Of a DNA stretch of 40,453 bases, positions 1 through 40,453 are shown piece after piece; position 1 is the first letter of the stretch, and the number at the start of each line of letters is the position of its first letter. Below the pieces are notes generated by a model. That model searched no databases and was not told where the DNA came from. It saw nothing but the letters and a program-made list of their open reading frames with translations. The translations under genes were made by a program, and so were the position numbers. Where the stretch lies: the NCBI GenBank assembly GCA_905233545.1, contig CAJOEV010000015.1, positions 1-40,453 of the forward strand, written 5' to 3'. This DNA is from an uncultured Eubacterium sp. (GTDB lineage Bacteria > Bacillota > Clostridia > Oscillospirales > Acutalibacteraceae).

Positions 1-929
1 TCGGTGGCGGTAACGTTGCAATCGACGCTGCAAGAGTTTCCGTCCACTGCGGAGCTGAAAATGTTTCAATGTTCTGTCTTGAAAGCAGGGAAGAAATGCC
101 TGCTTCCGATGATGAAGTTGAAGAAGCACTTGAGGACGGCGTTTCAATCAACAATTCCTGGGGACCCAAAGAAATTCTTAAGGACGAAAACGGAAAGGTT
201 AAAGCTATTGTATTCAAAAAGTGCGTTTCCGTTTTTGATGATGAACACCGCTTTGCTCCCGTTTATGATGAAAACGAAACTATGACCGTTGAATGTGACA
301 GTGTAATCCTTTCAATCGGTCAGGCTATCGAGTGGGGCGGGCTTCTTGAAGGAACATCTGTTGAACTCAATAGAAACAACACCGCAAAGGCGGATACATT
401 CACCTTCCAGACAGCACAGCCCGATGTTTTCGTCGGCGGTGACGCGTTTACAGGTCCGAGATTTGCAATAGACGCTATTGCAATGGGTAAGGAAGGCGCA
501 ATCTCTATTCACAGATTTGTTCAGCCTCATTCAACCTTAACAATCGGCAGAAATCCGAGATACTATGTTGAGCTTGATAAGGACAATATTGTTCTTGAAA
601 GTTACGACACAGCACACCGCCAGATTCCTCAGCCGACAAAGAAGGTTGACCCGAAGGGCTTCAAGGATGATTATAAGATGCTCACCGAGGAGCAGGTTAA
701 GATTGAAACTTCAAGATGTCTCGGCTGCGGTGCAACAATTGTTGACCCGAACAGATGCGTTGGCTGCGGAGTTTGTACAACCAAGTGTGAATTTGATGCA
801 ATCCATCTTTACAGAGACCGTCCCGAATGCTCAACAATGTACAGAGCAGAGGACAAATTAAAAGCAATCTTCCCGAATATAATCAAGCGTGAAATCAAAA
901 TCAAAAAGGCTGCAAAGAAGGCTAAATAA
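1..929 (+). CDS. GltD-like FAD/NAD(P)-binding iron-sulfur oxidoreductase, 3' part
   Basis: The gene enters from the left edge; codons run from base 3 and 308 residues are visible. The visible part opens with GGGNVAIDAARV, the nucleotide-binding glycine motif of the second dinucleotide fold in glutamate-synthase small-subunit-like (GltD) enzymes. A later VFVGGDAFTGPRFAIDA segment fits the C-terminal FAD-binding GD motif. Near the C-terminus CLGCG and CVGCGVCTTKC are spaced like a ferredoxin 4Fe-4S domain, followed by a Lys-rich tail. Family knowledge: such proteins pass electrons between NAD(P)H and Fe-S partners. The substrate cannot be told here because the N-terminus is missing. hypA follows 3 bases later, so the two are co-transcribed. 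The redox class is clear; the specific reaction is unknown. Confidence 0.82.
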   Translation, partial: GGGNVAIDAARVSVHCGAENVSMFCLESREEMPASDDEVEEALEDGVSINNSWGPKEILKDENGKVKAIVFKKCVSVFDDEHRFAPVYDENETMTVECDSVILSIGQAIEWGGLLEGTSVELNRNNTAKADTFTFQTAQPDVFVGGDAFTGPRFAIDAIAMGKEGAISIHRFVQPHSTLTIGRNPRYYVELDKDNIVLESYDTAHRQIPQPTKKVDPKGFKDDYKMLTEEQVKIETSRCLGCGATIVDPNRCVGCGVCTTKCEFDAIHLYRDRPECSTMYRAEDKLKAIFPNIIKREIKIKKAAKKAK

Positions 930-932
930 GCT

Positions 933-1277
933 ATGCACGAATTAGGTATTGTTTTTCACATAATGGATACAATTGAGGAAATTGCCAAAGAACAAAATCT
1001 TGAAAAGGTGGCTTCGGTAACCATTGAAGTCGGCGAGGTTTCAACGGTTATTCCGAGCTATCTTGAGGATTGCTGGAAATGGGCTGCTAAAAAGCACGAA
1101 CTTTTTAAGGACAGCGTATTAATCAGCGAAAAAATAGAGGCAATAACCTATTGCGAGGATTGCAAAAAGACCTATGAAACGGTTAAATATGCAAAAATCT
1201 GCCCTCATTGCAAAAGCGAAAACACGTTTTTGCTTCAGGGCAACGAGGTGCAGATTAAGGAAATAGAAGCAATTTAA
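933..1277 (+). CDS. hypA: Hydrogenase/urease nickel metallochaperone HypA
   Basis: 114 residues, the usual HypA length. The protein begins Met-His-Glu, the N-terminal nickel-binding motif of HypA, and has four cysteines (C74, C77, C90, C93) in two CxxC pairs forming the structural zinc site. The family delivers nickel to [NiFe]-hydrogenase with HypB. It starts 3 bases after the iron-sulfur flavoprotein stop, so it is probably in the same operon. No hypB-F or hydrogenase subunit is in the window. The context therefore suggests service to a redox enzyme encoded further left, or a HypA-like protein reassigned to the flavoprotein complex; that link is inference. Confidence 0.88.
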   Translation: MHELGIVFHIMDTIEEIAKEQNLEKVASVTIEVGEVSTVIPSYLEDCWKWAAKKHELFKDSVLISEKIEAITYCEDCKKTYETVKYAKICPHCKSENTFLLQGNEVQIKEIEAI

Positions 1278-1280
1278 TAA

Positions 1281-1366
1281 ATTAAGAGTTAAGAGTTAAG
1301 AATTAAGAATTTATGGCGGGACACCCGCACCCGAAATTCTTCATTCTTCATTCTTAATTCTTCATT
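1281..1366. repeat. Heptamer repeat locus 1, inverted arms around a hairpin
   Basis: Left arm: four 7-nt units of the ATTAAGA/GTTAAGA type (1281-1308). Right arm: four units of the ATTCTTC/ATTCTTA type (1336-1363), roughly the reverse complement of the left. Between them lies a GC-rich core with the hairpin GCGGG-ACA-CCCGC (1316-1328). The same core with flanking bases recurs at 16903-16922. Confidence 0.85.
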
Positions 1367-1389
1367 AAAAAAAGAAGGGGGAAAACATA

Positions 1390-2475
1390 ATGGGTATGTT
1401 ATTCCAAATTTACGGCGATATGTCTGTCTGGCAGATAGTCGGATGGTGTCTTGTATTCGTCGGACTCATTGTTGCTAATGAAATAGCACGCCGCACTAAA
1501 GCAGGCGGAATTTTCTGCTTTGTTGTTGTTCCGATTGCGCTGACAATCTACTTTATTGTTATCAATATCGGAGCTGAGACCTTTGCAAAAGACAATCCGA
1601 CAATTGTTCAGATGAACGGCTGGTTCCACTATGCTAAGCTCTATGCTGCAACAATCGGATGCGTTGGCTTCATGGTATTAAAATATCACTGGGGCAAACT
1701 CGGCAAGGTTAACTGGTTTAAAGTGTTCCCGTTCGTAATCGTTGCAATCAACATTCTTATTGCTGTTGCTTCCGACTTCGAATCCGCAATCAAAGGTATG
1801 AAAATCGGCGGAATGCAAGGCGGCTGGTGGTATTCATCAGAAGGCGTATGGCTTTTCGGCGGATGGTGGAACATCCTCAACGGTCTTGCCGGTATCATCA
1901 ACATCTTCTGTATGACCGGCTGGTTCGGAATTTATTCATCAAAGAAAAAGCAGCAGGATATGCTCTGGCCCGATATGATCTGGATGTATATTCTTGCATA
2001 TGATGTCTGGAACTTTGAGTATACATACCTCAACCTTCCTCTTCACACATGGTACTGCGGTGTTGCTCTTCTTCTTGCTCCTACTTTTGCAAACGCACTC
2101 TGGAACAAGGGCGGCTGGATTCAGAACCGCGCAAACACACTTGCACTCTGGTGTATGTTTGCTCAGGTATTCCCGAGCTTCCAGAACCATTCAAGATTCA
2201 CAACCCTTCCCACCGTTTACGCTGATGCATCTATGTTTGCAACAGCTGCTAACGGAAAGATGGATCCGAATCTCGTTCTTACCGCTGCAGACGCTAACCC
2301 GAAAGCACAGGGCGTTGTTGCAATTGCTGCAATTGCAGTTAATGTTCTTGTTCTTGCGGTTATTATCAAGCGTTCAATCGAACAGAAAAAGAATCCGTAC
2401 ACAAACGAAATCTTTACAGATACAAAGGATTTCAAACTTGCCATGGAAAGAGCAGCAAAAGAAAACGCAGCATAA
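1390..2475 (+). CDS. Polytopic membrane protein, DUF5692-like
   Basis: 361 residues, largely hydrophobic, with about eight probable membrane-spanning stretches, many Trp residues (for example GGWWYSSEGVWLFGGWW near residue 140) and a charged C-terminal tail. A GGGGG-type SD lies about 8 bases before the ATG. It has the look of the uncharacterised DUF5692 family of Clostridia membrane proteins; this assignment is from memory of the N-terminal pattern and is not certain. No catalytic or transport motif is recognisable. It stands alone: a heptamer repeat locus precedes it and a strong terminator follows, so it is probably a monocistronic unit or read through from hypA. Function unknown. Confidence 0.7.
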   Translation: MGMLFQIYGDMSVWQIVGWCLVFVGLIVANEIARRTKAGGIFCFVVVPIALTIYFIVINIGAETFAKDNPTIVQMNGWFHYAKLYAATIGCVGFMVLKYHWGKLGKVNWFKVFPFVIVAINILIAVASDFESAIKGMKIGGMQGGWWYSSEGVWLFGGWWNILNGLAGIINIFCMTGWFGIYSSKKKQQDMLWPDMIWMYILAYDVWNFEYTYLNLPLHTWYCGVALLLAPTFANALWNKGGWIQNRANTLALWCMFAQVFPSFQNHSRFTTLPTVYADASMFATAANGKMDPNLVLTAADANPKAQGVVAIAAIAVNVLVLAVIIKRSIEQKKNPYTNEIFTDTKDFKLAMERAAKENAA

Positions 2476-2487
2476 TAACAAAAAAAT

Positions 2488-2517
2488 GCCGTTTCGCGAA
2501 AGCGAAGCGGCTTTTTT
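2488..2517 (+). terminator. Rho-independent terminator after the DUF5692-like gene
   Basis: Perfect 10-bp stem GCCGTTTCGC/GCGAAGCGGC with a GAAA tetraloop, followed by six T residues. Confidence 0.92.
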
Positions 2518-2520
2518 GTA

Positions 2521-2543
2521 GGGGAGGCTCTCCTGAGCCTCCC
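2521..2543. repeat. Short GC-rich palindrome, copy 1
   Basis: GGGAGGCTC pairs with GAGCCTCCC in a compact hairpin. The element recurs with one base change at 14069-14091. It sits between the terminator and the end of the convergent methyltransferase gene. Confidence 0.75.
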
Positions 2544-2555
2544 TTATGCTAATTA

Positions 2556-3605
2556 TTAAATACAATAAAAATTGCTCTCCCATGCAGGAATGTATTTTGA
2601 ATGGCGGAAGAAGATTTTGTAATCGGGGTTAAGCTCCCATATTTTCAGCGGCAGGGAAAACAAATCTTCGTTTCTGTGGTACGCGCAGACATATAGCTTC
2701 GGCGTGTATTTTTTTATCGTTTTTTTTGCGCCCGAAAGTGCTTTGAGTTCTGCTCCCTCAATGTCCATTTTAATAAATGTCGGTGCAAGTTCAAGCGAAT
2801 CAATATCAATAACTTCAACGCTCTTTCCCTCGGCGGCAAGCTTTGAATTCCTGCCCGCTTTGCCTGCAAAAATAAGCGTGTCTTTTTTATCCCAGGCTCC
2901 CATATTCAGACAGCTGATATCAAAAAGCTCTTCAGTGTTTCTCAGGAGCTTTTTAAAGTTCTTTTCGTCGGGCTCAAGTGCTGTTATGTAGGCGTATTCA
3001 CCGTTTGTGAAATCTAAAAACTCCCTTATCGTGTCGCCGTCGTATGCACCGAGGTCGATTATGTTTTCGGCACTTCCGAGTTTAAGAATATCGCTGTATA
3101 TTCTGCTTTTATCCGCAAAGGATTTCAGCAGATATTCAATCTTTCCGCTGACCTTGAAGTTCAGAATATCAAGATATGTTTTTTTGCTTTTTTCATCGGC
3201 AAGATTGTTATAAACAAAATCGAAATTGTCCTCGTTTTCGGCTATGAATTCTCTGCTGAAAAGTCCGCCTCCCGCAACGGGAACATCGGGCGCAAAAACA
3301 GTGTGTTCATTGTTGATATCTGCAATTCTGTCAATAACCTCATCAAGCCTTGAAGCAAAGCATAAAACAATATTGAAATCCTCGTATTTCTCGCAGACTT
3401 CGCTGTATTTAAGCACCTTGAAGCCCCTGAAATAATGCCCTCTGACAAACTCATCGGAAGCGAAAATATCACTTACCGTAACGCCGTATTGAGTAAGTGT
3501 GTCCATAATTTTCTCAGCGCCCAGTCCCATACCGTATAAAACAGTCGGCTTGCTGCTGTTTTTTAAATTATCCCAGACATTTTGTTCTTTAATTAATTCA
3601 ACCAT
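2556..3605 (-). CDS. FkbM family SAM-dependent methyltransferase
   Basis: 349 residues from the chosen ATG at 3605. The reading frame extends 28 codons upstream, but that stretch lies in a heptamer repeat, and AAGG is placed properly in front of the internal ATG (MVELIKEQ), so the internal start is preferred. Residues about 20-100 form a Rossmann-like N-terminal region (VLYGMGLGAEKI). The SAM-binding core starts at IIDLGAYDGDTIREF, and the FkbM signature FIKMDIEGAELKALSGA appears near residue 280. The family O-methylates sugars or small molecules. In this two-part form it is often found with glycan or cell-surface genes, but no glycan genes adjoin it here. Substrate unknown. Confidence 0.85.
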   Translation of the reverse strand: MVELIKEQNVWDNLKNSSKPTVLYGMGLGAEKIMDTLTQYGVTVSDIFASDEFVRGHYFRGFKVLKYSEVCEKYEDFNIVLCFASRLDEVIDRIADINNEHTVFAPDVPVAGGGLFSREFIAENEDNFDFVYNNLADEKSKKTYLDILNFKVSGKIEYLLKSFADKSRIYSDILKLGSAENIIDLGAYDGDTIREFLDFTNGEYAYITALEPDEKNFKKLLRNTEELFDISCLNMGAWDKKDTLIFAGKAGRNSKLAAEGKSVEVIDIDSLELAPTFIKMDIEGAELKALSGAKKTIKKYTPKLYVCAYHRNEDLFSLPLKIWELNPDYKIFFRHSKYIPAWESNFYCI

Positions 3606-3620
3606 GTGTATCAACCTTAA

Positions 3621-3648
3621 TTTTGCATTTTGCATTATGCACTTTGCA
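3621..3648. repeat. Heptamer repeat locus 2
   Basis: Four 7-nt units of the form TTTTGCA/TTATGCA/CTTTGCA, directly upstream of the methyltransferase start. The word differs entirely from the other loci; the period is the same. Confidence 0.8.
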
Positions 3649-3650
3649 TT

Positions 3651-3681
3651 GTTTATGCTATGCCTATAGCATAGCATAAAC
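3651..3681. repeat. Perfect 13-bp inverted repeat
   Basis: GTTTATGCTATGC and GCATAGCATAAAC flank a 5-base loop (CTATA). It lies between the divergent methyltransferase and corC genes, next to heptamer locus 2. It could be an operator, a hairpin in the methyltransferase leader, or part of the repeat element. Confidence 0.8.
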
Positions 3682-3689
3682 CTCACCAC

Positions 3690-3718
3690 TTTACAAACCC
3701 TAATAAATATATTATAAT
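3690..3718 (+). promoter_or_regulatory. Sigma-A promoter for corC-phoH-ybeY-era
   Basis: TTTACA and TATAAT with a 17-base spacer, about 37 bases before the corC ATG. Confidence 0.75.
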
Positions 3719-3754
3719 ATATTGAAATATTTTAACTTGGAGGGATTTGCCTTT

Positions 3755-4558
3755 ATGGGCAGCGGCAGTTTAAGAAGATTATTCAGAAAAGAAAGTTCAA
3801 CGGAAGAGGAAATCAAGCAGCTTGTTGATGAGGACCAGGGCGAGCTTGAAATTTCTCAGCGCGAAATGATTAACGCAATTTTCGAGTTTGATGATATTAC
3901 GGCGGGCGATATTATGACCCACAGAACGGATATTGTTTCCGTTCCTGACGACGGCTCGCTTTATGATGTTGTTAATCTTGCAATCAAAGAAGGCGTTTCG
4001 CGTGTTCCGATTTTTCATGATGACCTTGATGATATTCTCGGAATTGTTTATGTTAAAGACCTTTTGAAATTCATCGGAAAAGAGATTTCGGAAAACGAAA
4101 AGCTTTCCGATTATATCCGTGAGCCTCTTTATGTTCCCGAAACAATTGCAATAGGAAAGCTCTTTGCAAAGATGACCGAAACAAGAATTCAGCTTGCAAT
4201 TGTTGTTGATGAATACGGCGGAACTGCAGGACTTGTTACAATTGAGGATATTCTCGAAGAGCTTGTCGGCGAGATTGAGGATGAATACGACGAGGAAGAA
4301 GAAAGCATCAGAAAAATTGACGACAAAACCTATATTTTCGAAGGCATAACCGATATCGAAGATGCTCAGGAAACGCTTGGCGTTGAGTTTCCAGAGGGCG
4401 ATTTTGACACTCTTGCTGGTTTTGTTATAAGCAAACTCGGCTTCCTTCCAACAAAGGATGATAAAAACCTCAAGGTTGAATATAATAATATAACTTTCAC
4501 AGTTCTTGAACTTGATGAAAGAAGAATAGAAAAGATTAAGGCGGAAATAAATGATTGA
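3755..4558 (+). CDS. corC: CorC/YbeX-like CBS-pair protein without membrane domain
   Basis: 267 residues from ATG 3755, chosen because GGAGGG ends 10 bases before it; an in-frame TTG at 3722 has no SD. The N-terminus is short and charged. A tandem CBS pair follows (residues about 55-190, with GVSRVPIFHDDLDDILGIVY and QLAIVVDEYGGTAGLVTIED), then a CorC/HlyC transporter-associated domain (residues about 200-265). The N-terminal DUF21/CNNM membrane domain of longer hemolysin-like proteins is absent, as in enterobacterial CorC/YbeX. The family is linked to Mg/Co homeostasis. It overlaps phoH by 8 bases, so it belongs to the X-Z-Y (corC-phoH-ybeY) ribosome-maturation cluster. Confidence 0.88.
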   Translation: MGSGSLRRLFRKESSTEEEIKQLVDEDQGELEISQREMINAIFEFDDITAGDIMTHRTDIVSVPDDGSLYDVVNLAIKEGVSRVPIFHDDLDDILGIVYVKDLLKFIGKEISENEKLSDYIREPLYVPETIAIGKLFAKMTETRIQLAIVVDEYGGTAGLVTIEDILEELVGEIEDEYDEEEESIRKIDDKTYIFEGITDIEDAQETLGVEFPEGDFDTLAGFVISKLGFLPTKDDKNLKVEYNNITFTVLELDERRIEKIKAEIND

Positions 4559-5513
4559 ACAAACAATAACCTTTGAAGCGGTTGAACAGGCTGTTTCACT
4601 TTTCGGCTCCTTTGATGAAAACATAAAAATGATTGAAAGAGAATATTCTGTTTCAATTGTTTCAAGGGGCTCGGATTTGAAAATTATGGGCGATGAAGAG
4701 AATGTTTCAAAAGCTGTTCGCGCGATTAATTCACTGTTGGTTCTGATTAACAAGGGCGAAGCGCTTTCTGACCAGAATGTCCGCTATGTTCTTTCACTTG
4801 TCAATGAGGGAAATGAGGACAAGCTCTCTTCAATGACAACTGATTCAATCTGCATAACCTCAAAGGGCAGACCAATCAAACCGAAAACTCTCGGTCAGAA
4901 GAAATATACCCAGGCGATTGAAGAAAATACAATAACCTTCGGCGTCGGACCTGCAGGAACGGGCAAAACCTATCTTGCGGTTGCAATGGCAGTAACCGCA
5001 TTCCGCGCAAAAGAGGTTAACAGAATAATTTTAACACGTCCCGCAGTTGAAGCAGGCGAGAAGCTCGGATTCTTGCCGGGGGACCTTCAAAGCAAGGTTG
5101 ACCCTTATCTTCGTCCGCTTTACGACGCGCTTTTTGATATGCTCGGCGCAGAAAACTTTCAGACCTACCAGGAAAGGGGCGCAATCGAGGTCGCTCCCCT
5201 TGCATATATGAGAGGACGCACTCTTGATGACAGCTTCATAATTCTTGATGAGGCACAGAACACAACTCCCGAACAGATGAAGATGTTTTTAACCCGTCTT
5301 GGCTTCCGTTCAAAAATGGTTGTAACGGGGGATATAACACAGATAGATTTGCCCGACGGAAAGAAATCAGGACTTAAAACAGTTTTGAATATCCTTAAAG
5401 ATGTTGACGGAATTGCAATAACCTATTTCAATCAGAAGGATGTTGTTCGCCACCGTCTTGTTCAGGATATAATCAAAGCATATGAAAAGTATGAGGAGAA
5501 AACAAAAAAATGA
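4551..5513 (+). CDS. phoH: PhoH-like ATPase (PhoL/YbeZ)
   Basis: 320 residues. The N-terminal region (about 1-100) resembles the PhoH-associated nucleic-acid-binding part. The ATPase core has Walker A GPAGTGKT at 133-140 and Walker B with DEAQ at 233-236, the usual PhoH signature FIILDEAQN. The family works with the YbeY endoribonuclease in RNA processing and ribosome quality control; its exact activity is debated. The start overlaps the corC stop by 8 bases and the stop overlaps the ybeY start by 4 (ATGA), indicating translational coupling. Confidence 0.94.
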   Translation: MIEQTITFEAVEQAVSLFGSFDENIKMIEREYSVSIVSRGSDLKIMGDEENVSKAVRAINSLLVLINKGEALSDQNVRYVLSLVNEGNEDKLSSMTTDSICITSKGRPIKPKTLGQKKYTQAIEENTITFGVGPAGTGKTYLAVAMAVTAFRAKEVNRIILTRPAVEAGEKLGFLPGDLQSKVDPYLRPLYDALFDMLGAENFQTYQERGAIEVAPLAYMRGRTLDDSFIILDEAQNTTPEQMKMFLTRLGFRSKMVVTGDITQIDLPDGKKSGLKTVLNILKDVDGIAITYFNQKDVVRHRLVQDIIKAYEKYEEKTKK

Positions 5514-6010
5514 TTCAGGCTAAGGTTTTTATAACCGATGAACAAAAGGCAATACCGCTTCCCAGAGGAACAAAGCTCCTTGTTCGCCGCTGCTGCAAGG
5601 CTGTACTTGCAGAGGAAAAAATGGACGGCAAAGCTGAAATCAGCGTAACATTTGTTGATAACGATGCAATTCAGGAGCTTAATAAAACCCACAGAAAGAT
5701 TGACAGGGAAACCGATGTTCTCTCTTTCCCGCTGGGTGAAAACGGGGAATACGATATCAATCCCTCAAACGGTGCGAAACTGCTTGGGGATATTGTTATC
5801 AGCGCCGAAAAAGCGGTTGAACAGGCTAAACTTTATAACCATTCTCTTCAGCGTGAAATAGGCTTTTTAACTGTTCATTCAATGCTTCATCTTCTCGGCT
5901 ACGACCACGAGCTCGGAGGAATGGAAGAGGTAAGAATGCGTGAAAAGGAAGAAAAGGTTTTAACCAAGCTCGGACTTAAACGCGACAACTCATACTATAA
6001 CGGAGAATAA
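5510..6010 (+). CDS. ybeY: rRNA maturation endoribonuclease YbeY
   Basis: 166 residues, normal family length. The metal-binding signature HSMLHLLGYDH gives H123, H127 and H133, the three zinc ligands of UPF0054. YbeY is a single-strand endoribonuclease needed for 16S rRNA 3' end maturation and 70S quality control. It overlaps phoH by 4 bases and is followed 2 bases later by era, the conserved phoH-ybeY-era order of Firmicutes; Era also acts at the 16S 3' end, so the operon is functionally coherent. Confidence 0.95.
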   Translation: MIQAKVFITDEQKAIPLPRGTKLLVRRCCKAVLAEEKMDGKAEISVTFVDNDAIQELNKTHRKIDRETDVLSFPLGENGEYDINPSNGAKLLGDIVISAEKAVEQAKLYNHSLQREIGFLTVHSMLHLLGYDHELGGMEEVRMREKEEKVLTKLGLKRDNSYYNGE

Positions 6011-6012
6011 CC

Positions 6013-6853
6013 ATGACCAAAACTGCTTTTATTGCAATCGTCGGTTGTCCGAATGTCGGCAAATCGTCGTTGCTTAATAAAATGCTCGGAACAAAAATTG
6101 CAATTGTTTCCTCAAAACCGCAGACAACCCGAACAAAAATTATGGGCGTTTTAACAAACGGCGATGTTCAGCTTGTGTTTACCGATACACCGGGTTATCA
6201 TAAGCCCCATAACAAGCTCGGCGAGAATATGAACAGAGCTGTCGGTGAATCAATCGGCGGTGTTGACGCGTGTCTTTTTGTAACCGAGTCAAAGGGAGAG
6301 ATAAAAAAGGGCGAAAAAGAGCTTATTGAAAAATTCAAATCGCTTAAAGTGCCCGTTATTCTTGCAATAAATAAAATTGATCTGCTAAGCGACAATTGAA
6401 GCGGTTGTTCCCGTATGTGCCGAAACGGGCGAAAATGTTGACGAGATGATTAAGGAAATGGAAAAGCTCTCCTTTGAATCACCCCACTTTTTCCCCGATG
6501 ACACATTGACCGACCAGCCCGAAAGAGTTCTTGCAGCTGAGATTATCCGCGAAAAAATTCTTCGTCTTATGGACAAGGAGATTCCGCACGGAATCGCGGT
6601 TTCAATCGAAAAAATGCGCGAAAGAGAAAATGCCGACATTCTTGATATTGAAGCAATAATTTATTGTGAAAGAGAAAACCATAAGGGAATGGTTATCGGC
6701 AAAAAGGGCGCAATGCTCAAAAAGATTTCAACCTATGCGCGCCAGGATCTGGAAAGCTTTTTTGAAATCAAGGTTAATCTTCAGACCTGGGTTAAGGTTA
6801 AAGAGGATTGGCGAAACAGAGAAGGGCTGATACATAATTTCGGATTGGATTGA
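6013..6853 (+). pseudogene. era: GTPase Era, disrupted by an internal frameshifting deletion
   Basis: The 5' frame (6013-6399, 128 residues) has G1 GCPNVGKSS (11-19), G3 DTPG (58-61) and G4 NKID (120-123), then a TGA after LLSDN. The 3' part is in the next frame: after a TAA at 6386 it reads ATIEAVVPVCAETGENVDEM, containing the G5 region, then the C-terminal KH domain (GMVIGKKGAMLKKI) to 6853. Intact Era has about 23 residues between NKxD and the G5 strand; here only about 7 remain. The break is therefore not a simple one-base slip but fits a loss of about 50 bp (length of form 3n+2). Era is normally important for 30S assembly and often essential. This is either a real loss, covered by another copy or tolerated, or a local assembly error. 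Confidence 0.85.
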
Positions 6854-6865
6854 TTATCCAATCCG
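6841..6865 (+). terminator. Hairpin at the era stop codon
   Basis: CGGATTGGAT and ATCCAATCCG form a perfect 10-bp stem with a 5-base loop covering the last codons and stop of era. There is no T run after it, so it may be an mRNA 3' stabiliser rather than an intrinsic terminator. Confidence 0.5.
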
Positions 6866-6985
6866 AGTTAAGAGTTAAGAATTAATAGTGAAGAATTTCG
6901 GGTCGCTTCGCTCCGATTATATTTATTATTATCTGAGCGCAGCGAGTAACATCAACTCTTCACTTTTCACTCTTCATTCTTCACT
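6866..6985. repeat. Heptamer repeat locus 3
   Basis: Left array of AGTTAAG-type 7-nt units (about 6867-6894) and right array of CACTCTT/CATTCTT-type units (about 6954-6985). The core between them contains two small palindromic pieces (GGTCGCTTCGCTCC and GAGCGCAGCGAG). It lies between era and the recO unit. Confidence 0.8.
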
Positions 6986-7055
6986 CAAATAATCATTTGC
7001 AAAACTTACCATTAATTCATCACCTATATCCGCGCAAGATAATAAGGGTGATAAA

Positions 7056-7217
7056 ATGGATGAATTATGGCATAATTTTCTTCTCAGCGGTAAGGCTGAG
7101 GACTATATAAAATATGTAAACAGCTATTATAAAAGCTTGGAACAAAACAAGGGTTCACAAAATGCAGTTAACAACGAAGGGCTTGATAATCAAGGAACAG
7201 AGTACAGGGGAGAGTGA
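7056..7217 (+). CDS. Small YqzL-like protein upstream of recO
   Basis: 53 residues: it starts MDELWHNFLLSGKAEDYIKY and ends in a polar tail. AAGGGTGAT lies a proper distance before the ATG. The pattern (acidic start, aromatic WxxF, then G-x-x-x-x-Y-x-x-Y) and the place between era and recO match Bacillus yqzL, a small conserved gene of unknown role. Its 3' end overlaps recO by 56 bases in another frame. The homology call rests on position and a short pattern, so it is moderate; the start and coding nature are well supported. Confidence 0.6.
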   Translation: MDELWHNFLLSGKAEDYIKYVNSYYKSLEQNKGSQNAVNNEGLDNQGTEYRGE

Positions 7218-7902
7218 CAGGATTGTCACTCTTCTTACTGCTGATTTCGGACTTATACGGGCATTTGTGAGAAGGGCAAAGACTTTTAAAAATCAAAACC
7301 TTTCGTCAACCTCGCTTTTTGTTTACGGTGATTTTACTCTGTATAAGGGCAAGGATGCCTATGTTGTTGACAGTGCCTCTCCGATTGAGGTTTTTTTCGA
7401 TTTGAGAAATGATATCGAAACACTTTCCTTGGCTCAGTATTTTGCACAGCTTACATATTTTCTCGGTGCAGAAGAGCATCCTGCGCCTGAAACTCTCCGT
7501 CTTGTTTTAAATGCGCTCCATCTGCTTTGCAAGGGTAATAAAAGCAAAAAGCTGATAAAAGCTGTTGTTGAAATGAGAATGCTCTGCCTCGGAGGATATA
7601 TGCCGAATCTTCTCGGATGCTACCGATGCGGAGTTTATGAAACCGATATAATGTTCTTTGATATTGAGGAGGGATGTATTTACTGCAAGGACTGTTTCAG
7701 AAACAATGCCCTTGAAGCCCCTCTGAGTGTTGTAACCGCAATAAGATATATCTGTCTTTCGGATATTTCAAAGGTGTATTCATTCAGCTTAGGTGATGAG
7801 AATATGAATATACTTTCGGATATATGTGAAAAATATATGCTCTCCCGCGTTGAATCAAAGCTTCCAACGCTTGATTTCTATAAAAAAATAGTAACGGAAT
7901 AA
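7162..7902 (+). CDS. recO: DNA repair protein RecO
   Basis: 246 residues. The N-terminal OB fold covers about residues 1-80 (LIIKEQSTGESDRIVTLLT), followed by a helical domain. A zinc-finger module holds C153, C156, C175 and C178, with an extra C172. RecO loads RecA onto SSB-coated ssDNA with RecR and anneals strands. AAGGG lies about 8 bases before the ATG, inside the yqzL-like gene. mutS2 follows after 2 bases, so recO-mutS2 form a DNA-maintenance operon. Confidence 0.93.
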   Translation: MQLTTKGLIIKEQSTGESDRIVTLLTADFGLIRAFVRRAKTFKNQNLSSTSLFVYGDFTLYKGKDAYVVDSASPIEVFFDLRNDIETLSLAQYFAQLTYFLGAEEHPAPETLRLVLNALHLLCKGNKSKKLIKAVVEMRMLCLGGYMPNLLGCYRCGVYETDIMFFDIEEGCIYCKDCFRNNALEAPLSVVTAIRYICLSDISKVYSFSLGDENMNILSDICEKYMLSRVESKLPTLDFYKKIVTE

Positions 7903-7904
7903 AT

Positions 7905-10280
7905 ATGAAAATGAACAAAAATCACGAAGCGCTTGAACTTGATAAGATACTGCAGATGCTTGCTGAGGAAACCTCGTGCGAGGATGCAAAAGAACTTGCT
8001 CTTGAAATAACTCCGACAAGTGATTTTATTGCAGTATGCCAGCTTTTAAGTCAGACCGAGGACGCAAGTTCTCTTCTGGCTCGCTTCGGTGCGCCCTCTT
8101 TTTCAGGGCTCAGAAATATAAACAATCCGCTTGCGCGCGCCGACGCAGGAGGCTCACTCGGTCAGGGCGAGCTTTTAAGAATCGGCTACACTCTTCGTTC
8201 AATCAGAACACTTTATGAGTGGAGAAGCCATTGCAGCGGAGTTAATACCTCGCTCGACTTTCTTTTTGAAAGCATAACGGTTAACAAATATCTTGAGGAT
8301 AAAATTTTCTCATGCATAATCAGCGAGGACGAAATTGCCGACAAGGCGAGCGAAGCGCTGTATGAAATAAGAAAGAAAATCAGGGCGAAAAGCGCCTCCG
8401 TGCGCGAAAAGATGGATTCAATAATACATAGTGCCCACTATGCAAAATTTTTGCAGGAGCCGATTGTCACCCAGCGAAACGGACGATATGTTGTTCCCGT
8501 TAAGAGCGAGCACAGGGGCGATGTACCCGGTCTTGTTCACGATACCTCATCAAGCGGAGCAACTGTTTTCATTGAGCCCGTTTCGGTTGTTGAGGCGAAC
8601 AACGATATAAAAATGCTTCAGGGCAGAGAGAGGGAAGAAATTGCCCGAATTCTCTATGAGCTTTCAAGCGAAGCAGGCAACTTTGCCTCCTCAATAAAAA
8701 TGAGCTATGAAGCGGCGGTTTCGCTCAATTTGATTTTTGCAAAGGCACATCTTGCCGATAAAATGAAGGCGCTGAAGCCCATTGTTAATACCGAGGGCGA
8801 AATTAATCTCAAAAAAGCGCGCCATCCGCTGATAGATAAAAAGAAGGTTGTTCCCGTTGATGTTTCGCTCGGCGAGGAGTTCGACACCCTTGTTATAACG
8901 GGACCGAATACGGGCGGTAAAACCGTTTCTATAAAAACAATCGGTCTTTTAACATTAATGACAATGTGCGGACTTTTGATTCCCGCATCGGATAAATCAA
9001 AGATTTCGATTTTCGATAAAATACTTGTTGATATCGGCGATGAGCAGAGCATTGACCAGAGTCTTTCAACCTTCTCATCCCATATGACGAATATCATTGA
9101 TATTATGAATCAGACGGATGATTCAACCCTCGTTCTGATTGATGAGCTCGGCGCAGGAACGGACCCCGTTGAGGGCGCTGCGCTTGCGGTTTCAATAATT
9201 GAAAGGCTGAGGGAAAAGGGCGCAAAGATTGCGGCAACAACCCACTATGCAGAGCTTAAAGCATATGCACTTGATACTGACGGTGTAACAAACGGATGCT
9301 GTGAATTCGATGTTGAAACTCTCAGCCCGACATACAGACTATTAATCGGCGTTCCCGGGCGCTCAAACGCCTTTGCAATTTCTCAGAGACTGGGAATGGA
9401 GCAGAGTGTAATCGACAATGCAAACAGAATTGTGGGCTCGGATAACCGCGATTTTGAGGGCGTTCTTGAAAGGCTTGAAAGGACCCGTCAGGAGCTTGAG
9501 GAAGAAAAGAGAATTGCTCAGGAAGCAACCGAAAGAGCAAAGAAAATCGAAGCAAAGGCTCAGAGCGAAAAGGATAAAATTGATGTTTTAAGAGAACGCG
9601 AGCTCGACAGGGCAAAGCGCGAAGCCGAAAAGCTGGTTAACCAGGCAAAACAGCAGTCCTCGCAGTTTCTTCTTGAACTAGAAAAACTCAAAAGAGAGCA
9701 AAACGATTCAAACGCAACCGAGATTGCAAAGAAAACCCGCCGTGCAATCAAATCCCAGATGGGCGAAATGCAGGATTTGGTAAGTCCGCAGGAGCTTGCA
9801 GAAAACTGGGATTATGATTATAAGCTGCCCCGTATGCCCAAGGAGGGCGACGCGGTTATAATCAGGGGCATTGGCGAAGGCGAGGTTATCGAGGTCAAGG
9901 ACGATAAGGTGCTTGTTAAATCGGGACTTCTTAAAACAAGGGTTAAGCTTTCGGATATTATGCTCAGCGAGAAAAAGAAAAAAGAGATTAAGAAAACAAG
10001 AAGCGTTTACAGAACCTCTTCAAGAGCTGATGATGACGTTAGAAGCGAGCTTGATTTAAGGGGAATGAACACCGAGGAGGCGCTTTCAAGCCTTGGAATA
10101 TTCATTGATAAATGTGTTTTAAACGGCATCGGTGAAATAAGAATTATTCACGGCAAGGGTCTTGGCGTATTAAAAAAAGCGGTTTCCGAGGAACTCAGAA
10201 ACCACCCGAATATTGCCGAATACCGCCTTGGACGTTACGGCGAAGGCGAGGACGGAGTTACAATAGCAAAGCTGAAGTAA
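7905..10280 (+). CDS. mutS2: Endonuclease MutS2
   Basis: 791 residues, typical for MutS2. The N-terminal core/clamp region covers residues 1-300. The ATPase has Walker A GPNTGGKT at 333-340 and LVLIDELGAGTDPVEGAA as Walker B. A long charged coiled-coil region spans about residues 510-610. The C-terminal Smr nuclease domain (about 716-791) has LDLRG and HGKGLGVLK. MutS2 is not a mismatch-repair enzyme; it suppresses homologous recombination and, in Bacillus, acts on collided ribosomes. It starts 2 bases after recO with no strong SD, which suggests translational coupling. Confidence 0.95.
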   Translation: MKMNKNHEALELDKILQMLAEETSCEDAKELALEITPTSDFIAVCQLLSQTEDASSLLARFGAPSFSGLRNINNPLARADAGGSLGQGELLRIGYTLRSIRTLYEWRSHCSGVNTSLDFLFESITVNKYLEDKIFSCIISEDEIADKASEALYEIRKKIRAKSASVREKMDSIIHSAHYAKFLQEPIVTQRNGRYVVPVKSEHRGDVPGLVHDTSSSGATVFIEPVSVVEANNDIKMLQGREREEIARILYELSSEAGNFASSIKMSYEAAVSLNLIFAKAHLADKMKALKPIVNTEGEINLKKARHPLIDKKKVVPVDVSLGEEFDTLVITGPNTGGKTVSIKTIGLLTLMTMCGLLIPASDKSKISIFDKILVDIGDEQSIDQSLSTFSSHMTNIIDIMNQTDDSTLVLIDELGAGTDPVEGAALAVSIIERLREKGAKIAATTHYAELKAYALDTDGVTNGCCEFDVETLSPTYRLLIGVPGRSNAFAISQRLGMEQSVIDNANRIVGSDNRDFEGVLERLERTRQELEEEKRIAQEATERAKKIEAKAQSEKDKIDVLRERELDRAKREAEKLVNQAKQQSSQFLLELEKLKREQNDSNATEIAKKTRRAIKSQMGEMQDLVSPQELAENWDYDYKLPRMPKEGDAVIIRGIGEGEVIEVKDDKVLVKSGLLKTRVKLSDIMLSEKKKKEIKKTRSVYRTSSRADDDVRSELDLRGMNTEEALSSLGIFIDKCVLNGIGEIRIIHGKGLGVLKKAVSEELRNHPNIAEYRLGRYGEGEDGVTIAKLK

Positions 10281-10281
10281 G

Positions 10282-10340
10282 TTTCGAGTTGCGAGCCCCG
10301 AGCTCCGAGTTGTCTGTTACTCGCTTAGCTCGAACAATTA
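10282..10340. repeat. Heptamer repeat locus 4
   Basis: Four units of TTTCGAG/TTGCGAG/CCCCGAG type (10282-10309), then a palindromic tail containing TTACTCGCTTAGCTCG. The tail is shared with loci at 12469 and 16200. Confidence 0.85.
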
Positions 10341-10382
10341 TAAAATATCATTCTTTTGGCTGATGTGCTCAGCACTTTTATT

Positions 10383-10391
10383 TGCTATAAT
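10383..10391 (+). promoter_or_regulatory. Extended -10 promoter for the first LRR gene
   Basis: TGC directly before TATAAT, with no good -35 at 16-18 bases. It would give a leader of about 110 bases that contains heptamer locus 5. Confidence 0.5.
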
Positions 10392-10419
10392 AAAAATGAA
10401 TTAATTTATTCATTTGCGG

Positions 10420-10490
10420 GGTTTGGAGTTAATATAATGCCGAGAGCAGCGCCCTTAACTCCTCATTCCTACACCCTAATTCCTAATTAA
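10420..10490. repeat. Heptamer repeat locus 5, in the LRR gene leader
   Basis: Five 7-nt units of TAACTCC/TCATTCC/TAATTCC type (10456-10490). An opposing GGAGTTA near 10425 can pair with TAACTCC. It ends just before the SD of the LRR gene. Confidence 0.75.
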
Positions 10491-10507
10491 AAGAAGGGAG
10501 AATTAAA

Positions 10508-12466
10508 ATGAAACGAACATTATCAATCATATTATCACTTCTTATGATAATATCAACAATCTCATTTATGCCGTTTGAGGCGTTTGCCGATGAAAGCGGT
10601 GTCTGCGGAGACGGAGTAAGTTATACTTATTATGCCTCGGCGAAAACGCTTGAAATCACGGGCAACGGCGCAATGTATGATTTTACCCCTGAAAACCCCG
10701 CTCCGTTTGCAACATTGAGTGACCAAGCAGAGTATATTTATATCAGGGAAGGTATTACGCATGTAGGCGACTTAGCGTTTGAATGCTTTACTAAGGTAAC
10801 AAATATCTCTGTCGAGGGCACGGTAAACGATATCGGTAAGTTTGCTTTCTCTTCTTGTACTAATCTTAAAGAAGCTTGCTTTTCCGAAGGTTTGAATTCC
10901 ATAGGAACAGCAGCATTTAGTGATTGCGGAGAAATTACATACCTTAGTATCCCTGACAGTGTTACCTATATAGGTCAGGGAGCATTCAGAGAATGTTTTG
11001 TGGGCAGCCTTTATCTCGGTACAGGGGTTGAGACGATAGATTACGAAGCGTTTGCAGGTTGCTTTCTTACGGAACTTGAGCTTCCCAACAGTCTTAAAAC
11101 AATTGGCGGCGGTGCATTTGCGGGCAACTTTATGAGCGAAGTTATTCTGCCCGAAAACTTAACCTCCATCGGTTCGGGCGCATTCAAGAACTGCAATGAT
11201 TTAAACAGTGTGTATTATTGCGGTGACAGGGAGACTTTTGAGTCACTGCTTGAGGAGAGCGATTATTCTTCAACGTTCAATGCACCCGTTTATTTTACCG
11301 ACGGTACCTGCGGTGACAATATCGAATACGCTTTGGATTTGGGTAACGGAACACTGTATCTTTACGGTTACGGTGATATGGAGGATTATGAAGGTCCTTA
11401 TCTGTCTCCGTTTGCAGGCAACACAAAAATTGAAACAATTGATTTCAGCGACGGAATACGCCATATAGGAAGCTATGCATTTGCACGCTGTTCGGGAATA
11501 AAAGAGATTGACACCGCCGATGTTCATTCTGTCGGCAATTGGGCATTCGCTGACTGCACGGGTATTGAAAAGGCAACCGTGCACAGCTCTGTAAATGAAT
11601 TCGGGCAAGGGGTTTTCCACAGCTGTTCAAGTCTTAAAACTGTTGATTTCGGCGCGTATGCCGACATATTGCCGTACGATTTCTGGAATTGCACAAGCCT
11701 TGAAAGTATAACCCTTTCACCTGCTGTTAAGCTTGTTTGTATGAATTCCTTCAACGGCTCAAACGAAAACTTTACCGTAACTGCATATTGCCATACAAAC
11801 GGTATCGAAGAGGCAATACTTGATGGTACAAACCGCAAGTGGGAAAAACTCCATTACGAAACGTCAGCCGAGGTTACACCGGCAACGTTTGATAAAGACG
11901 GACTCAGAGATGAGTACTGCTCAACCTGCGGTGACCCAACGGGTAAGTATATAATTTATCAGCTTAAAACAGCTTCACTTTCAAATACTTCTTACACCTA
12001 TAACGGCAGTGCTAAAAAGCCCACTGTTACAGTAAAAGACAGAAAGGGTAAGAAAGTTAATTCAGGCAATTACACCGTTAAGTATTCGGATAATACAAAA
12101 GTAGGCACAGCAAAGGCAGTAATAACCTTCAAAGGCGGCTATAAAGGAACAAAGACGCTTAAATTCAAAATTAACCCCAAGGGCACGGCGCTTTCAAAGG
12201 TTACCGCAGGCAAAAAATCCTTTACTGCTTCTTGGAACAAGCAGGCAACCCAGACAACGGGCTATCAGCTTCAGTACAGCACAAGCAGCAGCTTTGCAAG
12301 CGGCAATAAAACCGTTACCGTATCAAGCACCAAAACAACCAAAAGGACAGTAAGCGGCCTAAAAGCAAAGAAAAAGTACTATGTCCGCATCCGTACATAC
12401 AAAACAGTAAGCGGAACAAAGTACTATAGTGCTTGGAGCGGTAAGAAAGCGGTTACGACTAAGTAA
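10508..12466 (+). CDS. Secreted BspA-type leucine-rich-repeat protein with Ig-like and FN3-like modules
   Basis: 652 residues with a signal peptide (KRTLSIILSLLMIISTISF...AFA). Two copies of a CGxxxxYxxxxxxxLxIxGxGxMxDY lead-in module start near residues 32 and 267. Each is followed by LRR_5-type (BspA/TpLRR) repeats with IGxxAFxxC cores. A degenerate copy of the CxxC repeat seen in the large paralogue (YCSTCG) sits near residue 472, then an Ig/MBG-like domain (about 488-558) and a C-terminal FN3-like domain (about 560-652, YYVRIRTYKTVSG). There is no LPxTG anchor. The family mediates adhesion or glycan/host binding in gut bacteria; the ligand here is unknown. A terminator follows. Confidence 0.85.
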   Translation: MKRTLSIILSLLMIISTISFMPFEAFADESGVCGDGVSYTYYASAKTLEITGNGAMYDFTPENPAPFATLSDQAEYIYIREGITHVGDLAFECFTKVTNISVEGTVNDIGKFAFSSCTNLKEACFSEGLNSIGTAAFSDCGEITYLSIPDSVTYIGQGAFRECFVGSLYLGTGVETIDYEAFAGCFLTELELPNSLKTIGGGAFAGNFMSEVILPENLTSIGSGAFKNCNDLNSVYYCGDRETFESLLEESDYSSTFNAPVYFTDGTCGDNIEYALDLGNGTLYLYGYGDMEDYEGPYLSPFAGNTKIETIDFSDGIRHIGSYAFARCSGIKEIDTADVHSVGNWAFADCTGIEKATVHSSVNEFGQGVFHSCSSLKTVDFGAYADILPYDFWNCTSLESITLSPAVKLVCMNSFNGSNENFTVTAYCHTNGIEEAILDGTNRKWEKLHYETSAEVTPATFDKDGLRDEYCSTCGDPTGKYIIYQLKTASLSNTSYTYNGSAKKPTVTVKDRKGKKVNSGNYTVKYSDNTKVGTAKAVITFKGGYKGTKTLKFKINPKGTALSKVTAGKKSFTASWNKQATQTTGYQLQYSTSSSFASGNKTVTVSSTKTTKRTVSGLKAKKKYYVRIRTYKTVSGTKYYSAWSGKKAVTTK

Positions 12467-12468
12467 AA

Positions 12469-12508
12469 GTTGCGAGTTCCGAGTTGTCGGTTACTCGCTT
12501 TGCTCGGA
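12469..12508. repeat. Heptamer repeat locus 6
   Basis: Units GTTGCGA, GTTCCGA, GTTGTCG, then the TTACTCGCTTTGCTCG tail. Closely related to loci 4 and 9. Confidence 0.8.
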
Positions 12509-12531
12509 CAAATTTGTGGTAAACATATAAA

Positions 12532-12569
12532 AAATTCCCATCTCGGTGTGAGCGAGATGGGAATTTTTT
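12532..12569. terminator. Bidirectional terminator between the LRR gene and oadG
   Basis: Perfect 14-bp stem (AAATTCCCATCTCG with its complement), 7-base loop, T tract on the plus side and an A tract that becomes a T tract on the minus side. It serves convergent genes. Confidence 0.9.
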
Positions 12570-12577
12570 ATTCATTT

Positions 12578-12784
12578 TTATTCTTCTTTTTCGTTATCTT
12601 TTCTTTTTGAAAACGCTTTGTTGAGCGCATAGGTTGCAAGAATAATTATTCCGATAACAAGGAAAATTCCAATCATACCGATAACGAGTGCGGGGAGGGT
12701 TTGCCTCCACGAGCCGCCGCGGAATGTTAACTTATCCGCAAGGGTTATAACCTGAATTACAAAAAGCTGTAATGTAGTAAGCAT
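12578..12784 (-). CDS. OadG-like small subunit of a sodium-pumping decarboxylase
   Basis: 68 residues from ATG 12784, chosen because AAGGAGGG lies 7 bases before it; an ATG two codons earlier is too close to the SD. One membrane helix (PALVIGMIGIFLVIGIIILATYAL) is followed by a short charged tail. This shape, and the position 13 bases after oadB, match the gamma (OadG) subunit that stabilises the alpha-beta complex. It is too short for a strong sequence call; the context carries most of the weight. Confidence 0.65.
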   Translation of the reverse strand: MLTTLQLFVIQVITLADKLTFRGGSWRQTLPALVIGMIGIFLVIGIIILATYALNKAFSKRKDNEKEE

Positions 12785-12797
12785 AATCATACCCTCC

Positions 12798-13970
12798 TTA
12801 TACTAACGGCGTTACGAGTGCGAGGATAAGACCGCCTGCGATAACCGAAGCAATCTGACCCGAAACGTTAACGCTGATTGAATACATAAGCAGGAAGTTC
12901 TGGGGATCTTCCTTAAGACCTAACTGATTAACAACTCTTCCGCTCATCGGGAATGCTGAAATACCTGCTGCGCCAATCATCGGATTTATCTTTCTGTCCT
13001 TTGGCATAAAGATGTTGATAATCTTTGCGAACATAACACCGCCGACAGTGTCGAAAATGAATGCAACAAGACCGAGACCCAAAATCATAAGGGTTTCAAC
13101 ATTTACGAAATCTTTCCAGTGCATTCTTGAAGCAACTGCAAGTCCGAGCATAATTGTTATCGAATTTGCAAAAGCGTTCTGAGCTGTTTCGCTGAGAGAA
13201 TTGAGAACGCCGCATTCTCTTATAAGGTTACCGAACATAAGGAAACCAACAAGAGCAACAGAAGCGGGAGCAACAAGACCTGCAACGATTGTTACGATAA
13301 CGGGGAAAACAATTTTAGTTGTTTTTGATACTTCGCCTGCCTTGTAGGGCATTCTGATAAGGCGCTCTTTCTTCGTTGTAACAGCCTTGATAACGGGGGG
13401 CTGAATAATCGGAACAAGCGCCATATATGAATATGCGGCAACCATAATTGCTCCGAGATAAGCCGAGCCGAGCTTGTCTGCAACGAAAATTGAGGTCGGT
13501 CCGTCAGCCGCACCGATAATTGCTATTGAAGCCGCGTCCTTGAGGTCAAAGAAGAAGCCTGCCATAACAAAGGTGAAGAATATTCCGAATTGCGCCGCCG
13601 CGCCGAATAGCATCAGCCACGGATTTTTCAGCAGCGGTCCGAAATCAATCATGGCTCCGATTCCGATAAACAGCAAAAGCGGAAACAGTTCGTTTGCAAT
13701 TCCTGCGTCGAACAAAACGGTTATCGGTCCTTCGTGCCCGATTGCACCCGAAAGGGGCAGGTTAACAAGAATTGTTCCGAAGCCCATCGGAAGCAGAAGG
13801 GTGGGTTCCATCTCTTTTTTGATTGCAAGGAAAACAAGAAGCGCGCCGATTGCAATCATCAAAAGCATTTTCAGTCCGTCGCCCCAGCCGCCAAGCGCAG
13901 CCCCTGGGGTCGGGTCATAGAACTCACCGAAAGCCGAAAACAGGCTTTTAACGGTTTCTAAAAAGTTCAT
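12798..13970 (-). CDS. oadB: Sodium ion-translocating decarboxylase beta subunit
   Basis: 390 residues from ATG 13970, chosen because GGAGGT lies 7 bases upstream; the frame continues 22 codons further but without an SD. Many membrane helices; the conserved IIGAADGPTSIFVADKLG segment carries the Asp that family work places in Na+ translocation. The subunit couples decarboxylation on a biotinylated carrier to Na+ export (OadB, GcdB and MmdB are one family). No alpha subunit, carboxyltransferase or biotin carrier is nearby, so the substrate (oxaloacetate, methylmalonyl-CoA or glutaconyl-CoA) cannot be told. It is transcribed with the small oadG-like gene from a strong promoter at 14007-14036. 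Confidence 0.9.
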   Translation of the reverse strand: MNFLETVKSLFSAFGEFYDPTPGAALGGWGDGLKMLLMIAIGALLVFLAIKKEMEPTLLLPMGFGTILVNLPLSGAIGHEGPITVLFDAGIANELFPLLLFIGIGAMIDFGPLLKNPWLMLFGAAAQFGIFFTFVMAGFFFDLKDAASIAIIGAADGPTSIFVADKLGSAYLGAIMVAAYSYMALVPIIQPPVIKAVTTKKERLIRMPYKAGEVSKTTKIVFPVIVTIVAGLVAPASVALVGFLMFGNLIRECGVLNSLSETAQNAFANSITIMLGLAVASRMHWKDFVNVETLMILGLGLVAFIFDTVGGVMFAKIINIFMPKDRKINPMIGAAGISAFPMSGRVVNQLGLKEDPQNFLLMYSISVNVSGQIASVIAGGLILALVTPLV

Positions 13971-14006
13971 AAATTTACCTCCACTAAGGAATATAATTAC
14001 TATTAT

Positions 14007-14036
14007 ATAATAATGTATAGTAATATATCTTGTCAA
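14007..14036 (-). promoter_or_regulatory. Sigma-A promoter for oadB-oadG
   Basis: Consensus TTGACA (minus strand, 14036-14031) and TATTAT (14012-14007), 18-base spacer, about 37 bases before the oadB start. Confidence 0.75.
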
Positions 14037-14045
14037 CAGTTATTT

Positions 14046-14091
14046 TAGGTGTTAGGTGTTAGGTTGTAGGGGAGGCTCTCCCGAGCCTCCC
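14046..14091. repeat. Heptamer repeat locus 7 plus palindrome copy 2
   Basis: TAGGTGT twice, TAGGTTG and TAGGGGA in register (14046-14073), running straight into the GGGAGGCTC/GAGCCTCCC hairpin also seen at 2521. Confidence 0.8.
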
Positions 14092-14211
14092 GTTTCTATA
14101 TAGAATAGTTCGTTTCATTTATTCGTTGTTGTAACAGAAGCACTATTTGAGCGGAATGTCGGCGTCCTCGACGTCCCGTTATATAATCAAGTGTGAATGT
14201 GTCACCCTAAA

Positions 14212-14239
14212 ACTCGGAACTCGGCACTCGGAACTCGGG
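14212..14239. repeat. Heptamer repeat locus 8
   Basis: Four perfectly phased 7-nt units, ACTCGG followed by A, C, A and G. Confidence 0.88.
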
Positions 14240-14243
14240 GCTT

Positions 14244-14277
14244 AATTTGTGTTTGATTTTCAATCAAAACACAAATT
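14244..14277. other. AT-rich hairpin upstream of the ffh promoter
   Basis: AATTTGTGTTTGATT pairs with AATCAAAACACAAATT (one bulged base) around a 3-base loop, about 55 bases before the -35. A T-rich stretch follows. It may be a terminator isolating the ffh unit or an operator. Confidence 0.5.
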
Positions 14278-14331
14278 ATTGTGTCAATATTTTTTGCGAA
14301 AATTTTGTTGAAAAAATTCTTCTTTTTTGCC

Positions 14332-14360
14332 TTGACAACGGGGGATTGTTTTAGTATAAT
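14332..14360 (+). promoter_or_regulatory. Consensus sigma-A promoter for ylxM-ffh
   Basis: Exact TTGACA and TATAAT with a 17-base spacer, about 60 bases before ylxM. Confidence 0.9.
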
Positions 14361-14419
14361 AACAACCGCTGTAAAGATAAAATGCTTTACACTTAAATCG
14401 TTGAAAGGAGAGAGGCAAT

Positions 14420-14782
14420 ATGGCTAAGAATCTTGAAATATCAAATCTGCTTGATTTCTACGGCGAAATGCTGACCGAAAAGCAAAGAGATTTTCTTGAT
14501 TACTACTATAACGAAGACCTTTCTCTTTCCGAAATTGCCCAGAACGAGGGCATAACGCGCCAGGGTGTTCGCGACGCTATCAAAAGAGCCGAGGCTCAGA
14601 TGTTTGATATGGAAAAAAAGCTTGCCCTGTGCGAAAAGTTCAACGATTTGAGAAAAGGTCTTGATGAAATCAAGGAATGTGCGGATGTTATATATGAATA
14701 TAACCTCAACCACAGCCTTTCAAGAGAAATAAACGAAAACGTTGTTAAAATAAAATCCCTTGCGGATTATTTAGGAGAGTAA
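14420..14782 (+). CDS. ylxM: YlxM/UPF0122 helix-turn-helix protein of the SRP operon
   Basis: 120 residues. A sigma-70 region 4-like helix-turn-helix covers about residues 18-55 (LTEKQRDFLDYYYNEDLSLS then EIAQNEGITRQGVRDAIKRA), as in the YlxM family always found before ffh in Firmicutes. In streptococci YlxM modulates the SRP. The SD AAAGGAGAG is strong, and the stop lies 4 bases before the ffh start. Confidence 0.92.
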   Translation: MAKNLEISNLLDFYGEMLTEKQRDFLDYYYNEDLSLSEIAQNEGITRQGVRDAIKRAEAQMFDMEKKLALCEKFNDLRKGLDEIKECADVIYEYNLNHSLSREINENVVKIKSLADYLGE

Positions 14783-14786
14783 AATC

Positions 14787-16187
14787 TTGGCATTTGAAGG
14801 ACTTAGTGAACGCCTTGAAAGTTCATTCAAAAAGCTTCGCGCCAAGGGAAAGCTGACCGAAGCCGATGTTAAAGAGGCAATGCGTGAGGTCAGGCTTGCG
14901 CTTCTTGAAGCGGATGTTAACTACAAGGTTTCAAAAGAATTTACCAAAAAAGTAACCGAGCGCGCCATTGGTGCCGATGTTATGGAATCTCTGACCCCGG
15001 GTCAGATGGTTATAAAAATCGTTAATGAAGAGCTTACCGAACTTATGGGCGGTAACGAGGCAAGACTTGCAATCGCAAACCATCCGCCGACCATCGTTAT
15101 GATGTGCGGACTTCAGGGAAGCGGTAAAACAACCCACAGCGCAAAGCTTGCTAACAAGCTCAGAAAAGAAGGCCACAGACCCCTTCTTGTTGCCTGCGAC
15201 GTATACAGACCAGCTGCTATCAAACAGCTCCAGGTTGTCGGTGAGCAGGTTAACACACCCGTTTTTGAAATGGGTAATGAAAATCCCGTTCATATCGCCG
15301 AGGAAGCGGTTAAACACGCTAAGGACTACGGCTACGACTATGTTATTATAGATACTGCAGGCCGACTTCATATTGATGAACAGCTTATGGCTGAGCTTAC
15401 TAACATAAGAGCAACCGTTCATCCCCACGAAATCCTGCTTGTAATCGACGCAATGACGGGTCAGGATGCGGTTAATGTTGCAAAGAGCTTCAACGAAACC
15501 CTCGGAATCGACGGTGTTATCTTAACTAAGCTCGACGGTGACACCCGAGGCGGTGCAGCCCTTTCGGTAAGAGCCGTAACGGGCAAGCCGATTAAGTTCG
15601 TCGGTATGGGTGAAAAGCTCGATAACCTCGAAACCTTCCACCCGAGCAGAATGGCTTCCAGAATTCTCGGAATGGGCGATGTGCTTTCGTTCATCGAAAA
15701 AGCCGAGCTTGCTCTTGATGAGAAAAAGGCAGCCGAGCTTGAAAAGAAGCTTGCTAAAAACAAGTTCGACCTCAACGATTTGCTCGACCAGTTTGAACAG
15801 CTTGAAAGAATGGGCTCGATTAAAGATACAATTAAGCTCATCCCGGGTATCGGCAAGCAGATTAACGATGAGGACATTGATGAAAAGGCGTTCGATAAAA
15901 TGCGCGCAATCATTTATTCGATGACGAAGCAGGAACGCGAAAAGCCCGAAATCATCAATGCATCGCGCAAAAGAAGAATTGCAGCAGGCTGCGGAAAAAC
16001 GGTTGAGGATGTTAACAAGCTCCTTTCCCAGTTTAAGCAGATGCAGAAAATGTTTAAGCAGTTCGGCGGAAACAAAGGACCGAAGGTGAGCAAAAAAATG
16101 CGCCGCTTAATGCAGCAGAATCCCGAAATGGCTCAGAAGCTTATGGGGAATTCGCAAAAAGGCTCGCAAAATCCCTTTGGCTTTTAG
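14787..16187 (+). CDS. ffh: Signal recognition particle protein Ffh, TTG start
   Basis: 466 residues. The N domain is followed by a G domain with GLQGSGKTT at 108-116, the VIIDTAGRL motif and the TKLDGDTRGGAA motif, then the Met-rich M domain (about 330-466, MRRLMQQNPEMAQKLMG) that binds 4.5S RNA and signal sequences. The start is TTG at 14787: AGGAG ends 9 bases upstream and the downstream residues AFEGLSERL match the family N-terminus. It targets nascent membrane and secreted proteins to FtsY and the translocon. The SRP RNA gene is not in the window. Confidence 0.96.
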   Translation: MAFEGLSERLESSFKKLRAKGKLTEADVKEAMREVRLALLEADVNYKVSKEFTKKVTERAIGADVMESLTPGQMVIKIVNEELTELMGGNEARLAIANHPPTIVMMCGLQGSGKTTHSAKLANKLRKEGHRPLLVACDVYRPAAIKQLQVVGEQVNTPVFEMGNENPVHIAEEAVKHAKDYGYDYVIIDTAGRLHIDEQLMAELTNIRATVHPHEILLVIDAMTGQDAVNVAKSFNETLGIDGVILTKLDGDTRGGAALSVRAVTGKPIKFVGMGEKLDNLETFHPSRMASRILGMGDVLSFIEKAELALDEKKAAELEKKLAKNKFDLNDLLDQFEQLERMGSIKDTIKLIPGIGKQINDEDIDEKAFDKMRAIIYSMTKQEREKPEIINASRKRRIAAGCGKTVEDVNKLLSQFKQMQKMFKQFGGNKGPKVSKKMRRLMQQNPEMAQKLMGNSQKGSQNPFGF

Positions 16188-16199
16188 TCGCTTCGCTCA

Positions 16200-16258
16200 G
16201 CACCGAGCTCCGAGCCCCGAGTTCCGAGTTTTCGGTTACTCGCTTAGCTCAAACAATT
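16200..16258. repeat. Heptamer repeat locus 9
   Basis: Units GCACCGA, GCTCCGA, GCCCCGA, GTTCCGA, GTTTTCG, then the TTACTCGCTTAGCTC tail seen at loci 4 and 6. Confidence 0.85.
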
Positions 16259-16286
16259 AGTTGGTAAAACCCAAATTAATTTTGGT

Positions 16287-16292
16287 TATAAT
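16287..16292 (+). promoter_or_regulatory. -10 element for rpsP-khpA
   Basis: TATAAT 33 bases before rpsP. No clear -35 at the right distance, so only weak support. Confidence 0.4.
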
Positions 16293-16324
16293 ATTTTTAA
16301 CATATATTTACGGAGGTAAGAAAA

Positions 16325-16567
16325 ATGGCAGTAAAAATCAGACTTCGCAGAATGGGTGCTAAGAAAGCTCCTTTCTACCGTGTTGTTGTTGCAGATTCAA
16401 GATATCCCAGAGACGGTCGTTTCATCGAGGAAATCGGAACTTATAACACAATGAAAGAGCCTGCTGAAATCAACATTGATGCAGACAAGGCTAAGAAGTG
16501 GATTGCAAACGGTGCTCAGCCCACAGAGACTGTTAAGAGCATTTTCAAAAAAGAAGGCATCCTTTAA
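16325..16567 (+). CDS. rpsP: 30S ribosomal protein S16
   Basis: 80 residues beginning [20 protein letters not shown], the invariant S16 N-terminus, and containing [19 protein letters not shown]16 is an early-binding protein in 30S assembly. The SD is GGAGGT. It is followed by khpA 34 bases later, as in most Firmicutes. It is split from ffh by heptamer locus 9 and its own promoter. Confidence 0.97.
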
Positions 16568-16601
16568 TCCGAACGGATTAATTTAATAGGAGGTGTTTTC
16601 T

Positions 16602-16835
16602 TTGGAGGAATTGTTGGTATCCATAACTAAGGGTTTGGTTGATAATCCAAACGAGGTTTCAGTCGATATTGATGAGCCTAACGAAGAAGGCGTTGTTGTT
16701 TATCATCTTCATGTTGCCGAGGGCGACATGGGAAGAGTTATCGGTAAGCAGGGAAGAATTGCAAAGGCAATCCGCGTTGTAATGCGCGCCGCTGCTACCA
16801 GAAGAGATGCAAAAATATCGGTTGAAATAGACTAG
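16602..16835 (+). CDS. khpA: KH-domain RNA-binding protein KhpA, TTG start
   Basis: 77 residues from TTG 16602. AGGAGG (16588-16593) lies 8 bases before it; a GTG in frame at 16593 overlaps the SD and cannot be the start. The result, (M)EELLVSITKGLVDNPNEV, matches KhpA N-termini. GKQG at residues 48-51 is the KH GxxG loop. KhpA pairs with KhpB/EloR, binds RNA and affects cell elongation in streptococci. A terminator follows directly. Confidence 0.93.
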   Translation: MEELLVSITKGLVDNPNEVSVDIDEPNEEGVVVYHLHVAEGDMGRVIGKQGRIAKAIRVVMRAAATRRDAKISVEID

Positions 16836-16843
16836 TGAAAAAT

Positions 16844-16865
16844 GCCCTCGGATGAGGGCTTTTTT
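16844..16865 (+). terminator. Terminator after khpA
   Basis: GCCCTC-GGAT-GAGGGC followed by six T residues. Confidence 0.9.
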
Positions 16866-16868
16866 CAA

Positions 16869-16922
16869 ATTAAGAGTGAAGAATTAAGAGTGAAGAGTTT
16901 CGGGCGGGACACCCGCACCCGA
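16869..16922. repeat. Heptamer repeat locus 10
   Basis: ATTAAGA and GTGAAGA alternate twice, then GTTTCGG (16869-16903), followed by the hairpin core GCGGG-ACA-CCCGC (16904-16916) shared with locus 1. It fills the khpA-rimM gap. Confidence 0.88.
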
Positions 16923-16934
16923 TTGTATATTATT

Positions 16935-17444
16935 ATGAAAGAATATCTTGAAATCGGAAAAGTTAATAATACCCACGGACTTAAGGGCGAGGTTAAGCTC
17001 GAAATGTGGTGTGACGGAATTGATTATATTAAGCAGCTTGAAACCGTTTATCTTGATGATAAGGGCAATAAGGCGCTTAGTATTGTTTCGGTGCGTCCTC
17101 AGAAGAGTATTGCAATTATCAAGTTTGCCGAGATTAATTCAATTGATGAAGCCGAGGAACTTAAAAACAAGGTTATTTTCTGCAACAGAAACGACGCTGA
17201 AATTGACGAGGGTGCTTACTACCTTGCGGATATTATCGGATGCACTGTTGTTGATATTGAAAACGGCAGGGAATACGGAAAAATCGTTGATGTTATGAAC
17301 TACGGCTCAAGCGATATTTACGATGTTGTGCTTGATAAAAAGCACAATCTTGTTCCTGCAATTCCCGATGTTGTTAAGGAAATAGACACTGAAAAACAAA
17401 TTGTTTTGATTAAGGCTATGAAAGGACTTTTCGATGAGGATTGA
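16935..17444 (+). CDS. rimM: Ribosome maturation factor RimM
   Basis: 169 residues from ATG 16935; the frame extends upstream only through the repeat. The N-terminus MKEYLEIGKVNNTHGLKGEV is the RimM signature. The N-terminal barrel is followed by a PRC-barrel (about residues 95-165, YYLADIIGCTVVD). RimM binds S19 and helps 30S head assembly. No SD is visible before the ATG, because heptamer locus 10 occupies that place, so translation may be weak. It overlaps trmD by 11 bases. Confidence 0.93.
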   Translation: MKEYLEIGKVNNTHGLKGEVKLEMWCDGIDYIKQLETVYLDDKGNKALSIVSVRPQKSIAIIKFAEINSIDEAEELKNKVIFCNRNDAEIDEGAYYLADIIGCTVVDIENGREYGKIVDVMNYGSSDIYDVVLDKKHNLVPAIPDVVKEIDTEKQIVLIKAMKGLFDED

Positions 17445-18171
17445 TATATTAACTCTGTTTTGTGATATGTGCGAAAGTGTTCTCTCTGAGAGCATAATCG
17501 GAAGAGCAAGGCAATCTGGCAAGGTTGAAATAAACTGTATTGATATCCGTGATTATACCAAAGATAAGCACCGCAGGGTTGACGATAAGCCCTACGGCGG
17601 CGGAATGGGGATGATTATGCAGGCTCAGCCGATTTACGATTGCTTCAACGCACTTTGCGACAAGCTCGGAGAGCGCCCGCATTTAATCTATATGACTCCC
17701 CAGGGCAAAACCTTAACTCAGCAGAGGGTTAAGGAGCTTGCAAAGCTTGATAATATTGCAATTCTCTGCGGTCACTACGAGGGAATTGATGAAAGAGTTA
17801 TTGAAGAGCTTCAGCCCGAGGAAATCTCAATCGGCGACTATGTTTTAACAGGAGGAGAGCTTCCCGCGCTGATTCTTGCCGATTCAATTTCGCGTATGCT
17901 CGACGGCGTTCTTTCAAACAGCGAATGTTTTGAAGAGGAAAGCCATTTCAGCTCGCTTCTTGAATATCCGCAGTACACTCATCCTGCTATCTGGAACGGC
18001 AGAGAGGTCCCCGATGTGCTTCTTTCGGGTCATCACGAAAATGTTGACAAGTGGAGACGGGAGCAGGCGCTGATAAGAACAAAAGAGCGCAGACCCGATA
18101 TGCTTGAAAAAGCAGAACTTAGTAAAAAAGACGAAGATTTTTTAAAGTTATTAGACGAAAACCGCTTATAA
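17434..18171 (+). CDS. trmD: tRNA (guanine37-N1)-methyltransferase TrmD
   Basis: 245 residues of the SPOUT fold. PYGGGMGMIMQ, LCGHYEGIDERV and SIGDYVLTGGELPAL are the conserved knot and SAM-binding motifs; the C-terminal domain contains HPAIWNGREVPDVLLSGHH. It methylates G37 next to the anticodon and prevents +1 frameshifting. Its start lies inside rimM. No strong terminator follows, only a hairpin without a T run at 18201-18230. Confidence 0.96.
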   Translation: MRIDILTLFCDMCESVLSESIIGRARQSGKVEINCIDIRDYTKDKHRRVDDKPYGGGMGMIMQAQPIYDCFNALCDKLGERPHLIYMTPQGKTLTQQRVKELAKLDNIAILCGHYEGIDERVIEELQPEEISIGDYVLTGGELPALILADSISRMLDGVLSNSECFEEESHFSSLLEYPQYTHPAIWNGREVPDVLLSGHHENVDKWRREQALIRTKERRPDMLEKAELSKKDEDFLKLLDENRL

Positions 18172-18200
18172 GTTTTAATTATTGTGCTTGTATAAACTAT

Positions 18201-18230
18201 AATAGACTTTTGTCCATTTGAAAGTCTATT
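18201..18230 (+). terminator. Hairpin downstream of trmD
   Basis: AATAGACTTT and AAAGTCTATT form a perfect 10-bp stem with a 10-base loop. There is no T run on this strand, so termination is uncertain. Confidence 0.4.
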
Positions 18231-18311
18231 AAAATTATGTTAAAATTGCACAAATCTGAGCTGTTGAAAATATACATAATGCATTACTCATACGAACTTT
18301 ATAAAAGTCAG

Positions 18312-18339
18312 TTGACGATTATCTTTTTGGTGATATAAT
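18312..18339 (+). promoter_or_regulatory. Sigma-A promoter for the HPr gene
   Basis: TTGACG and TATAAT with a 16-base spacer, about 80 bases before the HPr ATG. Confidence 0.75.
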
Positions 18340-18419
18340 AAAGCAGGTGATTGAAAAGGCACCAAAATTTTACGCTAAACAAAAGCGAAAAGAACATTCA
18401 TTATGAGAGGTACAGGAAA

Positions 18420-18683
18420 ATGTTCGTAAAAGATGTGACAGTAGAAAATCAGGTAGGGCTCCACGCAAGACCGGCAACATTTTTTATTCAGAAGGCAAAC
18501 GAATTCAAGTCATCAATCTGGGTTGAGAAGGAAGAGAGAAGAGTTAATGCAAAATCTCTTTTAGGTGTTCTTTCACTCGGAATTATGGGTGGCACAGATA
18601 TCAGAATTATCGCTGACGGTTCTGATGAAGAAGATGCTGTTGACGGACTTGTTGCACTTGTAAAGAGCGGGTTCAACGAATAA
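18420..18683 (+). CDS. ptsH: Phosphocarrier protein HPr
   Basis: 87 residues from ATG 18420; the frame extends 23 codons upstream but the family N-terminus (MFVKDVTVENQVGLHARPA) fixes the start, and ACAGGAAA serves as SD. His15 in GLHARPA is the PEP-dependent phosphorylation site and Ser46 in NAKSLLGVLSLGI is the HPr-kinase site, so it is HPr rather than Crh. It carries phosphate from enzyme I to PTS sugar permeases and, as P-Ser-HPr, mediates catabolite repression. It is monocistronic with its own promoter and terminator; no enzyme I nearby. Confidence 0.94.
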   Translation: MFVKDVTVENQVGLHARPATFFIQKANEFKSSIWVEKEERRVNAKSLLGVLSLGIMGGTDIRIIADGSDEEDAVDGLVALVKSGFNE

Positions 18684-18704
18684 TTTTTAATTGATAAAAA
18701 CTCT

Positions 18705-18740
18705 GAGATATCTTGCCTTTGGCGGGATATCTCATTTTTT
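18705..18740 (+). terminator. Terminator after the HPr gene
   Basis: 13-bp stem GAGATATCTTGCC with GGCGGGATATCTC (two G-T pairs), TTT loop, then A and six T residues. Confidence 0.9.
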
Positions 18741-18756
18741 AGATTAAAGGAGCAGT

Positions 18757-19215
18757 ATGATAAGAATATGCTTTGTCTGCCACGGAAACATATGCCGTTC
18801 TCCGATGGCTGAATTTATTATGAAGAGCCTTGTCAGTGAAGCGGGCAGGGACGGAGAATTTTTCATTGAATCAAAGGCAACCCACACCGATGAAATATGG
18901 AACGGAATCGGAAGCCATATCTATCCTCCCGCACAGGAGGAAATGAAAAGAAACGGCATTCCGTTTGACAAGTCAAAAAGGGCAGTTTTGCTCGAAAAAA
19001 GCGATGCAAATAAATATGATTTATTCATTGGTATGGATAGCGAAAATATAAGATTTATGCATAGAATCTTAGGCAGCAAGGCGGATACAAAAATCCGAAA
19101 GCTGCTTGATTATTCCTCGGGCGGAGATGTGTATGACCCCTGGTACAGCAATAATTTCGCCCTTGCATATTCCAATATATATGAAGGGTGCGAAGCACTT
19201 TTGAAAACACTATAA
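18757..19215 (+). CDS. Low-molecular-weight protein-tyrosine phosphatase
   Basis: 152 residues. The catalytic P-loop CX5R is C8-HGNIC-R14 followed by Ser, and the general acid lies in the DPWY segment (D127). The family dephosphorylates phosphotyrosine, in bacteria often on BY-kinases of capsule regulation or arginine phosphate (YwlE type). The residue before the P-loop arginine region does not settle Tyr versus Arg specificity here. The SD is AAAGGAG. It lies between the HPr terminator and the uvrC promoter with no promoter of its own seen, so it may depend on read-through. Confidence 0.92.
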   Translation: MIRICFVCHGNICRSPMAEFIMKSLVSEAGRDGEFFIESKATHTDEIWNGIGSHIYPPAQEEMKRNGIPFDKSKRAVLLEKSDANKYDLFIGMDSENIRFMHRILGSKADTKIRKLLDYSSGGDVYDPWYSNNFALAYSNIYEGCEALLKTL

Positions 19216-19241
19216 AAAAGTGGTCTTTTATACGGAATATG

Positions 19242-19250
19242 TGTTATAAT
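19242..19250 (+). promoter_or_regulatory. Extended -10 promoter for uvrC
   Basis: TGT then TATAAT, about 34 bases before the proposed CTG start; no convincing -35. Confidence 0.5.
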
Positions 19251-19283
19251 AAATAAAATCAACCGCGAAAGGAGGGAACTGCT

Positions 19284-21104
19284 CTGAACCAGAAAGAACT
19301 CAGAAAAAAAGCCATGGCACTGCCGACAAGTCCGGGTGTTTATATAATGAAAAACAAGGACAAAAAGATTATCTACATCGGCAAGGCAAAGGCGCTCAAA
19401 AATCGTGTTTCCTCCTATTTCGGCTCGCATTCAAATCATTCGCTCAAAGTTATCAGAATGGTTGAAAATGTTGACGATTTTGACTATATTCTCTGCGACA
19501 CGGAATTTGAAGCGCTTGTTCTTGAGTGTTCGCTGATAAAACAGCATATGCCCAAGTACAATATTCTTCTGAAAGACGACAAGGGATATAACTATATCAA
19601 GGTCACCAAGGAAGAATTTCCGAGAATAAAGGAATGCTATCATATGGACGATGAAAACGCTGAATATATCGGTCCGTTCATATCAAATTTTTCGGTTAAA
19701 AGCGCAGTTGAAGAAACGCTGAAAATATTCAGACTTCCTCGCTGCAACAAGCAATTTCCGAGGGATTGGGGCAAAAGCAGACCTTGTCTTAACGGTTTTA
19801 TGGGACTTTGCTCATCACCCTGTGCGGGCAAGATAAACAAAGCGGAATACCGAGCTTCAATTGATGACGCAGTTGCTTTTCTTAAAGGCGGAAGCGCAAA
19901 GTCCATTAAGGATTTAACCGCAAAAATGGAGGCGTATTCCGAAGAACTTGAATTTGAAAAAGCCGCAAAAATCAGGGACACAATCAAAGCGATTAAAAAC
20001 CTTGACGAAAAACAAAAGGTTGTTTCAATAAATGTTCCCGAGGAGGATGTTTTTTCGCTTGTTAATTCAAACAAAAAAGCCTGTTTCGAGGTTATCCGCT
20101 TTAAAAACGGAAGACTTACCGACAGCGAGCACTGGCTTATTGACAGTGTTGATGATGTTCCCCAGGCAAGATTTGAGCTCATTGAAAGATACTATTCAAT
20201 GAGGGGAAATATTCCTTCAAGAATTGCCGTTGACGGCGATATCGAGGACGAGGAGCTTCTTGTTCAGTTCCTTGAATCGCAAAGAGAGAAAAAAGTTCAG
20301 ATTATTCATCCACAGAAGGGCGAGCACCTTGCAATTGTTAATCTCTGCATAAAAAATGCAAACGAGCATTTGGCTCAGCAGCAGGGACGCCTGGGACGAG
20401 AGGTTGCGGCGCTTGAGGAGCTAAAAACACTTCTCGGTCTTTCAGCACCTCCCGAATATATTGAGAGCTATGATATTTCTCACACCTTCGGCGCAGATAA
20501 TGTTGCGGGGATGGTTGTTTTCCATAACGGCAGACCAATGAAAAAGGCATATAAGCGCTTTTCCATAAAGGGATTTGACGGTCAGAACGATGTCGGCTCA
20601 ATGAACGAAGTGCTTGAAAGAAGGTTTAAGCACTATTATGAGGATGAAGAGGGAAGCACCTTCAAAATTCTTCCCGATTTGATTTTGCTTGACGGCGGTC
20701 AGGCGCAGGTTAATGCAGTTTTACCCGTTATTGAGCAGATGAATCTGAATGTTCCTGTTTTCGGAATGGTTAAGGACAGCAAGCACAGAACGCGTGCCAT
20801 TGCTTTCGGTGGCGGTGAAATTGAGATTAATTCCCACAGAAGCGCATTTACTCTTGTTTCGAACATTCAGGAGGAGGTTCATCGCTTTGCCGTGAGCTAT
20901 CACCATAACAAACACAAAAAGAGCTCTTTTTCTTCGGGACTTCTTAAAATCGACGGAATAGGCGAGAAAAAAGCAAAGGCTCTTTTAAAAGAGTTCAAAA
21001 CAATATCGAAGATTAAATCGGCGAGTGTTGAGGAACTCACAAAAGTTAAGTGTATATCTGAAAAGAATGCACAAGATATAGTGGAATATTTTATAAATAA
21101 TTAA
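19284..21104 (+). CDS. uvrC: UvrABC excinuclease subunit C, probable CTG start
   Basis: 606 residues from CTG 19284. AAAGGAGGG ends 8 bases before this codon, whereas the first ATG (19314) is 38 bases from the SD. The resulting N-terminus (M)NQKELRKKAMALPTSPGVY fits UvrC. Domains: GIY-YIG nuclease (GVY 18-20, YIG 31-33), a Cys-rich patch near residues 155-180, a UVR motif that binds UvrB (about 205-245), an RNase H-like endonuclease domain (YESYDISH and LPDLILLDGGQAQVNAV), and C-terminal helix-hairpin-helix. UvrC makes both incisions in nucleotide excision repair. If CTG is not used the protein begins 10 residues later, still before the GIY motif. Confidence 0.93.
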   Translation: MNQKELRKKAMALPTSPGVYIMKNKDKKIIYIGKAKALKNRVSSYFGSHSNHSLKVIRMVENVDDFDYILCDTEFEALVLECSLIKQHMPKYNILLKDDKGYNYIKVTKEEFPRIKECYHMDDENAEYIGPFISNFSVKSAVEETLKIFRLPRCNKQFPRDWGKSRPCLNGFMGLCSSPCAGKINKAEYRASIDDAVAFLKGGSAKSIKDLTAKMEAYSEELEFEKAAKIRDTIKAIKNLDEKQKVVSINVPEEDVFSLVNSNKKACFEVIRFKNGRLTDSEHWLIDSVDDVPQARFELIERYYSMRGNIPSRIAVDGDIEDEELLVQFLESQREKKVQIIHPQKGEHLAIVNLCIKNANEHLAQQQGRLGREVAALEELKTLLGLSAPPEYIESYDISHTFGADNVAGMVVFHNGRPMKKAYKRFSIKGFDGQNDVGSMNEVLERRFKHYYEDEEGSTFKILPDLILLDGGQAQVNAVLPVIEQMNLNVPVFGMVKDSKHRTRAIAFGGGEIEINSHRSAFTLVSNIQEEVHRFAVSYHHNKHKKSSFSSGLLKIDGIGEKKAKALLKEFKTISKIKSASVEELTKVKCISEKNAQDIVEYFINN

Positions 21105-21115
21105 ATATATCGCCC

Positions 21116-21144
21116 TTGACTAAAGGGTGAATGACTTGTATAAT
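21116..21144 (+). promoter_or_regulatory. Sigma-A promoter for rsmD-coaD
   Basis: TTGACT and TATAAT with a 17-base spacer, about 59 bases before rsmD. Confidence 0.8.
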
Positions 21145-21202
21145 ATTATAGTAAAAACAGCCGTATATACTCTTAGTAATACGGCGATAAGGACAAGCAG
21201 CT

Positions 21203-21745
21203 ATGAGAGTTATAACCGGAACTGCAAGAGGCAGAAAGCTGATAACCCTTGAGGGTGAAGAAATAACAAGGCCGACTGCGCAGAGCACAAAAGAATCAAT
21301 TTTCAGCTCAATTCAGTTTGAAATTGAAGGCAAAAGAGTGCTCGATTTGTTTGCAGGCTGCGGTCAGCTCGGAATAGAGGCGCTGTCCCGCGGAGCCGTT
21401 TTCTGCACCTTTGTTGAAAACAACCGCCAGGCATATAAAGTCGTTGAGCAGAACATCAAAACCTGCAGGATGGAGGATGCGTCGAGCCTCGTGTTTTCGG
21501 ATGCTGTTTCATTTCTGAAAAGAAAAGGAACCTTCGATATCGCGTTTCTTGACCCTCCGTATAACAAGGGCTTGGTTGATGAATGCCTCGGGCTTCTCTC
21601 AGAGCACATGAGCGAGGATGGCATAATCATCTGCGAAACTGCAAGAGGGGAAGAGCTCCCCGAAAAAGTCGGCGATTTCAGCATTTCAAAGGAAAAAAGC
21701 TACGGCAAAACAAAGCTAACTTATTACCGAAAGGAAATTGATTGA
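21203..21745 (+). CDS. rsmD: 16S rRNA (guanine966-N2)-methyltransferase RsmD
   Basis: 180 residues. MRVITGTARGRKL is the family start; LDLFAGCGQLGIEALSRGA is the SAM-binding motif I, and DPPY at 117-120 is the catalytic N-methyltransferase motif IV. It methylates G966 of 16S rRNA in the 30S. The TGA stop shares one base with the coaD ATG, so the two are coupled, the usual rsmD-coaD pair. Confidence 0.94.
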   Translation: MRVITGTARGRKLITLEGEEITRPTAQSTKESIFSSIQFEIEGKRVLDLFAGCGQLGIEALSRGAVFCTFVENNRQAYKVVEQNIKTCRMEDASSLVFSDAVSFLKRKGTFDIAFLDPPYNKGLVDECLGLLSEHMSEDGIIICETARGEELPEKVGDFSISKEKSYGKTKLTYYRKEID

Positions 21746-22230
21746 TGAAAAAGGCAATTTGTCCCGGCAGCTTTGATCCCGTAACCTTGGGGCATGTTGA
21801 TATTATCGAGCGAGCAGCCGATATATTCGACGAAGTTGTTGTTCTGGTAATGAGTAACGGAGCTAAGAAATCATCTCTTTTCACTATTGAGGAAAGAATA
21901 GGGCTGCTTGAAAAATGCCTGAAAAAACCAAATGTGAAAATTGATACATACAACGGACTTCTTGTTGATTATGCAAGAAAAGAAGATGCCGTTGCAATTG
22001 TTAAGGGTCTGAGGGCGGTCAGTGACTATGACTATGAATTCCAGCAGGCGCTAACAAATAAATCTCTTTATCCCGAATGCGAAACAGTTTTCCTCTGTGC
22101 AAGGGGCGAAAATATGTTTTTATCAAGCAGTATGGTTAAAGAGGTATGCGCCCTCGGAGGCGACATAAGTTCGTTTGTCCCGGCAAGTATATCAGATATC
22201 ATTTATAAAAGATGTAAAGGAGATAAATAA
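21745..22230 (+). CDS. coaD: Phosphopantetheine adenylyltransferase CoaD
   Basis: 161 residues from ATG 21745, chosen over the preceding TTG because AAGGAA lies 8 bases before the ATG. GSFDPVTLGH (8-17) holds the nucleotidyltransferase HxGH-like motif, and SSSMVKE is the conserved C-terminal motif. It transfers AMP to 4'-phosphopantetheine in coenzyme A synthesis. It overlaps rsmD by one base, and the next gene starts 1 base after its stop. Confidence 0.95.
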   Translation: MKKAICPGSFDPVTLGHVDIIERAADIFDEVVVLVMSNGAKKSSLFTIEERIGLLEKCLKKPNVKIDTYNGLLVDYARKEDAVAIVKGLRAVSDYDYEFQQALTNKSLYPECETVFLCARGENMFLSSSMVKEVCALGGDISSFVPASISDIIYKRCKGDK

Positions 22231-22231
22231 A

Positions 22232-22789
22232 ATGACCAACACAGATATTTTACTTGAAGATCTTGAAGACGTACTCGACGACGCTACTTCCATTCCGCTT
22301 TCTAAAAAGCAGGCAGTTGATGTTGAAAAAATCAAAACAATAATTGAGGATATCAGACTCAACACTCCCCAGGAAACAAAGCAGGCTAAGGCTATTGTTG
22401 ATTCAAGAAACACAATTCTTGAAGAGGCAAAGAGAGAGGCTGCAGATATAATTAAACAGGCTCAGGCAGAGGCAAGAGAGCTTGTTACAAGAGATGAAAT
22501 AACCAAGACTGCTCAGGCAGAGGCTGCTGACATTATCAACAATGCAAACGAGCAGGGCAAAGCTATGGTAACAGAGGCTCAGAATCAGGCTTCGGAAATC
22601 CTCGGCAACGCAACAACTCAGGCAAACGAGATGGTTACTTCAGCTCAGAACAAGTCAAGAGAGATGCTCAACGCAGTTAACAATTATGCTGATGACACTC
22701 TTCTTTCAATTGATGATGCACTCTATAAGGCACTCACTGATGTAAGAAGAATCCGTCAGGGAATCTCTAACGCACAGAACAAAAACTAA
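22232..22789 (+). CDS. Coiled-coil protein of the rsmD-coaD operon, function unknown
   Basis: 185 residues from ATG 22232, with AAAGGAG well placed. After a short acidic N-terminus it is one long Ala/Gln/Glu-rich helix with near-heptad repeats (AEAADIINNANEQGKAMV and similar), resembling the stalks of V-type ATPase subunits E/H or DivIVA-like proteins. That likeness is probably compositional, and I do not recognise a specific family. Clostridia often carry a gene of this kind after coaD. It has no signal peptide or membrane segment, so it is probably cytoplasmic. A terminator ends the operon just after it. Confidence 0.75.
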   Translation: MTNTDILLEDLEDVLDDATSIPLSKKQAVDVEKIKTIIEDIRLNTPQETKQAKAIVDSRNTILEEAKREAADIIKQAQAEARELVTRDEITKTAQAEAADIINNANEQGKAMVTEAQNQASEILGNATTQANEMVTSAQNKSREMLNAVNNYADDTLLSIDDALYKALTDVRRIRQGISNAQNKN

Positions 22790-22797
22790 AACAAATA

Positions 22798-22824
22798 ACG
22801 GCTCGGAATTCGAGCCGTTTTTTT
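22798..22824 (+). terminator. Terminator of the rsmD-coaD operon
   Basis: ACGGCTCG-GAATT-CGAGCCGT followed by a run of T residues. Confidence 0.92.
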
Positions 22825-22857
22825 GAGAATCTAAAATTATTTTAAGGATGCGTTTTT

Positions 22858-23595
22858 ATGGCTGACCAGGAACAAAGAGAAAGATTTAAAAAAGAAGTAA
22901 ATATGCTTTTGCCTGTAGATGTTAACTTTGCCAGAGTTTTTTTCAGTATTGTTATTCTAAGTGCAATTTCTGTTGGGTTAACATATTTAAAGGCAAGTGC
23001 ACCCTTTTTACCTGAATTTGTAACTATTGATTTTTCCGTTTTTGCAGAACTTCTTGCAACAATTGCATACGGACCGATAATCGGAGTTATAGTTGGTCTG
23101 ATTAAAGGTATAATTCTTGTTTTTATCACACCGTATTCTTATATAAGTGTTATCTCTAACTTTTTTATTAATTCAGCGTTTACTGTCGTTGCGGGAATAT
23201 ATTATTTCAGAACTGTTTTTCCAAGCCGTAAATCGAGAAAAAAAGACCCGTCAGAAGTGCACCGCAGAAAAACCATTTTTAACGGTTGCCTTATCGGTAT
23301 GATTCCTGCGGCAATAATTCAGTTTTATGCAACACTGAAATTTGTGTTCCCTAAATTCAATTGGTACTTCGGCAAATATGGCTATAAGTATGAGGATTTG
23401 TTATCGTTCTATACTAAATCAACCGAAAAAATAGCTAATGTTATTCCTTTCTATCCACAGCCGACAACGCTTTGGGGAAATGTATTGTTGATAAACATCC
23501 CCGTAACGCTGTTCAAGTTTTTGGTAGTTACTCTGCTGGTAATGTGGGTTTATCCCAAATTATCCCCATATATGCATTTCAGAAAAAAAGGATAA
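22858..23595 (+). CDS. ECF transporter S component, RibU-like
   Basis: 245 residues with about five or six membrane helices. The segment FLPEFVTIDFSVFAELLATI followed by AYGPIIGVIVGLIKG resembles the conserved helix 2-3 region of riboflavin-type (RibU) S components, where a ligand-binding loop precedes a glycine-rich helix. S components bind a vitamin and dock onto the shared EcfT-EcfA module, whose genes are not in the window. A charged loop (residues about 122-140) and a long C-terminal extracellular loop are seen. No FMN riboswitch is visible in the short upstream gap, so the substrate stays open. Confidence 0.75.
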   Translation: MADQEQRERFKKEVNMLLPVDVNFARVFFSIVILSAISVGLTYLKASAPFLPEFVTIDFSVFAELLATIAYGPIIGVIVGLIKGIILVFITPYSYISVISNFFINSAFTVVAGIYYFRTVFPSRKSRKKDPSEVHRRKTIFNGCLIGMIPAAIIQFYATLKFVFPKFNWYFGKYGYKYEDLLSFYTKSTEKIANVIPFYPQPTTLWGNVLLINIPVTLFKFLVVTLLVMWVYPKLSPYMHFRKKG

Positions 23596-23605
23596 TAAAG
23601 CTAAA

Positions 23606-23636
23606 AAGAACTGAGATTTTTCTCGGTTCTTTTTTT
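23606..23636 (+). terminator. Terminator after the ECF S-component gene
   Basis: AAGAACTGAG pairs with CTCGGTTCTT (one G-T pair), A/T loop, then a T run. Confidence 0.85.
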
Positions 23637-23684
23637 GCGTAGCTTTGAAAAACCACCACCTGTATATTTTTTAAATTGCATTTA

Positions 23685-23713
23685 TTGACATTTGTACATT
23701 ACATTTGTATAAT
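23685..23713 (+). promoter_or_regulatory. Consensus sigma-A promoter for the large LRR gene
   Basis: Exact TTGACA and TATAAT with a 17-base spacer, about 34 bases before the ATG. Confidence 0.9.
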
Positions 23714-23746
23714 AATTATGTAAGTATTATATACTGGAGGTATTTT

Positions 23747-26700
23747 ATGAAAAAATCTTTATCAATCATATTATCAGTGCTTATGATAATATCATCAATT
23801 TCATTTCTTCCGTTTGAAGCGTTTGCACTTAATGCAAGCGGAAAATGCGGAGAAAATATAACATATACCTTTAATTCCTCAACCGGTGCATTGGTTATCA
23901 GCGGAACGGGTGATATGTATGACTATGAATGGAGTTCTCCGTTTTATGGCAATAGCTCAATCAAGAGCGTCACTATTAACGGCGGAGTCACAAGCATAGG
24001 TGACGGTATGTTTATGCATTGCTCAAATATTCAGAGCGTCAGCATACCAAATGGTATTACAAGTATAGGCAAATATGCCTTTGATTCATGTTCATCATTG
24101 CAAAAGGCAGTTCTTCCGGGCAGTGTTAAGAGCATTGGCGATGCGGCTTTTGAATGTTGCAGAAAGCTGAGTTCGATAAACATTCCCGACAGCGTAACAA
24201 GTGTAGGATGTCATTTGTTATATAATACGCCTTACGACGATAGTGTTAATCTTAATACTGATCCAATGATTGTTGACGGATGGATGCTTTATGCACCCTA
24301 TGCAAAAGGCAAGTATACCGTTGGCAGCAATGTAAAAGCGATATCCAAAAATGCTTTTTCTTCATGTGATGATATTACGGAAATAGTTGTTCCTTCCACC
24401 GTGAAAATTGCTGATAAAGAAGCATTTTATTCGTGCGAAAATCTTAATAAGATTACGATAGCTGCGCAGAGCATCGGTGATGAGGCACTCTCCGGATGCG
24501 ACGATCTGGAAACTGTTATAATAGCAAACGGCGCTGAAACAATAGGTTATAATGTGCTTTCGTATTGCAGTAATATAAAAAGCGTTTCTATTGCCGACAG
24601 TGTTACGGCAATAGGATACTTTGGCGACTCTTTCTTGGAGACGGATTTTTATAATGACGACAGCAACTGGGAAGATAATTGCTTATATATCGGAAATCAC
24701 CTGATAGCAACAAATTATGAGCTTTCAGGAGAATACGCTGTTAAGAGCGGAACCAAAACAATCGCCGGTAAGGCGTTTTGTGAAAAATATGAAATTACAA
24801 ACATTATTCTTCCGGAAAGTCTGGTATACATAGGTGATGATGCATTTTACGGCTGTTGGCGAATTGAAACAATGGATATTCCGAACAGTGTTAAGACAAT
24901 AGGAAATAGTGCATTTGAATATTGCAGCGACTTAACTGAAGTGTCTCTTCCTTCGGGATTAACAAGCATTGGCGAATATGCATTCCGCGGTTGTAACGGA
25001 CTTAATGATGTAGTTCTTCCGTCGGGCTTAGCAAGCATAGGGAACAATGCATTTGATTCATGCCAGAGCCTTACAACAATTGTTATTCCCAAAAATGTTG
25101 AAAGCATCGGTGAAGGTGCATTTTGCGGATGTTTTTCTGTAACAAGCATTACGGTTGACGAAGAAAACACGGTTTATGACAGCCGAAACAACTGCAATGC
25201 AATAATTGAAACAAACAGTAATACATTAATTCAGGGATGCATTAAAACTGTTATTCCCGACGGTGTTACCGCAATTGGCAATTCTGCATTCAAAGGGTTA
25301 TATGAATTAAAATCAATTATAGTGCCAAACGGTGTAACAAGCATTGGCAACAACACTTTTGAAGATTGCTCCAGCCTGACAACAGTGGTTCTTCCGGAAT
25401 CTCTTGTAAGAATAGGCGAATCTGCATTTGAATATGCTTTTTCATGGGGTGAAACGGCAAGTATTAACTACTGTTCAAGCCAAGAAAACTGGAACAAAAT
25501 AAGTATAGGTGAAGGCAACAGCCACTTAACAAACTCAAATATTGTTTACAATTATGTTCTGTGCGCCACTCACACCGCAGGAGAGCCTAAACACGAAAAT
25601 GAACAAGAGGCAACCTGTAGCGAGGAAGGCTCATATGATGAGGTGGTTTATTGCACAGTATGCGGAGAGGAAATTTCGAGAGTAACAAAAACAACTCCTG
25701 CACTCGGACACATCTACAGTTCAGTTGTAACAGCGCCTACATGTACAAAACAGGGCTACACAACCCATATATGCAGCAGATGTAAGTACACTTATGTTGA
25801 CGCATATGTTGATGCACTTGACCATACACCGGGTGAGACAGTTAAAGAAAATGAAGAGGCTGCAACCTGCAGTGAAGAAGGCTCATATGACGAGGTTGTA
25901 TACTGCACAGTATGCAAAGACGAGCTTTCAAGAACAACAAAAACAACTTCGGCGCTCGGTCATGATTACAGTTCAGTTGTAACACTGCCTACATGTACAA
26001 AACAGGGCTACACAACTCATACATGCAGCAGATGTAAAGACACTTATGTTGATGATTATGTTGATGCACTCGAACATGATTACAAAGCTGTTGTTACAGC
26101 ACCTACATGCACGGAAAAAGGCTGCACGACATATACCTGCAGCAGATGCGGTGACAAATATGTCGATGATTATGTTGAACAGCTCCATCACAGCTACATA
26201 GCGTCGGTAACACCGCCGACATGTACGGCAATGGGTTATACAACCTACACCTGCAGCAGATGTAAGGATACATATGTAAGCGATTATATTGAAGCGGACG
26301 GACATAATTACCTTAGCGTTGTAACAGCACCCACATGCACAGAGCAAGGCTACACAACATTTACCTGCTCGGTATGCGGAGAGTTAAAAATCAGCAACTA
26401 TGTTGACGCAGCAGGACATACTCCTGCTCAGGCTGTAATAGAGAACGCACATGGCGCAGTATGCACCGAGGGCGGAACATATGACGAGGTTGTATACTGT
26501 ACAGTATGCAAAGAAGAGCTTTCAAGAACAACTAAGACTACAGCAGCAACAGGACATAATCCGTCAGAAATTTATATTGAAAATGTAGTACCTGCAACCT
26601 GCACTCAAGGCGGCTCATATCAGGAAGCTATATACTGCTCAGTATGCGGTACGGAGATTTCAAGAGAAACTAAGGAAACCGCGCCAATAGGACACAATCC

Positions 26701-27736
26701 ATCACAAATATATATTGAAAATGAAGTTCCTGCAACCTGCACTCAAGGCGGCTCATATCATGAGGTTGTTTATTGCCTTGGATGCAAAGAAGAACTTACA
26801 AGAGAGAGTAAGTATTCTGCAGCACTCGGACACAAGGGCGGCGAGGCAGTAAGAGAGAATGAAATAGCCGCAACATGCACAGAACAGGGCTCATATGACG
26901 AGGTCGTATATTGTTCGCAGTGTAAGATTGAGCTTTCAAGAGAAAGCAAATCAATTGATAAGCTTGAACATAGTTACAAACCGATTGTAACAGCACCGAC
27001 CTGCGCAGAGCAGGGCTATACAACCTACACCTGCGAGAAATGCGGTGATAAATACATCGAGAATTATGTCGACGCACTCGGACACAAAGAGGTTGTTGAT
27101 GAAGCGGTTGCTCCTACTTGCACAGAGACGGGATTAACCGAAGGAAAGCATTGCTCAATATGTAATGCTGTTCTGGTTGCACAGAAAAATGTTGATGCAC
27201 TCGGTCATAAAGAGGTTATTGATAAGGCAGTCGCTGCAAAGTGCACAACAGCGGGCAAAACCGAAGGAAAGCACTGCTCTGTTTGCAAAACAATTCTTGT
27301 TGCACAAAAGACAGTTAAGGCAAAAGGACATAAGGAAGTTACCGTTAAGGGAACACCTGCAACTTTCAAAGCAGCAGGCAAAACCGATGGAAAGAAATGT
27401 TCTGTATGCGGTAAGATTACCGTTGAACAGAAGAGCATTGCAAAGCTCGGCTCACCTTCACTCAGTGGCGTTACTGCACAGAGTAAGGGCTTCAAGGCAA
27501 CATGGAAATCTGTTAAGAATATTGACGGCTACCAGATTCAGTATTCAACAAGCAGTACCTTCAAGTCGGGTAACAAGACCGTAACTGTTTCAGGTTATAA
27601 ATCAACAAGCAAAACAGTTTCAAAGCTGACTGCAAAGAAAAAGTACTATGTCCGCATAAGAGGATATAAGACAATTAGCGGCAAAAAGCAGTACAGCTCT
27701 TGGAGCGCAAAGAAAACCGTTACAACAAAGAAATAA
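23747..27736 (+). CDS. Large secreted BspA-type LRR protein with 15 Cys/His repeats and FN3-like C-terminus
   Basis: 1329 residues from ATG 23747 (GGAGG 6 bases upstream). The signal peptide (KKSLSIILSVLMIISSISFL...AFA) is nearly identical to that of the 10508 gene. The lead-in module CGENITYTFNSSTGALVISG and LRR_5 repeats run to about residue 600. Residues 609-1235 consist of 15 back-to-back units of 38-46 residues, each starting at His and holding a Cys, then CxxC, in three subtypes. The C-terminal FN3-like domain (about 1236-1329) ends YSSWSAKKTVTTKK; there is no LPxTG anchor. It is a cell-surface or secreted adhesin-like protein by architecture. The repeats could bind zinc or form disulfides. 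The unit order suggests growth by internal duplication. Ligand unknown. Confidence 0.88.
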   Translation: MKKSLSIILSVLMIISSISFLPFEAFALNASGKCGENITYTFNSSTGALVISGTGDMYDYEWSSPFYGNSSIKSVTINGGVTSIGDGMFMHCSNIQSVSIPNGITSIGKYAFDSCSSLQKAVLPGSVKSIGDAAFECCRKLSSINIPDSVTSVGCHLLYNTPYDDSVNLNTDPMIVDGWMLYAPYAKGKYTVGSNVKAISKNAFSSCDDITEIVVPSTVKIADKEAFYSCENLNKITIAAQSIGDEALSGCDDLETVIIANGAETIGYNVLSYCSNIKSVSIADSVTAIGYFGDSFLETDFYNDDSNWEDNCLYIGNHLIATNYELSGEYAVKSGTKTIAGKAFCEKYEITNIILPESLVYIGDDAFYGCWRIETMDIPNSVKTIGNSAFEYCSDLTEVSLPSGLTSIGEYAFRGCNGLNDVVLPSGLASIGNNAFDSCQSLTTIVIPKNVESIGEGAFCGCFSVTSITVDEENTVYDSRNNCNAIIETNSNTLIQGCIKTVIPDGVTAIGNSAFKGLYELKSIIVPNGVTSIGNNTFEDCSSLTTVVLPESLVRIGESAFEYAFSWGETASINYCSSQENWNKISIGEGNSHLTNSNIVYNYVLCATHTAGEPKHENEQEATCSEEGSYDEVVYCTVCGEEISRVTKTTPALGHIYSSVVTAPTCTKQGYTTHICSRCKYTYVDAYVDALDHTPGETVKENEEAATCSEEGSYDEVVYCTVCKDELSRTTKTTSALGHDYSSVVTLPTCTKQGYTTHTCSRCKDTYVDDYVDALEHDYKAVVTAPTCTEKGCTTYTCSRCGDKYVDDYVEQLHHSYIASVTPPTCTAMGYTTYTCSRCKDTYVSDYIEADGHNYLSVVTAPTCTEQGYTTFTCSVCGELKISNYVDAAGHTPAQAVIENAHGAVCTEGGTYDEVVYCTVCKEELSRTTKTTAATGHNPSEIYIENVVPATCTQGGSYQEAIYCSVCGTEISRETKETAPIGHNPSQIYIENEVPATCTQGGSYHEVVYCLGCKEELTRESKYSAALGHKGGEAVRENEIAATCTEQGSYDEVVYCSQCKIELSRESKSIDKLEHSYKPIVTAPTCAEQGYTTYTCEKCGDKYIENYVDALGHKEVVDEAVAPTCTETGLTEGKHCSICNAVLVAQKNVDALGHKEVIDKAVAAKCTTAGKTEGKHCSVCKTILVAQKTVKAKGHKEVTVKGTPATFKAAGKTDGKKCSVCGKITVEQKSIAKLGSPSLSGVTAQSKGFKATWKSVKNIDGYQIQYSTSSTFKSGNKTVTVSGYKSTSKTVSKLTAKKKYYVRIRGYKTISGKKQYSSWSAKKTVTTKK
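25571..27451 (+). repeat. Coding tandem repeat region, 15 Cys/His units of three subtypes
   Basis: Unit order is A-B-A-B-B-B-B-A-A-A-A-B-C-C-C. A units (about 46 residues) carry GSYDEVVYCTVC-like cores, B units (38) carry GYTTYTCSRCGDKYVDDYV-like cores, C units (about 41) carry GKTEGKHCSVC-like cores. Each has Cys, 12-13 residues, then CxxC, and a His at the unit border. The last C unit has Phe in place of the first Cys. DNA identity between neighbouring B units is high, which fits recent duplication. Confidence 0.9.
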
Positions 27737-27773
27737 AAGAAAAAGGGCGGGTTTTATACCCGCTCTTACTATT

Positions 27774-27803
27774 AAAAAAACGGGCGGAAATTCCGTCCGT
27801 TTT
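27774..27803 (-). terminator. Terminator for the ireB operon (minus strand)
   Basis: ACGGGCGG pairs with CCGTCCGT (one G-T pair) and the A run at 27774-27780 reads as seven T residues on the minus strand. A second small hairpin (GCGGG/CCCGC, about 27746-27763) lies on the side of the LRR gene. Confidence 0.8.
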
Positions 27804-27806
27804 GCT

Positions 27807-28109
27807 TTATCCTTTTTTAAGCTGTCTTTCAAGCCATGTTGCGCCCAAATCAAGCGCAGTGAAAAGTCCGTTCTTTTCACTCTTTTTGATGATTCTGTCT
27901 TTTGGAGATAAGGATTCATCCGTGCTGAGAAGCTGGATAGTTACATCTCCTGCAAGAGTTATGTCTTTAAGCTCGCTTGAATTCTTGATGTTAAGGCAAA
28001 CAACATAGGGGTCGTTCATATCACCGTAGAATACAGTGTTGCCGCTTCTTACCAACGGCTTGCCCTTGTATTCAAGAAACTGCTGAGCAGTTTTGTTTTC
28101 TTCTGCCAA
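27807..28109 (-). CDS. Conserved small protein of unknown function downstream of ireB, TTG start
   Basis: 100 residues starting at TTG 28109, with AAGGAGG 8 bases before it. No membrane segment, cysteine or known motif. It reads as a soluble alpha/beta protein: FLEYKGKPLVRSGNTVFYGD, then PYVVCLNIKNSSELKDITLA and a Lys-rich end. It starts 21 bases after the ireB stop, so it is co-transcribed with it. I do not recognise the family. The single-gene partnership with ireB suggests a role linked to the Ser/Thr kinase (PrkC/IreK) pathway, but this is inference from position only. Confidence 0.7.
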   Translation of the reverse strand: MAEENKTAQQFLEYKGKPLVRSGNTVFYGDMNDPYVVCLNIKNSSELKDITLAGDVTIQLLSTDESLSPKDRIIKKSEKNGLFTALDLGATWLERQLKKG

Positions 28110-28129
28110 AGCTTTGTCCTCCTTAATAT

Positions 28130-28372
28130 TTAATCAAGATAAGACTTTACCATTTCTGCAAGGAGCTCATCACGGTCAATTCTTCTGATAATACTTCTTG
28201 CATTGTTATGAGTTGTTATATATGTCGGGTCTTCGGAAAGAATGTATCCAACTATCTGGTTAACGGGATTGTATCCTTTTTCCTGAAGCGCATCATAAAC
28301 CTTTGTCAGGTTGTCCTTCATAACGTCTTCATCGTTGCCGCCGATTTTGAAAGTCATAGTTTTATCCGTCAC
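28130..28372 (-). CDS. ireB: IreB/UPF0297 regulatory phosphoprotein, GTG start
   Basis: 80 residues from GTG 28372. GGAGGTG lies 8 bases upstream; the frame runs further back only through the promoter region. [19 protein letters not shown] and [21 protein letters not shown] are the conserved UPF0297 motifs. The chosen start keeps two Thr residues (5 and 7) near the N-terminus, close to the Thr residues phosphorylated in enterococcal IreB by the IreK kinase. IreB lowers cephalosporin resistance and cell-wall synthesis in Enterococcus. In many Firmicutes it sits with ruvX and DUF1292; here a different small gene follows. Confidence 0.9.
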
Positions 28373-28426
28373 AGTAAAGTCACCTCCGTCGTTAGTTTTT
28401 GTAAAGCGTAAATAATCACAAATACC

Positions 28427-28455
28427 ATTATAACCCCAAGATTTTGAAAATACAA
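28427..28455 (-). promoter_or_regulatory. Promoter for ireB
   Basis: On the minus strand TTGTAT and TATAAT with a 17-base spacer, about 55 bases before the GTG start. Confidence 0.6.
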
Positions 28456-28496
28456 GTCTTTTAATAGATTTTTTTATAATATATATGCGAAAATTC

Positions 28497-28525
28497 TTGA
28501 CTAAACGCATTTATAAGTTTATAAT
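28497..28525 (+). promoter_or_regulatory. Sigma-A promoter for the pheST T-box transcript
   Basis: TTGACT and TATAAT with a 17-base spacer, directly before the T-box leader. Confidence 0.85.
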
Positions 28526-28531
28526 CTAAGC

Positions 28532-28764
28532 AATATTTCAATAGATTTGCTGTGAAGAGGCGTAAGTAGCAAATGTTTTGCTTTTCAGAGAGTGTGTGTT
28601 GGGTGGAAGCACACAGGAAAATATTTGTGAATTTCAACCTTGGAGCTCCATGCGAGAAACTAAGTATGGCGTTTGGTCGCGTTAAGACCGAAGAGTGTCA
28701 GGGAAACCTGAAATTTGAGTGGTACCGCGGAATTATTCGTCTCATCTGTATGAGGCGTTTTTTT
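28532..28764 (+). ncRNA. Phenylalanine T-box riboswitch
   Basis: A leader of about 230 bases with T-box hallmarks: an AGAGAG-like element and TGGGTGG-type loop in stem I, a specifier-like TTC codon at 28633-28635 followed by A, and the T-box motif TGGTACCGCGG at 28720-28730. An intrinsic terminator (28738-28764) ends it before pheS. TTC is a Phe codon, and the TGGT bulge would pair with an A discriminator, as in tRNA-Phe. Uncharged tRNA-Phe would stabilise the antiterminator and allow pheST transcription. Confidence 0.92.
28738..28764 (+). terminator. T-box regulated terminator
   Basis: CGTCTCAT-CTGT-ATGAGGCG with one G-T pair, followed by seven T residues; mutually exclusive with the antiterminator that uses the T-box motif. 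Confidence 0.88.
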
Positions 28765-28795
28765 GTTTTATCAGAATAATTATCGGGAGGAAATT

Positions 28796-29848
28796 ATGGA
28801 CAGAAGAATTCTTTCACTAAAAGAGCAGTTTGAAAAAGAACTCTCCGAAATCAAAGATTTAAGCGAACTTGAGGGTATGAGAGTTGCATATCTTGGCAAA
28901 AAGGGCTCTGTAACCGATTTGCTCAAGGGAATGCGCGAGCTTTCAAATGAGGATAAAAAGGCTTTCGGTCAGAAGGTCAACGAGCTCAAGGGAGCCGTTG
29001 CTGAAAAAATCAGCGAAAAAACAACCCAGCTCAAGGAACTTCAGATTCAAAGGGAAATCGAGCTTATGCCCGAATTCGATTTATCAATTCCCGCAAATCT
29101 TGCAAGGGGCTCATATCATCCGATAACCCTTGTTCAGCGTCAGTGCGAGCAGATATTCAAGTCAATGGGCTTCACCGTTGAGGACTACAGCGAGGTTGTA
29201 ACCGACTATGAATGCTTTGAATCGGTAAATATTCCGAAAAACCATCCTGCAAGAGATATGCAGGACACATACTATCTTGAAAACGGTCAGCTTCTCAAAT
29301 CCCAGACTTCGGCTGCTCAGAATGCCATTTTAAGAAAATACAAAAAGCCCCTTGTTGAAGATGGAATTCCGATTAAGGCAATTTTCCCCGGACGCTGTTT
29401 CAGAAATGAAGCAACCGACGCATGCCACGAGAATACCTTCTTCCAGATGGAGGGCATGATGGTTGATAAAGATATTTCAATATCTAATCTTATATACTTT
29501 ATGAAAACAATGCTTTCGGAAGTGTTCCAAAAGGACATTAAGGTTCGCCTTCGTCCCGGATTCTTCCCCTTCGTTGAGCCGGGTTTTGAGCTTGATATAA
29601 GCTGTTTAATCTGCGGCGGCGACGGTTGTCCCTCCTGCAAGCACAGCGGATGGCTTGAGCTTTGCCCCTGCGGAATGATTCATCCCGAGGTTTTAAGAAT
29701 GGGCGGAATCGACCCCGAGGAATATACGGGCTTTGCTTTCGGACTCGGACTTACAAGACTTGTTATGATGAAATACGGTATCAGCGACATCCGTGATTTG
29801 AACAGCGGAAATCTTAAATCAATGTCGCAGTTCACCGACGATGAATAA
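28796..29848 (+). CDS. pheS: Phenylalanyl-tRNA synthetase alpha subunit
   Basis: 350 residues from ATG 28796, with GGGAGG just upstream. The N-terminal coiled coil binds tRNA-Phe. The class II catalytic core contains GSYHPIT, the motif-2 region around FRNEATDACHENTFFQMEG, and motif 3 in GFAFGLGLTRLVMMKYGI. A Cys-rich insertion (CLICGGDGCPSCKHSGW, then CPCG) precedes motif 3, as in many Clostridia PheS. It forms an alpha2-beta2 enzyme with PheT. The T-box upstream controls it. Confidence 0.97.
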   Translation: MDRRILSLKEQFEKELSEIKDLSELEGMRVAYLGKKGSVTDLLKGMRELSNEDKKAFGQKVNELKGAVAEKISEKTTQLKELQIQREIELMPEFDLSIPANLARGSYHPITLVQRQCEQIFKSMGFTVEDYSEVVTDYECFESVNIPKNHPARDMQDTYYLENGQLLKSQTSAAQNAILRKYKKPLVEDGIPIKAIFPGRCFRNEATDACHENTFFQMEGMMVDKDISISNLIYFMKTMLSEVFQKDIKVRLRPGFFPFVEPGFELDISCLICGGDGCPSCKHSGWLELCPCGMIHPEVLRMGGIDPEEYTGFAFGLGLTRLVMMKYGISDIRDLNSGNLKSMSQFTDDE

Positions 29849-29867
29849 GAAAGGAGCGTGAAGAATA

Positions 29868-32228
29868 ATGTTTTTATCAATGAACTGGATTTCGGACTTT
29901 GTTGATTTTACAGGGCTCGATAAAATAAAACTCATAAATCAGTTTTCTCTTTCAACTGCTGAGGTTGAAAACGAAATTTTCTTCAAAGGCTCTGATATTT
30001 CGGGAATAGTTGTTGCCGAAATAAAATCTGTTGAAGATCATCCCGATTCAAAGAAACTTCATCTTCTCAAGGTTGATATCGGCGAAGATGAGCTTGTTGA
30101 TGTTGTCTGCGGTGCGCCGAATGTTCGCATTGGAATGAAAACGGCATTCGCAAAGCTCGGTGCGAAAATCGGTGAGATTGAAATCACTCCGAGAAAGCTT
30201 GCCGGCTACACCTCAAACGGAATGTGCTGTTCCGAAAAGGAAATCGGCATTTCAGATGATAACAGCGGAATTATGGATATAACCGATGACGCTGCAAACG
30301 GAACTGACCTCAAAGACCTCTACGAAATCGAGGATATCATTTTTGAGGTTGATAACAAATCGCTTACAAACCGTCCTGACCTTTGGGGTCACTACGGAAT
30401 TGCAAGGGAATTTGCTGCTCTTGCAGGAAGAGAACTCAAACCTATTGAAAAGATAGACACTTCAAAATACGACAATCTCAAAAAGGTTGATATGAAGATT
30501 CTTGACCCGCTTTGCCAGAGATATTCCTGTTTGCAGGTTGAGAATATTGAAAGAAGCGTTTCGCCCGTTAATATGCGAATCCGCTTGTTCTACTGCGGAA
30601 TGAGAGCTATTAACTTCCTTGCTGACCTTACAAACTATCTTATGCTTGAAATCGGTCAGCCGATGCATGCTTTCGATTCGAGAAAGGTTGAAAACATCAG
30701 AATAAGACGCTTTGAAGAGCCCTTCACATTCCAGACTCTTGATGGCGTTGAAAGAAATATTGACCCCGAAACCCTTATGATTTGCAACGGCGACACTCCT
30801 GTTGCGATTGCGGGAATTATGGGCGGACTCGATTCGGAAATTGTTGAGGACACAACAACCCTGACCCTTGAAAGCGCAACCTTTGACGCTGCAACAATCA
30901 GAAAGTCAACCGTTCGCCTTTCTCACAGAACCGATTCATCAATGCGCTATGAAAAATCGCTCGACCCCGAGCTCACCGTTCTGGCTATTGAGCGTTTTGT
31001 TAAGCTTCTTCAGGATGCCGATAATGGTGCAACAGTTGTTTCGGCGCTCACTGATGAATATGCATATCATTATGACACCGTAAATCTCACCTTCGACAAG
31101 GCATTTGTTGACAAGTATACGGGAATTGAGATTTCCAACGACACAATCATCAAAACTCTTTCATCACTCGGCTTTACTGCAAGCGTTGATAATGATGAAT
31201 TCAGCGTTACCGTTCCGAGTTGGAGAGCGACTAAGGATGTAACAATGAAAGCGGATATCATCGAGGAAATCACCCGTATTTACGGCTATGATAACTTTGA
31301 TGTTCATACAACACGCTCACCCCTTTATCCCGTTCGCGCCGATGTTGAAAAATCGGATGAGGACAGAATCAAGGATTTGCTTGTTAAGAGATATTCGCTC
31401 CACGAGCTTCATTCATATGTATGGAATTACTATGATGAACTCAAGGCTCTGGGTATTGATGTTGAAAGTGAAATCAAGCTTGCAAATGCATCAAATCCGA
31501 ATATTGAAACAATCAGAAAATCGCTTATTCCGACTCAGTTCTGTCAGCTTAAAACAAACACTTCCTTTGCTCCTGATTTCGGCATTTTCGAAATCGGAAG
31601 AGCTGTTACGGGAATTGATGAAAACAATCTCTGTATTGAAAAGAAATTCCTTGGAATAACCCTTTTCTCAAAGGTTAAGCCTATGGGCGTTTTGTATTTC
31701 GAGCTCAGGGATATTATCGAAACAATGGTGGACGACCTCAAGCACAGAAGTGTTGTTTTTGAAGCAAAAACCGCTGAGCATTCATACCAGCATCCGAGAA
31801 ATCTTTACAGCATTATCTGCGACGGAAAGGTTATCGGTGAAATTGGAATTGCTCATCCCGTTGTTTCAAAGAAGATTGACAAGAAAGCATCAATCGTTTA
31901 CGCTGAGATTGATGTAAACGAGCTTTCAAAGATTAAAAATGCTTCAATAGCATACGAGGAGCCGAGCAAATTCCCGTCAATGGAAATTGATTTATCCTTT
32001 ATAACTCCTGTTTTTGCTCCGATTGCACTTGCAATTCAGGAGGCAAACTCACCGCTTATCAAAAATGTTGAGGTAACGGATATCTATGAGGGCGAGGGAA
32101 TCAAATCCATAACAACAAGAATAACCTTCTCACATCCCGAAAAGACTTTAACAAGGGATGAGGTTCAGGAAATTTCAGACTTCATTGTTGAAAAGCTTAA
32201 GAATAAGGGAATAGAGCTTAAAATGTAG
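29868..32228 (+). CDS. pheT: Phenylalanyl-tRNA synthetase beta subunit
   Basis: 786 residues. Domain order: an N-terminal tRNA-binding EMAP/OB-like domain (about 40-150, SKKLHLLKVDIGEDELVDVV and GAPNVRIGMKTAFA), the B3/B4 editing region (about 210-390, HAFDSRKV), the B5 domain (about 400-470), a catalytic-like core, and the C-terminal anticodon-binding FDX domain (about 690-786, SITTRITFSHPEKTLTRDEV). It edits Tyr-tRNA-Phe. It lies 19 bases after pheS, with SD AAGGAGCG, under the same T-box. Confidence 0.97.
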   Translation: MFLSMNWISDFVDFTGLDKIKLINQFSLSTAEVENEIFFKGSDISGIVVAEIKSVEDHPDSKKLHLLKVDIGEDELVDVVCGAPNVRIGMKTAFAKLGAKIGEIEITPRKLAGYTSNGMCCSEKEIGISDDNSGIMDITDDAANGTDLKDLYEIEDIIFEVDNKSLTNRPDLWGHYGIAREFAALAGRELKPIEKIDTSKYDNLKKVDMKILDPLCQRYSCLQVENIERSVSPVNMRIRLFYCGMRAINFLADLTNYLMLEIGQPMHAFDSRKVENIRIRRFEEPFTFQTLDGVERNIDPETLMICNGDTPVAIAGIMGGLDSEIVEDTTTLTLESATFDAATIRKSTVRLSHRTDSSMRYEKSLDPELTVLAIERFVKLLQDADNGATVVSALTDEYAYHYDTVNLTFDKAFVDKYTGIEISNDTIIKTLSSLGFTASVDNDEFSVTVPSWRATKDVTMKADIIEEITRIYGYDNFDVHTTRSPLYPVRADVEKSDEDRIKDLLVKRYSLHELHSYVWNYYDELKALGIDVESEIKLANASNPNIETIRKSLIPTQFCQLKTNTSFAPDFGIFEIGRAVTGIDENNLCIEKKFLGITLFSKVKPMGVLYFELRDIIETMVDDLKHRSVVFEAKTAEHSYQHPRNLYSIICDGKVIGEIGIAHPVVSKKIDKKASIVYAEIDVNELSKIKNASIAYEEPSKFPSMEIDLSFITPVFAPIALAIQEANSPLIKNVEVTDIYEGEGIKSITTRITFSHPEKTLTRDEVQEISDFIVEKLKNKGIELKM

Positions 32229-32239
32229 CAACAAAAAAC

Positions 32240-32271
32240 GGGCAGCCATCAAAGGCTGCCCTTGTTTTTTT
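32240..32271 (+). terminator. Terminator of pheST
   Basis: GGGCAGCC-ATCAAA-GGCTGCCC followed by TTG and seven T residues; an A run on the other side makes it usable by the convergent gene. Confidence 0.92.
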
Positions 32272-32273
32272 GA

Positions 32274-33041
32274 TTAATATTCATCGTAAAGGTATTTTGA
32301 AGTTTTTTCAATGTAGCAAAGCATACCGTCGTAGTATTCGCCGTTGTTAATTAAGGGATTTACTTCACTGCCGATAATATCAATTCTGTCATGTGTGATA
32401 ATATCAATAGCTTTTCCGAATGTGCAGATATACCACTCGCCGTCATCTAAGTTAAGCACATAGATAAAACCGTCATCCGTGCTTCCTCTTCCGTAACCGT
32501 TTTCGACATAGTATTCCCATGCGTATGTCCCGGCAGTTTGTCCGTAAAATGAATCCGTTGTATGTATAACAACATCCATATCATATGCATCGCTGACCAT
32601 TTCGAGTTTATATATCAAATCTGCTTTTTCTTCATCGGTGAAAAGATTTGAGTCATCAACCAGGTACTTTGAGTCCAGGTCAACTGCTTTACCGTTGCGC
32701 TCACCATTGTCATCATTATTGTCATCATCGTATCCGGAATTATAAGTTGTTCGGGAAGAATCATCATCCTTGCTGTTGTTTCCTATAAAAACGCCGGCAC
32801 CGACAAGTATAACAACAGCTACAACTGCAATAACGCCGATTAAAACAGGACGTGAGTTTTTGTTTGGCTTTTCCGGCTGCAAATTGGGCTGAAAATTCTG
32901 ATTATTCTGTTGTGGGTAATAATTATTGTTGTCTGAATAAAACTGTTGCTGTTTATTCTGATTATTAACGGCTGTACCGCAGTTGGGACAGAACGCAGAA
33001 TCGTCAGGCATCTGTGCTCCGCATTTAGCACAATATTTCAT
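32274..33041 (-). CDS. Zinc-ribbon membrane protein with C-terminal TPM-like domain
   Basis: 255 residues. An N-terminal zinc ribbon (C4, C7, C18, C21: YCAKCG and FCPNCG) is followed by an Asn/Gln-rich linker, one membrane helix (about 67-88), an Asp/Asn-rich linker and an outer domain from about residue 125. The outer domain (SNLFTDEEKADLIYKLEMVS, later DDGFIYVLNLDDGEWYICTF) resembles the TPM (TLP18.3/Psb32/MOLO1) fold. So the zinc ribbon is cytoplasmic and the TPM domain lies outside. Role unknown; TPM proteins are tied to membrane-protein or photosystem repair in other lineages. The gene stands alone on this strand. Confidence 0.78.
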   Translation of the reverse strand: MKYCAKCGAQMPDDSAFCPNCGTAVNNQNKQQQFYSDNNNYYPQQNNQNFQPNLQPEKPNKNSRPVLIGVIAVVAVVILVGAGVFIGNNSKDDDSSRTTYNSGYDDDNNDDNGERNGKAVDLDSKYLVDDSNLFTDEEKADLIYKLEMVSDAYDMDVVIHTTDSFYGQTAGTYAWEYYVENGYGRGSTDDGFIYVLNLDDGEWYICTFGKAIDIITHDRIDIIGSEVNPLINNGEYYDGMLCYIEKTSKYLYDEY

Positions 33042-33144
33042 ATTTTCACCTTTTAACCTTTCTTTTATTATTTCAATACTATATTAACATAAAAATATAT
33101 ACAACTCAACAAAAAATTATCGGTTAAATTATGACATTACATTA

Positions 33145-33173
33145 TTGTAAAAAGCAAAGCCCAATGCTATAAT
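33145..33173 (+). promoter_or_regulatory. Promoter for the third LRR gene
   Basis: TTGTAA, 17-base spacer, and TGC-TATAAT (extended -10), about 30 bases before the ATG. Confidence 0.7.
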
Positions 33174-33202
33174 ATTTATATAAACTTTATTGGAGTGATT
33201 AT

Positions 33203-34315
33203 ATGAAAAAAATTATCAGTTTATTTTTATCAATAGTTATGCTTTTGAGCATAACTGCAGAGCTTGATTTTTCTGCGTATGCTCTTTCAAGCAGCGGTTA
33301 TTGCGGTGCGGATGTGTATTATACATTTGATTCATCAACCGGCGAACTCATCATCAGCGGTACAGGACCAATGACAGAATTTCAATATAGTAAGTCGCCG
33401 TTTTACAGCAGATATGGAGATTTCGGTATTGAAACTGTTACCGTTACTTCGGGTGTAACAAGCATTGGCAGTTACTCGTTTTATGATTGCCGCGGAATAA
33501 CGAGTGTTACACTTCCCAAAAGCATAAAAAGCATTGGTGATGATGCATTTTATAATTGTAATGGATTAACAAGTATAGTGTTCCCTAATAATTTGACCAC
33601 TATAGGCAATGATTCGTTTGAATTTTGTAAGAGTTTGTCAAGTGTTAAAATTCCCGATAGCGTTAAAAGCATAGGAAGCAAAGCTTTTTATTCTTGCACA
33701 GGTCTAACAAATATCAAGATTGGTGAAAGTGTAACACATATTGGAAGTTATGCATTTAATATTTGTATTGGTTTAACCAGCGTAACAATTCCTGATAGTG
33801 TTACAAATATTGATGATTGTGCATTTATGTCTTGCACAGGTTTAACCAGTGTAAGAATTGGCAAAAATGTTAAAAGAATAGGCGAATGTGCATTTAATAA
33901 TTGTACAAGCTTAAACGACATTTATTATTCCGGTAGCAAAAGCAGCTGGGATAAAATAAGTATTGGTGCATATAATGATTTTTATAGGGTTGTAATTCAT
34001 TATAACACTGGTAATAAAACTAATTCGTTTACTAAATCAAAGCCAGTATTGAAAGCAAAGACTGCAAAAAAATCTATCAATCTTTCTTGGAAAAAGGTAT
34101 CAGGCGCAAGCGGTTATCAAATTCAGTATTCTCAAAAAAAGAATATGAAGGGCGCTAAGAAAAAGACGGTCAATGGTTCAAAGAAAACAAAAGCTACAAT
34201 AAAAAAACTAAAATCCAAGAAAACATATTATGTAAGAATTCGCGCATATAAAAAGGTTAACGGCAAAACTCAGTACAGCAAATGGTCGTCAAAGAAAACC
34301 GTAAAAACGAAATAA
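33203..34315 (+). CDS. Secreted BspA-type LRR protein with FN3-like C-terminus
   Basis: 370 residues, the smallest of the three LRR paralogues here. Signal peptide (KKIISLFLSIVMLLSITAEL), lead-in module CGADVYYTFDSSTGELIISG, LRR_5 repeats (residues about 70-255, with IGSYSFYDC/IGDDAFYNC cores), a YYSGSKSSWDKISIGAYN segment that closes the LRR, and a very Lys-rich FN3-like domain (about 285-370). It lacks the Cys/His units and Ig-like domain of its paralogues, so it looks like the minimal architecture. More AT-rich codon use than the neighbouring housekeeping genes suggests different ancestry or weaker selection. Adhesion role inferred from family. Confidence 0.85.
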   Translation: MKKIISLFLSIVMLLSITAELDFSAYALSSSGYCGADVYYTFDSSTGELIISGTGPMTEFQYSKSPFYSRYGDFGIETVTVTSGVTSIGSYSFYDCRGITSVTLPKSIKSIGDDAFYNCNGLTSIVFPNNLTTIGNDSFEFCKSLSSVKIPDSVKSIGSKAFYSCTGLTNIKIGESVTHIGSYAFNICIGLTSVTIPDSVTNIDDCAFMSCTGLTSVRIGKNVKRIGECAFNNCTSLNDIYYSGSKSSWDKISIGAYNDFYRVVIHYNTGNKTNSFTKSKPVLKAKTAKKSINLSWKKVSGASGYQIQYSQKKNMKGAKKKTVNGSKKTKATIKKLKSKKTYYVRIRAYKKVNGKTQYSKWSSKKTVKTK

Positions 34316-34318
34316 TTA

Positions 34319-34340
34319 AACGGGCGGTTATCCGCCCGTT
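34319..34340 (+). terminator. Hairpin after the third LRR gene
   Basis: AACGGGCGG-TTAT-CCGCCCGTT, a perfect 9-bp stem; only a short T-poor tail follows, so efficiency is uncertain. Confidence 0.65.
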
Positions 34341-34349
34341 GTTCATAAT

Positions 34350-34669
34350 GTGTATGTACTTATAGAGGATTTGTCATGGGATGATGTAAAAAATTGTTTT
34401 CCAAACGAAGAAAAGAATGCATGGAGTCGTGTATCATTTATTCTTAATATTAGGAAAGTGAGTTTGTATGCAGATTTAGAAATGTATACTACTGCTTTTG
34501 GATGTCCGCCGGGAAAAGAATACATTTATCCGCTGAGGAGTTTCACAGAATAGCAAATGAATATAACTTCCCGGAGGAATTCAAGCTTATGGAAAGCGAA
34601 GAAGATTGGAAAAGCATAAAGAATAGTCAACTGGATAAAGCTATAGATGAATTTATATATGAAAAATAG
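34350..34669 (+). pseudogene. Decayed gene fragment, frameshifted
   Basis: A frame from GTG 34350 reads YVLIEDLSWDDVKNCFPNEE up to CPPGK, then leaves the coding sense. From about 34515 the next frame continues sensibly (RIHLSAEEFHRIANEYNFPE) to a TAG at 34667-34669. Adding one A to the AAAA run near 34515 would join them into about 107 residues. There is no SD or promoter before the GTG, and a terminator hairpin lies just upstream, so the 5' end is probably lost as well. I do not recognise the family. Coding texture on both sides of the break supports a former gene. Confidence 0.55.
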
Positions 34670-34690
34670 ATAAACAGGGGACCTTATATT

Positions 34691-35134
34691 TTAATACAAC
34701 CTGAAAATGAAAATTATCACCCCATAAAGAAATGCGCTTGATATTCCGTAAACAATAACGGGACCTGCTATGCTGAACATCTGTGCAGCTGTTCCGAGAA
34801 TAAAGCCCTCGTGCTGAAATTCAAGGGCGGGGGAGACAACCGCATTCGCAAAGCCCGATATTGGAACAACGCATCCTGCGCCTGCATGTCGGGCAATTCT
34901 GTCATAAACGCCGATACCCGTCAGAATTGCGGTTATAATAATTATAACACAGGGGGTAGCAAGCTTTATATCGTCCTCTTTTAATCCTGCTTTTTGAAAA
35001 ATGAAATTGAGAACTTGCGAAAAAGCGCAGATACCGCCGCCGAAAACAAATGCTTTAATACAGTTTTTAAAAACGGGTGAATTTGGGCTTGCCTTGTCCG
35101 TCATTTTTGAATAATCGCTGTTTGAAATGCTCAT
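34691..35134 (-). CDS. spoVAC: Stage V sporulation protein AC
   Basis: 147 residues with four or so membrane helices. FKNCIKAFVFGGGICAFSQ, GIGVYDRIARHAGAGCVVPI and SGFANAVVSPALEFQHEGFI are the SpoVAC signature. SpoVAC is part of the forespore inner-membrane channel that takes up Ca-dipicolinate and releases it in germination. It is normally followed by spoVAD and spoVAE on the same strand. Here it faces left, spoVAD is missing, and spoVAE lies on the other strand 1 kb away. Its upstream region has a sigma-G-like promoter. Confidence 0.92.
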   Translation of the reverse strand: MSISNSDYSKMTDKASPNSPVFKNCIKAFVFGGGICAFSQVLNFIFQKAGLKEDDIKLATPCVIIIITAILTGIGVYDRIARHAGAGCVVPISGFANAVVSPALEFQHEGFILGTAAQMFSIAGPVIVYGISSAFLYGVIIFIFRLY

Positions 35135-35155
35135 TTTTAATCACTCCTACGCCTA

Positions 35156-35185
35156 TATTATGTGTTTTGCGGCTTTAATTATTCC
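35156..35185 (-). promoter_or_regulatory. Putative forespore (sigma-G/F-type) promoter for spoVAC
   Basis: On the minus strand GGAATA (35185-35180), 17-base spacer, CATAATA (35162-35156), close to the Bacillus sigma-G consensus GnATA and CATnnTA. It lies 22 bases before the ATG, with the SD (TAGGAG) right after the expected start site. Confidence 0.65.
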
Positions 35186-35214
35186 TTGACAATAATGTTT
35201 TGCTTTCTTATAAT
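35186..35214 (+). promoter_or_regulatory. Consensus sigma-A promoter for the ABC ATPase
   Basis: Exact TTGACA and TATAAT with a 17-base spacer. Its -35 directly abuts the -35 of the opposing spoVAC promoter. Confidence 0.88.
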
Positions 35215-35243
35215 TGTTATAGTAATTAAAAGAAGGTGTTTTT

Positions 35244-35990
35244 ATGCATCTTATTGATGTAAGAAATGTTTATAAAATATATAACCCCGGTGAAAACCAG
35301 GTCAATGCGCTCGACGGCGTTTCAATAACGATTGATGAGGGCGAATTTGTTGCAATCATCGGTCAGTCGGGCTCGGGAAAATCAACTCTGATGAATATGC
35401 TCGGTCTCCTCGACACTCCGACAGAGGGCGAGTACTATATCAATGGCAAGCTGGTTGACGATTTGACCGACGACCAGATGAGCACCATCAGAAATGAGCA
35501 GATTGGCTTCATTTTCCAGGGCTTTAACCTTATTCCTTCGCTTTCTGCAGTTGAAAATGTTGAGCTTCCGCTTGTATACAGAGGAATGCACAGGGAAGAG
35601 AGAAGAAAGGTTTCAATCGCCGCGCTCGAAAAGGTTGGTCTTGCCGACAGAATGGACCATCTCCCGAACGAAATGTCGGGCGGTCAGCAGCAGAGAGTTG
35701 CCGTTGCAAGAGCTATTGCCGCAGCGCCCCCCGTTATTCTTGCCGACGAGCCGACGGGTAACCTTGATACCCGCTCAACAAAGGATGTTATGAACATTCT
35801 TCACACCCTTAAGGATGAGGGAAGAACCGTTGTTGTTATCACCCATGATAACGAAATTGCAATGGAAGCAGAGCGAGTTATCCGAATCCGCGACGGCAAG
35901 GTTGTTGAGGACTATATCAACCCGGGGTTTGAAGCAAAATACGGAAGAAAAGCAAAAGAGAATAACGAAAACCCGATTGATTTGGGCTGA
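35244..35990 (+). CDS. ABC transporter ATP-binding protein, MacB/LolD type
   Basis: 248 residues. Walker A GQSGSGKS at 40-47, signature MSGGQQQR at 144-151, Walker [12 protein letters not shown] at 165-175, and the H-loop THDN. The LNMLGxLDxPTxG-like segment ([20 protein letters not shown]) and ADEPTGNLD place it in the MacB/LolD/FtsE-like group that works with FtsX-type permeases on lipoprotein, peptide or cell-wall tasks. No permease gene is next to it. It sits between spoVAC and spoVAE, where spoVAD would be expected. An unusual C-terminal tail (about 25 residues, Lys/Asn-rich) follows the core. It has its own promoter and terminator. Confidence 0.9.
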
Positions 35991-36002
35991 TAAAAGAATA
36001 AT

Positions 36003-36047
36003 TCACCTGAAGATGTAAAAAATATCTTCAGGTGATTTTTGTTTTTT
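36003..36047 (+). terminator. Terminator after the ABC ATPase, overlapping a second hairpin
   Basis: TCACCTGAAGAT and ATCTTCAGGTGA form a perfect 12-bp stem, followed by T5-G-T7. The last three stem bases also start a second perfect inverted repeat (36033-36063). Confidence 0.9.
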
Positions 36048-36063
36048 TGAAAACAAAAATCAC
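36033..36063. repeat. Perfect 14-bp inverted repeat overlapping the terminator
   Basis: GTGATTTTTGTTTT and AAAACAAAAATCAC with a 3-base loop; AT-rich, uses the terminator T tract as one arm. Confidence 0.8.
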
Positions 36064-36117
36064 GGAATTATATTGCCTGCTCAGTTTGCCGCAGTGCGAC
36101 AACGAGCAATGGCTAAA

Positions 36118-36190
36118 TTCCCATAATACGCCTTGTCTGCCCGTTAAAAGCGTATTTTTATTATGAAAACGGGCAGAAAGGCTATGGGAA
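36118..36190 (+). promoter_or_regulatory. Leader hairpin that can mask the spoVAE SD
   Basis: The arm 36118-36145 (TTCCCATA...GCCTTGTCTGCCCGTT) pairs, with small bulges, with 36168-36190 (AACGGGCAGAAAGGCTATGG plus GAA). The right arm contains AAAGG, the SD of spoVAE, and ends 5 bases before its ATG. The loop is AT-rich. Confidence 0.6.
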
Positions 36191-36194
36191 TAAT

Positions 36195-36554
36195 ATGTTA
36201 TTAATGTGTTTAAAAGCGTTTGTTGTCGGTGGGTTAATCTGTGTTATCGGTCAGCTTCTGATTGATATAACAAAGCTCACTCCTGCAAAAATCCTCGTTT
36301 TGTTCGTCTGCCTCGGCGTTCTGCTCGGCGGTATCGGAATATATGATAAGCTCGTTGATTTTGCAGGCGCAGGCGCAACTATTCCGATTATCGGATTCGG
36401 TAACGCTCTTGCAGCAGGCGTTCGCGATGCAATCAAGGAGCAGGGCTTCGTCGGCGTTTTAACAGGACCGCTTTCTGCCTGTGCAGGCGGAGTTACCGTT
36501 GCAATCCTCAGCGGACTTGCAGTTGCGTTCGTTACCAAGCCGAAGGACAAATAG
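36195..36554 (+). CDS. spoVAE: Stage V sporulation protein AE (AEb)
   Basis: 119 residues with three or four membrane helices. CLKAFVVGGLICVIGQLLID and VDFAGAGATIPIIGFGNALA are the SpoVAEb signature. It is part of the SpoVA dipicolinic-acid channel with SpoVAC. The ATG at 36195 is chosen for length and family match; the SD AAAGG lies inside the leader hairpin. The ABC terminator separates it from the ATPase. No clear sigma-G promoter was found, in contrast to spoVAC. Confidence 0.92.
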   Translation: MLLMCLKAFVVGGLICVIGQLLIDITKLTPAKILVLFVCLGVLLGGIGIYDKLVDFAGAGATIPIIGFGNALAAGVRDAIKEQGFVGVLTGPLSACAGGVTVAILSGLAVAFVTKPKDK

Positions 36555-36555
36555 T

Positions 36556-36602
36556 GCTCAGTGGTCAGTGGTGAGTAAAACGTTGCTGTTCACTGCTCAC
36601 TT
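36556..36602. repeat. Heptamer repeat locus 11
   Basis: CAGTGGT twice, then GAGTAAA on the left; TTGCTGT, TCACTGC, TCACTTT on the right, which are partly complementary to the left arm. Lies between spoVAE and the GPH promoter. Confidence 0.75.
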
Positions 36603-36607
36603 TGTAT

Positions 36608-36636
36608 TTGACACGCCTCTTTTATTTAGTTATAAT
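36608..36636 (+). promoter_or_regulatory. Consensus sigma-A promoter for the GPH transporter unit
   Basis: Exact TTGACA and TATAAT with a 17-base spacer, 22 bases before the ATG. Confidence 0.9.
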
Positions 36637-36657
36637 TATTAAAAAGGGGGCGTAAAA

Positions 36658-38169
36658 ATGTCATCTGCTAAAACCTATAAGCCCGGTGAAGCGATTTTAT
36701 ATCTGACGGGAATGTTCGGTCAGAATATGATTTATAACATAATTGCAACGGGGCTTTATTTTTATTTTCAGAATGTAATTTGCCTTCCCGCGATTGCACT
36801 TGGCTGGATATTTGCTATTGCAAGAGTCTGGGACGCAGTAAACGACCCGATGATGGGTGCAATTGTTGATAAAACAAAGACTAAATGGGGCAAATGCCGT
36901 CCCTATCTTCTTTTTGCTCCGCCCTTTATCTGCCTTATAACCTGCGTAACCTTTCTTAACGGAAACTATGCATCGGCAAAGGAAAACGGCAACAGCACGG
37001 CAATGTTTTTAATCGTTGCTTGGGCTGCTATATCATACATTCTCTGGGGCATGAGCTACACCGTCGGCGATATTCCTCTATGGGGCATAATCAGCCGTAT
37101 GAGCGAGGTCGAAAAGGACAGAGCAAAGCTTATATCCCTCTCCCGAATTATCGCTTCAATCGGTGCTGCAGCAGTTATTGTTTCAATCGTTGCGCTTTCT
37201 CAGGCGGCAAACGAAGCCTTCGGCGAAAGCACAAACGCCCAGAAGGGATTTATTGTTGTTTCAATTGCAATGACCGTTGTTGCTTCCCTTATGTTTGAAT
37301 GCGCGGGGCTCGGAACAAAAGAGCGAGTTCCTGCAGGCGGAGAAAAGAAGACAATGAAGCAAAGCATTGCGCTGATGTGGAAATGTGTTCCGTTCAGAAG
37401 ACTTCTGATAAGCGGAATTCTTCGCTCACCAATGCAGCTTATGATGATTGTTGTTTTAACCCTCTTTACATACTACTACTGCGACGGAAATCTTCAAACC
37501 GCATTCACTGAGCCGAAAAGACTTGTTATTCTTATTATTGTCGGCGGCGGATATTTTATCGGTCAGTTTATTGCAATGATTCTCTGCCCGTTTTTAATCA
37601 GCAAAATGAGCGTTAAAACCCTCTATAACTCAACTGCGCTAACCGCAATTCCGACGGGGCTGATTTTTGTTACCTATCTTATCGCTCCGCAGAATTTAAT
37701 GGATATCAAATGGGTTATTATCGACGGAATACTATTTGTTTTCTCGGGCGCAGGCTTCGGTGTTGTCAATGTTGCTCAGTCGATTATGATTTCGGATTGT
37801 ATTGACTATGAGGAATTTCACAACAGCTACCGTCCCGACGGGATTTTCTTCTCTGGTCAGAGCTTTATTACAAAGTTTTCGGCAGGTATTGCCTCAATCA
37901 TTTCAGCCTATGTTTATAACTATGTCGGCTACACCGATGTTAATATCGACAAGATGAACAAAGCGCTTGAAAACGGCGCAAGCTTTGCAAGGGATTATGC
38001 ACAGTATTCAAAAGCGATGTGGTTTATTTTAACAATTCCTGCAGCCATTGCGTATGCCGTTGCAATAATTCCAACCGTTAAATATGAAATCTCAACAAAG
38101 GAGCATCAGAAAATGCTTGATGCACTTGTTGAAAGACATTCAAATATGAATTCCTCGGAGGAGAACTAA
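36658..38169 (+). CDS. GPH-family (MFS) sugar:cation symporter
   Basis: 503 residues with about 12 membrane helices. The N-terminal ARVWDAVNDPMMGAIVDKTK followed by TKWGKCRPYLL is the glycoside-pentoside-hexuronide family signature between helices 2 and 3. A second motif, ISDCIDYEEFHNSYRPDGIF, is typical of the second half. The family imports sugars and glycosides with Na+ or H+. No glycosidase or sugar kinase follows; instead a metallophosphoesterase gene starts in its stop codon, so the substrate is not predictable. The SD is AAGGGGG. Confidence 0.9.
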   Translation: MSSAKTYKPGEAILYLTGMFGQNMIYNIIATGLYFYFQNVICLPAIALGWIFAIARVWDAVNDPMMGAIVDKTKTKWGKCRPYLLFAPPFICLITCVTFLNGNYASAKENGNSTAMFLIVAWAAISYILWGMSYTVGDIPLWGIISRMSEVEKDRAKLISLSRIIASIGAAAVIVSIVALSQAANEAFGESTNAQKGFIVVSIAMTVVASLMFECAGLGTKERVPAGGEKKTMKQSIALMWKCVPFRRLLISGILRSPMQLMMIVVLTLFTYYYCDGNLQTAFTEPKRLVILIIVGGGYFIGQFIAMILCPFLISKMSVKTLYNSTALTAIPTGLIFVTYLIAPQNLMDIKWVIIDGILFVFSGAGFGVVNVAQSIMISDCIDYEEFHNSYRPDGIFFSGQSFITKFSAGIASIISAYVYNYVGYTDVNIDKMNKALENGASFARDYAQYSKAMWFILTIPAAIAYAVAIIPTVKYEISTKEHQKMLDALVERHSNMNSSEEN

Positions 38170-39263
38170 TGAAACTCAGTTTCAAGGATAATAAATTCAG
38201 AATACTTATGATTGCCGACACCCAGGAGAGCAGAAAGGTCAGCGCAGACACACTTGCGCTCATCAACGCTTCTCTTGATGAGGCGAAGCCTGATATGGTT
38301 GTTTTCAGCGGTGACCAGATTTGGGGCAAACGCAATTTCAAAGGCGATAAAAACGAGGTTGAAAGAGTACTCAGGGAGCTTACACAGCCCGTTTCAGACA
38401 GAAATATTCCCTTTGCCGTCTGCTTCGGCAACCACGACCGCCAGGTCGGATTAACCAATGAGGAGCAGTTTGAAATCTATAAAAAATTTCCTTGCTTCAT
38501 AGGCGAAACAACACCTGAAATCGACGGCGTTGGCAATTTCTGCTATGAGATAAAGGACGGTGATGAAACCAAGTTTCTGCTCTATCTTATCGACAGCCAT
38601 TCAAGTCTTAAAATCGGATACGACAATGTTCACGAAAACCAGATTGAATGGTACAGAAAAACAAGGGACAGTTTTGAGGAAAAGAACGGCGCTCCCGTTG
38701 CGTCCGTTGTTATTCAGCATATTCCCGTGTGCGAGGTTTTCGAGCTTTTAACTCAGGTCAGAAGAACGAAAAGGGGAGCCGTAAGAGGTTTCAGAACTCA
38801 CGACGGAGAATATTTTATACTTAATAAAGACCGAGTCAATGAAGGCGGATTTATGAAGGAATCACCTGCCGACCCGCAGGAAAACAGCGGTGAATTCAGC
38901 GCCTTCTGTGAAAAGGGCGAGGTTAAGGGACTCTATTTCGGCCACGACCATAATAATTCCTTCAATGGTGATATTAACGGAATTGATGTCGGCTATACCC
39001 AGGGTGCAGGCTTCAATGTCTACGGTCCCGGCAAGGACAGGGGAACAAGGGTTATTGACCTTTTCACCGACGGAACGCTTAAAACCTTTGATTTGAGGTA
39101 TAAAGATGTTGTCGGAAAGAAAGTTAAAAGCAAGCTCAAATACGCTATAATGCAGCTCTGTCCGACAAATATGTTCGACGCGCTGACAAGAACGGCAAAA
39201 TTCTTTGCAGCAGTTGCCGCAATACTTGTTATTGCATTAATAATAATGATGTTTACTAAATAA
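38169..39263 (+). CDS. Calcineurin-like metallophosphoesterase with C-terminal membrane anchor
   Basis: 364 residues. The metal-binding motifs run in order: IADTQ (D17, Q19; Gln replaces the usual His of DxH), FSGD (G48, D49), GNHD (N88-D90), VVIQHIPV, and FGHDHNN. This is the pattern of the PAP/Dcr2-like metallophosphoesterases. A hydrophobic helix (about 343-360, FFAAVAAILVIALIIMMF) ends the protein, and no signal peptide is seen, so the catalytic domain most likely stays on the cytoplasmic face. It overlaps the transporter stop by one base and has a good SD (GGAGG), so it is coupled to the transporter. Substrate unknown; a sugar phosphate or nucleotide is possible. Confidence 0.88.
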   Translation: MKLSFKDNKFRILMIADTQESRKVSADTLALINASLDEAKPDMVVFSGDQIWGKRNFKGDKNEVERVLRELTQPVSDRNIPFAVCFGNHDRQVGLTNEEQFEIYKKFPCFIGETTPEIDGVGNFCYEIKDGDETKFLLYLIDSHSSLKIGYDNVHENQIEWYRKTRDSFEEKNGAPVASVVIQHIPVCEVFELLTQVRRTKRGAVRGFRTHDGEYFILNKDRVNEGGFMKESPADPQENSGEFSAFCEKGEVKGLYFGHDHNNSFNGDINGIDVGYTQGAGFNVYGPGKDRGTRVIDLFTDGTLKTFDLRYKDVVGKKVKSKLKYAIMQLCPTNMFDALTRTAKFFAAVAAILVIALIIMMFTK

Positions 39264-39279
39264 GTTCTGGAGAAAAGTT

Positions 39280-40311
39280 ATGAAAAAAGTTCTAAGTGTA
39301 TTAATCTGTACTGTTATGCTTTTCGGAGTTTTCTGTCTTTCGGGATGTTCGGCAAAGCAAAACGAATCCAAACCCGAATCGACCTCAGTAAAGGCGCAGG
39401 GAATTAACTATCTTGTTCTTGTTAATAAGCTCAACGAGCTCCCCGACTATTGGGAGAAAAAGCTTGATATAACTAAAACAACCAACTCACTCGGTGACGA
39501 AATCGAGGTTGAAACAAAGGCGTATAAGGCATATCTTGAGCTCAAGGAAGACCTTGAAAAAGACGGAGTTAAAATCGACCTTGATTCAGCGCGCAGAAGC
39601 GTTGCAGCGCAGAAAGATATTGTTAAACGCTTTACCAAAAAATACGGATTGGCATATGTTGAAAAATATGTTGCAACTCCGGGTTATTCAGAGCATCACA
39701 CAGGGCTTGCTCTCGACCTGTATCTTAATATAAACAGCAAGGATGTTTATCTTAACGAGGATATGGTTAAATATCCCGAAATCTGGGCAAAAATCCACGA
39801 AAAGCTTGCCGACCACGGCTTCATCCTCCGCTATCTTGACGGTATGGAGCACATAACGGGCTACGGCTATGAGCCCTGGCATATCCGCTATATTGACGAT
39901 GTGAAAATTGCAAAAGAGATTACCGAAAAGGGAATAACTCTTGAAGAATACCTCGGCAAATTCAAAGCTCCCGAGGTAACTGTGAGCTGTGAATCTGATA
40001 CATATTCCGAGGAACAGCTTAACGAATTAGTTTCCCAGATTAAATGCAAGTTTGCGGAATGGGACGGATGTGAGCTTCATTCAATTACCTATGCAGGCGA
40101 TGAAAGCAACAGCAAAGAAAATGTAAAGCGCTTCAACGAAGAAAGCGATGAAATAAAATATGTTTCAACAGCACAGTTTCTTATGGATTTCCATACCCCC
40201 TCAGGCGAAAAGGCGGGTGCATTTAACCCAGATGAGGAATATAAGGAATATCAATGGTGGCTTGCCTGTGATGAGGAAGGCAACTGGTATGTTGTTTCCT
40301 GGGGATATTAA
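39280..40311 (+). CDS. VanY-type D,D-carboxypeptidase lipoprotein
   Basis: 343 residues. A lipoprotein signal with lipobox LSGC (C23) places it on the outer face of the membrane. The M15B peptidase core has SEHHTGLALD (S137-D146, the SxHxxGxAxD zinc motif) and EPWH (E198-H201). The family trims the terminal D-Ala of peptidoglycan stems. A further C-terminal domain (about 225-343, ending YQWWLACDEEGNWYVVSWGY) is not part of VanY, and I do not recognise it. It follows the phosphoesterase by 16 bases with SD GGAG, so it is probably in the same operon. No vanR/S or vanA-type genes are present, so this is a housekeeping-type enzyme. Confidence 0.9.
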   Translation: MKKVLSVLICTVMLFGVFCLSGCSAKQNESKPESTSVKAQGINYLVLVNKLNELPDYWEKKLDITKTTNSLGDEIEVETKAYKAYLELKEDLEKDGVKIDLDSARRSVAAQKDIVKRFTKKYGLAYVEKYVATPGYSEHHTGLALDLYLNINSKDVYLNEDMVKYPEIWAKIHEKLADHGFILRYLDGMEHITGYGYEPWHIRYIDDVKIAKEITEKGITLEEYLGKFKAPEVTVSCESDTYSEEQLNELVSQIKCKFAEWDGCELHSITYAGDESNSKENVKRFNEESDEIKYVSTAQFLMDFHTPSGEKAGAFNPDEEYKEYQWWLACDEEGNWYVVSWGY

Positions 40312-40327
40312 TACTTTTAAATAAAAA

Positions 40328-40356
40328 AATGACCTGCTCGTAAAGAGCAGGTCATT
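40328..40356 (+). terminator. Terminator after the VanY-like gene
   Basis: AAATGACCTGCTC-GTAAA-GAGCAGGTCATTT, a 12- to 13-bp stem; bidirectional in form, short T tail. Confidence 0.8.
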
Positions 40357-40359
40357 TCA

Positions 40360-40453
40360 GACTGTCGAAAAAGTCCACTCGAAAGGGTGGGCTTTTGTTG
40401 TTTGAGGAGGGAAAATATGGTATAATAACTATGGTGATGAAAGATGATGGAAA
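40360..40453 (+). mobile_element. Probable left end of an IS1182-like insertion sequence, truncated by the window
   Basis: GACTGTCGAAAAAGTC at 40360-40375 resembles terminal inverted repeats of IS1182-type elements. A GAAA-loop hairpin follows (40372-40393, AGTCCACTC/GGGTGGGCT), then a T run, a -10 TATAAT (40421-40426) and an ATG at 40431 or 40437 opening VMKDDGK, which looks like the start of such a transposase. The match is from memory and only 94 bases are visible, so this is tentative. Confidence 0.35.

Follow-up and report, generated by a model that had tools for sequence, protein, structure and literature searches.

The intergenic heptamer arrays of this clostridial genome are probably (we put the chance at roughly 78%) the terminal arms of mobile elements that carry an S23 (PF05635) gene, are kin to the IVS of 23S rRNA, and have their heptamers read by a ring of S23 subunits. 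Elements of this anatomy are present or absent across species, are linked to S23 in several phyla, and bear words that correlate with the S23 protein. An autonomous copy would measure ~450-500 bp, with inverted heptamer arms outside and one S23 four-helix-bundle gene inside, often with a small hairpin on each side of the gene. The copies in the stretch analysed here (the window) would be non-autonomous derivatives, either arms and hairpins that lack the gene or solo arms. The window comprises 40,453 nt of an uncultured Eubacterium sp. (GTDB: Bacteria; Bacillota; Clostridia; Oscillospirales; Acutalibacteraceae), namely positions 1 to 40,453, forward strand, of contig CAJOEV010000015.1 in assembly GCA_905233545.1.

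The original prediction placed heptamer arrays of three to five units at eleven sites in the window, all between genes. Nine of the eleven lie at or a few bases from period-7 arrays found by TRF, and the two that TRF missed (10282 and 12469) were recovered by a lower-threshold lag scan at 10292-10309 and 12468-12485. At a score of at least 10 the lag scan gave nine lag-7 arrays, which account for seven of the named sites; the site at 16868 scored at lag 14, and the array at 10456 is weak by TRF (score 31, 65% matches) and absent from the lag-scan list. Two arrays absent from the earlier list are right arms (1335-1366 and 6954-6985). Against the nine real arrays, 50 dinucleotide-preserving shuffles of the window gave a mean of 0.14 and a maximum of 2, and lags besides 7 and 14 gave 0-2 arrays each in the real window. 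The unit count fails at 12469, which has about 2.6 units, and the intergenic placement fails with the ORFs as listed but stands provided that two ORF starts move downstream. The 16868 array precedes the homologous part of its ORF, because RimM homology starts only at residue 36, and ORF 2556-3689 runs over the 3620 array through an upstream GTG, which we infer is not the true start.

Directly after a hypA-like ORF, a left arm of the form (ARTTNNG)4ARTT (1280..1311, + strand; word AATTAAG/AGTTAAG) is followed by a GC-rich hairpin core GGCGGGACACCCGCACCC (1312..1334) and a right arm (1335..1366, - strand; word AATGAAG/AATTAAG, reverse complement). A second pair of arms (6866..6897, +, AGTTAAG/AATTAAG/AGTGAAG; and 6954..6985, -, AGTGAAG/AATGAAG) encloses a core (6898..6953) in which the hairpin TCGGGTCGCTTCGCTCCGATTATA precedes the inverted hairpin CTGAGCGCAGCGAGTAACA. 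For these two left arms (AATTAAG/AGTTAAG), no S23 carrier was found within one change in the own assembly. After a mutS2-like gene comes a left arm AGTTTCG AGTTGCG AGCCCCG AGCTCCG AGTT (10280..10311, +), read by eye except for the portion 10292-10309 detected by the lag scan, with the core GTCTGTTACTCGCTTAGCTCGAACAATTATA next to it; together with a right-facing arm of a different word, AATTAGG/AATGAGG (10457..10488, -; TRF), it perhaps forms a composite element. A short arm AGTTGCG AGTTCCG AGTT (12468..12485, +; low-threshold lag scan) adjoins the core GTCGGTTACTCGCTTTGCTCGGACAA. Between ffh and rpsP, the left arm AGCACCG AGCTCCG AGCCCCG AGTTCCG AGTT (16199..16230, +) is followed by the core hairpin TTCGGTTACTCGCTTAGCTCAAACAATT (16231..16258), and the left arm AATTAAG AGTGAAG AATTAAG AGTGAAG AGTT (16868..16899, +; lag 14, TRF) by TCGGGCGGGACACCCGCACCCGA (16900..16922). 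Cores after arms mostly begin TCGG(G/T), and GTAG hairpins occur as separate elements.

Four window words recur in S23 elements of the same genome: TTAGGTG (L359), ACTCGGA (L381), AATTAGG (L391) and TTTTGCA (L389). The first forms the array at 14045..14064 (+), which adjoins a GTAG hairpin at 14066-14091; the second, read as AGTTCCG on the minus strand, the arm at 14211..14242; and the last, as AATGCAA on the minus strand, the solo array at 3620..3650. Element L381 and the window copy at 16199 have a common hairpin and arm words one change apart in consensus, so that, as in MITEs, gene-less copies have ends in common with a gene-bearing element. The AGTGGTC array (36553..36576, +) has no S23 carrier within one change in the own assembly, and its word also flanks an S23 gene (L380) of the sister species G002.

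The same period dominates the wider genome. Our sample added 40 further stretches to the window, 840,433 bases in all with a 2,970-base overlap still counted; with genes called crudely as ORFs of at least 90 codons, it contained 94 intergenic and 15 coding period-7 arrays; among intergenic periods 1-30, beyond 7, only the harmonics 14 (61) and 21 (23) exceed 7 counts. The intergenic spectrum is not flat and has the excess at 7 that had been anticipated. For the most part the arrays form the inverted arms, ~32 nt in length, of small palindromic mobile elements built as arm, hairpin, hairpin, arm. Lengths vary from 17 to 65 nt and cluster sharply at 31-33 nt, which accounts for 38 of the 94 arrays and is also the mode in S23 flanks; inverted partner arms occur at 20 of 74 sites (own-genome sample, score at least 10). 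The units of an arm change together: with arms chosen by other positions only (254 of 277 arms used), the middle dinucleotide agrees within arms at 0.675, versus 0.137 when shuffled. Unit 3 has its own mark, a G at position 2, in 11 of 30 GA arms and 11 of 20 AC arms (0-4 in other units); counted over 193 core-facing arm windows out of 309, the mark stands out in the GA, AC and CC word classes, is faint in AG and does not appear in AA or CG. Some arms in S23 flanks far exceed the modal length, reaching 128 nt, and Gemmatirosa has period 8, so five units are not universal.

These properties bear on replication slippage, by which a polymerase favouring 7-nt slips would create words afresh at each site. 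Slippage has been proposed for bacterial heptamer repeats in passages of two earlier studies (PMC4679880, PMC4692102), some arrays are long (about 15 units in Pseudanabaena), and Coxiella strains are described as varying in heptamer copy number (PMC4990558); because of these long arrays and copy-number differences, slippage may adjust arms secondarily. As the origin of the arrays, which the original prediction had offered as one option, it is not supported and we regard it as very improbable. Slippage should leave open-ended copy numbers and no partner arm, whereas here inverted arms are often paired around a core and lengths peak at 31-33 nt; the unit-3 mark recurs in several word classes, though AA and CG are without it; whole elements are present or absent, and S23 genes lie between arms. 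Nor can 7-nt slips produce the hairpin-separated units described below.

The S23 gene between the arms links the arrays to a protein. Among 95 S23 loci, 48 are flanked by period-7 arrays on both sides (within 150 nt), 10 on one side only and 37 on neither at the threshold used; shuffled flanks gave no both-flank locus in 100 runs, and other periods gave 0 (4-6 and 9-12) or 3 (period 8). The both-flank loci comprise 19/48 in the genus set (48 of 49 S23 matches, leaving out a fragment at G002:C19:25732), 15/30 in the order set (only the 30 matches with loci) and 13/16 in the plasmid set (16 of 31 records), plus L272. With the same flanks, control genes gave 0/30 both and 1/30 one for RAYT, and 0/30 both and 2/30 one for ffh. 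The two arms of an S23 locus resemble each other, the upstream word lying at a mean distance of 0.96 from the reverse complement of the downstream word (3.01 when shuffled, minimum 2.58). A full-length copy has one ~120-aa S23 ORF between its arms, and the window copies have no gene. Array-bearing S23 loci occur in relatives, on cyanobacterial plasmids and, as an insertion, within the Azospirillum 23S rRNA (L421, the one fetched case checked as lying in 23S rRNA). At E <= 0.001, S23 is present in 13 of 14 array-bearing versus 9 of 27 other genomes of the genus (Fisher 3e-4) and in 31 of 38 versus 16 of 38 genomes of the order, the 38 array-free ones being hand-chosen along the list (Fisher 8e-4); S23 matches at this threshold were absent from seven order-level array genomes and from G011, in which a single array match was found. 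Viral contigs scanned with an S23 protein yielded no relative.

REPINs and BIMEs are small intergenic palindromes that RAYT moves in trans, and a GTAG tetranucleotide at the hairpin foot is a feature of REPINs. If the arrays belonged to REPIN-like elements moved by RAYT (TnpA-REP), a source also named in the original prediction, the heptamers would be decoration around REP hairpins. The own genome does hold seven RAYT loci (NF047646, best E 8.4e-18, under the curated cut-off), one of them (L176) with a TTAGGTG-type array nearby, and GTAG hairpins exist, once abutting the 14045 array. Yet no RAYT locus among 30 is flanked by arrays on both sides even at 300 nt (6/30 on one side), RAYT is found in 10 of 14 array-bearing versus 14 of 27 array-free genomes (Fisher p 0.32, 41 genomes), and G033, which gave no RAYT match, shows 15 array pattern matches in forward and 5 in reverse orientation. 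The elements described here differ from REPINs and BIMEs in their protein, in having no GTAG head, in their heptamer arms and in lacking an association with RAYT, and we judge this explanation highly improbable.

Word distance tracks S23 protein distance (tree of 94 of the 95 rows; Mantel r 0.33, 0/5000 permutations), and does so after removal of seven rows that are likely shared sites or near-copies (r 0.34, 0/5000), although this could partly be co-inheritance, because gene and arms share one element. In the own genome, 77% of 109 arrays match its own S23 words, compared with 22% for letter-shuffled words. No other genome has so long a list of S23 words, and 60-90% of the arrays of four relatives match this list as well. 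Only 22% of G002 arrays match the S23 words of G002, against 76% for those of G033; we therefore claim no per-genome word rule. In a sister clade of S23, short variable hairpins separate the 7-nt units at 13 of 37 loci (shuffled 0), the inter-hairpin gaps peaking at 7 (11 versus 0.3). These 13 belong to the 37 array-less S23 loci, the other 24 being without either form.

Comparison among relatives suggests that the elements move. Orthologous sites mostly differ in presence or word and are not simply conserved: sites filled in one species are empty, or hold another word, in a sister species, and elements are present or absent as whole units. The sister G038 has an array of the same word family at the site corresponding to 1280..1311, and another element, with the ACTCGGA word, at that of 3620..3650. 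In the ffh-rpsP gap, compared in 16 of 30 loci, G038 is without the insert and G006 holds an AGCTACA/AGCTTGA element instead of the one at 16199; the S23-bearing L358 and L359 have empty sites in relatives. Twelve filled/empty pairs examined by eye gave no callable target-site duplication, the empty sites being too diverged; the elements differ from MITEs in that no transposase of known class was found. The expectation that one process, possibly a mobile hairpin element, underlies a constant period with varying words is supported.

The structure of S23 proteins offers a possible cause for the period. S23 proteins, with a structure dated 2006, are described as without known function (PMC4990558, PMC10053308), and the Xanthomonas structure 2GSC is described as a homopentamer toroid (PMC4990558). 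The only solved relatives that we found, 2GSC and 2RLD, have five chains each, and AlphaFold, given a single S23 sequence, predicts four helices (mean pLDDT 49). Each subunit of the pentameric ring may bind one heptamer of DNA or RNA that is single-stranded and folded into hairpins; five ARTT motifs spaced 7 nt apart (4 units + 4 nt = 32 nt) would suit five identical subunits. Identical subunits would demand identical units, and a change in specificity would therefore shift the word in all units while the period stays at 7. The ring would pair both inverted arms for excision or copying, followed by insertion between genes. We know of no nuclease activity of S23, and cutting may be done by host or other enzymes.

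Alternatively, S23 might be an RNA-binding guard or regulator of the element RNA, for example shielding a double-stranded stem from RNase III, while host recombination moves the element. Folding as RNA gives strong hairpins for two window elements (1280-1367, z -8.7; 6864-6987, z -7.3), many elements lie between the stop of one gene and the start codon of the next, and IVS are described as cut out of rRNA by RNase III (PMC4990558). A guarding role alone does not account for how S23-bearing copies reach new sites, and we consider it unlikely, if the most credible of the alternatives; the reading of heptamers is a step common to this and the mobile-element explanation, and the evidence separates the two poorly. 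PF05635 proteins are also said to resemble the DGR accessory protein Avd (PMC10053308), so the repeats could be templated by a reverse transcriptase, telomerase-like or DGR-like, with S23 as an Avd-like partner. The copying enzyme that the original prediction allowed for did not appear: the own genome (97.6% complete) has no RVT_1 match at E <= 0.001, on which ground a telomerase-like DRT was dropped, and the length mode and unit-specific marks are unlike templating by a short RNA. This is the least probable of the explanations considered.

Read as ends of S23 mobile elements, the arrays have several known counterparts. The 23S rRNA IVS of Coxiella, Leptospira and Azospirillum have in common with them the S23 family, a similar size and inverted terminal repeats forming a stem; for that of Coxiella, a length of 428 nt, heptamers in tandem and a terminal stem of 28 bp are reported (PMC4990558). 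Unlike IVS, the elements here are located between protein-coding genes, number in the dozens per genome, most of them without the gene, and vary in word; the window copies are therefore classed as the same kind of element elsewhere, not as rRNA IVS. The GGGAATC / GGGGA(C/T)T repeats of Xanthomonas and Nostoc, compared by description, are intergenic with four units commonest, and convergent inverted pairs number 70 and 75 in two Xanthomonas genomes; the passages concerned treat them as G-quadruplex repeats and leave S23 unmentioned (PMC4692102). The S23 structure 2GSC itself comes from Xanthomonas (PMC4990558). The TAACTGA repeats of Beggiatoaceae, Cyanobacteria and Bacteroidetes are intergenic tandem heptamers near start codons, described as direct and of one word, with one inverted repeat noted; neither S23 nor 'four helix' occurs in the main text on them (PMC4679880). 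It is an even bet, in our view, that S23 proteins are an unrecognised class of mobile-element proteins forming five-fold rings that recognise a tandem heptamer word in hairpin-folded, single-stranded nucleic acid with one heptamer per subunit, that most intergenic heptamer repeats of Xanthomonas, cyanobacteria, Beggiatoaceae and Clostridia are the ends of these elements, and that every element lineage has a word of its own because ring specificity and word co-evolve.

Two puzzles are joined, the over-represented heptamers of bacteria, attributed to slippage in passages of earlier work (PMC4679880, PMC4692102), and S23 with its lack of a known function. A link between S23 and genome-wide heptamer arrays was not found among the best-ranked open-access PMC matches. 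The S23-array association gives bacterial intergenic heptamer repeats a testable cause. If S23 rings do read heptamers, the 7-nt period would have a structural cause and a word-versus-protein recognition code could be read from sequence. Some S23 genes are listed near CRISPR systems (PMC10910872), and the same premise would suggest that these are hitch-hiking insertions; in two cyanobacterial plasmids, S23 with heptamer arms lies between cas6 and cas4.

The predicted heptamer arrays of the window were recovered by TRF and by a lag scan, which found nine lag-7 arrays with a score of at least 10 against a shuffle mean of 0.14. Contig C15, which makes up the window, belongs to a draft genome of 2.23 Mb; among the named genomes of the collection, those closest to it are MAGs of uncultured Eubacterium, Ruminococcaceae and Clostridia, several of them ruminant-derived. 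The excess also extends beyond the window: an 840-kb sample of the genome held 94 intergenic period-7 arrays, and other intergenic periods up to 30 gave counts of at most 7, except the harmonics 14 (61) and 21 (23). With 15 coding arrays included, the 109 period-7 arrays of this sample use 40 words.

At the sites printed, many arrays are a single arm of a palindrome; both arms lie above the score at 20 of 74 sites, and at others the second arm is degenerate, different in word, or missing. The common arm, read towards the centre, is (ARTTNNG)x4 plus ARTT, or 32 nt; in most cases (N)TCGG[G/T] and a small GC-rich hairpin come next, then a centre rich in AT (TTATAAT), an inverted hairpin and the inverted arm. 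Hairpins and arms occur in free combination. The most frequent array length is 31-33 nt (38 of 94 arrays). As RNA, two window elements fold much better than shuffled sequences do (z -8.7 and -7.3). In a named MAG contig (L209), an AATTACG element and an AACGCAC-type array lie near ffh; at 102 nt, this array far exceeds the arm length of 32 nt seen elsewhere.

Comparison of filled and empty sites indicates that the elements move. An element occupies the space between ffh and rpsP in the window, one with other words (AGCTACA/AGCTTGA) occupies it in relative G006, and at 10 of the 15 same-genus loci printed there is instead a gap of 36-75 nt (14 further loci, on the other strand or without a readable rpsP, were left out). 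The sister G038, which is about 80-92% identical to the window in aligned pieces, differs from it at most sites compared: site 1281 is common to both with the same word family, and at sites 3621, 6865, 14046-14238, 16200 and 16869 G038 has either no array or a different one. A flank search with 106 paired elements returned numerous empty sites; two of the twelve printed belong to copies bearing an S23 gene (L358 in sister species G002, L359 in the own genome), and no target duplication could be called at these twelve filled/empty sites. The insertion spot is often the gap from a stop codon to the following start.

On a named Ruminococcus contig (L272), an AGTGATC arm pair encloses a small ORF which, by its appearance, we took to be a 23S rRNA intervening-sequence protein (S23), and because of this resemblance PF05635 was searched in 41 genomes. 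Matches at E <= 0.001 were present in 22 of them, with seven in the own genome, and inverted heptamer arms bracket many copies. Among 95 S23 loci (48 from the genus, 30 from the order, 16 from plasmids, and one named), period-7 arrays occurred in both flanks of 48, in one flank of 10 and in neither of 37; other periods from 4 to 12 reached at most 3 loci each, shuffled S23 flanks gave no locus with period-7 arrays on both sides, and ffh control loci had arrays in both flanks in 0/30 and in one flank in 2/30. The upstream and downstream words of an S23 locus match. S23 was found in 13/14 array-bearing versus 9/27 array-free genomes of the genus, and in 31/38 versus 16/38 of the order.

The original prediction had named a TnpA-REP-like gene or a reverse transcriptase as possible sources. 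RAYT genes are indeed present (7 loci in the own genome) but unassociated with the arrays, which lay in both flanks of 0/30 RAYT loci and in one flank of 1/30. A search of the own genome for RVT_1 (E <= 0.001) gave no reverse-transcriptase gene. A GTAG-hairpin REP-like element at 14066-14091 of the window abuts a heptamer array, and elements of this type are also embedded, in frame, in two short RAYT genes (L097, L098) of the own genome.

When 254 arms were chosen solely on the positions A, R, T, K and G, pairwise agreement of the variable dinucleotides among their four units was 67.5% (13.7% when shuffled); that all units change in concert suggests that one reader recognises them. Unit 3 keeps a mark of its own in the GA, AC and CC word classes, weakly in the AG class, and it was not seen in the AA and CG classes. 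From the places listed, each species favours words of its own: AATTACG in G002, AATTGAG in G006, and AATTAAG/AATTATG and AATTCGG in the relative G036. A tree built from 94 S23 proteins shows array-flanked and unflanked loci each clustering, and distances between the proteins correlate with those between their words (Mantel r 0.33, 0/5000 permutations; r 0.34, 0/5000, with 7 rows dropped), a correlation that could reflect co-inheritance, because gene and arms travel together. Words of S23 elements in the own genome recur, within one change, in window arrays: TTAGGTG (L359) at 14045, AGTTCCG/ACTCGGA (L381) at 14211, 16199 and 12468, AATTAGG (L391) at 10457, and AATGCAA/TTTTGCA (L389) at 3620. 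A further own element (L388) has AATTGAG; S23 carriers of AATTAAG were found in relatives only (L365, L383, L384), and that of AGTGGTC was found in G002 (L380). Overall, 77% of the 109 own arrays match a word of the genome's own S23 elements with at most one change, versus 22% for letter-shuffled words; the figure for G002 arrays and its own S23 words is only 22%, and the own-genome word list fits relatives' arrays too.

Among S23 loci without plain arrays, mostly from one sister clade, 13 of 37 (and also L374) carry three or four near-identical units, which are 7 nt long in 13 of these 14 loci (e.g., ACTTCAC or ATATCAC) and have short hairpins, unrelated in sequence, between them. Such units stand upstream of the S23 genes of L371, L372, L374, L377, L399, L400, L437, L438, L440 and others. 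Shuffled flanks gave no hairpin-separated units in five runs. In a word-blind count on 47 loci, the distance from one hairpin to the next was most often 7 (11 cases, 0.3 expected), with 4-5 cases each at 5, 6 and 9. With the hairpins folded out, the separated units would align as a tandem heptamer array, which argues that the form being read is single-stranded and that period 7 is a property of the reader rather than of polymerase slippage.

ARTT occurs five times in the common arm, the solved S23 relatives 2GSC (E 2.5e-23) and 2RLD (E 1e-8) have five chains each, and the Coxiella IVS paper cites a pentameric toroid for Xanthomonas S23 (PMC4990558). We infer that an S23 pentamer binds the arm with one heptamer per subunit; identical subunits would then select identical units, the ring geometry would hold the period constant, a change in S23 specificity would alter the words in concert, and a ring pairing two arms might set up excision or copying. 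By its proposed working, this is a selfish element of the IVS type whose offspring are non-autonomous and MITE-like; through its full copies it shares the S23 gene and the terminal stem with IVSs, and it lacks their location in 23S rRNA. Identity with REPINs was rejected on the features tested.

S23 matches were also found in 31 plasmid records, mostly cyanobacterial, and in 13 of the 16 fetched the gene lies between period-7 arrays, whose words include AGTAGGG, AGTCAGG and AGGTGAC. An exception is a Gemmatirosa plasmid (L418), whose S23 gene has arms of period 8, AGGGCAGG. An Azospirillum copy with inverted heptamer arms lies inside 23S rRNA (Rfam LSU match over the whole stretch), and for the Coxiella IVS three tandem heptamers and a degenerate fourth are described ahead of the S23 ORF, together with a 28-bp terminal stem and excision by RNase III (PMC4990558). 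S23 genes stand amid CRISPR genes in Anabaena sp. 90 pANA02 (L406), Pseudanabaena pPg_01 (L413) and Picosynechococcus (L414), between cas6 and cas4 in two and between cas10 and cmr3 in one; the two cas6-cas4 cases are among the 13 array-flanked plasmid loci. Since L406 and L413 have heptamer arms, their S23 genes look like insertions and not CRISPR partners.

The window also contains a T-box leader at 28543-28747 (Rfam RF00230, 132.9 bits) and, at 23705-27736, an ORF of 1343 aa whose interior contains long tandem repeats (114-252 nt).
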